A stretch of DNA of 64,000 nt. Source: Bugula neritina. Taxonomy: Eukaryota; Bryozoa; Gymnolaemata; Cheilostomatida; Bugulidae. Positions 1 through 64,000 of this stretch are shown piece by piece (the first letter of the stretch is position 1; each line of letters begins with the position of its first letter). The DNA is taken from contig OZ037768.1 in the NCBI GenBank assembly GCA_964035545.1, positions 233,501 through 297,500 of the forward strand, written 5' to 3'. The notes beneath the pieces are model-generated. The model searched no databases, was not told where the DNA came from, and saw only the letters and a list, made by a program, of their open reading frames with translations. The position numbers and the translations under genes were made by a program.

Positions 1-116
1 GTGAGGGGTAGTAGTTACCTTAACAGTGAGGGGTAGTAGTAGTTACCTTAACAGTGAGGACTAGTAGTAGTTACCTTAACAGTGAAGACTAGTAGTTGTT
101 ACCTTAACAGTGAGGA
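1..116 (-). repeat. 28-bp tandem array made of exon end plus 5' splice site
   Basis: Read on the minus strand, about four copies of a unit that joins the last exon bases CCTCACTGTTAAG to the donor GTAACTACTACTAGT. The first copy is the real exon end at 103. The array continues to the window edge. Confidence 0.85.
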
Positions 117-1551
117 CGTTTCTACGATTCCCCACTGAGGCGTTGAGTATTATCTGGGTGTAGTGGGTCGTTCTCTTCACTAAGATATCTGTTGTCTGAC
201 TGGCTGGTGATACCTCCTTATTGCTGGCCCCTAAACACCAGGACATGGAGCTGTATATCTACCCCAGTCTAGCACTAATTGGCATAAACTTGATTTAGAA
301 AAGTAAGTTATATTCAAATATCAAATTTCAAGAAATATGCAGCAATTGTGGATTTTCAACCATAGAAATGCCCTAAATTCAATAATTCAGACAGAACACA
401 GATCTTACCATGTCTAGTTTTATCAGACCCTGACTTTCTAGAGTTTTCAAGGGTAGGCTTGCTACTTCTAGAAGCTGATTTTCTAGAGTTTTCAAGGGTA
501 GGCTTGCTGCGTCTGGAAGTTGATTTCCTAGAGTTTTCAAGAGAAGGTTTGCTGCGTCTGGAAGTTGATTTCCTAGAGTTTTCAAGGGTAGGTTTGCTGC
601 GCCTGGAAGTTAACTGTTTGCTACGCCCGGAGGTTAATTTCCTTGAACTCACAAGTTTAGATTTTTTACGCTTGGAAACTGATTTTTTTGCAACTTCTCG
701 AACTGGTTTGCTGTGACTAGAGGTGACATAGTTGTTTAAATGAGATACTTTTGTAGGCCCCTGAGAAGCTGTTAGGTTGAGAGAACCAGCAGATGAGCTA
801 CGCGGGTTAGGATTGTCACCATAACAATTGTCAAGATGAGTTGACGTATTAGATGTGCTAAAAGGTGAACCCTGAGGAGAGGTTCCACTCAGAGAAGACC
901 TGAGGTGTCTATTATAAGGTTCCTGTGTAACACCCTGCGGTTGGATGTGTGAGGTGTTAGCTTTAGACTCTGCATGTGAAATATTCACATTAGTGTTTAC
1001 TGCTGGAATTCTAACAACTGAAAATATTAATATTCATTTAGAAACTTGTATATACAACTATTGATAGGCACACCAGCTTATATTCAACTCATATTCACCT
1101 ACTCATCAAAACACTAATACTCACCTAATTCAGCAGGTGCGTGCCTCAGTCTGTTAATACCCGGTTTTGATGCCAAGGGTCGCTCAACATTTTTTGCAGA
1201 ATGTTTTTTATCGAATGGCCACGTTAATTTAGAAGCATCGTCTAACATGCCGAATAACCTACGCCTGCCAGGCCTTCCTTCAACTCTACCAGATTCTTTA
1301 TGGCTGGACAAGGAAATTCCCCACAAGTGTTTATTAGGGAGAAGGTTATTTTCAGCTTCATCAACCAACCGCCGAAGTCTCTTGGTATCTCGCCGGTGGC
1401 TATTTTTGTTCCCTTTGTTCTGAGAATAGCTGAGGAATGAATTCTCTGTAGACTGGTGGAGTTTGCCTTCATCATTACATTTCTTACTCTCCTCCAACTC
1501 AAGCTCAACTCCGGGCTTCATTTCCCTGGCATCCACCCTTGTCCAATACAT
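103..1551 (-). CDS. Unrecognised basic Ser/Lys-rich protein, 5' part (runs off left edge)
   Basis: Three coding exons join in frame on the minus strand: 1125-1551 (phase 1 out), 409-1017 (phase 1 out) and 103-230 (phase 0 out). Donors are GTGAGT, GTAAGA and GTAACA; acceptors are TTTTCAG and TGTTTAG. The proposed start is the ATG at 1551 (MYWTRVDAREM), with an in-frame stop shortly upstream; an acceptor just before it cannot be excluded. The protein is rich in Lys, Arg and Ser. The second exon encodes four copies of a 15-residue repeat of the type SRRSKPTLENSRKST. The third exon ends NRRNVLTVK and its donor is the unit of the array at 1-116. I do not recognise the family and assign no function. 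The low-complexity basic composition would suit a nucleic-acid- or cytoskeleton-binding protein, but that is only a guess. Confidence 0.6.
425..605 (-). repeat. 45-bp in-frame coding repeat, four copies
   Basis: Period 45 bp (15 codons) inside the unrecognised basic protein. Each copy encodes SRxSKPxLENSRKSx. The copies differ at a few codons, mostly keeping Ser, Arg and Lys. Confidence 0.85.
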
Positions 1552-1569
1552 GTTACAGTTATTGAGCAA

Positions 1570-4500
1570 CTTGCTTGCAGTTTAAAAACATAATAGCAAG
1601 TCCAAGAATACATTACGCATTTCTGATAACCCAAGTCGTAGTAACTCATAACTGATAACTCATAGGAGTAATAGTACTGATACTTATAGTGATACTGATG
1701 GTAGTAATAGTACTGATACTTATAGTGATACTGATGGTAGTAATGGTACTGATACTTATAGTGACACCCATAATTATAATGGCTTCCTTAGCTGATGTAC
1801 AATTCTTAAAGTTAAAATTAAACTTTAAACTTGAACCGTTGAATTTAAGATTACAATTCAATCCCTATGACTTATGAGTATTACCACTAGTAGCTCATAA
1901 CTTATTATAAGTATAAGCATAAATATTAATATAACTATAAGGCATAAGCATAATAACAATCACTATTTCGTTGCGATTGTCTATTATGATTAAAATTGTG
2001 ATTGTGACTTGTCAATTGTCCTTGTGATGGTGATTCAGATGGAGATTGTCATACTCATTTGTCACAGTCACAGTGATAATCACGAATCAATACAATATCA
2101 ATATGAATAAGTATAACAACTTGAACTACATTTACAATAAGTATAAGTACAATAATGAACAAAACAATTGTGATTGTTTATTACCATTAATATTTATATT
2201 AGCATTAGTATTTATTACTATAACTATTGGCTATTACTGTATTAGTATTACTATTACTATTACTATTTGTATTACTATTAGTATTAGGCCTACTATAAGT
2301 ATAAGACTTAGTATTACTATTAAGTATTAGTATTTATTTAGTTTTACTATTAGAGTATTAGTATCACATTTAATGATTTAGGTTTACTATAACTATAGGC
2401 TAACCGCTAATCACTAATGTGAATGCCTATAGTAATAACTAACAGTAAAACCAACACTAACAGTAACAGTAACAGTAAATATAATACATTATACAATTCT
2501 TGCTCTGTAACACTAACTGTATTCAGTTTCTAAAGAGCTAGAGACAGAGAGGCTTAAAATATAACAATTTCTCTATTATCAGTATGCATGATCTTTTAAA
2601 AAAATGTAGTTCTATCACTTAAAATGAGGTGCGGGCAGAGGATTAAAAAGAATACATAATTGTAGTTATACTATCAGTATGAGTATCATAGCAGACCTGG
2701 CCGCGCTAGAAAATAGTATGTGCAGCAGTTGGCCTTGACCTTATAGAAGACGAGCTACTGAGTGCAGTAGTCGATGGGGTCCTCCTTTTGGAGCCCGGAC
2801 CATCGAACTCAGCTCAGTGGCCTAGACAATACAACTACTACACTCAGTGCTCCCGAATTCTATGCTGTATCTAGCGATTCTGTATCAGTACTCCAATTTT
2901 TAATAAAAGGGTTAGAGTTCATAGGTTTTATAAATCACGCTGTCTTCAATAGCATTATTCTTGCAATCCGTAATCAAAGGTACATAATATATGAGTTAAT
3001 TTTTTCTAATGTTGGAGCTATATCATTATCCTTTCACAGTTAGCGTTATAATTTATGACCTCAGCAATTAATTCGATTGGTTGTAGCGCCTAAATAATAA
3101 TAAATAATAATAATAACTTTTAATAGTGGCAATTAAAACGAAATCGCTTGAAGCAGCACCAAATTGGTGGTGACTGCGTGCAGTGGAAGAGTTCCGAGTT
3201 GGCGGTTTGCAGATTTGACAATGTTTGGAGATATTTTCAACACGAAAGCACTTTGCACTCTTTTAGCCCTTTTAGACGCATTCAGGCGCAGAAGCGGAAA
3301 ATTTCCTATATATCCCAAGATCTATAATTTTTGTTAATGTGGTTAGAATGATTATCGAAATGTAATAACTTCTTTTACTACATTTTCTATCTATAACTCA
3401 GGCTTTTCCTAATACTGTATGTTCTCTGCTACTACACCTGCCGGTTAAGCATGCAGTTCAGGAATATATAATATTATTATATGTAATAAATTAGGCTAGA
3501 TTTGGAAGTGTAAAGTATCCATTAGTTCATGCTCTCTGTACTTGAATTATTTATTCTGTGCAGCTCCCCCCCCCCCCCCCCCCACACACGATCAACTGCA
3601 GAATGCATCTTGTTTCAGTAGCTGTATCTTCTAGTTATAGCAGCAGCAAGTTGTTTATTGTTGGTAAGATTTACAATCATGAAGAAATCAATAGTTGACA
3701 GTAACCATTAAACATCCAGAGCAAAGCTGGAGTTATTATCAGTGAATCATTGCTGGATTATTAGCTGCAATCTACTGAGCTGTTCATGGCGCTGCGAAAT
3801 CAGTTAAATTTGATGTTGGATGTTATGTGTAAGTGAAACTATCTAGACAGTGTTTGGAGCTAATTGGATTGTATACCAGTGTAGTTAAGTAGGTGTAACT
3901 CAAGTCAATGTAACTCAAGTCAGTGTAACTCAAGTCAGTGTAACTCAAGTCAGCGTAACTCAAGTCAATGTAACTCAAGTCAGTGTAACTTGAACATATA
4001 GTGTAAAATTTCACTTAGATTTTATAAAAGTAAGAAAGTTTTGCATTGCTTTGATCTGTTTTGATTCTGGTCTCATACTTATGTTTAGTATAATATGTAA
4101 TAAATATTTTATTAATCTACTCTATATATTTCAATTTAATTCATTTTAATACAGTTTATTTTCTTTTCCCAATGCAAGTACTTTTCTAGTTTGCCACAAA
4201 CAAACTTGAGGTATTCTTTTTAAAAGAATTATTTTTACTCATAAAATTTAATTTAAAGAACCTGTTTATTAATCAAAGAGCCCACAGATTGCTATGTGTT
4301 AGGAATCTTATTATATACGAGAAGGGAGAGTGTAATATTCTTATTTATATATCACTTAGAAATATAACATGAAATCTAAATTACATGAAAACATAGCATA
4401 TTATTAATACTTGATTATTGGTCCCACAACATTATATGTTTGATATTATATCATTTGATCAGCAAACTGTGCAATGCATATGATATTCATACAAACGCAA

Positions 4501-4611
4501 GTAACAACTGTGAACTCATAAGTCATTTAGCCAAACTCGTGGCACCACAGTTGTGCAGAGTAAAGTGAACAGCAACTCCTACTAGTTGAGAGAAAGTAAC
4601 AGGGTATTCCA
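1570..4611. other. Noncoding AT-rich stretch between two minus-strand genes
   Basis: I see no convincing exon. It holds a 36-bp repeat at 1673-1768, an (ATT/AGT)-rich low-complexity zone at 2200-2345, a run of about 17 C at 3567-3583, and a 15-bp array at 3892-3988 built on GTAACTCAAGTCAGT (about seven copies). Open frames at 2774-3043 and 3133-3318 lack splice context or family resemblance. Confidence 0.6.
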
Positions 4612-4746
4612 CAGGAGAAGGGGCTGGGGGTGGAGTAGGGGCTGGGGGTGGAGAAGGGGCTGGGGGTGGAGAAGGGGCTGGGGGTGGAGAAGGGGCTGGG
4701 GGTGGAGTAGGGGCTGGGGGTGGAGAAGGGGCTGGGGTGGAGTAGG
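4612..4746 (-). repeat. 18-bp G-rich array in the 3' region of the membrane-protein gene
   Basis: About eight copies of GGAGAAGGGGCTGGGGGT, downstream of the stop codon at 4853 on the minus strand. It would read as Pro-Ala-rich peptide but lies after the stop, so it is probably 3' UTR or flank. Confidence 0.75.
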
Positions 4747-4852
4747 GTAAATACAAGCTGCTGTCACAGTCATGGCAGCATATTTGCAATAGATTGCATA
4801 GAATATATAATGTATATTAATAGTCAACTTGTATATCTGTGACTGACTCATG

Positions 4853-7800
4853 TCAAGCTGCAAAGTCTTCAATGACCTCTCTTTGATGCTGAACTTTCTC
4901 GTAGACATCAATGTCTGAGACTGACTCTGTGAGGTCATCAATACACGTGACTGGAAGGTCACGCTCCACGTCTGCGGTGCGGTTGTGAGAGGTCAGTGTA
5001 GAGCTGTTCTGGTAGAGCTCATTGTTCAACAGTTCAGTTGCGCCACTTTCAGACATAGGTGGATCTTGCTCCGGCATTCTGTCCAGACTCCCTCCAGTCA
5101 CACGTGTTAGCTCGTGTTCTACTGTATGGACGGGGACGTCTATTTGCACCTCCTCCGTTTGAGCTAGCATTCCTTCATTGTTAAAGCTAACACCAGGGTT
5201 GACGTGAGCGTCAGTGAATTTCTGACCTTGCCTTGACGGGCGAGTGGCGTCTGCTATAGAGAAGTGGGCGTAGTCTATGCTCAGTCTGGATCCACTCGTG
5301 TCACTCCCTAACTTCTCTTTCCTCTGGAAGAATCTTCTAAGTGGAGACAACTTCGTGGAAGCGGATTGGAGGAGTGTGTGAGTCTGGCTAGGCACGCTCT
5401 TTAGACCCTGACTGGCGGTAGAGAGCTTAGCTTGGTGAGTCTTGAAGAGCTGTGGTTGGTGCTGGTGCACCTACGTACACGAGGACACAACTCAGTGGAC
5501 TTACAATACCATATCTACAGTCTAGCGCTGTATCCTTCTACTCTCTATACTACAAACTATTAGAGTCACATCAGCTCACATGTAGTATATATATTTAGTT
5601 ATACTTGCCTTCAGTTGTCTAACATTCTGTGACTCAAACTCATTGAGAACTCGAGATATCATCTCCGTATTATAACTGGTGGTGGCTATACTTGGAGAAC
5701 TCGACTTGCCTTTTCCACTGTCTCGGGACATCGTAGAATCTGCAGAACGTTTGCTGTCCTAAAATTATGCTTAATATATTATATTATTTTCAATATACAC
5801 TGTAGGGTTTGTGCCTGCTTGCTAAAGCAGTGTCAATACCATACTTTCTTGTAATCTTATAGTTTATCATGACTCACAGTACAGTACTACATAGTCTATC
5901 ATGACTCATACTACAGTACAGTACTACATAGTCTATCATGACTCATACTACAGTACAGTACTACATAGTCTATCATGACTCATACTACAGTACAATACTA
6001 CATAGTCTATCATGACTCATACTACAGTACAATACTACATAGTCTATCATGACTCATACTACAGCACTACATAGTCTATCATGACTCATACTGCAGTACA
6101 GTACTACATAGTCTATCATGACTCATACTGCAGTACAATACTACATAGTCTATCATGAGTCATACTACAGTACAGTACTACATAGTCTATCATGACTCAT
6201 ACTGCAGTACAATACTACATAGTCTATCATGAGTCATACTACAGTACAGTACTACATAGTCTATCATGACTCATACTGCAGCACTACATAGTAACATGTC
6301 TCTATCATGACTCAAGTATGAAATTTACTGTAAAAAGCATTATAATGATACAAAAAGTAAAACGTTACTATAACTTTATTATGCGTCTTGTAACAGGTTT
6401 TTTATCCAACTTGTTAAACCCTGCAAGTTATATGCAAGTTTTGCACTAGAAGTAATTGATATCTTTCTCTTAACTTGTGATTGGTGGAATGCCACTCAAC
6501 TCATATGCTGGGTAAAAGAGGTTAATACAGGAGAACCGATACACCACGTTTTTCATATCACTAACCGTAGGGTTTCTTTCACTGAAGGTAAAGTTGCTGC
6601 TAACATTGAAGTCTCCAAGTGACAAGCTCCTAAAGGAAATCAACACACACTGATACTCGCATCAAAATTGAAAACAAAAATGTGATAAAATAGAAGTAGA
6701 ATAAAAGAGTACAATAGTTTGCTGCGAGTTAGAGCGTCTTCCATTACCTCGTCACTCTGCGAGTTGGATTCTTCCTCGTGCTGTTGATACTCGACTGCCT
6801 TTCCACTCGCTTCACTTTCAAACTCTTCTGAGTTTCAGCTGACTTGCTGCACCTCAACATGACGGCAGCAACAGCCACTACGGCAGCAACCACTGCTAGG
6901 AAGACGATTCCCGCTATCACATAAGGAAGGTGTGTCTGCGCTAACCTAACCCTCTGGGTTGTGGTGTAACTAGGCAAAGTTTTCACTGTCTCTTCCACAT
7001 CTTCTGTTACTATGTAATAATATATTCATCTAGATAACTCGTATACTATGCTAAAATTTATTCAAAACCTTTTAACCGAAAATATTGCTGAAAATGCTGT
7101 AAGTTTCTGACAATTAACCTTCATTTTTATCTGACCTTAATAAGAATAAAGGTGACTTATTACAATAATATACTCTCACTAAGATTCTAAGGTAACAGTG
7201 AAGTTATAAACAATATATTAGACTGCATTTCAGCTGCGTGTAAGTCACATGAGCTATTGCCATACGCTAGTCAATGAGATCTAATAACAATGCACCTCTC
7301 TGGAATCCGTGTATCTTGAGAGGGAGACACAGGCTAATAGACTGAGAGTCACAGGCAAAGTTCACTGCAAGTACTCGGCCAGCAATAGCAGAAGCCCCGT
7401 CAGCTTTACCAGATTCTGAGCTAACTTCACTGAACTGTAACAAAGTTCATTCTATTTATATACATGCAATGATCTCTACTCCATATACACTCTGATCTCT
7501 ATATAAATATACACTGTAGTATATGTGATTAGACCCACCTCGAGGTAGGTTCTGTTTGTTTTGAGGTGAGTAAAAGCGGTGAGTCGAGGTGAGTCTAGCT
7601 CAGCGTACCCGGCAACTGTTTCATACTGCGTGGACACTACAACCGGCTGTGGGCAGTTCAACAGTTCGGCTACAGAAGTTCCGGTTTGCTTCTCCATCAC
7701 TTTGAGAGAAAGAATAAATAATGGAGATATACAGGTCACCTGGTAACTTAGTATATAAGTGGTGGGGGAGAAGTAAACAATTAATTTACCTGGTAACTTA

Positions 7801-8736
7801 GGAGTGACGGAGAGAGTGGAAGATAGTAGAATGGTGAATATTCCATGATCTGTCCCTGCTCTGTCTGATAGGGTGAGGTTGTTGCAATCTGCAGTGATTA
7901 TAATAACAGATACCTGTAGGTAGTGTCAACTTGTGAGTATATTTACAAGAAGCAATTGACGGCTCTCTAGCATATGTCACAAGGTGCATTGAATGCTCCA
8001 GCCTATCTAAGAGGCACCTGCTTTCACCAGAACTTACTTGACAGTGTCTTTATTATGAGCTGTCAGACTGTAAGGTTGTCATCTTATTTAAAGAGCACCT
8101 GCACTGGTATCTGAGTATACTAACTGAACCTACCTGACAGTTCTCTGACACATGCCATCAGGTGGACAGAGAAAGTTGGCCTGTCTAAAGGGCACCTGCA
8201 CTGACACGAATTAGCTGTCACATCTTCAGCATTATATTTCTCACTGCAGTCTTTACTTCTGCAAACTGCATTAGCGGTGAACCTGCAAATTCATAGCAAA
8301 GAGTTGAGTAGAATCTGACAGGAGTTGGTTCCCTCAGTTTCCTTGTTTCCCTCAGTTTACTGTATATTAGTGTCAGCACACATCAGGGGAAGGTAACTCT
8401 AAGAAACTATAATATAGTATCAGAACTTAGTATTATAAAGATAGACTCTAAAAACAATAACTGATTTCAAATTCTATGAAAGGGAGATTGTTGAAAAATT
8501 GATGCTTTTTCAGAAGACTTTGATACTCAATAAAAACTTGGCAAACTTTAAAAACATGATTGGCTTCTCCAAGTAAAAGCTTCTATAAAATGAGTCAATC
8601 ATTTGAATTTATACAAGTGGCACAGAGAGTAACAGTCTTACCTGTCAGAGTCCAGCCCACTTGTCCTCTGAATAACCAGTTCGGCAGCACTAACGGCAGC
8701 ATACAGAGTAACTCCTAGCATCAGATGTAATTTCAT
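4853..8736 (-). CDS. Type I membrane protein with Cys-rich ectodomain and Ser-rich tail (unrecognised)
   Basis: Exons by eye: 8642-8736, 8134-8282, a possible 20-nt micro-exon 7947-7966, 7790-7913, 7539-7699, 7296-7434, 6748-7003, 6566-6629, 5609-5758 and 4853-5470. Exon 1 encodes a signal peptide (MKLHLMLGVTLYAAVSA). Exon 2 has a Cys cluster ending CQCRC, then a lone Cys in HLMACVREL. Exons at 7790, 7539 and 7296 carry more Cys and an N-glycosylation site (NRTYLE). Exon 6748-7003 holds one membrane span (LPYVIAGIVFLAVVAAVVAV) followed by a basic stop-transfer segment. The tail, about 330 residues, is Ser/Thr-rich and ends VIEDFAA. All phases agree except between exon 2 and exon 7790-7913, where a piece of length 2 mod 3 is missing; the micro-exon would fit. 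Intron 5471-5608 has a GC donor (CTGAAG|GCAAGT). If the GTTAGT donor at 6565 is skipped, the protein would end early at 6470. Insect Shavenoid-like receptors have a comparable plan, but I cannot confirm homology. Confidence 0.68.
5868..6305. repeat. 37-bp intronic tandem array
   Basis: About eleven copies of a 37-bp unit containing CATAGTCTATCATGACTCAT, with some short copies. It lies in the intron between exons 6566-6629 and 5609-5758 of the membrane-protein gene. Confidence 0.85.
7735..7803 (-). repeat. Two-copy duplication of a 5' splice junction
   Basis: On the minus strand, CTAAGTTACCAGGT occurs at the true end of exon 7790-7913 and again about 50 bp downstream. Each copy carries an AG|GT junction. 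The 50-bp offset means the second donor would change frame. Confidence 0.7.
7970..8230 (-). repeat. Degenerate ~80-bp triplication of an exon-intron junction
   Basis: Three diverged copies share AGCAGGTGC-YYYTTA and end in (A)CTGTCA(A/G)GTARGTTC. The first is the real end of exon 8134-8282. The second has stops in frame. The third lies just upstream of the possible micro-exon. They look like a decayed tandem array of exon end plus donor. Confidence 0.55.
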
Positions 8737-9051
8737 CTTACATCTAAACTGTGTATAACATACACTGTGTTGACAAACAGGCATTCGTGTTAGACAGGAT
8801 TAATTACCATGTTACAGGAGTCAATGTTGTAACAGTAACTATTAATAAACAAATACTCCACTTCACCCTCACCTGCTGTCAGTTGCCGTAATGAACCGAC
8901 TTTGATGTCACTTTGTCCTTCTGCTGAATCAATGCAGTGTGTCATGTTTAATGATTTGGGAATCACATTGTATTGTTTATATGCATTCAGCTAATTATTG
9001 ATTTATATGTTCAATAATATTGTCTGTGATGTTAATAACTGAAGCATGTCT

Positions 9052-9222
9052 AGTAACTTACCCTTTGTTTAGTAACTTACCCTTTGTATAGTAACTTACC
9101 TTTGTCTGGTAACTTACCCTTTGTCTAGTAACTTACCTTTGTCTGGTAACTTACCCTTTGTCTAGTAACTTACCCTTTGTCTGGTAACTTACCCTTTGTC
9201 TGGTAACTTACTTTTATCTAGC
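9052..9222 (-). repeat. ~20-bp donor-like array upstream of the membrane-protein gene
   Basis: On the minus strand the unit is GTAAGTTACCAGACAAAGG, about nine copies. Each contains a strong donor (AAAGG|GTAAGT) and an acceptor-like TACCAG. The strand matches the gene that starts at 8736, so it may mark a 5' UTR intron. Confidence 0.8.
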
Positions 9223-10208
9223 AAACTTTGTGAATAGAATGTTCAACACACGAGGCTGGAAGTTGGCACTAAAACCATTCAAAGCAAGCACAAGAGGTAG
9301 AAGATTGTAAAGCGACAAAAATACACTGAACAAGCACACAGCTGCTACTGTAAAGCTGGTATTGCAAGGCTGGTAAACTGTGTAGTGTATTGTTTAAATA
9401 GCATACGCTATAACCACTAAGTATAAATAAAATCTTAGCATTTTCTGTTGTTACATTTTAACTGCAAAATATTTTTTACATGCTTGCTTCGCTTTAAAAT
9501 AGTCATCATATTTATTTATTTTAAGATTTTTATAATATAGATAATACAGTAATACCCTGAATGTACCTGATTGTATTGTAGGCTATATAGCTATATTTGG
9601 CATATGCAAAATGCATTCCAATATTAATTTCAATTCTATAAATAAACACTTAAAGGCTAATAATGCAAGTACATTATATAACTTGAAAATTCTTGCTTTG
9701 TGTTTAAAATCCACAAATAAACTTTTCATTCCAAAATGTTACATAACTTTTTCTAGTTTCAATAAAGCTACTAATGCTTAGATATTAGCCGCAGAGTAAA
9801 ATGCTTATTTGATAGAGAAATAATGGGTGTAGCACTTTCAAGGGGCACAGTATGTATGTCTTACAGATGAGGTTGTTATCAATAGATAGATAGATCATAC
9901 AATGTGCAATATTCTGTCATACCTAAAGAGTATTCCCAGTAATTTTACTATTTTAATAATATGCCAACTCCTACTGTTTGTTGACATCTACACACTATTT
10001 TACTCTCCACACTCCAATTATTACTGAAGAAGAATACTCAAACATATTATAGTAAAGTGCTGCACTAATGCTGGGGAGACAACTTCAACAGCTACTCAGA
10101 CAAAGCTTGTTTATCACTCAAAGTGACCATATATCATGCATACCAGCACAAAAAGCAAACAACACTGCAAATTACTTTAAACTACAAATTCATTTTTTAT
10201 CTGTGACG

Positions 10209-10410
10209 GCTTGAGTGCTAGCAGGTAAAATACTGATACTTGCAGGTAAAATACTGATCATACTTGCAGGTAAAATACTGATACTTGCAGGTAAACTACT
10301 GGTACTTGCAGGTAAACTACTGATACTTGCAGGTAAAATACTGATACTTGCAGGTAAACTACTGGTACTTGCAGGTAAACTACTGATAGTTGCAGGTAAA
10401 ATACCGATAC
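10209..10410 (+). repeat. 20-bp array with acceptor/donor junctions
   Basis: About ten copies of TACTTGCAGGTAAAATACTG. Each unit places TTGCAG directly before GTAAAA. The open frames here on both strands are repeat artefacts. Confidence 0.85.
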
Positions 10411-10624
10411 TCATAAATCCTTATGAAAGCAATTTTTATTATAAATTCAAATTCAAATTGAAAAGGGGAGTTCAATGAACAATTTGACTTAATAATTTTG
10501 TCAAGAATTTCCTTGAATAAAAGACTGCAGAATAGTGAAAAATAGATGTTTGTGTAATTGTTTGCTCTGTGGAGTTACATAACATAGCTGACCGGTAGAT
10601 ATTACACCATCTGTCAGCAGGAGT

Positions 10625-11295
10625 ACACTATACTGTCAACAGATGAGATGTAGTGTAGCTCATACTATATTGTCAACAAGTGAGATGTAGTATATATCAT
10701 ACTATACTGTCAACAGATGAGATGTAGTATAGCTCATACTATACTGTCAACAGATGAGATGTAGTATATATCATACTATACTGTCAACAGATGAGATGTA
10801 GTATATATCATACTATACTGTCAACAGATGAGGTGTAGTATATATCATACTATACTGTCAACAGATGAGATGTAGTATAGCTCATACTATACTGTCAACA
10901 GATGAGATGTAGTATATATCATACTATACTGTCAACAGATGAGATGTAGTATAGCTCATACTATACTGTCAACAGATGAGATGTAGTATATATCATACTA
11001 TACTGTCAACAGATGAGATGTAGTATAGCTCATACTATACTGTCAACAGATGAGATGTAGTATATATCATACTATACTGTCAACAGATGAGATGTAGTAT
11101 AGCTCATACTACACTGTCAACAGATAAGGTGTAGTATATATCATACTATACTGTCAACAGATGAGATGTAGTATATATCATACTATACTGTCAACAGATG
11201 AGATGTAGTATATATCATACTATACTGTCAACAGATAAGGTGTAGTATATATCATACTATACTGTCAACAGATGAGATGTAGTATAATAGCTCAT
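10625..11295 (+). repeat. 37-bp tandem array, about 18 copies
   Basis: The unit contains CTGTCAACAGATGAGATGTA and a TATATATCATACTATA segment. It is very homogeneous, differing mainly by ATATATC versus ATAGCTC. Confidence 0.9.
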
Positions 11296-12896
11296 ATTGT
11301 AACAGAGTTCCATGCATATCGGGTTGACATTTGCTATAATTACCCAACAGTATACAAACTTGCCCTTAGATAACAATAATAATTATTTAGAATTTTCGCC
11401 CAGGTCAAAGTTCAAGTTGATAAAGTTGGTTCTTAACTAGATATTGCATACTTGAAACCTTTGCACACAAATACTCCGCTTATCACCAATAGCTCTACAA
11501 GGTTTGCGTCTACAAGTCAAGCCAAGTATGTATACATGACTTACCATTCTCAGTTTAAACAAAGTCTGAAACTCGAACAGCCTGACCTAGTAATCCTTGC
11601 AGAACTGTTCCTCACCTCACGAATACACAAATATCATAGGAAAGCATGTGGAGTCCCAGTATAACTGTTTATTGACGCTCATGAATCTATTCAAGTTGGC
11701 TTTTTATTGATAAAATTCACCATATAAAATTTATAGGTTCAGCTAGAAATGTAACTAGTTGAAAAATGCTACAAACTCTACTAACAGCTATTTAATTGCA
11801 AAGATAAAAGTAATTGAATTTGAAGAAAACATTTTTTGAACTGAACGAAATTTGCGGATAATAATTATTTTATTTTTAAACATTTACAATTCAACAAATC
11901 ATGTAACTTTTTATCACCATAAGGATATAAAACAAGAAAGCATACAATTTGTATATATAGTATGTTTAGATAAGTTGAAATAGTGTTTATATATTCAACA
12001 AGCTGGCCTCCCATTAGAGTACTCAGAAGGCCGTAACTTTACACAGTCAGCCCTTGGCTATGGCTACTAGCTAACATATCTTGTTGCAGTTTCTTGCTAT
12101 AACTATCAAATTTAGCTCTTCAGTTCTTTTTAAAAGCCCTCAAACTAACTAGGCATATAGTGAGAGGCACAGTGTTCAACCCACCTAAACACCTTATCAC
12201 TATGTAGGCCTATTCCCTTATCTTGAGGTGTTATGTTATCATGAGGTGTTCTCACAGCAATGGAAACTTCCAACAAATGTGAGTTTTCAATTTGTTCCCA
12301 GCAACAATCTTCAAGTTGTTAGATAAAAGTGGACTTTGATCTTTATATTTACTTAAAATATTAAGTTGAACTATACTCCTTATGTAATTGGTCAGTTTAC
12401 TCGCCATTTGCCAATGAAAATTAACTTCTTAACAACCCTAAAAAATCCACTATTACTTATTGGCAGAAAGTGAACACACACTGCTGGGAGAGAGTTCAGG
12501 GAGCAGAGATTAAATATCATAAGTAAGTAAAGTGAAACATAATATTTACTTATCCAAATATCTCATCTCTTGCATCTGCCTGCTTATATTAAGTTACCTT
12601 CTCGTGTTTGACTCATTCAAATCAAATGAATTACATAATATAATTACTTTGGCTTTACAACAGAATTAGCCACAAATATTAGTTGGCATTTGAGTCATTA
12701 ACACACAAATCAAATATCACCTAATGAAACATTTAGATATACCATTATTGAGGTGTTGTCAGTTGTCTATACTCCACAGTCTACATGGTATGATAAGAGG
12801 GAGATCAAGAAGTTACATTTCCCAAAGAATAAACTGTATTATGAATATCTTTGTTTAAATAGCTGTTGAGTTACACTCGTGTCTATTTTTAATGTA

Positions 12897-13110
12897 GAAA
12901 CTCAAGGAGTTACACAGTCAAGGAGTTACACAGTCAAGGAGTTACACAGTCAAGGAGTTACACAGTCAAGGAGCTACACAGCCAAGGAGTTACACAGCCA
13001 AGGAGTTACACAGTCAAGGAGTTACACAGTCAAGGAGTTACACAGTCAAGGAGTTACACAGTCAAGGAGTTACACAGTCACGGAGTTACACAGTCAAGGA
13101 GTTACACACT
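12897..13110 (+). repeat. 16-bp array in the 5' leader of the TRIM gene
   Basis: About 13 copies of CAAGGAGTTACACAGT end 6 nt before the TRIM start codon at 13116. The same frame is open upstream, but no ATG precedes 13116 in it, so I place the array in the 5' UTR. Confidence 0.85.
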
Positions 13111-13115
13111 CAACA

Positions 13116-17808
<4,693 letters not shown>

Positions 17809-20204
17809 CAGTTGCTGTGTGGAGATATGCTATTGAATGCAGTTGTTTCATGCATACATGATATAAAATGTTTATTGCTACACATATGCTGTTTACACTT
17901 ATATTCTATAACTTGCTTTCTTACCTGCTTTATAATAATTATATAATCATATTACATGTTTTATTTTTTAGAGTTGAAATAAATATTATAAAGAGTAAAC
18001 TTCTAATAAAATTAATTATAATACTCATAACAGTAAATGCTGACGCATGATGTCATCACACTATTAAATATTATGAAAATATTCAGTTTGTAAGAACAGC
18101 CTCCTGCATATTTCTAGAGTGACTCATATGTAGTCTGTGAATTAGAGGTGCGGAAACAATTCATAGCCCAGGTTCTGCTCACATAGTAGCCTTAGCAAGT
18201 TGTCCAAGTTACATGTTAGAGAATGTCTGCACACAAACTATATTCTGTTAACTGTCGAGTGGATAATCTGAAAACCTATTAATTGGAGTATTTCTCTTTC
18301 TGAGCTGTTTTACTGCAGAGTTTTTACTTTGTATTGGGAGTTGTCACCCCAGTAATAAAGAACAAATATGATATCCACTACACGTGTACTATTGTAAGGA
18401 GAGAGGCTGACTTGTACTTCTATAGCCTGAGGTAGTAGACTTGTGAGAGACACTAGTTTGTCCCCTAAGGCTCTATTCTAAACATTCTAGCAACTTCCAA
18501 TTGACTGGAGATAGAAAGATCAAGTAGCCATCTGCTGGGTATATGCTGGCGCTGAAATGTTGCTAATATGCCAAGTTCTAATAGCTAGCAGTTCTACAGT
18601 CTCCAGGCCTGTATTTATTACGGAACAAAGCAACTATACGTTCTATCACTACGAGTCTAACTTTATGTGTGACTGAAGTTAATGCATTTCTATTAATAGA
18701 ATGGGCAATGTTAAGTAATAGTGCAATTAGCTAATCATAGAAAAATAAATTGATGCAAATTAATAGAGTTTGGGTTTAATTTACTCTTTTTTATTTTCTA
18801 TTTATAAGATATAGTTTTACAGTCTTTAACCACAGAAAATGTAATGTAAATGATTGTACAGCATGTCTAACAAGGCTATTGTTGCTTTAAATTGACTTCT
18901 TGATTGTTATATCAATGTAACAAGGGTTTACATACAGTAGAGTATAAGTACTGCATTGCTTCATGTACAAATATAATGTTGTTCCATTTTTATAGTAAGC
19001 TGCGAAATAAGATTGTACTAAAATAACGATAACCTGGACTTTCTGGTGTATTTCTGCATGTCTCATAATTATGGCGCTTAGTAGTTGAAAACAATAAAGT
19101 TTGTATAATAATATGTTAAACTTAGTCTAGATGCTTAACACAGCATACATCTGACAAGCTATTATATGCTAGATAATACAACTTACCAGCTTTTAATTCT
19201 GCTACTACATTATTCATTGGCTAAAGTTTGGTAACTTGAGAGACAGATAAGGGCACTGTATATTACCCCCTCAAACTCTCTGTATGATGACTAGCAGGTA
19301 CAACTGGCTATGACTCTGAAATATTAGCTAATACTAGTGTACAGTGCTTTATTGCTCCACGCCAGTCAACTGTCACTCTCTCTTTAGTTAAAGTACTTCT
19401 GCATCATGATACAAGACATGTTGAATTCTGGGTGTCATGGTAACGCAGTATGTGGGTTTCTTTCACCAATGAGTGATTAGCTTACATCGTGACTTGGTGT
19501 GAGGTCATCCGTGACACTCGTTTAACTTATTCAACAATATTTGTGTTTAGTCATCGCTAGCCGTGACTTGCTCATCGGGTGCTCTTCGTAGTCCATCAGT
19601 CGCCTTGACTTTCTATTCTAAGGTAAGAATTGATTACGTAATTAGTAACCGGCGTGTAAGGAGATTAGTCGATAGTGTTTTACCTGTAAAACTCTGTAGT
19701 GATTTGGTTGAGTTTCCTTTTTGTTTTTTTAATTTCTATCTTAATCTTATACTTATACTTATAGTCAGATTTTGTTTCTGAGTCACTCTAAAGATGATCA
19801 AAATGATGAAATGTACTGCAGTAACGGACTTACAGTACAATATCACTATCAGTGTTATGGTCCACATAATAACAATTACAATACTGAATACATAGTACAT
19901 ACTACTCAATATGTTTACTATTAGTATCTAAGACTAATGACATGCTAACTGTTACATATTTAGTGTGCTTGTAGGAAACTGTTAGTGTTAGGCGTATACG
20001 TTTTTTGAGCCCAGTTCAAAAATCTTGGTGATACTGTCAATAATCTAATAGTAATACTTTCTCCCACCTTTCTCCTATTTGTCCTGTTCAGGTAGTGGGG
20101 TAACACTAAGGCTATTTTATTTTTATCTGAGAATTTTATGCTAAATTACCTGATAACTATCCCATCAGGTTTGGTACAGAGGGTGTAAATATTTCTAAAG
20201 GTAA

Positions 20205-20288
20205 AAGTTGTTCTCACTTGTGAAAACAACTTCTACCTACTCTGAGTGCGTCTTGTTCTCACTTATGAAAACAAGAAGCACTCAGAGT
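20205..20288. other. Two adjacent hairpins sharing the same loop sequence
   Basis: Stem 1 pairs AAGTTGTT with AACAACTT (20205-20232). Stem 2 pairs ACTCTGAGTGC plus GTCTTGTT with its near-perfect complement (20239-20288, one mismatch). Both loops contain TCTCACTTRTGAA. Confidence 0.7.
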
Positions 20289-20369
20289 CAAGGTTTAATT
20301 AATTTACATGTTATGAAAGATTTCTTTTACCCAAACTAACCATTTTCACGGTACAGCTGGGAAAATACT

Positions 20370-20475
20370 CTCCCCCTCCTCCTGTGTAGCTAGGGAATAA
20401 CCCCCCTCCTGTGTAGCTAGGAATTACCTCCCTCCTGTGTAGCTAGGGAATAGCCCCCTCTTGTGTAGCTAAGAA
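20370..20475. repeat. ~27-bp array, four diverged copies
   Basis: Copies of CTCCTGTGTAGCTAGGGAAT separated by C-rich spacers. Confidence 0.7.
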
Positions 20476-20639
20476 AATACCCACTGAGTCTGTTCTAGAA
20501 ATTATATACACATTGTAATGTGACAGAAACAGAGACTGTATTTTGCATCAACATGTAGTTTAGTTATAGATATGAGCACTTTTAGGTCACTCAAATATAT
20601 GTACAGTATCTGCACTGATTATATGAGTCAGGATGGTGT

Positions 20640-20850
20640 CACAGTACTAGTGTAGAGGTGTCAGAGTACTGGTGTACAGGTGTCAGAGTACTGGTGTAGA
20701 GGTGTCAAAGTACTGGTGTAGAGGTGTCAGAGTACTGGTGTAAATGTGTCACAGTACTGGTGTAGAGGTGTCACAGTACTGGTGTACATGTGTCAGAGTA
20801 CTGGTGTACAGGTGTCAGAGTACTAGTGTACAGGTGTCAGAGTACTGGTC
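20640..20850. repeat. 22-bp array, about ten copies
   Basis: The unit is close to GTACTGGTGTAGAGGTGTCA with small variants. Confidence 0.8.
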
Positions 20851-20989
20851 TAGTAGAAGCTCCAGCTAGTAATGGATATGCTAAGAGCTTATTCAGCTCA
20901 CACAGTGAATAGAAAGGGGATTATGCTAATTACTTTATTTTAATTATGGTATTAGTAATTTAGGAAGTCTCAGGTGATGTACGACAGGA

Positions 20990-21130
20990 ACTGTAAGCTC
21001 CATGGTGATTTCCTTGTAGAGCTCATTGTCACCATACCATTCCCTTGTAGAGCTCATTGCCACCATACCATCCCTTGTAGAGCTCATTGTCACCATACCA
21101 TTCTCTTGTAGAGCTCATTGTCACCATACA
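20990..21130. repeat. ~31-34-bp array, four copies
   Basis: The unit begins CTTGTAGAGCTCATTGTCAC followed by CATACCAT. Copies differ by small indels. Confidence 0.8.
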
Positions 21131-21237
21131 GCTTCTCTACACACATCTCATTCTGTTAACTATAGCTCTGTTTGAGTGATCTCTTAGATTAGTTTATATT
21201 ATAGCCTACTCTCTGAACTAACACTAGTTGGTGGTGT

Positions 21238-21672
21238 TGTGTTGAGTGAGACTGAGTAGTGAGTTAGTAGTGAATGAGTGAGACTGAGTAGTGAGTTAGT
21301 AGTGAATGAGTGAGACTGAGTAGTGAGTTAGTAGTGAATGAGTGAGACTGAGTAGTGAGTTAGTAGTGAATGAGTGAGACTGAGTAGTGAGTTAGTAGTG
21401 AATGAGTGAGACTGAGTAGTGAGTTAGTAGTGAATGAGTGAGACTGAGTAGTGAGTTAGTAGTGAATGAGTGAGACTGAGTAGTGAGTTAGTAGTGAATG
21501 AGTGAGACTGAGTAGTGAGTTAGTAGTGAATGAGTGAGACTGAGTAGTGAGTTAGTAGTGAATCAGTGAGACTGAGTAGTGAGTTAGTAGTGAATGAGTG
21601 AGACTGAGTAGTGAGTTAGTAGTGAATCAGTGAGACTGAGTAGTGAGTTAGTAGTGAATCAGTGAGACTGAA
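21238..21672. repeat. 32-bp array, about 13 copies
   Basis: The unit contains GAGACTGAGTAGTGAGTTAG and TAGTGAATGAGT. It is highly homogeneous and contains GTGAGT donor-like steps on the + strand. Confidence 0.88.
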
Positions 21673-22869
21673 TATACAATTAATTAGTTCACAATCATAC
21701 TGTGACTAAACTCAACCTCTTAAATTATTGTGCCCTCTCCCTCCCTCTCCCTCCCTCCCCCTCCCCCCCTCCCTCCCCCACTGTTTCCTTGCCAGAGATA
21801 TTAGCTAGACCTGCTGTATCCACCCCCACTAGTATGAACCTAGTATCACATTCTCTGTCTAGCTGTGAGTCATTTGTATTGTACCAGGACATAATATAAC
21901 TATTATGTATTTCCATCACAAAAGGAGTGAAATTAAAACCAATTTTGTTTACTAAAGATTCAATTAGTTTAGGCTACCCATAGAGATATCACATTCAGAA
22001 TGTAAGACACCTGCTGATTGGTTGAGACAGGCACAGGTGTAAAATTTCTATTCAGCAGAGAATACTCTCAGTTAGAAAGGTTCACGAAATATCATACTCC
22101 AAGCTGATTGTCATGTAATAGGTTAGTTATCCTTTAGTTTCATGTGACTTACTGTAGTTCAGGTAGATATAAGTTGTACTTCTCTTACATTTTATAAACT
22201 CCTGAGGTTGTAGAATAGATAAGTTACATTGAAGGCCTGTTTCAAGGGCCTTAGGCTTGGTCAAATTTTAGCAGCAGAAAGATTCTTAGCTGTTCATCTA
22301 AACTCGTGTTGGTGAGAAATTGTATACATCGTGAAAGCCAAGTTCAATATTTGAGTTTCAAGTTTAAATTTGAACTCGGTATAGAAAAGAATTCATAGAA
22401 AACGTGTAGATTTATTCATCAGCCATTTTAAGGTAGAAACAACAGTTTTTAACTAAATTTTCAGCATATAATTTAAGTTAGATGTTAGCATATCTGTTAG
22501 TACCAGCCTAAACTTTTATATACAGGGTCATACAACCCCCCTCTCTATTCTAGACTTTGTTTATAAGATCTCAACCTATTTTGTTGTTTAAATTCTACTC
22601 ATGATTTTAGTGAATCTTCCAGCTCACTGGTAATGCATTGAATATTGGTTACATTTTGCACCATAATTATACACTGTGGTTACATACTGCACCATATACA
22701 CTGTGGTGTAATATTTCACTTATTTGTATCAGCATTGTGTGTATTCATCCAGTGTAAGTGTGATGTAATCAGGTCAAATTATCTCTCCATCATATTCTTT
22801 ACTATACGTAATATACCTAATCAGCAGGTATGCATAAACAACTTACATAACTCTGTATGTACCCTCGTC

Positions 22870-23078
22870 TCTTGTTAATCTAATACATCTAGTATATTAC
22901 TATATAACATCATCTAATAATCTACACTTAATCTAATACATCTAGTATATTACTATATAACATCATCTAATAATCTACACTTAATCTAATACATCTAGTA
23001 TATTACTATATAACATCATCTAATAGTCTACACTTAATCTAATACATCTAGTATATTACTATATAACATCATCTATTG
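22870..23078. repeat. ~53-bp array, four copies
   Basis: The unit contains AATACATCTAGTATATTACT and AACATCATCTAATAATCTAC. Confidence 0.85.
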
Positions 23079-24144
23079 CAAGTCTATAACTTCCTGTCCA
23101 CATTCCATTTTGACTTCCATCCTTTCCCTGAATAATTAGTTTCCAGTTAGTAGAATATTCATCTATTAGTGTGCTAGTTACTAATTCGTCTACCCTAATT
23201 AGTCTATAGCTTGTAGCACATAGCACATAGTTCATAGCACATATTAGCTTATAGCATATAGTTTATAGTACATATTTTATAGCATGTAGCAAATAGCACA
23301 TAGCTTACAGCACAGTAAAAACATAATATCCATATTTATTAAAACAATTTTTCTGTATTTTGGAGTTGTGGGATTGCCCGAAGTAGAAAACCCGAAGTCT
23401 AATTTTAAAGTGACTCAAAATCCTCCACAAATTTACTGCAACAAGATTTTTACAAACAAACAGTTTATTATTTCTTAAAATTAGATATCAAGTCTCTAAA
23501 CTTTTGTTGTTGTGAAGCTTTTGAAGTCCACTTTGATAACACATGATTAGTTACTCAAGTGAGTTCCTCAATGAAACTGCTGTATACAGTATAAACAAGG
23601 TACCCCCCACCTACACCCCTTCTCACATTATTACACATGCCAAAAATATATAAATAATTTATTTAGTGTCAGGTATCACAATATATCATGTAGCAGAGTA
23701 GCTATGATTAAACTCAAATAACAATACAAAGCACAACAATCACTTAAATGTTGCGTTTCACGCAGTAACAAAAGATAAAAGTGGAACAAGACACTAGAAG
23801 GGGTCAGTGTTGTTTCTAATAACAGTTTATAGAAAAGAGTGAATGAGTTTATTCATTCCCACCAACATTAATATGTTTAAGTATCATTCTCTCTTTGTGA
23901 GAGTTTTAAAGTGCTAGTTTAATGTACAGGCGTCATACGATACAGTATTGTGTGTCTCAGTGCTGTATATACGCTGCTGTCACGACATTGCGTGGCTGAC
24001 TTTACTCTGTTTGGATAATCACAGCTGTACTGTAGAGAGAGAGGTTTGTCTGTGTTATATATAGTTAATATGTAGTCTGTCTGTGTGTCTGTGTGTCCGT
24101 CTGGAGGGATGTTCACCATATATTTCAGTGTGTGTTAGTTACTC

Positions 24145-24215
24145 TCTACTATATACTCTATACTCTATATACTCTCTACTCTATACTCTCTACTCTATAC
24201 TCTCTACTCTGTATC
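24145..24215. repeat. Short TACTCTATACTCTC repeats
   Basis: Irregular 7-bp-based repeat, CTCTATA or CTCTCTA. Confidence 0.6.
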
Positions 24216-25444
24216 TCATGTCTCCTTACATCCTCTGCTCATTCATCACAACATCCTGCTCTCACTAATCTGTGGTCGCTGTGCCAGTTTATTTCTCACT
24301 GTTCAGCACAATGTAAACTTTCTCTAGTATTTTAAAGTTCTATCAAGTTTGTTGCCTTTTAAACATACAGAAACATCTGGAAATCACAATTTACAACTTT
24401 GAAATTTTAATTTTTAGTCAAAGAACTAAGAAGAACACTCTTATTTCTCGTATTTTGATTTTTATTTTATCTGTAATGTATTATGTATACTATTTAATAA
24501 AATATTTACATTATACTACAGTCTACTAGTCTGTGTGGTATAGGTAGTGGCACTTCCTGTTATATTATATGTTTAATTAAAATATGTCACTGCATTTCCT
24601 CATAGTTTGTTGTGAGCAAGTGATTGGTTTAGCATCATTCAATCATCTACAATTACCTTATATATTTATTCTTATGTACTAAATACTATGTACCTACTAT
24701 ATACGCTATGTACTATACCTTAGCAATATCTGTATATTATACCTTAGCAATATCTGTATATTATACCTTAGCAATATTATTTGTTATATGAATTACTGTT
24801 TAATATTCAACTCATTGTATGATGTCATATATTCATATTGTATTATATTATTATATGCTAGACAGTAATATGAGTATATTATATAACACAAGTTAATATT
24901 ACATGACATGATATGGGATACGATATACAGTGCAATATGATATAATAGTATATTAGAGGGATATATTACAGAGGGGAGAGAGAAAGGGGAGTAGGGGGCA
25001 GTATTGATACAGTATTCTAGTGTGATTCTATTGAAATTCGGTCAGCTACTCAACACTTATGTAATCCTTTTACAGAATGCAGTCAGATATTAAGCAATTA
25101 TCTGCCCTTCTATTAGGTTTGTTAAATTACTTGAACACTGAGAGAGAGAAACACACTCTAATCTCTAGTCATGCTGCTTCAAACAATAGGAGGTGGGCCG
25201 CGCTGTCCTCAATGTTTAGTGCAATGAATTAGTTGATATACATTCTACCTGCTGTCATTCTATTCAGTGAGTCCACCAACACCTGCTAGTAAAGAGAGGG
25301 AGGGAGGTAACTTCTCATTCGGAGTTGTCTCTCTTCTCAGCTGTATAAAGAAATCTTCTGTTTCAGTAGCAGACAATGATGCAATGAGCTCTCCTAGCAG
25401 TTAGTAACAGTTTATCATACACAGACACTGACCTCTACATCCAC

Positions 25445-25502
25445 ATGGAGAATGGAGGGAGCACAACTCCTTGCAAGTACAGGAGGCAGAGCAGTGTAGA
25501 CA
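25445..25502 (+). CDS. Candidate alternative first coding exon of PHLPP
   Basis: An ATG opens a 19-codon stretch (MENGGSTTPCKYRRQSSVD) ending in phase 1 at a good donor, ACA|GTGAGTAC. PHLPP exon 2 at 28634 accepts phase 1, so the join would read ...SSVD-S-GGSHGS and keep frame. It does not fit PHLPP exon 1, where no phase-1 acceptor is seen near 27035. This is a splice-phase and composition argument only. Confidence 0.35.
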
Positions 25503-27034
25503 GTGAGTACAATTATTACACTTTTAGCACACTTCCTTAGCTGTCTACTGTTTATATGAAACAGTTTAGCTTTGGGGCTGCCTTACTCAGTCTATTCAAC
25601 ATATGCTAAGCATATTGATCTGGTTTATAGTCGATATAATGCTGGCTGTAGTATTTGTGGGAATTTCTGTTCCAATACATATAATATAATGTATAATATA
25701 ATATAATGTAATATAATATAATATAAAAAACTGGTAACAAAATGAGAAGGCAACTCCATAACCTCTGTATAAATGTAGCACCTGGTGTACTATTCATATC
25801 AGCCTATGATATACTTCTACGTACTAGAATCAAAACAAGACATGCACGTTTTAAAGACTGAAACTATTTTCCTACCTCCTTTTCAAACAAGCTTTGTAAC
25901 CCCATCAACTTCTCCAACATGCGTCACTCATGGCCCTTGTTTACCTGCGGTGTCACTGTACCTAGTCATATAATCAGGATATCATGGTCAGTCTGCTAGC
26001 TAATTACATTCACTGCGGTCCTTCATCCTGTTTGTCTGCTAGTGCAGCAGGATGTGGTGTAGGCTTTTAGTTGTGTCACCCTGTATTCAGTGAGTAATAG
26101 GTGTAGACCTTAGGCTAAGTAGTTGAACTCGGGGCTATGTTAGTCTGAGTCCTAAAGAAAATAACCTCAAAGCTTTTCTGTCCTTTAGCTACGCTATCCA
26201 CTGTTGCTATGGTTACGATGGGACATCATATTATACAGCCTCAATACTGTAATCACTTCAAGTGACACTAGTTCCACTTGTGACTATATACTGTGAGATT
26301 GCCTTTAAATAATATTCACATTGACGTACTTTGGGTAGTAATGACTAGACAGCTAGTTTGTGACAGAATTTACTGAATAGTAACAGCCTGTGTCAACTAT
26401 AGCAATAACTAGCCATATAATACGTGTTATATTATAATAATATAGTAATACTAATGTCATAGTATACACTTGGGAAACACAATATATAATTAGAATATGT
26501 TTAAATTTGAAGTGATACAGCACTGCAAGGCAGAATCTCTATTTACTATGAAGTCCTACAAGTGGAAGTAGTAAATCAAAACTAACTGCTATTTCCCAGC
26601 TTAACCAGTTGTATGAACATATTATTCTTATTCTGCATAATTTATGGTCCAACATAGCTGAAGTTAGTTGAACGAGTAGCTGTCCTCCCTGTTGCTATAC
26701 AGTAACAAGTTTAGCTGCTCCAGCTTGTCTCCATGGTGATTGATGAGCTACTACTTGGCACACGCCTTCGCTAGCCCTAAATCTTACTCCTACATTAGGG
26801 CTGGACTTCTACCCTCCCAGCTTCAGTTACGTAGCTCTAGGCTAATCCTGCACAACACATCAGCATTTGACAGTGTAGGGTGGAGCAAACGACGTCAACC
26901 TTTCATATTCCTCTGCTTGGGGTAGTCGAACTGAAACCTGCAGCATTTCTCTCCGTCATGCAGTATGGAAGGGCTGAAGGTGCTATCTGCAGCTGTTTAT
27001 ACAGTGGAGTAGTGCAGTAAATGTAATCTGCATC

Positions 27035-30000
27035 ATGTCTAGCAGCAGTATATCACGTGGTAGTTTCTTCAGTAGCAGCACCTCTCTGTCTGGCAGCAAT
27101 ACCGGCAGCGTGTCTGGTCACAACAGTATATCTCGTATTAGTGCCCCCTTCAAACGCAACAAGTCACCTATCTCCACTCCTTGCGATATTTGTTCTCTGG
27201 AAGGTATATTATGCAGTATATTTCATATATTCTAGTTACTATACTGTCTATAGAAAGAGCTAGAAGGTATATTATGCAGTATATTTCATATATTCTAGTT
27301 ACTATACTGTCTATAGAAAGAGCTAGAAGGTATAATATGCAGTATATTTCACATATTCTAGTTACTATACTGTCTATAGAAAGAGCTAGAAGGTATAGTA
27401 TGCAGTATATTTCACATATTCTAATTACTATACTGTCTATAGAAAGAGCTAGAAGGTATATTATGCAGTATATTTCATATATTCTAGTTACTATACTGTC
27501 TATAGAAAGAGCTAGAAGGTGTAGTATGCAGTATATTTCATATATTCTAGTTACTATACTGTCTATAGAAAGAGCTAGAAGGTATAGTATGCAGTATATT
27601 TCACATATTCTAGTTACTATACTGTCTATAGAAAGAGCTAGAAGGTATAGTATGCAGTATATTTCATATATTCTAGTTACTATACTGTCTATAGAAAGAG
27701 CTAGAAGGTATAGTATGCAGTATATTTCATATATTCTAGTTACTATACTGTCTATAGAAAGAGCTAGAAGGTGTAGTATGCAGTATATTTCATATATTCT
27801 AGTTACTATACTGTCTATAGAAAGAGCTAGAAGGTATAATATGCAGTATATTTCACATATTCTAGTTACTATACTGTCTACAGAACAATAATGCACACAA
27901 CATACACTTTTGCTCAAATAGTTATGCAATTATTTAAAAAAATACATACAACAATGAAATAAAATGAAGTGTAATGGCTGTAAACTCATACAAACCAAAA
28001 TTATATGACACATATATTACTATATTATTCCACATTTACTACATAAATCACTACATATGTTACTATATTACTACATATGTTACTACATATGTTACTATAT
28101 TACTGCATATATTACTATACATATATTACTATATTACTACATATAATAATGATAATGATACTGTTGCCTACTTGTACATAGTAAATGAAGTGAATTGTCT
28201 ATAAATGAGACACCTTTCTTCATTGTTGGAAGTTATTCATTCATATTAAATCAATAAACTCACAACTTTTTCAAAGATTATAACATTTCTCTAATGATGA
28301 CTAAATTTGTAGTTAAAACTTATAATAAAGGAAATACTTCAGCTGTAGTCTACCAACATTGTTACCCCTTCTACTGGGGCACTTTCACCCCCCCCCCCTC
28401 CCCTTCCATGCTAGGCTACTGAGGGAACAGGTTCTACTCTACTGTTGGGGTTAGCCTCAGTTCTTATTCTCTCTCTGTATATTACAGGTGGGGGTAGTCA
28501 CACCTCCCTACTTAAAGTGAGGGTTAGCCTCAGTTCTTATTCTCTCTCTGTATGTTACAGGTGGGGGTAGTCACACCTCCCTACTTATAGTGAGGGTTAG
28601 CCTCAGTTCTTATTCTCCCTCTGTATGTTACAGGTGGGGGTAGTCACGGCTCCCTACAGAAGGGTGGGAGTTACAGAGGACAGACGCAGGCATGGTGGAG
28701 TGTAGATGAGCACATGAAGCCCAGGGGGGTGATGCTTTCATCTCACCAGAAGATGGGCATGTCCCTAGCCGCCCGCATATTCAACCAACAGGTAAAGATC
28801 CGGGTGTTTATACTTCTCACTAATCACTTTGGAACTCAAACTGAGAGTGATTCAGTTAAAGTAGTAGTAGTATGTTAACTCCTCACATCTACTTGAGCTC
28901 TACACTCTCAATTGATATCTCCAACATTAGAGAACGTATCTGAGTTGTTTAGAAGAATCTGGAAGACTTGTTTACTAAAGTAGTGTAAAGCACGTCTCAA
29001 CTGCCAGACTGAAGCCCTGTGTAGTGTTTCCGTGATTCTCTCAGTTTTCGTGATGTAACATTTGACAGTGGTGTAGCAAGGTTTATGTTGTGTACTCAGG
29101 GGTAACATTTGACAGTGGTGTAGCAAGGTTTATATTGTGTACTCAGGGGTAACATTTGACAGTGGTGTAGCAAGGTTTATGTTGTGTACTCAGGGGGCGG
29201 AGGACAGCTGGGATCTCTCGGACTCTCTCGCTGATCTATATTTAGAACATGACATCATCAGCAAGAAGTCTTGGTCGAGCATGACGACCTTCAAACCTCC
29301 TTCAAACCTCGACGACATTGACAGAGATAAATGGATATCTGCAGATACTAGTCATGGGTTCGTTACTTGTTTATCGTATCGTAGTATGCCATCTCGTATC
29401 ATATAGTATCGCATAGTATCGTATAGTATAGTATCATATAGTATCGTATCACATAGTATCGTATAGTATAGTATCGCATAGTATCGTATAGTATCGTATC
29501 ACATAGTATCGTATAGTATAGTATCATATAGTATCGTATCGTATAGTATTGTATCATATAGTATCGTATCGTATAGTATTGTATCATATAGTATAGTATC
29601 TAGGATAAAACACTTAGTGTAGCTAGTAGGGTAGAGTGTAGTTACAGAGATCTCTCTGATTACTCATCTCCATGGTTACCAAGATATGCTCTCTGCTCCC
29701 TGGTTATGGTGACTGAACAGTAAATGCAGTAGTTTGAATAGCTACTTTCTAGACTGTGTATCTTAGGATTATATGTTGCAGGTTTATAAGGGTGTACCCC
29801 CCTGACTCCACATCTGTGTCAGAAGTTGGAGCTCGGGTTATTCCTTGCTCTCTTGCAATGGAGGCACATTCCATATGCCAGGCTATAGGTTCGTGTTTAG
29901 CATATTACTAGTATATGTATAGTTAATATATTACTAGTATATGTATAGTTAATATATTACTAGTATATGCATAGTTAATATATTACTAGTATATGTATAG

Positions 30001-33000
30001 TTAATATATTACTAGTATATGTATAGTTAATATATTACTAGTATATGTATAGTTAATATATTACTAGTATATGTATAGTTAATATATTACTAGTATATGT
30101 ATAGTTAGTATATTACTAGTATATGTATAGTTAATATATTACTAGTATATGTATAATTATTTCAATACATTCACCGGCAAATAACTTTCTAAAAATACAC
30201 TTAATGTGGCTATGTAATACACATAAAATGGCTATGTAATACAATGGCTCCATCAAACTATTTATAATAGCTTTGAAAATGATTGTTGCAAATATTAGAA
30301 ATATTTATTGAAACATTTAATTGTTGAAAAGTCACTGGTATGAATAAACACCATTATGATAGTTCCCCTATCATCTCATTGTAACATTAGCTCTGTATGA
30401 GAACTAGTTAAAGACATCTAAAGGTATAGTTAGTTGAATATTACATGGAATCCACCTGCTGAAAGGTACTGCAGTGTTCTCTAAACAGGTACATGACCTC
30501 ACCTACTGAATTTAATGTATTCTAGTTTATTGTAGTGTATTTACAATGTTGAGGTGCACTTAACATGGGAAATGTGTCTTGAAGAAATTTATAAACCAGA
30601 TAGAAATATATGAACACATTTTACTTTGCTATTACCAATCTAATAATAGAGCTGTATGAATTTACTCCTGTGACAAAAAGTGTACTCAATGACCCAACTG
30701 CTGCTATGAATGACACTTTGTGTAGCTGCTGTATCCACATAGTTGAGTGAAAGAGTACGGGCTTACACAGAAGCCCCAGCAAATGTAGAAGTCTTAAGTT
30801 CCCAGTCTAACAAATACTATAAGAACTGCTGTCAACTGAAACAATTACTAATTTTAATTAAAAATGTTGAATTTGAATAAATCAAGTTGAGTAATTAGTC
30901 TTGTACTTGTAAACTTAACCTAAGCTCTAAAGAGTTTACACGTGACGGGCTCCCTCCCAGTAGCCCAGTTCTATTCTGTAGTACCTGCATAGAATCTCAG
31001 CTAAGCTGACTCAACCACCTGTGTGGTATACTGTACTCTGTAGCTGGTGATGGGTAGTTGGAGTTGTGAGCTCCTGTAAAGTAGCATCAAATGTTGTAGG
31101 TGTGGCTCCTAACTCCCTACACGTACAGTTTGGGGGAGACATCATCAGACGTCTCGACCCTTACGAACACCCTCTAGTCCTGCAGAACGAGTACCTCTCC
31201 AAGATCGGCTTCCACGACTTCCTGAGAATCCAGAAGGAGGGGCTGTCTGTGGACTTGGGCTATCTGATACGCTTCTTCTCAGGTACCTCAGACTACACTG
31301 ACTCGAGGACGGGTGGCGCATCACCCCACCCGACTTTCTTGTGTGAATTCTGTCTCTAACTTCCCATCTTATATTCAAAGTAGAAACTCTAGACTGTAAA
31401 CTTTATACTCTTTGCTTTATTTAATAAAATACTTTTTGGTAGCCGCCCCAGAAAACTTGGTTCACACGTCGTCAGGTTTGTCCTTCTGCACTGCCTGTAG
31501 TGACGCAGATTTACTAACAGTACATATTAGTATTCTAACAGTATAAAGTTTTAGTACTAATAACAGTACACGGTAACACTAACAGTTGTACTCACTCAAT
31601 ACCAGTACTACTCTATCTCTAACAGTACACTGCAGTAGTACTGTCACTAATAATCAGTATAATACTCCTAGTGATGGCACACCTAAAGTCAAAGTACTGT
31701 CAATATCAACTAGTACACCTCTGATAGTGATAATATAACCAGCTATCTTTCTTCCACTCTGCACTTTGTGTCTCTAGAAAGTGTGAAACTTACCGACTTA
31801 ACCTAAAGGTGTTTTATACATACAACTATGAAGTACTAAAATAGTTTTATGGTGAAATTAAGTCTTACTTGTTATGGATGTTTTTCTATGACAAATGTCA
31901 TCATGTTGACCAAATTTGTTAAATATCAATGAATATCAATGAGTGTGCAAGTTGACTGAAGACCCATCATGGTGTAGGTCCTATTATAATCACATATAGT
32001 CTGAGTAAAACTCTTACAGGTAAACCATTCTTTGACAACACCTTCTCCAGGAATCACCTGTCAGCATATCTGGACATCAGACTATCAGGAGTTCTCTCCA
32101 GGTGGTGTAAGAGGTTGTGTACTCTCACTGGGACACAGCTGAAGATATACAAAGGTATGTCGTGTAGTACAGCAGTAACTACAATGTGTACAGTAGTAAC
32201 TACAGTGTGTACACTAGTAACTACAGCGTGTAGTACTTTATACAATGCTGTAGACAAGTCTGAGAATGGCACGGCACAAGTCATACAGCTGTCTAACGGC
32301 AGCGTGGAGGAGTGTAAGACTAAAACCCACCCACATTACATCAAGTTGACGACACAGAGCTCCGGCCCTGAGAAGTGCATCTATCTGTCCTTTGAGACCT
32401 TCACGGACTACTCTAAGTGGCTCAAGAAATGCAGAAAGGTTGGTAGTTGCATTAACTATCAGTTCAGTTCTACTCATTAGTTATCAGTTCAGTTCTACTC
32501 ATTAGTTATCAGTTCAGTTCTACTCATTAGTTATCAGTTCAGTTCTACTCATTAGTTATCAGTTCAGTTCTACTCATTAGTTATCAGTTCAGTTCTACTC
32601 ATTAGTTATCAGTTCAGTTCTACTCATTAGTTATCAGTTCAGTTCTACTCATTAGTTATCAGTTCAGTTCTACTCATTAGTTATCAGTTCAGTTCTACTC
32701 ATTAGTTATCAGTTTAGTTCTACTCATTAGTTATCAGTTCAGTTCTACTCATTAGTTATCAGTTCAGTTCTACTTATTAGTTATCAGTTCAGTTCTACTT
32801 ATTAGTTATCAGTTCAGTTCTACTCATTAGTTATCAGTTCAGTTCTACTTATTAGTTATCAGTCATTCCTTCATCAAGTAGGAACTCAATTAGCTGATCT
32901 ATACATTTATTTAATAATGATAAATTCTAACAAGTAACGTCTGCTCTGTAAGTCTGCACTGAACGTCTGCAACATGTTCTCAGCACTCGTAATTAGAATT

Positions 33001-36000
33001 ACTGTGGAAACAAACATCTTCCATTAATTAGATATCTGAGTACTTCCTGTACAAGAGTAATCAATGAGTCCCTTACCGTGTGCCAACAAGTTTCCTTCTA
33101 GCAACTTCTCTATTCTGTTGTATCCAGGCCGTGGCCAAGCTGCCATCTAATGCTGACTTATCAAACTGCAATCTTGAATTCCTGCCAGAGACGCTCTTCA
33201 TTAACGGTCAACTGAGCATGCTCAATCTGCGACACAACGCTCTGCGACATCGGCCCACTCAGGAGGATATCTACACCATAGGATGGCTTGAGGATCTACC
33301 TAGGTGAGTCCTCATACACTTGTTTTATATTATATTATATTGTGTTGTGTTGTATTATATTGTATTATATCATATTATATTATGTTATATTATATTATGT
33401 TATATTGTATTATGTTATATTGTATTATATCATATTATATTATATTATGTTATATTGTATTATATTATATTATATTATACCACACTATGTTATATTATAT
33501 TATTATGTTTAGTCACATATTTTCTATTCACTCAGGTTTCAGTGCCTCAGGAGTCTTAACTTAGCAGACAACAACTTAGAAGTGTTCCCAGCATCCTTGT
33601 GTGAGATGTCGGGGCTGGTGGAGCTGAACCTCGCATGTAACAAGATAGAGACAGTGCCTGAGGCTATAGGGGACCTTGTCAAGTGAGTTCTAATACAGTA
33701 GTATGACATATCCTCAGTCTATGCAGTGAATACTGAGGTCACTAAGGCTACGCTATCTGCTCAACACAGCATAGTCCGAGTTCCTCATGTAACACCCTCT
33801 ATATTACAGTCTGCAGGCCCTGCACCTCCACAACAACCACCTCTCTACCATCCCCAACGAGATCCTACAGCTGAAGAAGCTCGTCATCCTAGTCCTGGCC
33901 TTCAACAAGTTCCACCAGATCCCCAGCAGCGTGGCTCAGCTGACGGATGTCAGGTCATCAGAGTGCGACACCATCATCATGGCCGGGAACCTCATCGACA
34001 GCATTTCCTCTGATGTCATTACCAAACTCAGACACGTCAAGAAGGTTGTCTTAGCTTCGTATGACCCTCTGTTCTGTGTAGAGTGTAGACGTCTCGCTCT
34101 GTCACTCTGTCACTCTGTCACTCTGTTACTCTGGTACTCTCTCACTCTGTCACTCTGTCACTCTATTACTCTGTCACTCTGTCACTCTGTTACTCTCTCA
34201 CTCTGTTACTCTGTCACTCTCTCACTCTCTCACTCTGTTACTCTATCACTCTGTTACTCTATCACTCTGTTACTCTCTCACTCTGTTACTCTATCACTCT
34301 GTTACTCTATCACTCTCTCACTCTCTCACTCTGTCACTCTATCACTCTCTCACTCTATCACTCCGTCACTCTGTTACTCTCTCACTCTGTCACTCTGTTA
34401 CTCTATCACTCTGTTACTCTGTCGCTCTATCAGTCTGTCACTCTATCACTCTGTTACTCTGTCACTCTGTCACTCTGTCACTCTCTCACTCTGTTACTCT
34501 ATCACTCTGTTACTCTATCACTCTGTTACTCTCTCACTCTGTTACTCTATCACTCTGTTACTCTATCAGTCTGTCACTCTGTCACTCTGTTACTCTATCA
34601 CTCTCTCACTCTGTCACTGTTACTCTATCACTCTGTCACTCTGTTACTCTATCACTCTGTCACTCTATCACGGGCTTTCCATGTACCGATCTGAGAAATG
34701 TGCTCAGATCGACCGGTTTTCCATGAGAGTGTCAGATCGATCTCACCAAGTTGCCTCCTCTTAAGTGAAGGATGCTTTAAAAGTATAATTTGTTCACCTA
34801 TTTCAGTGATTAAAGCTACTACTGTTGAAAAAGAGATGTACGTAGTCTGAAATTTAGTCCCAGCTATAAACTATACGCAGCAAAGCTTTCAGTGTATGAT
34901 AATTTGGCTAATTTAAATTAATTACTTTTAATTTTGTAGCTTGACAGCTTATATAAAATTAATGGCTGTCTTGCAGATTATTAATAAACTTACAGGACTG
35001 TTAGGCTTAAAATTACAAAGAAAATAGCTAATGAAACTAAGTTTTAATAGTCATTTAAATTCAATTTAAATTCTCTCATTTTTTTAACCTTCTACTGCAT
35101 ATAATTGAGTTTTCTTAATCATTGTACTGAAAGTCAAAGTTTTGGCATCTGAAAAGGTGGCTATCATAATTATTTAATACTTTGCTTAGTAATTATCAAT
35201 AAGTTATCATTTTTATTAGCAGACGACATTGTAGCGCGCAGTCTTTGTCTACTTCTCAGATCGATCTGGCGTCTTTCCATGGTCTTATTGACATGAGATC
35301 GATCTGAGTTCGAGCTCCACAGACCGACCAGCTCAGATCGACGGAGATCGATCTTTAGCGTCTTTCCATGGATCGATCTCGCTGAGATCGATCTGAGATC
35401 GGACCATGGAAAGCCGGTGTATCACTCTGTCACTCTCAACTCTGTCAACTCTGTCAACTCACCTAATTAGGAATCCAGATATCTTATTTATTTTTTTTAT
35501 ATACTTCTACATGCTTGCAAGTCATTCGATTGTATAAATTCTATTAAGCTTTTAACTCTTTTCAGTGTCAAGTATCTCTACACCTAAGTGAAAATATCCT
35601 GACCTCTACTGACCTTTTGACCTTTTAAAGTGATGGCAAAATACCTTTGTCCTTAGAAAGTACCCTCAAATGACTTTATAACCTTATGAAGTGACCTCTG
35701 CTGACCCTTTGACCTTGTAATGACCTCTCTCTGTTGCAGGTTGACCTGAGGATGAACAACCTAACCCTCCCAGTCACCGAGACTCAGCACATGAGTGCCA
35801 TGGAACAGCTCACTCACCTTGACCTTCGTATGAATAACATCAAAGAGCTCGACCTCAGGTCACTCAAGTCTCTCGAGTACCTCAACGTCGAGCGTAACGA
35901 CATTCACTCGCTGCAACTCAACGGCAGCCAAATGAAGACGATATTCGCTGCTCACAATGGTAATCATCTCGTATGTTAGAGGAATTACTCTGCTTTTTCC

Positions 36001-39000
36001 ATATTGGTTGAATATTTCAGTATTTAGTATACAATATAACGTTATAGTAGCAATAGAGTGTTATCTAAATTTTTTTTTTGTATTTGATAAATACTATTGT
36101 AGAAATATTTCTATTGTTACTAATAATATAGTAGATGCATTGTTGTACTTGGTATAAAAATTCAATTGGATTGTTTGAAAAATTTCAGGCGTTCAGCAGT
36201 TTCTAGTGAACCCAAAACCAGAGTGGCTGGAGATAATGGACTTATCATAGTAAGTATATCATAGTAAGTATATCATAGTAAGTATGTCATAGTAAGTATA
36301 TCATAGTAAGTATATCATAGTAAGTATATCATAGTAAGTATGTCATAGTAAGTATATCATAGTAAGTATATCATAGTAAGTATATTATAGTAAGTATATC
36401 ATAGTAAGTATATCATAGTAAGTATATCATAGTAAGTATATCATAGTAAGTATATCATAGTAAGTATGTCATAGTAAGTATATCATAGTAAGTATATCAT
36501 AGTAAGTATATCATAGTAAGTATATCATAGTAAGTATATCATAGTAAGTATATCATAGTAAGAATATCATAGTAAGTATATCATAGTAAGTATATCATAG
36601 TAAGTATGTCATAGTAAGTATATCATAGTAAGTATATCATGGTAAGTATATCATAGTAAGTATACATATTATAGTAAGTATTGATGATATGACCCACATA
36701 GGGAAGATAACTTCAAGTCATAATATTTGATATGTTTCTAGTAATAAGTTGGAGAAACTTCCAGAATGGTTGTCAGACTGCAGTTTCCTGAAGAGACTGA
36801 ATGTTAGTAACAACAGACTGCAACGTCTGCCATACAGGTGAGTTATATAGTACAGGTGAGTTATGTAATACAGGTGAGTTATATAATACAGGTGAGTTAC
36901 ATAGTACATATAGTACAGGTGAGTTATATAGTACAGGTGAGTTATATAATACAGGTGAGTTATATAATACAGGTGAGTTATATAATACAGGTGAGTTATA
37001 TAATACAGGTAAGTTATATAATACATGTCTGTGTTTATTTCACCTCAGGCTATTCTCCGATGCACAGAGGTTAAAACAGTTGATAGCTGACCACAATGAG
37101 ATCCGAGAACTGCCCTCTGATATCTCTAACTCAGTTGTTGAAGAGATCAATCTACATCACAACTCAATAGATGAGTTACCTGAGGACTTTCTTAGTAAAC
37201 TCAACAAGTAAGTTTCAGCAATAATGTAAGTATGTGATAGTTTAAGTATATAGTATAATGTAAGTATGTGATAGTGTAAGTATATAGTATAATGTAAGTA
37301 TATAGTATAGTGTAAGTATATAGTGTAAGTATATAGTATAGTGTAAGTATATAGTATACAGTGTAAGTATATAGTATAGTGTAAGTATATAGTGTAAGTA
37401 TATAGTATACAGGGTAAGTATATAGCATACAGTGTAAGTATATATTATACACTGTAATTTGCATTCTAGGAGTAGCAAACCAACACACGGTTATTCTAAA
37501 TGATGTCATTTTATAAAATATCATAAATACAATTTCAATAAATGGCTGTTCCTAGAGTGATAAATGTGTTTACATATGCAGACTTAAAATACTGAATCTC
37601 TCTTCCAATGAGCTCACTTTCCTTCCTCCACTTAACGAGATTGAAGATCTGAACAAAGTGCATGAGCTCTACCTCACTCAGAATGGCTTGCAGGATGATT
37701 GTATAGAGGTCATTGCTGGATATCACAGGTTGAAGATTCTCCACTTGGCGTACAACGAGTTGACGTGTATCGACGAGAGGTAAACCCTTCATGTGTCTCT
37801 GTTCCACCCAGTTTACCGTCTCACTCATTTCATTCTTCTGCCCACTCATTTAATTTTATGGGATAATATACTAAGATAGTAGACTAAATACTGCAATCTA
37901 AATGCAACTAAACAGATATACATATATCATTCAGACTCGCTCAATCATTGGAACTTCTGCAAGAACTGAACGTATCAGGGAACCGTATCAAGACCCTTCC
38001 TAAGAACCTAGTGAATATGCCAGAACTTAGACTATTGAGAGCTCACTCTAATTTGTTGAAAACTCTTCCAGATCTCGCAGAGTCGTCTTCTCTCAAGGTG
38101 AGCTAACTACTTAACACTTGCTTGTCGTTGTCACAGTGACACTTGTCAGTCATGTTGTTCTATATGTGTCAGGCATTTGTCAGCTGTACAGCTATTTTGA
38201 CAGCTGTCAACTCTGTGTCACAGTGACACATGCCACTGGAAGCTGTCAGTAATATTCCAGTGATATGATGAGTCAACATAGTTATATCGGCACATGTGTC
38301 AGTCATTTTAACTGGTTAATTTGAATTTTACCTGTTATATTTTATTTAGAAGCTTTGCTATAAGTTTTCAGTCAAGATAAAAGTACCTGCCTATCATATC
38401 AGTTGTTATATATTTGTACCAATTTGTTTTCACTAACTAATCTATACAGTGCACGTTGTTATGTGTTGTAACATGTCGTCATGTTCTAGCACTTTGACTT
38501 GTCACACCGAGATGTTCATCAGGTATTTTGTTGACTACACTATGACATCACTTCCTCTTCTCTCTTCTACTCTTGCTAATGTCTAGTTTCTAGTTGACCA
38601 AACTAAAAGTTTAAATATATTTGAGTTAGTTTAATTCCCAAGACTTATGGGAAGGTTTAGCACTCTCTCATTGTGAAAGTTTTTTGGAACTCAATGGGTT
38701 TCAAGTTCTAAATACGATTAGGCACCAGACATAATTCTAACTCCCTAATTTTATATTGAAGATCTTTCATTACCACCACTTTTTGTATCACGAGAACGCT
38801 TGGGATGTACTAAATCTAAGTAGCAAAGTGTTTGTGTAAATTATTCTGTTATGTTAGATGTTTAAATAGCAACAAAAGCTATCAAATGTTTCCACACTCT
38901 TCTTTTAACACCTGCACAATCTAATATCTATCTACACCCTTCTTACCTCTCGGCACATTTACTTCTGCATTCCATAATATTGTATCACATAATACTGAAT

Positions 39001-42000
39001 TATATAATATTCTATGCGGTTTGTCTCTGTGTGACCCAGTCTTTGATATTATATTATATCTCAACTAGGTACTGGAAGTAGTAATATGGTACGTTGTAAC
39101 TAGGTACTGGATGTAGTAATATGTTACGTTGTAACTAGGTACTGGATGTAGTAATATGTTACGTTGTAACTAGGTACTGGATGTAGTAATATGTTACGTT
39201 GTAACTAGGTACTGGATGTAGTAATATGTTACGTTGTAACTAGATACTGGATGTAGTAATATGTTACGCTGTAACTAGGTACTGGATGTAGTAATATGAT
39301 ACGTTGTAACTAGGTACTGGATGTAGGAATATGTTACGTTGTAACTAGGTACTGGATGTAGTAATATGTTACGTTGTAACTAGGTACTGGACGTAGTAAT
39401 ATGATACGCTGTAACTAGGTACTGGATGTAGTAATATGATACGCTGTAACTAGGTACTGGACGTAGTAATATGTTACGTTGTAACTAGGTACTGGACGTG
39501 GCGTGTAACAAACTGCTCAGCATCTCCGCCAGTGAATTGGCCAGCAGCTCTCAACTCCATTCCCTGGACATGCAGATGACTCAGTTCTCTATTGACAAGA
39601 CGCAGATGGAGATAGTAAAGTATGTGTCAGGGGGTGTCAGTGGAGATAGTAAAGTATGTGTCAGTGGGTGTCAGATGGAGATAGTCAAGTATGTGTCAGA
39701 TGGAGATAGTCAAGTATGTGTCAGGGCTGTTATTGGGTGTGTCAGGGTGTTTCAGTTGACTAAATGCTCAGATGTGTATGAATTATACACTCTGTAGTGA
39801 TAGTTGGAGGTTATGTTGTATTAACATATATGATTGGCTGTTCACACAGGAAATCAAAGCAGATAAAGTCTGTGGATTCTTCCGGAGAGAACAAGGAGTT
39901 GTCCTCCTTATCTGGGACACTGGGTAGCTCTCAGTCTCTGTACAAGATCCCTAAGATATGTCAGTTGGGATTCGCGGAGACCAGCGGTACACGCAACAAG
40001 TATGTATCTGAAACTATGCTGTCCGTCTCACCGCCATCTGAGTGAGGGAATAACATCATATGCTAGTTTATCTTCTAATACATTGACTATAACATAGTAT
40101 TATATTATTTTGTAGTACTATATATTACAGGTTATGTGTTACTGTGCTACACCAACTGTCGTATATATTACAGGTTATGTGTTACTGTGCTACACCAACT
40201 GTCATATATATTACAGGTTATGTGTTACTGTACTACACCAACTGTCATATATATTACAGGTTATGTGTTACTGTACTACACCAACTCTCATATATATTAC
40301 AGGTTATGTGTTACTGTACTACACCAACTGTCATATATATTACAGGTTATGTGTTACTGTGCTACACCAACTGTCATATATATTACAGGTTATGTGTTAC
40401 TGTACTACACCAACTGTCATATATATTACAGGTTATGTGTTACTGTACTACACCAACTCTCGTACAAAGATCAAGACGAAGCTCTGTTTGCCATGTTCGA
40501 CGGAGGAAGAAACTGCGAAGTACCAAAAATCCTCAAGAAAATATTTCCCACAATTCTTGCACAGGAAATTGAGTCATCGGATAAACCCAATGTGTACCTG
40601 AAATATGCGTTTCTACAGGCACACAAGTTAGTAATAGCCGTGATGTGTGCAGTGGGTGTAATCTGTAGCAAGTTGCTATATTCAATCTGTAGAATAATTA
40701 TACAGTGATGTTTGTTTAATAAGTTTTGTTTATTTGTTTGCTGCTGATGCTGCCACAGTGATGTTCTCTTTATATCGCAGATCTCTGAAGAATAGTGGAC
40801 AGTATTTGGGGTCGTCAGCCCTCGTCTGTCATATCAGACGTAATGAAGAGAATAGTAAGAGGTTTTATCTTAACATCGCCAACTGTGGTGACACAGTAGC
40901 ACTCCTATGTAGAGCGGGGGAGCCTCTTGTCCTCTCACAGCAGCACACTGTAGTAGAGGACAGAGAAGAAGCTTCCAGAATATTCAGAACTGATGGAATC
41001 ATTACAGAGGTGAGTCACACTAAAGAAGTAGCCAATCATGTAACAGTATTTACTAGATGTAGCCTATCACAGACTGCCAGCTAATCAACCAACCAGATTA
41101 CTGTATCAGCTAGTACTGTGGTTACAGGAGAACAGAGTGAATGGTACGAGTATAACCACAAGAGCTCTAGGCAACTGCTATCTCTACCCTCATCTCATCC
41201 CAGAGCCCCACGTCCTGAAGAAGACTCTGAGACCAGAGGATCAGTTCCTTGTCATAGCCAACAGCAGTTTGTGGAGGTCAGTCTACTGTCCTACCTTCAG
41301 TCTGATGTACTCAGTCTACTGTCCTATCTTCAGTCTGATGTACTCAGTCTACTGTCCTACCTTCAGTCTGATGTGTTACTCAGTCTACTGTCCGACACTC
41401 AGTCTGATGTCCTCAGTCTACTGTCCTACACTCAGTCTGATGTACTCAGTGTACTGCTTGTAATACTCGCACTCTAACACCTCCCCTTCCATCTGCACAG
41501 GTTCCTGTCGTATAAGGAGGCTATTGAGGAGATACAATACATCGCAAATCCAGTAGTGGCAGCCAAACGTCTGCAGGATTTGGCCCAAGGATACGGCTGC
41601 AAGGAGAATGTCAGCGTGTTAGTCATTCAGTTCAACTGTAACTTCCTTAGCTCTGCCCAGAGTGTCGGAAATCTTTCCACAACGTCCGAAGGTGTTGTAT
41701 TTCACACGCTACAAAGGTTAGTGGGAATTAACTGCTTTATTTACTTGTCAAAGTATCGTTGTATAGTAGGTGGTTAATAGTTATCTCAATTAGCTGATTG
41801 TTGTATCTACACGTGACAGTTTTATATTATGAATCTTCATAAAAATAAGTAAATTTAAATTTTAATTAAAATGAAGCAAATATTTAGACTTCTAGTTTCA
41901 TATTAAATAATTCCAGTCTGAAAGATAAAGATACGGGACTGAAGTTGAGAAAGCGTCCAATCCCTGCCCCTCGTGCTTCTACTGGCAGGGTGAGTGTGAG

Positions 42001-44185
42001 TTTTACTATGAGTCAGTTTACTATACGTCTGATAGTCTTAGGACCTACGAATGTATCACCCTTTCTAACATTACAGGCTACAGACTCTATGTATTCCCTA
42101 GCCGATAATCTGACCGATGAGTGGGCGGGAAGTGAGTCTAGTCACAGTCATAGCTCTAGTATAGACAACACAGCTCAGTACGTAGAGGTGAGTCACACAT
42201 GAGTCATACTCCATGTCACTCTGTCTTGACACTTTGCCCTTGTTGTCTACCACCTGTTTGTTACTGTCACTTGTCCATTGTTATAGAGCGACTCTGTGTG
42301 AGGTAACTATTCGTTGCTTTGTTGTGCTTAGGCTGACCTAGATTTACTTTATTATGTAGGTCATGGGTAACTGTCACAATCCATCCACATTGAGATGCTT
42401 CTGTGAAAAACGCAGTCATTTTTAGCCAACCCACTTTATCACATGGGTGACGTGCTAAACTTATTCAGTTTGCAATTTAAACAAATATTTTTCAAAAAGT
42501 TAAAGATTTTACGAATAATAACGCAAGCATGCACGTTCTGTTAAAAGACATAATTTAGCAACTGCCACACAAAATGTATTTTAATTCATTTTGAATGTGC
42601 AAACTTTCCAGTCATCTCAGTGTGTGCTCCATTGTGTGATGAGTTGTTTCATTGACTAAGTTGTTCACAGAGATGTCTCAATATGGATTGACCTTTAGAC
42701 AGTATAAATTATTGTGTATTATTGTTTCCCGTCCCTTGCTTTCCCTTTCTCAGTGTAGTATACTACTATAACTGTGTTTGCAGCATCAAGAACCTGCTCT
42801 TTGTTGTCTGTGTGTTTCTCTATTACTGCAGTGTGACATGTCATGATTAGCACTTGCTCCTTGCTGTCACTCCACACTTTATGACTCATCCACATTAACT
42901 GTCTGTGTTGCTACAGGGCAGACTACCAACTCCTCATCTAAATAGACGCACGCACCTCCCTCTTCCAACCCCTCGTCAGAGTCCTTTTCACTCAGCAGAA
43001 ACTTTCACCACTTCGCAGCAGGGTATGGCTGCTGGTGCTCCCGGTGCTCCCGGTGCTCATGGCTCTCCCGGTACCCCGGGTGGTTACACTGATTCCACCT
43101 CAACATTGACCGACACTCAAGAAGAGGAAGAAATTTTCGACCATCAGATGTTTAAGACTCCCCTCTACTCTTCCGACACCAGACTGCTAGAGTTTGCGGA
43201 CTCTACTAGCACTGTGAACACAGTCGGGGTGGAAGGTCACCCGCCCTTAACTAAAAACTCTCTCTATCAGTCAGATACGAGGCTACTGAATCCTTCAGAG
43301 ATAGAGGTGAAGAGTACTAACTACTTCACTAGAGCTCCTCTGTCTGTCAGCTCCCTAGGTGAGTCTGACTACGGGGACTACCTGAACCTCCCCTTCTCTG
43401 ATAGCTCCCACCTCCACAGCTCTCAGTCTACAGTAACCAGTAGCAGACGTCCATACAGCCGACACGCTCACAGTCGAATACATGACCATGTCCAATCTCC
43501 TGACGGCAGCTACTTCTCTATAGACAGCGACGAAGGCAGCGACTTCAATCTGTATGAGAATATCGCAGATCTCAAACTGACGTCAGAGTTCTATGATTCG
43601 ACACCAACGAACTCTGCTGGTGATTTAACCTATCAGATGACACAAGACAAGCACTCTTATGGTAACTCAACCAATCAAATATCTTCTAACAAACAATCCG
43701 ATGGCGGTTTATTCAGTCCACCACCTTCGAGCAAACATTCCTATAACGAACCAACCAATCATACGCCTCAAAACAAACACATTCTAACCAATCAGACGGC
43801 TTGTAATAAAGTACAACTAAATACGGTTAATTTGTTCTACCAAGGCCCTTCAGATCAACCCACGCTTTCTGCTCAGTCTTCTGATAGGTCAATTCATTCT
43901 AGTCGAGCCAATCAGAGGCCAGATATCTCCGTGGTGTCTGCTCAGCCGAATGTAGCTAAAACTATTGAGAGATTTGAACTCAATAGCTCCGCCTCTAGTA
44001 GAGTCCCTCAGCCAATCAAAGTCCGCCATCATGATGTAACCAGATTTGAACCAGCATCAAAAAGAATCTCTAAATCCATCTCAACCCCAGCCAATAACGT
44101 GCATCACTTCAGTAACGGCAGCAGTGCATACGGCAGCGGCTCATTGGCAGTTAGCCAAGACTCTGATATTGACATCTACTTATGA
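27035..44185 (+). CDS. PHLPP: PHLPP-type PH domain and leucine-rich-repeat protein phosphatase
   Basis: Twenty-five exons, every phase consistent, 1692 aa: 27035-27203, 28634-28791, 29194-29357, 29782-29888, 31100-31282, 32020-32154, 32254-32438, 33128-33303, 33536-33682, 33810-34044, 35740-35959, 36189-36249, 36742-36837, 37049-37207, 37582-37779, 37935-38097, 39489-39619, 39850-39999, 40432-40626, 40781-41009, 41128-41276, 41501-41716, 41917-41989, 42077-42187 and 42917-44185. Order: Ser-rich N-terminus; RA-like domain (about 164-265, RRLDPYEHPLVLQNEYL); PH domain (about 275-367); about twenty LRRs (368-895); PP2C-like domain (about 935-1200, FAMFDGGRN, ANCGDTVALL, RVNGTSITTRALGN); and a 480-residue disordered tail ending DIYL. 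Family members dephosphorylate AKT and PKC hydrophobic motifs at membranes. Several canonical PP2C acidic positions differ (RALGD to RALGN; DGxWD-like site is NSSLWR; final DN is EN). Exons 3 and 4 both use the weak donor GTTCGT. Identity is firm; activity is uncertain. Confidence 0.93.
27197..27890 (+). repeat. 63-bp donor array at the end of PHLPP exon 1
   Basis: Eleven copies of a 63-bp unit. Each contains AGAAG|GTATATTATGCAG, matching the real junction GGAAG|GTATATTATGCAG at 27203/27204. Because 63 is a multiple of three, long ORFs run through on both strands; these are not genes. Confidence 0.93.
28450..28665 (+). repeat. 73-bp acceptor array before PHLPP exon 2
   Basis: Three copies of a 73-bp unit that contains the polypyrimidine tract, TTACAG and the first exon bases GTGGGGGTAGTCAC. 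The last copy is the real exon start at 28634. Confidence 0.9.
29052..29200 (+). repeat. 47-bp acceptor array before PHLPP exon 3
   Basis: Three copies of GTAACATTTGACAGTGGTGT plus a TGTGTACTCAGGGG end. The final TGTACTCAG is the acceptor of exon 29194. Confidence 0.88.
29395..29600 (+). repeat. Irregular GTATAGTATC(AT) repeat in PHLPP intron 3
   Basis: Mixed 5-bp and 10-bp units of GTATC and GTATAG, starting about 40 nt after the exon end. Confidence 0.8.
29900..30158 (+). repeat. 26-bp array in PHLPP intron 4
   Basis: About ten copies of TATTACTAGTATATGTATAG plus TTAATA, beginning 12 nt after the exon end. Confidence 0.88.
32163..32250 (+). repeat. Short GTAACTACARYGTGTA repeat spanning a 99-nt intron
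   Basis: About four copies of an ~18-bp unit almost fill the short intron between PHLPP exons 6 and 7. Its unit ends are acceptor-like (ACAG, CTAG). Confidence 0.7.
32449..32862 (+). repeat. 25-bp array in PHLPP intron 7
   Basis: About 17 copies of TTATCAGTTCAGTTCTACTC plus ATTAG, starting 10 nt after the donor. Confidence 0.92.
33318..33512 (+). repeat. TATAT(T/G)-type low-complexity repeat in PHLPP intron 8
   Basis: 5-bp-based ATTAT/ATTGT repeat filling most of the intron. Confidence 0.85.
34085..35462 (+). repeat. CACTCTGT 8-bp array in PHLPP intron 10, split by a transposon
   Basis: The array covers 34085-34668 and resumes at 35420-35462. All frames are open through the left part because the repeat lacks stops. 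Confidence 0.9.
34669..35419. mobile_element. MITE-like transposon inserted inside a tandem array
   Basis: Terminal inverted repeats of about 27 bp: CACGGGCTTTCCATG at the left, and CACCGGCTTTCCATG as the reverse complement of the right end, continuing with CCGATCTnAG. Length is 751 bp. TAT flanks both sides, consistent with a 3-bp target duplication in the array sequence CTCTATCACTCT. Subterminal AGATCGATCT palindromes are dense. There is no transposase ORF; superfamily unknown. Confidence 0.82.
36236..36690 (+). repeat. 14-bp donor array at the end of PHLPP exon 12
   Basis: About 32 copies of ATCATAGTAAGTAT. The real junction is TTATCATA|GTAAGTAT at 36249/36250, so every copy is a complete strong donor. 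Confidence 0.95.
36829..37024 (+). repeat. 18-bp donor array at the end of PHLPP exon 13
   Basis: About eleven copies of ACAGGTGAGTTATATAAT. The true exon end is CATACAG|GTGAGTTAT at 36837/36838. Confidence 0.94.
37205..37450 (+). repeat. 17-18-bp GTAAGTATATAGTAT array after PHLPP exon 14
   Basis: About 14 heterogeneous copies start at the true donor (AACAA|GTAAGTTTC at 37207/37208) and keep GTAAGTAT in most units. Confidence 0.88.
39062..39500 (+). repeat. 35-bp acceptor array before PHLPP exon 17
   Basis: About twelve copies of a unit ending TTGTAACTAG and beginning GTACTGGATGTAG. The real exon starts TAACTAG|GTACTGGACGTGG at 39489. Confidence 0.94.
39600..39730 (+). repeat. Donor array containing PHLPP exon 17 coding sequence
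   Basis: About four copies of AGATGGAGATAGTAAAGTAT plus GTGTCAG. The first copy contains the true exon end ATAGTAAA|GTATGTG at 39619/39620. The reading frame stays open across the array. Confidence 0.8.
40119..40470 (+). repeat. 43-bp acceptor array before PHLPP exon 19
   Basis: Eight copies of a unit holding TATATATTACAG|GTTATGTG and about 25 further exon bases. The last copy is the true start at 40432. All three forward frames are open. Confidence 0.95.
41277..41455 (+). repeat. 33-36-bp array at the donor of PHLPP exon 21
   Basis: About five copies of CAGTCTACTGTCCTACCTTC plus AGTCTGATGTACT, starting at the donor GTCAGTCTACTG. Each copy contains an acceptor-like CTACCTTCAG. Confidence 0.85.
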
Positions 44186-45261
44186 GTCATTTACTTCCTG
44201 AACAGCAGCATCTTCTGTGATATTCAGTCTTATTTTCTTATCTCTGTATTAGAATTAACAGAATTTATACTTTAGTGAAATTATGTAAATTTAGTTTGTA
44301 CTAAAAAGAAAAACTATAACTTTATGAACTATTTTGTATTATATTTGCACAACTCTATATAATTTTATATAATTATCTGAACACTATAATATATTATTAC
44401 ATGTAATAAATATCATATATTGCTGTATATTAAATTCATAATATTATATTAATTTATCTTAAATACTACATTATGTTATTACATATTAAATAGTGTATTA
44501 TGCACATAAATTTACACTGTATTATGAGTTTATATAATTTTGTATTATGTTTTGCATTCCTTATATAACATTCCTTATAAGAATTATTATAATATATTCT
44601 CTGTGTTATTAAATATAATTCATTACTCTAAACCCTACATTGAAATATTTAATAATTCACCAACTTGTGCTGCGCTACAGTGTTGCTGAATAGCATTATG
44701 TTGAAACTACTGATAGCTTTTAAAAAACTAAATTTCTTTGAGATACTATAAGGAAAGAGCAGCCTAGCAATGAGCTAAGTTACTTTTCTAGAAACAAAAA
44801 AGCAAATTGCAGTTTGCACCAGTAAGCTGCTGATTGTGTTCAAGTCCTATCATATGAGTCACTCTCTGTCTACTATAGTGACTCATATAAAGCTGATAGC
44901 TGAAGAAAAGCTTTCCTATTAAACTGCTTTCATAACATAAGCCATCTTCTAAGTTGGGTGGTCATCAAACCAGCAACACGGTTGTAGAGACTAAACCAGC
45001 AACATGGTTGTAAAGATGAATTGGTAAGGAGTTGAATATGTTAAATAATTCATAGTAATAACCCATCAGCAGTAATATTGTTGTGACGTGTTATGTTGTT
45101 GTTATCACATGATATTAGATTTCAAACAACCCGAAGCTTCAATCAATATCAGAATAGCCTTTTTATACCTCAACTCAAAGTGTTGTATTGAAGAGTAGAT
45201 AAAGTTGCATAATAATGTTTAATTAAGTGATTTGTTAGTCTAGCTTCAAAGTGTATAAAAT

Positions 45262-45540
45262 GGAATATATACCTACAGTATATCTAGTATATACCTACAG
45301 TATACCTTGTATATACCTACAGTATACCTAGTATATATATCTACAGTATACCTAGTATATATACCTACAGTATACCTAGTATATATACTTACAGTATACC
45401 TAGTATATACCTACAGTATACCTAGTATATATACCTACAGTATACCTAGTATATATACCTACAGTATACCTAGTATATACCTACAGTATACCTGGTATAT
45501 ATACCTACAGTATATCTGCTATATACCTACAGTATAGCTC
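45262..45540 (+). repeat. 20-24-bp array of TATACCTACAGTATACCTAG
   Basis: About twelve copies with small length variants. Each contains CCTACAG|TATACC, acceptor-like on the + strand. Confidence 0.88.
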
Positions 45541-46861
45541 CCCTATACAGCACATATATGTGCTGTAAACATCTGTACTAGCCATTCTGTTATTTCTCAC
45601 ACCTTCCAGACTAAGGGCATAATAAATCAGAATATTCTCAATTGAAGTCAAAACACAATGATGTTCACAATGATTTTCAGTGTTGATTGAAAATATAATT
45701 TCCCATCCCATCGTTGATGTGACGCTAAAATGTCTGCATTTAATGAAATCTTCCATCATGAGCTCATATTAAATAATATAGTAATAATAAGAATAATAAT
45801 AATAATATTATACTAATAATATAATATATTTATATTATATATCTTTGTTGAAAAAAATTCTATTTCGGGCTGTTCCACTGTTGAAGTCGCAACTGAAATC
45901 TGTTTTACAAACATGACATAGCTCTATTGTTTACAGTCAGCACCTCCACTACTGCTGACTAGCTGCTGACAGTAAATTGGCAAGTAGCCATGTTTAATAA
46001 ACATCAACTCCAATATAACACTTCACAGAATTAAACAAACATTTTATTAGTTTTTAATGTTTTATGACTTCATAAGCTGCTTAACGAGTTTATCAGAGCT
46101 GATGATGTAAACCCACTTCCTGTTAGATAGTCAATGTCGAACAAATACAAGCTTTAATATAACAAGTAATTATCTGGCAGGTAGCTAAAGGTGAATACGT
46201 CAATACTGCGAGATAAGAAAAGTTCAGCTCTTTGATATGTGAAATCAGACCTAGGCACATGGTATTCTAATTAATTTAAAACTTAAGTACACAACTATTG
46301 CACTTTAGCATTAGATCTAGTACAGGAAATGACATCACGATATATGTGTTTTCCTTCCCTAGTTTGTTCCGTCAGCATAATTATTCTTCATTTGGGCCGT
46401 ACCAAAACAAAGAAAGGTGGTATGCATATGATAAAAGCTGTTCTTGCTATTCTGTGGGTAAAGGACACAGAGCTGTTAGATGCCACCCCTCTAGCAACAA
46501 AAAACACAAAAGTGCTAGATGCTACCCCTACAGTTCATCACAAACCACTTGAATCCAATCAAAATATCACAGTATAATGCAAACAATAAGAATTGATAAT
46601 GTCATTGCTGTGATTGAGCTTCTAATCACCAGTATTTACTATTGCCACTGAGCAGGTGCTTGCAGTTGTTGGCAGGTGCTTGCAGTTGACTGTGTGAAAC
46701 CCCAGAACCATTTTTTTAGTACACAGAAGTTGTATACGTAAGTTATTCATATTCTCAGTGTATCTACGAAATTTACAGTTTATTACAGTATTACGCTGTA
46801 TGGTATTGCATTGCTGTTTGTAATGCATACATGTGCAGTATATTACATTGTATTACACTAT

Positions 46862-47240
46862 TGCATATATATGATGTACAGAGAGTATGATATATACATG
46901 CTGTATGCATATATATGATGTACAGAGAGTATAATATATACATGCTGTATGCCTATATATGATGTACAGAGAGTATAATATATACATGCTGTATGCATAT
47001 ATATGATGTACAGAGAGTATAATATATACATGCTGTATGCATATATATGATGTACAGAGAGTATAATATATACATGCTGTATGCATATATATGATGTACA
47101 GAGAGTATAATATATACATGCTGTATGCATATATATGATGTACAGAGAGTATAATATATACATGCTGTATGCATATATATGATGTACAGAGAGTATGATA
47201 TATACATGCTGTATGCATATATATGATGTACAGAGAGTAT
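46862..47240 (+). repeat. 44-bp array just upstream of the C2 gene
   Basis: About 8.5 copies containing GATGTACAGAGAGTATAATA and TACATGCTGTATGCATATAT. It ends about 80 nt before the start codon at 47321. Confidence 0.9.
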
Positions 47241-47320
47241 GATATTATACACATATATATGTAATAAAAGCAGATGAGCAAATAGTTGGAAGTGAGAAAA
47301 AGTGAGATACGGTGAGAAGC

Positions 47321-50300
47321 ATGAAGACCTCCTATTTGTTTAACGAAGGAGGATTCAGAAGAAGAGTGCAGGGTAATGGAGGACGGAAACTGGCCATTGA
47401 CGTCTTGCCAGAAGATAAAATGGTGAGGATTTTTTACTAGCTGAAAGTGTTAATCTGCTTCCTTTGATCTCTAAGCTTGACTTCCTGCAGTTAATACAAT
47501 TTGTGCCCCAGACTGTCTTAAAGCCAATAAAGTCAGTCTATTTGAACCCCTTCAGACAAATGAATTATGTTTAGCTTGTCATATCTCCCTTCTCTAGTAT
47601 CATAAAACGGCATCAATATTTCTCAGTGAGTGGCAGCTGCCTGGGGGCGGAGCTAGCAAGTGTTAACATCTAACTGTAGACATATATATAAATACAAGTA
47701 CAGATATAAATATACTATACGTAGCCATAAACATACATTCTGTCTTTTCTTCAGGCATTCCGTCTCATGTTGGAAGCGAGTCAAGGACACGGTAAGTTGA
47801 TCTGCTGAATAAATTGGCCAGTGTAAGTATGTATGTCAGTGTAAGTATGTATGTCAGTGTAAGTATGTATGTCAGTGTAAGTATGTATGTCAGTGTAAGT
47901 ATGTATGTCAGTGTAAGTATGTATGTCAGTGTAAGTATGTATGTCAGTGTAAGTATGTATGTCAGTGTAAGTATGTATGTCAGTGTAAGTATGTATGTCA
48001 GTGTAAGTACATCTGTGTAGGTACATATATATCTGTGTAGGTACATATATATCAGTGTAAGTATGTATGTATGTCAGAGTAAGTATAATTAGTCCTATTA
48101 AATATATTGTAAGGGAGCAAATCTTAGTATATATGTATTTGCGTTAGTGTAGACACACTATATGTAGTTTAGTACAAGAAATCCCTTTCTGTACGGTCAG
48201 GTATATAGAATAGCAACCAGAAGGACATGGCTGGTATTTCTGTAGGGATGGCTGGTATTTCTGTAGGGATGGCTAGTATTTCTGTAGGGATGGCTAGTAT
48301 TTCTGTAGGGATGGCTGGTATTTCTGTAGGGATGGCTAGTATTTCTGTAGGGATGGCTGGTATTTTTGTATAGGTATGGCCGGTGTTAAAGAATGGCTAC
48401 AGACAAAGTTCAGTTCCATGGAACTCGTACAAACAGTGAATAAAACTACAGAAAGACGAGGTCTCTGTAAGACCAGCTCCGCGCTAGCAGGAGTCATCAC
48501 CCCTGATACAGTCCCCGACTTCGTTATTCCCTCGGCTAGTTTCAGAGCTGTAAGAAGCAGTAAGAGTTTGGATGTAGTAAACAACAACCATTCCAGGGAC
48601 ACAAAGAGTGTGAGCTACGGGGAGCTGTCCACCATCCCTCAAGGGAGAATCAATGTGAGTATAACTCTCAGTCTATCTATATGCTGAGTAGATTCAGGCT
48701 AATTGACAGTAGTTGGTATCTAATTGGGGTCACAGCAATTACAACATTTCTATATTTAATATTTACTATTTATAGATACTCAGTATGCCATGCAGTTGTG
48801 TTTATTTATATTCAGCTGTTTGCTGCACTGTCAATGAGTCCACTATTACACCCATTACCCCATAACGTAATGCTAGTGTAATTAGAACACTATCGCTACA
48901 TCTTACAGTGTAACTTGATGAATGTTCCTGTCTGAAGGGAGTAGGGAAGGGATGTCACATCTGAAGGGAGTAGGGAAGGGGTGTCACATCTGAAGGAAGT
49001 AGGGAAGGGGTGTCACATCTGAAGGGAGTAGGGAAGGGGTGTCACATCTGAAGGGAGTAGGAAAGGGGTGTCACATCTGAAGGGAGTAGGGAAGGGGTGT
49101 CACATCTGAAGGGAGTAGGAAAGGGGCGTCACATCTGAAGGGAGTAGGGAAGGGGTGTCACATCTGAAAGGGGTAGAGAAGGGGTGTCACATCTGAAGGG
49201 AGTAGGGAAGGGGTGTCACATCTGAAGGGAGTAGGGAAGGGGTGTCACATCTGAAAGGGGTAGGGAAGGGGTGTCACATCTGAAGGGGGTAGCAAGGGGG
49301 CGTCACAGTCAAACCAAGGCCTAAACTTGTAATAAATATAGAAGAACTATGAATATAAATAGCAATATCTAGTTCATTGACATTATCACTGCAAGGGGGG
49401 TAGGAATAACATAAAAATGATATAATGATAATTTAGTGCTTGAGAATAAAGTTTCAAATTGTAAAAGCATACTTTAGGTGTACATATATATGTATTTTTT
49501 AAAATAACTTGTAAAGCTGTTTATGGTTTAATCACTATAAAATATTCTAGTCATGGCAATATTTTCTAGTGAGGGCAGAATATTGACTCATGTTTAAGAT
49601 AAGCTTACGTAGTATAAAGATAAGCAACTGACCGAAAAAGAAGTTGCACAGACACAACAACAACAGTATTTGATGTGGTGAAACTGAGAACAAGTTTGTT
49701 GTTGGAGTGTTTAATAACTGACATTTATATTATAATACTAGTTAGCTTGTCATTGAGCAGCAGGTAAAGTGCAGCAGGTAAAGTGCAGCAGGTAAAGTGC
49801 AGCAGGTAAAGTGCAGCAGGTAAAGTGCAGCAGGTAAAGTGCAGCAGGTAAAATGCAGCAGGTAAAGTGCAGCTACACAAACAGTATATTTACTATAACC
49901 AGCTCTCTCTTATATCTGAAGATATCAATAGGTTTCCCCTGAGATTTCCCTCTACGTCTGCACCATCCATAATGGAAGTAATTGATTAACAGCTTGCACT
50001 TTCACTTCTTTCTGGACTAAAGTTTATATTCTACTACTTCCTGTCTAATATAACATACCTTCAAAGTTGTCTCCCCTCTCGTGGTACTATAATACAGCCT
50101 TCAGCCCACTAACCATCAGCATTATACATAGATACAACTGTATGTTATATAGCTGGTAATATGGTAATATATAGCTAGTAATGTGGTAATATACAGCTAG
50201 TAATATGGTAGGTAATATATTATAGCTGGTAATACATAATATATCACAATGGTCTAGATAGAGAAGTTAAAAACCTATAATTAAATGCACTAAAATTAAT

Positions 50301-53300
50301 ATCCTGAGTTAATTACATAATCACTGAAGAGTTAATCATTTCACACTTTCCTAGCTTTAGTCCTTGTATTCTATTGATTCTATATTAAGATATTAGACCA
50401 GGAGTGTTTATAGATGATTAAAACTTCCTCTTAAACAACCCGAATGAAATGTCCATGTAGGTTTTAACACATCACATACTTACTTAAATAATAAATTCTA
50501 AACACAAGAAAAAGTTAAGGGTGGGAAATATTTCACAAAAAGGGTTTTACTTGATTACAATATAATATGTTCAGCACAATATACGTTTATATAGCAGGTA
50601 ATGTGAAATACTAATGAATATAAAATACCAACTAATATAAAATATCAATAATTTTGTTGAAATGTAAGTTACTATTTATTAACATATATAAGTTACATAA
50701 TTTACGTGATAATGTTGTATTGCTGCAGATTGTACTTGGTACTTTGGGCTATAAACTTTTTATTTAGTTTTATACATTTTGGTTGCGTTAGAAATAGTAT
50801 TTACAAGTTGAACCAAATTTAGTATACAATGTATTATATATTATATGTGAGTTTTATAGGCATGGGTATTATGCATAATGTATGTATATAATGTACATCT
50901 CCTTAGATGATAGATATTGAGTATGTACTAGTATAGATAGACTAGCTCCAACCTTTACAATGTTTATAATATACTTGAATACCTCAAAGGATATATTACG
51001 TTGGTGTTAGAGGGAAGACAACTCACAAGTTGCACTAGAAATTGTAAATGTAGTTATTTGTTATTTCAGAAAGAAAACTCACAAGTCAAAAGAAGTCCTT
51101 TTACTGCTAAGTTTTCAACTCACAACAAATACGGTAAAGTTAAAGAAGTGCTTCCTGCTAAGCCTTCTGGGATATCTAGAAACCAGACAGGTTAGTGTGA
51201 CTCATAGCTTGTAGTTGTCCCCCTTCCACAATGACTCATCGCAATAGACTATAATATTACTCATCGAGCAGACGTTGTTTTAGTAGATGAGAAGACACTA
51301 CTATTCCTCAAAATTATCAAAATCGTATAGCTCACATGATATAGAATAATTAATATCTGACCTTTATTTATTCTCTGCGGTGCTATTCTATATCTAGCTC
51401 AGTGATGTTACAGTTGTGTGACCAACTATCATGTCATTTGGTACAGACAGACTAATAAATGAGTAATTTATGGGCCCTTTCACACAGAGGTGATATGAGG
51501 GTGTAGTTGGTGATAGATAAGGAGTTGTATTTCCATCTTGTAAACATCAATATAAATATTCCTTATCAGGCATACTATACGTATGACTCATTGAGAAAGA
51601 GGCTGAGATACAAATATTATAATTCTACAACCAGAACAAAGCATCTTGAAATCAAGTTTATACCAAATTAATTTAATTACACAAAATTTACTAATAGTTA
51701 CAGATTACTGAAAAACACGAAGATTGTTTTAAGGTTTGCATTTTATGACAGCTGTTTGCAAATGAAGGCTCTCAGTGATGAATAATTACTGATCACATGA
51801 TTGTAATACATGTACTGATCACATGACTGTAATACATGTACTGATCACATGGCTGTAATACATGTACTGATCACATGACTGTAGTACATGTACTGATCAC
51901 ATGACTGTAGTACATGTACTGATCACATGACTGTAGTACATGTACTGATCACATGACTGTAGTACATGTACTGATCACATGACTGTAGTACATGTACTGA
52001 TCACATGACTGTAGTACATGTACTGATCACATGACTGTAGTACATGTACTGATCACATGACTGTAGTACATGTACTGATCACATGACTGTAGTACATGTA
52101 CTGGTCACATGGCTGTAGTACATGTTCAGCAGCAAGTTCCAACTCTGTGTTACCAGGTGCAGATGACATTCTTCAACTGGCAGACGTATCTGTCCCCCAC
52201 CTCAAGACAAACACGCCGTACGGTTTCACCACTCTCCTAGAATCTCCTCACACTCTGAGGAAAGAGTCTCTCCTCCTCGGATCAGCCAGCTTTGATGACG
52301 TGAAGAAGTTTAAGAGCTCTTTTGTCAGTAAGTTCTGAAAATATAAAATATTTCTAATATGAGTGCCGATCCGCATGAGATATTCAATATTATATATATT
52401 TATATAACTTACTGTGTGCATGTAACTAACAGGACTTTTTGTAACAGTGTTACATGCAGAAACTTACCAGTCAAATCAGTTGATAGCAGAAGACAACAGA
52501 TGTGTGAATTCTGTTGCAGGAAGAAATGGATCCCCCTCTGGATCCACTCACCACACACTATCCGTCCCTGTAACCAGAGTTCATTCTCTTAGCAACAGTT
52601 CTACCAGTATTCTCTCAGATCTTAGCGTGTCGCCTTTGCACTCCCCGTTGTTGTCTCGATCCATTTCCTGTACTACACCTAAGAAGAAGTACAACAGAAG
52701 GAGGTCCTCCGCTCAGAGCCAACCAATAGTTCTATCAGTAAGTAAACATGACATAATTGGAGTTACCTAATCATTTGTGTAGTTGTTGATTTCTGAATAG
52801 CTTTTATGTTGGTTTGGAATAAAGTTTCACTCTGAATTATGACGTGTTTAGTAGAATTAATTAAAGTAAGAATTGCAGTAAGGCAGCGTCTATATTCTGT
52901 CACAGGAGAGTGATGGCTCCACATCAGAAGACGTGTTCCAACCAGACAGTTCTCAGCCAACTACAGAGATGTCTAAAGGAGAAGCTCGAGATCTAGCTGT
53001 GCTCGGAGAGATCAAGCTGTCACTGCTGTACAGCAGACAAGACGAGTCACTGCGACTCATCATAATCAAAGCGGAGGATCTCGGTAAACATGTGCCAACG
53101 ACTCCTAACATCAACTCCTTTATCAAAGTGTGCATGTTGCCTCACAAGTCACACAGACATGAGTCTCTGCTTATTCGCAGCACTCGTAATCCTCATTATA
53201 ACCAGGAATTCACCCTCAAAAACATTTCAATCTCCAACCTAAAAGAATACCACCTGAGACTGAGAGTCTGCAATAGGATAGCCAGTAGAAAGTATGAGAC

Positions 53301-54689
53301 GTTAGGGGAGGTGATTCTACCCCTCCAAACTCTTGGATTAGAGCACGAGGAAGAAGTGAGAATGTGGCGTGACCTTGACCCCAAGTCCATATATCAGGTA
53401 AGATACGACCTTGGAACTAGTCGCATGATCTGCGAACCAACCTGGTCATCCAACTCCGTCTGCTTCTGTGTCAAGGCCAACAAAGTGAAGCTTTTGTAAT
53501 GTGAACAGTGACGTATCAGCCTTGGAGTTGTCATGCTCCGTTATCGCTTGCCATTTATTACAGCATTTGAAGAGTTTTATGACAGACATATAAAGTATTT
53601 TGTTAAAACTTGCATTATTTACAATCAACCACAAATTTATTGCAGCTATTTCACTCAGTTTTAGAAGGGAAATTATGGCTGCTAAGTTTTGCCACATAAT
53701 TCTTTCAAATACAACTTTGCGTTTCTTTGAAGGAGCTCGGAGAGCTGAACGTAGCTATCAAGTTTGAGCCACGAGAAGATAGTCTGCAAATCAGAGTCAA
53801 TGAAATCAGCGGACTACCAAAGTACGCCCTTACTGGACTTCCTGGTAAGCCTTCTGCTATATTCTTGATATCCGAGTATACTCAGTAAGTCTGCATTTAG
53901 TAGAGATTAGCTCAGTTGGCTGCCACTTGAAATTTTAAACTGGGGAGATAACTCAAAAATAGGATGCTTTTAGTTGGAAATTGTATGATAATTTTATAGC
54001 TGCATAACCTGTGGTAGAGTGTAACTTACAGTACAATGTAACTTACGGTACAATGTAACTTACAGTACAAGATAACTTACAGTACAACGTAACTTACAGT
54101 ACAATGTAACTTACAGTACAATGTAACTTACAGTACAACATTACTTACAGTACAATGTAACTTACAGTACAACGTAACTTACAGATACGTACGTGAAAGT
54201 CATAGTAAGGCAAGATGGAAAGTCAACAGTTAAAAAGCAAACGAAGCTCAGGAAGAACACCTCCCACCCAGTCTATAATGAAACCTTCGCTTTCTCCATT
54301 TCTCCCAAGATTGATGACTTGAGGTTGGTTTGAGATATTAACAGCTGAATAATCATTCATTTCCAGTCAATTGCTTTAAACCAGCTATTGAATGTAAAGT
54401 TTGAAACCCTGTCAAAGAATATCACAGCATCTTGCACTCACTTTGTCGAGTGTATTTAGTGAAGATGTATTTCACACATGTACCTTGCAGGTACACATCC
54501 ATAGCCTTGGTAGTGTTGAACCACCAGACAATAAGGACGGACACTGTCATAGGCGAGGTATTGCTAGGGTACGGGTCGACTACAGATGATGAGTACATCC
54601 ATTGGTCCAACATTCTCAACAGCACCAACCACTTTGTACAGTACAAACATCAGCTGAAACCCCCCTCAAAGCATAGACTAGTAGCGTGA
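47321..54689 (+). CDS. Double-C2-domain protein with C2CD4-like N-terminal motifs
   Basis: Ten exons, phases consistent, 647 aa: 47321-47422, 47755-47791, 48374-48654, 51070-51190, 52157-52327, 52448-52737, 52906-53397, 53733-53844, 54185-54323 and 54491-54689. Residues 1-340 are mostly disordered, with two short motifs that recall C2CD4/NLF proteins: [12 protein letters not shown] (88-99) and [17 protein letters not shown] (203-219). C2A (about 355-498) and C2B (about 499-640) follow, with the typical ending [19 protein letters not shown]. In C2A the usual DPYVK calcium loop reads NINSFIKV; in C2B it reads LPDTYVKV. Most Asp ligands are missing, so calcium-independent membrane or protein binding is likely (inference). 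There is no transmembrane segment. TC2N or synaptotagmin-14/16 relatives are alternatives. AATAAA at 54808-54813 is a likely polyadenylation signal. Confidence 0.87.
47810..48080 (+). repeat. 18-bp GTAAGTATGTATGTCAGT array
   Basis: About 13 copies start 25 nt after the donor of C2-gene exon 2 (GGTAAGTTG). Every copy contains GTAAGTATG. Confidence 0.92.
48228..48383 (+). repeat. 21-bp acceptor array before C2-gene exon 3
   Basis: Seven copies of ATTTCTGTAGGGATGGCTGG. The true junction TTTTTGTATAG|GTATGGCCGG at 48373/48374 is the last, slightly diverged copy. Confidence 0.9.
48935..49310 (+). repeat. 29-bp array, about 13 copies
   Basis: The unit is close to GGGAGTAGGGAAGGGGTGTC plus ACATCTGAA. 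Confidence 0.92.
49761..49875 (+). repeat. 14-bp GCAGCAGGTAAAGT array
   Basis: About eight copies, each carrying CAG|GTAAAG, at once acceptor-like and donor-like. Confidence 0.88.
51790..52128 (+). repeat. 26-bp array, about 13 copies, before C2-gene exon 5
   Basis: The unit is CTGATCACATGACTGTAGTA plus CATGTA. Each copy contains ACTGTAG, and the array stops about 30 nt before the acceptor. Confidence 0.92.
54015..54190 (+). repeat. 17-bp acceptor array before C2-gene exon 9
   Basis: About ten copies of TACAATGTAACTTACAG. The last ends in the true acceptor AACTTACAG|ATACG at 54184/54185. Confidence 0.93.
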
Positions 54690-55086
54690 AACTGAGGCTA
54701 GTTCTATTTCTGCTAACTTAGTACATGCTATTTATTATTAAGTTGTCGATCACTCCACACTGTGCATTGGTTATACACTGAGTTATATTTATTCATCAAT
54801 GAAAAGCAATAAATATATAAAGATAAGCAAATGAAACTGCAGGTTCTATTTACATTACTAAATATACACACAAACAGAAAGATCCAGTGAAGTCTGCATT
54901 ACTAATAGCAGACGATGAACTAGCTAATAGATGAGTCATGTTAGGAATGGAGATGGATTGTAGAACATAGAGTTGTCTTCCCGTACAGACTGGTCGCTGA
55001 TTTACAGGTTACTCTGTGCTAGAGCTGCGCTTAGCCTGTGAAGTTAGTTGAAATTAGCATGTCTGCGGGCACAGAACCAGCACCCC
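54690..55086. other. Tail-to-tail gap between C2 gene and RUVBL1
   Basis: Only 397 bp separate the two stop codons. AATAAA occurs on the + strand at 54808 and TTTATT (AATAAA on the minus strand) nearby, so the two 3' UTRs may overlap. Confidence 0.55.
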
Positions 55087-60464
<5,378 letters not shown>

Positions 60465-63400
60465 ATGAGCGCAGAGTCTATAAATGAAGAGGAAATTCAG
60501 TCTGGGGAACATGAAAGTGAAGACACAAAAGATGAGGGTGGCGTTAGTTACCAGCCCCCTATATCCGCAATTCCTCCTCGAGTTACTCTGACCGAAGAAA
60601 GTCAAATGGAAGTATCTGCTAGCCCTGCCTTTCAATGCCTCGATGATGTAAGTTATGCTATTAGCAAGTAGTATGATAGTATTATTAGTAGTACTAGTAG
60701 TAGTGGTAGTATTAGTAGTAGTACTAGTAGTAGTAGTAGTAGTGGTAGTGGTAGTGGTAGTATTAGTAGTAGTACTAGTAGTAGTAGTAGTAGTAGTGGT
60801 AGTGGTAGTATTAGTAGTAGTACTAGTAGTAGTGGTAGTATTAGTAGTAGTACTAATAGTAGTGGTATTACTAGTAGTCAATCTAATAAAATGTTAGGCA
60901 TAGCTTCAAGTTCAAAAACTGGAATATATTTACTCTTGTCAGTACATTATATTGAAAATGTATATGTGTAACTATCCTCTGTTCCTCATCAATAATACAA
61001 TTCAAATACATCTAGTTTCTGCCATAAACATGGAGCTTGAAATCTATCTTTCACAATGCTGTGTGTTACTGACTATTAGCTGAGTGGGTCAATTACAAAC
61101 TTGAATTCTTAGGATTATGATAAATATATTTTATTGTGCACAGAACATGTTAACTAGTTGAGTAGTATGTAAAGAGAGAGTTAACTCCTGTATACATAAA
61201 ACATTAGCTACTTAGCTAAATGCTTTTCATAACTTTTTCTCCAAAAAGTGTGTATAGAAACATTGCTATAAACCAGCACATGATGATGCTACGAGATTCT
61301 TCTTGAATTCTGCACTGAACCAGTGAGTGCAAGGAGCTTTCGAACCGACAGTAAATCAGACGCATGTTCAATGCTGTAGGCTGTCCTAATGAGTTATACT
61401 TGCTGTTTGTCTGTTGCAGTTGTTCAATGAAGGCCGTCTGACAGGAACTCGAGTGGCACAACTGAAAGCCAAGTACTCAGAGCTGCATGACAAGCTGAAG
61501 ACGTAAGAATATAGAGTAGAAATACCAACTATTATGACGTACTGTAAACAACTTCTGCTATCAGCACTTTTATAAAGGCTTTGATTTACTGTATCAGTCA
61601 AGATTCTCGTGGGGAGACAAGTTCTACGATAAATAAGTTAGAAAGTTGAATGATACTTTATCAATGGCTCAGTTTTCCTGTTTAACAGAATAGGTTTTAT
61701 AGGAACCTCAGTTTCTATGTGTGAGTTGTACAGCCACAGAGGAGATAACTCTAGACATGGTGATGTCTTGATAGCTGCTATATTTGATGTACTGAGAAGA
61801 TTGTTACTGCAATGCCACAGATTCTCACATTATTCCTTCTATGATGCGCCATGAACCCCTTGTATTGTAACCTCATGTCTCATTTCAGAACAAGGGAAAG
61901 TGAATCCCAACTGCTGCAGCAAGCCAAACACTACACAGCGACTTTAGAGACTCAAAATCAAGATTTGGAGAAAGCAGACAACTTCCCAGAAGGCACTGAC
62001 TCAGACGTGAGTCGCATGAGACAACAACTCCTCAAGTATAGAAATGAGTTGGCACAGATAGAGGAGAGACAGTATCAACACGAGTATAAAATAGAGTGGT
62101 AGGTTTAGGTTCTATGTCTATGCTGTGTTGAGTGAGTGAGTGAGTGAGTGAGTGAGTGAGTGAGTGAGTGAGTGAGTGAGTGAGTGAGTGAGTGAGTGAG
62201 TGAGTGAGTGAGTGAGTGAGTGAGTGAGTGAGTGAGTGAGTGAGTGAGTGAGTGAGTGAGTGTAACGTCATATCTATGTCTATGATATGCTAATCATATT
62301 CCTGTAGCTTAGAAGAGGATAAGAAGCTGATGGACAGAGAATACGAGAGAATGCCCAAGAAGGAGGTGAGATACTGTCCAATAGGTGAACAGCTATCACT
62401 CTGAGTGTGAGAGTAGACTGTCACTGAACTGTAAGACTAGAGTAAAGCTGGTGAAGGTCTAGAAGTAGTGGCATGGGTTGTGAAGAACATAGCAATAAGT
62501 TAGAAATGTAACTCATTTCAGTCAGTAGGCTGGCTGCTATATATTTGGTGTTTAGGATAATCCTAAAATTACATATCAATAGTTTTCAGTTTTTGCTAAG
62601 CAGTTTGCATTTAGAATTTTATGTCAAATGTTTTATCAATATACAACCTTACTGCTGAATGGCAAAGTAAAGTTTACTATGATGACATGCTGCCATTCCT
62701 TCAGGAAGTGGAGAAGAAAATCAAGGAGTTGCAGGCGACGTGTGAGGAATTGAGAAGGGAGATAACTCAGAGACAGGCGGAAGCTAAGAACCTAAAAGAA
62801 GACTTGGATAATAAAAATAGAGAAATACAAGCAGATAAAAAAGCATATGAAGAGGCAAATGAAGAAAAAGAAAGGCTAAAGGTAACAGCTTTATCTTTCT
62901 TTGGCTGTTAGGTCGGTGGTATTGATGGTTGAATAATTTCATTTTTCACAATAATCTGGCAAGAGTTTACTATATTATCATTTGGTTACTATACTACTGT
63001 CTGGTTACTATACTGTCTGGTTACTATACTACTGTCTGGTTACTATACTGTCTGGTTACTATACTGTCTGGTTACTATACTGTCTGGTTACTATACTACT
63101 GTCTGGTTACTATACTGTCTGGTTACTATACTACTGTCTGGTTACTATACTACTGTCTGGTTACTATACTGTCTGGTTACTATACTGTCTGGTTACTATA
63201 CTGTCTGGTTACTATACTGTCTGGTTACTATACTGTCTGGTTACTATACTGTCTGGTTACTATACTGTCTGGTTACTATACTGTCTGGTTACTATACTGT
63301 CTGGTTACTATATTGTCTGGTTACTATACTGTCTGGTTACTATACTGTCTGGTTACTATACTACTGTCTGGTTACTATACTGTCTGGTTACTATACTGTC

Positions 63401-64000
63401 TGGTTACTATACTGTCTGGTTACTATACTGTCTGGTTACTATACTGTCTGGTTACTATACTGTCTGGTTACTATACTGTCTGGTTACTATACTGTCTGGT
63501 TACTATACTGTCTGGTTACTATACTGTCTGGTTACTATACTGTCTGGTTACTATACTGTCTGGTTACTATACTGTCTGGTTACTATATTGTCTGGTTACT
63601 ATACTGTCTGGTTACTATACTGTCTGGTTACTATACTACTGTCTGGTTACTATACTGTCTGGTTACTATACTGTCTGGTTACTATACTGTCTGGTTACTA
63701 TACTGTCTGGTTACTATACTGTCTGGTTACTATACTGTCTGGTTACTATACTGTCTGGTTACTATATTGTCTGGTTACTATACTGTCTGGTTACTATACT
63801 GTCTGGTTACTATACTACTGTCTGGACTATACTGTCTGGTTACTATACTGTCTGGTTACTATACTGTCTGGTTACTATACTGTCTGGTTACTATACTACT
63901 GTCTGGTTACTATACTGTCTGGTTACTATACTGTCTGGTTATACATGTAGGGAGACCTGATTGAAGTGAAACAAGAGCCAATATCTATCGCCAAGGAAAG
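60465..64000 (+). CDS. CCDC146: CCDC146-like coiled-coil protein, 5' part (runs off right edge)
   Basis: Six exons, phases consistent: 60465-60647, 61420-61502, 61889-62098, 62308-62365, 62705-62881 and 63951 to the edge (about 253 residues). The N-terminus is acidic and disordered. From about residue 62 the sequence is heptad-like and rich in Glu, Lys and Gln (VAQLKAKYSELHDKLK, RMRQQLLKYRNELAQIEER, CLEEDKKLMDREYERMP, VEKKIKELQATCEELRREI). The string of segments, including LRQQLLKY and the EKADxFP-type motif, recalls CCDC146, a centriole and axoneme-associated protein of ciliated cells. Another long axonemal coiled-coil protein is possible. The last visible exon reads GDLIEVKQEPISIAKE and is cut by the window end. 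Confidence 0.75.
60668..60882 (+). repeat. AGT/GGT trinucleotide repeat in the CCDC146-like intron 1
   Basis: Interrupted (AGT)n with GGT, ATT and ACT variants; it begins 20 nt after the donor GTAAGTTATG. The long Val/Thr ORFs across it are artefacts. Confidence 0.9.
62127..62262 (+). repeat. (GAGT)n tetranucleotide tract
   Basis: About 33 uninterrupted GAGT units in intron 3 of the CCDC146-like gene. Confidence 0.95.
62988..63945 (+). repeat. 16-bp array of ~58 copies before the last visible exon
   Basis: The unit is CTGTCTGGTTACTATA with a 19-bp variant (extra CTA). It ends within 10 nt of the acceptor ATACATGTAG at 63950. The 320-340-residue ORFs across it are repeat artefacts. Confidence 0.95.

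Follow-up and report, generated by a model that had tools for sequence, protein, structure and literature searches.

Is there a process in the bryozoan Bugula neritina that duplicates splice sites, or do ordinary tandem repeats happen to take in the junctions beside them? The question is raised by a 64,000-nucleotide stretch of chromosome 4 (positions 233,501 to 297,500), referred to here as the window; an alternate haplotype is also deposited. Tandem arrays make up 24.5% of the window, compared with 2.5% of chromosome 1 between 10.0 and 10.2 Mb; they are unevenly spread in this genome. Their density per non-array kb is 2.7 in introns, 0.11 in exons and 1.4 in the rest. Interior units are closer to the consensus (0.953) than units at the two ends (0.936 and 0.913; 23 arrays).

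Junction-containing arrays in the window

An array was counted as junction-containing if at least 3 exonic nt, with the splice site, lay within the periodic region. The window contained 11 such arrays (starting at 13299, 15779, 27200, 28448, 29055, 36243, 36832, 39063, 39603, 40119 and 48227), a count that leaves out the other minus-strand gene (about 4.8 to 8.7 kb, array at 9047 to 9221). They were distributed over three genes, all on the plus strand. The original prediction had been larger, with at least fifteen introns in five genes on both strands. Its core description held: the arrays contain copies of the exon-intron junction beside them, for donors as well as acceptors, with exact junction words present 2 to 27 times. 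The units are unrelated in sequence, as predicted, and measure 14 to 73 bp in the 11 arrays (14 to 80 bp had been given). Six of the 11 belong to the ortholog-aligned set, all in introns of PHLPP, and at two of these (29055 and 40119) a second aligner picked different boundaries. The models for 13299, 15779, 27200, 28448 and 48227 come from open reading frames, splice consensus and reading by eye, and are weaker.

The PHLPP-like gene, from exon 2, occupies 28634 to 44182 of the plus strand and has RA, PH, LRR and PP2C parts. It matched Watersipora P0121 at 64% across 100% of the query. The set includes 23 of its introns, 13 with arrays; the second aligner was concordant at 19 of the 23 and discordant at 4. 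Its best 120 protein matches included no near-identical sequence from the same species. All of its arrays described below are on the plus strand.

The first-intron donor array (27200 to 27885) contains 10.9 copies of a 63-bp unit starting from GAAG/GTATA, with about 4 exon nt and 9 exact junction words; exon 1 lies outside the ortholog alignment. The donor array at 36243 to 36681 is minisatellite-like, with 30.5 copies of the 14-bp unit TATCATA/GTAAGTA at 96% matches. It includes 7 exon nt and 27 exact copies of TCATA/GTAAGTA. Another donor array, at 36832 to 37025, contains 10.3 copies of the 18-bp unit ATACAG/GTGAGTTATATA, with 6 exon nt and 9 exact copies of TACAG/GTGAGTTA. The array at 37221 to 37449 (unit ATAGTGTAAGTATATAGT) begins 13 nt past the donor and has no exon overlap. 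At 39603 to 39724 the unit of a donor array includes 17 exon nt, and GATAGTAAA/GTATGTGTC is present in 2 exact copies.

Acceptors are duplicated in the same gene. The array at 28448 to 28657 contains 2.9 copies of a 73-bp unit, made of 40 nt of intron end and about 24 nt of exon head; exon 2 is aligned to Watersipora P0121, and the host intron, PHLPP intron 1, is outside the 109-intron set. The array at 29055 to 29196 (47 bp, 3.0 copies) abuts an acceptor and takes in 3 exon nt; this acceptor belongs to the 4 aligner-discordant introns. At 39063 to 39496, 12.4 copies of a 35-bp unit include 8 exon nt, and GTAACTAG/GTACTGGA, where GTACTGGA is the exon head, occurs 11 times exactly. The array at 40119 to 40458 contains 7.9 copies of a 43-bp unit, with 12 nt of intron end and 27 to 31 nt of exon head coding LCVTVLHQL; ATATTACAG/GTTATGTGTTACTGT occurs 8 times exactly. 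The real exon is the final copy, and Watersipora has LCVTVLHQLSYKD. The second aligner takes one copy of this array as an additional small exon. Among the junction arrays of the window, the acceptor word GTTACAG/GTGGGGGTAGTCAC was found in 2 exact copies.

Two arrays lie in a RING-like (TRIM-type) gene on the plus strand, which RING families match at E values of 2.4e-5 to 0.025, all under Pfam's cut-offs. The first (13299 to 13569) is a donor array with 11.8 copies of the 23-bp unit TGTAG/GTAAGTTACAGTACATAC, about 5 exon nt and 11 exact copies of TGTAG/GTAAGTTA; its junction was placed from the open reading frame and consensus, with no ortholog. The second (15779 to 16003) is a probable donor array at an inferred junction, with a 44-bp unit of about 20 nt of the preceding reading frame plus GTAAGTTATT. 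The last junction array (48227 to 48370, plus strand) precedes an exon predicted at 48374 in a gene model. It contains 6.9 copies of the 21-bp unit TATTTCTGTAG/GGATGGCTGG, and TATTTCTGTAG/GGATGGC occurs 6 times exactly. A further array (54020 to 54184, plus strand), with 9.7 copies of a 17-bp unit containing AACTTACAG, runs up to a predicted acceptor without exon overlap; it belongs to the gene model of a C2-domain gene, with the C2 domain in the exon at 52906.

The coding region of RUVBL1 (pontin; 55087 to 59367, minus strand) has 7 introns, and arrays nearly fill five of them (55265 to 55728, 55849 to 55942, 56076 to 56195, 56747 to 57844 and 58122 to 58236). These arrays approach the donor to 2 to 27 nt and, by TRF borders, contain no exon sequence. 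Once the array is subtracted, 23 to 48 nt of intron remain. An mRNA-like sequence omits the array-filled introns exactly, and the spliced protein was matched at 100% identity in public data; these introns are therefore most likely removed correctly. CCDC146 begins at 60465 on the plus strand and continues past the window to at least 73221 in extended coordinates. It has intronic arrays at 62129 to 62262 (period 4, left out of the count) and 62995 to 63941, and more past the window. Its best 120 protein matches likewise included no near-identical same-species sequence.

Array position relative to splice sites

Array position was analysed in 109 introns from RUVBL1, PHLPP, CCDC146 and eight CCT genes, the CCT genes having been picked without knowledge of their arrays. 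Thirty-seven of these introns hold 45 arrays. The other 72 are array-free, with a median length of 222 nt. Exon overlap was found in 9 of the 45 arrays (3 on the donor side and 6 on the acceptor side), and 9.8 would be expected if repeat units arose at uniformly random positions along the collapsed introns; the remaining 36 span no boundary. Where 100 nt or more of the intron is free (32 arrays), 6 overlap an exon against 3.4 expected. The argument that chance placement of minisatellites would not give such overlap is not upheld by these numbers.

Array edges gave a different result on the donor side. Arrays started within 15 nt of a donor in 18 of 45 cases against 8.1 expected; on the acceptor side 9 edges were within 15 nt against 8.1. 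In the roomier introns (100 nt or more free), 7 arrays were near donors and 6 near acceptors, each against 1.6 expected. In the CCT genes alone, 4 of 10 arrays were near a donor against 1.0 (P = 0.005). The first 34 arrays had a mean relative intron position of 0.31, where 0.5 is no bias.

The donor word CAGGTAAGT points the same way. Same-strand tandem pairs were found at 16.7% of its copies, compared with 0.5, 4.0 and 7.5% for three control words of the same letters, although the 7.5% word includes CAGGT, which compromises it as a control. Of 25 tandem-donor loci on the two largest chromosomes, 20 fall in the 4 Mb next to a chromosome end, where 23% were expected (P = 3.5e-9). These loci were listed in full for chromosomes 1 and 2 and counted regardless of gene context; 12 of the 25, counted from the list, are single pairs. 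The CAGGT-containing control word had 7 of 20 loci within 4 Mb of an end on chromosomes 1 to 3 (P = 0.005 against the donor word). Since this clustering is not common to the control word, ordinary chromosome-end minisatellites account for the donor arrays incompletely.

These observations speak against a purely generic origin. They are what is expected if transcription or splicing makes the intron start fragile, for example through an R-loop or a polymerase paused at the 5' splice site, with arrays born near donors. We consider this junction-linked bias unlikely. CCDC146 leans the opposite way, with 3 of 11 arrays near donors and 5 near acceptors. When the last 30 nt of introns are barred to arrays, the donor expectation rises to 14.2 against the 18 observed (P = 0.018). 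No donor excess was found in 14 arrays of predicted introns (2 against 1.9), and no junction enrichment in 28 weak TRF arrays (score 30 to 49), of which 1 was near a donor and 2 near an acceptor (within 15 nt) against 0.9 expected. Words spanning junctions are cold: 2.5 to 3.9% of their 9-mers are repeated, compared with 19 to 23% at 100 to 200 nt inside introns. The predicted recurrent process thus stands in part. Junctions are repeatedly amplified and donor edges are in excess, but a targeted process is not required by the overlap count, the cold junctions or the weak arrays. A milder junction-linked bias still has room because of the donor-edge excess, the pair rate of CAGGTAAGT and the concentration at chromosome ends.

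Known systems and competing explanations

It had been predicted that no named system does this. Arrays spanning splice junctions are, however, described in amphioxus as mirages (PMC3087553, PMC3902484), with normal splicing and unstable length. There, as in Bugula, the units take in exon sequence together with a donor or an acceptor, and duplication can affect both 5' and 3' boundaries. Unit sizes are close (10 to 72 bp for the Adh3 mirages), and interior units are slightly nearer the consensus than end units. Bugula differs in belonging to another phylum, in having several cases in one gene and in neighbouring genes, and in reaching 30.5 copies. Our literature search, bryozoan genome papers included, met mirage arrays for amphioxus only and found no bryozoan description.

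The arrays also resemble ordinary intronic or subtelomeric minisatellites. Their units are unrelated, unit identity is high, they occur in introns and outside genes, and they are uneven along chromosomes. They differ in that some hold exon sequence and splice sites, and in that donor-word arrays are more end-clustered than those of one control word.

We regard the arrays, at somewhat better than even probability, as minisatellites of the mirage type in a bryozoan, derived from generic repeat formation. Short intron segments would be tandemly duplicated through slippage, break repair or unequal exchange, more commonly in some parts of the genome, and the arrays would then expand and homogenise. 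Because introns are small relative to unit and array, arrays would often extend as far as a splice site, and some first duplications would span one. Duplications inside exons would be removed by selection. Junction-spanning duplications would be tolerated, and are presumably neutral, because the intact exon-adjacent site stays and the other copies remain intronic; we infer that this site is the one used in genes besides RUVBL1. For the most part, the phenomenon resembles the usual growth of minisatellites where introns are small, and not the work of a splice-site-duplicating machine.

A broader account is equally doubtful. It holds that, in this bryozoan lineage, a transcription- or splicing-coupled step causes minisatellites to arise or persist preferentially at splice junctions, chiefly right after the 5' splice site and in regions near chromosome ends. 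Introns would lengthen from the donor side, and arrays of splice sites would be a standing source of new exons, the latter hinted at by the duplicated PHLPP exon tail of Watersipora.

Selection could instead retain arrays at splice sites if repeats aid exon recognition, for example through U1 on many donor copies or through enhancer-like repeats. The edge excess would fit, as would the intron with 27 exact copies of its donor junction. Strong donors occur in 6 of 34 units on the sense strand and in 0 of 34 on the antisense strand, though 3 of the 6 overlap the true donor. On average, however, units carry no splice motif above chance (mean shuffle P = 0.49), and each copy that follows the true donor competes with it, so that no benefit is obvious. 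This explanation has little probability. The strand data also bear on the prediction that the motif always lies on the coding strand. This is automatic where an array overlaps the junction, and in the non-exon-overlapping arrays (28 of 34) the sense strand had the higher donor score in only 14.

It is very improbable that the arrays made the introns, by tandem duplication of an exon stretch containing AG/GT, as near-all-array introns (1098 of 1146 nt in RUVBL1 intron 3; 188 of 211 nt in the PHLPP intron 36838 to 37048) and a related route proposed for mirages (PMC3087553), along with the potato RdRp case (PMC4974935), might suggest, but sense-strand AGGT occurs in just 7 of 45 units and array-free introns are the majority. 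The potato RdRp gene is a case of intron gain by tandem duplication; there, as in Bugula, the duplication crosses an intron-exon boundary and copies the splice signals, but the result was a new intron, whereas the Bugula copies appear to remain within an existing one.

Significance for introns and exons

Splice junctions of B. neritina are repeatedly caught in tandem amplification, a phenomenon itself already known from amphioxus. The main correction is one of method: in small introns, the closeness of repeats to splice sites has to be judged against the remaining room. At the corresponding junction of Watersipora PHLPP, 16 residues of the exon tail are duplicated. This sequence comparison suggests that an array copy can become exonic. 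If the pattern is genome-wide, as the 25 tandem-donor loci on two chromosomes may indicate, these introns would be natural experiments on how the spliceosome chooses among up to 30 near-identical adjacent sites. They would also be a setting in which to watch intron growth and possibly exon birth.

Genome setting and gene models

The B. neritina assembly contains 215.8 Mb in 295 contigs. The genome note for tzBugNeri2.1 gives a longest scaffold of 35,640,107 and an N50 of 24,795,343, with chromosomes of 35.64, 33.58, 32.42, 24.8, 17.72, and 16.05 Mb; these correspond to contigs C1 to C6. The window begins 0.23 Mb into chromosome 4 and ends at 0.30 Mb. It contained 114 TRF rows, and the merged arrays cover 24.5% of it. 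The cover was 28.6% in the 20 kb past the window, and a 200-kb stretch of chromosome 1 (10.0 to 10.2 Mb) had 2.5%. Exons contain almost no arrays (0.11 per kb). Introns contain 2.7 per kb, and the remaining sequence, a class that also takes in introns of other genes, contains 1.4 per kb.

Kinase and chaperonin genes on small contigs, among them C188, C173, C64, C139, and C195, are rich in in-frame TAA and TAG, with few TGA stops. Kinase and chaperonin matches on the chromosome-size contigs mostly have zero in-frame stops. The small-contig genes look like ciliate-type contamination with reassigned stops.

Arrays were counted in 109 introns of RUVBL1, a PHLPP-like gene, CCDC146, and eight CCT genes; 37 of these introns carry 45 arrays. 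Arrays with a period below 7 or with fewer than 1.9 copies were excluded before counting. PHLPP intron 1, genes without homologs, and several CCT introns with untrusted ends were excluded from the set. After two boundary corrections, GT-AG ends were present in all 109 introns.

RUVBL1 is encoded on the reverse strand. The protein from the window exons aligned with human RUVBL1 over its full length with one single-residue gap, which lies three residues off a junction. RUVBL2 had been considered for this gene and was dropped, since the alignment gives RUVBL1. The nearest named match was from Watersipora subatra (91%), and a purpose-written spliced aligner recovered an identical set of seven introns from the Watersipora protein. 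The 455-residue protein has a full-length, 100% identical match in the protein collection. The match comes from a 3,426-nt contig coded "lgn," which we take to denote an assembly of sequencing reads. The coding region occupies 4,281 nt of genome. Because the contig is shorter than this span, it is most likely a spliced transcript; it may instead come from a shorter allele whose gene was predicted. No near-identical sequences were retrieved for PHLPP or CCDC146 among the best 120 matches each.

CCDC146 contains 17 introns, for which the Tubulanus and Lingula orthologs gave identical sets; the window holds five of the 17. The PHLPP-like gene matched its Watersipora ortholog (P0121) at 64% over 100% of the query. 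The spliced aligner matched 19 of its 23 introns and differed in the other four, for which hand-read boundaries were used. The eight CCT genes were found through Pfam PF00118, blind to arrays. From them, 62 introns were kept using a small gene finder trained for this analysis and reading by eye, without ortholog alignment. A further TCP-1-like locus contained zero arrays and is outside every count.

Arrays containing the splice junction

At least 3 nt of exon lies inside nine of the 45 arrays, six of which are in the window. The original prediction that arrays hold copies of the adjacent exon-intron junction was correct for these arrays. The two clearest examples are in PHLPP. One is the donor array at 36250 (forward strand). 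The exon there ends in TTATCATA and the intron continues with GTAAGTAT. The unit is TATCATAGTAAGTA, and the array contains 27 exact donor-junction words.

The other is an acceptor array (forward strand). The exon starts at 40432 with GTTATGTGTTACTG, and eight copies of ATATTACAG joined to GTTATGTGTTACTGT precede or form the exon head. The exon portion of the unit encodes LCVTVLHQL. Watersipora has LCVTVLHQL too, which marks this portion as exon rather than drifted intron. Five further cases in the window, at 13299, 15779, 27200, 28448, and 48227 (forward strand), have weaker gene models.

The Watersipora PHLPP protein contains LGFAETSGSRNNRLLA followed by MGCSETNGQRNKLCVT, a diverged 16-residue tandem repeat at about residues 932 to 963. 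It sits at the junction between RNK and LCV, which is the site of the B. neritina acceptor array. The repeat looks like an exon-tail duplication turned coding. It may also be a gene-model effect.

Other elements were present in the window. An element of about 740 bp at 34672 to 35415 has inverted ends (GGGCTTTCCATG and CATGGAAAGCC) and inner GATCGATCT motifs. It interrupts a CTCTGTCA array, which continues beyond it. It may be a TIR element whose target duplication is TATCAC. At 13902 to 14044, CTACTAA units form an array that ends 11 nt upstream of a predicted acceptor. TACTAAC is similar to the yeast branch-site consensus, and the repeated words may thus resemble branch sites. The array at 12902 to 13113 contains 13 copies of a 16-bp unit. 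It immediately precedes the probable start codon of a RING-like gene, perhaps in the 5' untranslated region. The array at 431 to 611 (reverse strand) contains four copies of a 45-bp unit with an open frame of 15-residue repeats, within a 225-codon ORF. This putative ORF suggests that some arrays may be coding.

Placement and strand of arrays in introns

The original prediction set the arrays against randomly placed ordinary minisatellites, but free space in these introns is scarce. In five RUVBL1 introns (117 to 1146 nt), all but 23 to 48 nt is array. Chance placement was therefore modeled by seeding units at random across each intron with the array removed. Exon overlap was observed in 9 of 45 arrays, with 9.8 expected. 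This count does not support the claim that chance minisatellites would not give junction overlap. In introns with 100 nt or more free, six of 32 arrays overlapped an exon (3.4 expected). Words crossing the junction have a nearby tandem copy at 2.5% of donor and 3.9% of acceptor positions; for words 100 to 200 nt inside the intron, the values are 23% (donor side) and 19% (acceptor side).

Array edges fit random placement less well, in counts that are all small and come from few genes and in part from the window that raised the question. Of the 45 arrays, 18 started no more than 15 nt from the donor (8.1 expected), with nine on the acceptor side. Introns with at least 100 nt free had seven such arrays at donors and six at acceptors (1.6 expected for each). 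The CCT genes alone had 4 of 10 on the donor side (1.0 expected; P = 0.005). CCDC146 tilts to acceptors (5 of 11, with 2.2 expected) and has three at donors. Arrays were then barred from the final 30 nt of each intron, since the branch site and tract need that space. The donor side retained 18 against 14.2 expected (P = 0.018), and in the roomy introns it still had seven against 1.9. Arrays in predicted introns (n = 14, from chromosome 1 and from parts of the window that the homology set does not cover) showed no excess (2, with 1.9 expected).

Motif and strand were compared in the first 34 arrays, with CCDC146 left out. Units with a donor at or above the lower quartile of true donors numbered 6 of 34 on the sense strand and 0 of 34 on the antisense strand; three of the six belong to arrays overlapping the true donor. 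The donor score was higher on the sense strand in 14 of the 28 arrays without exon overlap. The junction motif had been said to lie always on the coding strand. This is the case in exon-overlapping arrays because the array overlaps the junction, and the rule stops at the others. An annotation-free comparison with shuffles found the donor motif in 5 of 90 units (1.8 expected), or in 1 (0.2 expected) at another threshold.

In a CCT8-like gene outside the window, the array at 4006 to 4362 of stretch L036 repeats about 19 times a unit that carries a strong donor on the sense strand, TACAGGTGAGCTACTAGTA. The array begins 12 nt past the true donor, which is outside it.

Donor words and probable mirage-type minisatellites

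A mutational bias linked to junctions is an unlikely alternative source of the arrays, and the genome word counts are part of the evidence in its favor. The donor word CAGGTAAGT has 2675 genome copies with 447 same-strand pairs 3 to 33 nt apart (16.7%). Its letters were rearranged as controls. The paired fraction was 4 of 840 (0.5%) for TGAATGGAC, the donor word reversed, 55 of 1363 (4.0%) for TGGACAGTA, and 132 of 1757 (7.5%) for ATGACAGGT, an intended scramble that holds CAGGT and is an unclean control. The comparison uses only these three words, and counting pairs instead of loci gives heavy weight to a few long arrays. The higher array density of introns must contribute to the lead of the donor word. 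The raw contrast of 447 pairs with 4 was misleading and was replaced by these per-copy values. A second donor word has 2485 copies.

The CAGGTAAGT pairs were listed in full for chromosomes 1 and 2, where they form 25 loci, 12 of which hold a single pair; for this word and for the control word below, matches were merged into loci by eye. Twenty of the 25 are within 4 Mb of a chromosome end (23% expected; P = 3.5e-9). The corresponding count for ATGACAGGT is 7 of 20 on chromosomes 1 to 3, and the two counts differ at P = 0.005. End clustering of donor arrays exceeds that of this one control word, which counts against mirage-type minisatellites. Single CAGGTAAGT copies showed no crowding where chromosome 1 begins; its first 100 copies extend to 8.44 Mb, about the genome mean.

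The original prediction knew of no named system of this kind. Minisatellite-like duplications of intron-exon boundaries have already been named mirages and are described in amphioxus globin genes (PMC3087553). That paper cites the Adh3 mirage, with 10- to 72-bp units, unstable length, and normal splicing, and mirages at other loci. A second paper adds a mirage in PGBD5 and cites TnC (PMC3902484). The tested features match mirages in nine of the 45 arrays. Unlike mirages, the remaining 36 are ordinary minisatellites within introns, and several lie directly beside a splice site.

A process directed at splice sites, as originally proposed, is unneeded for the intron data. A weaker bias, mainly at donors, retains some support from the genome word counts. 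The pattern itself is real and striking. On balance, we lean toward mirage-type minisatellites in a repeat-rich region of a bryozoan genome as its best reading.
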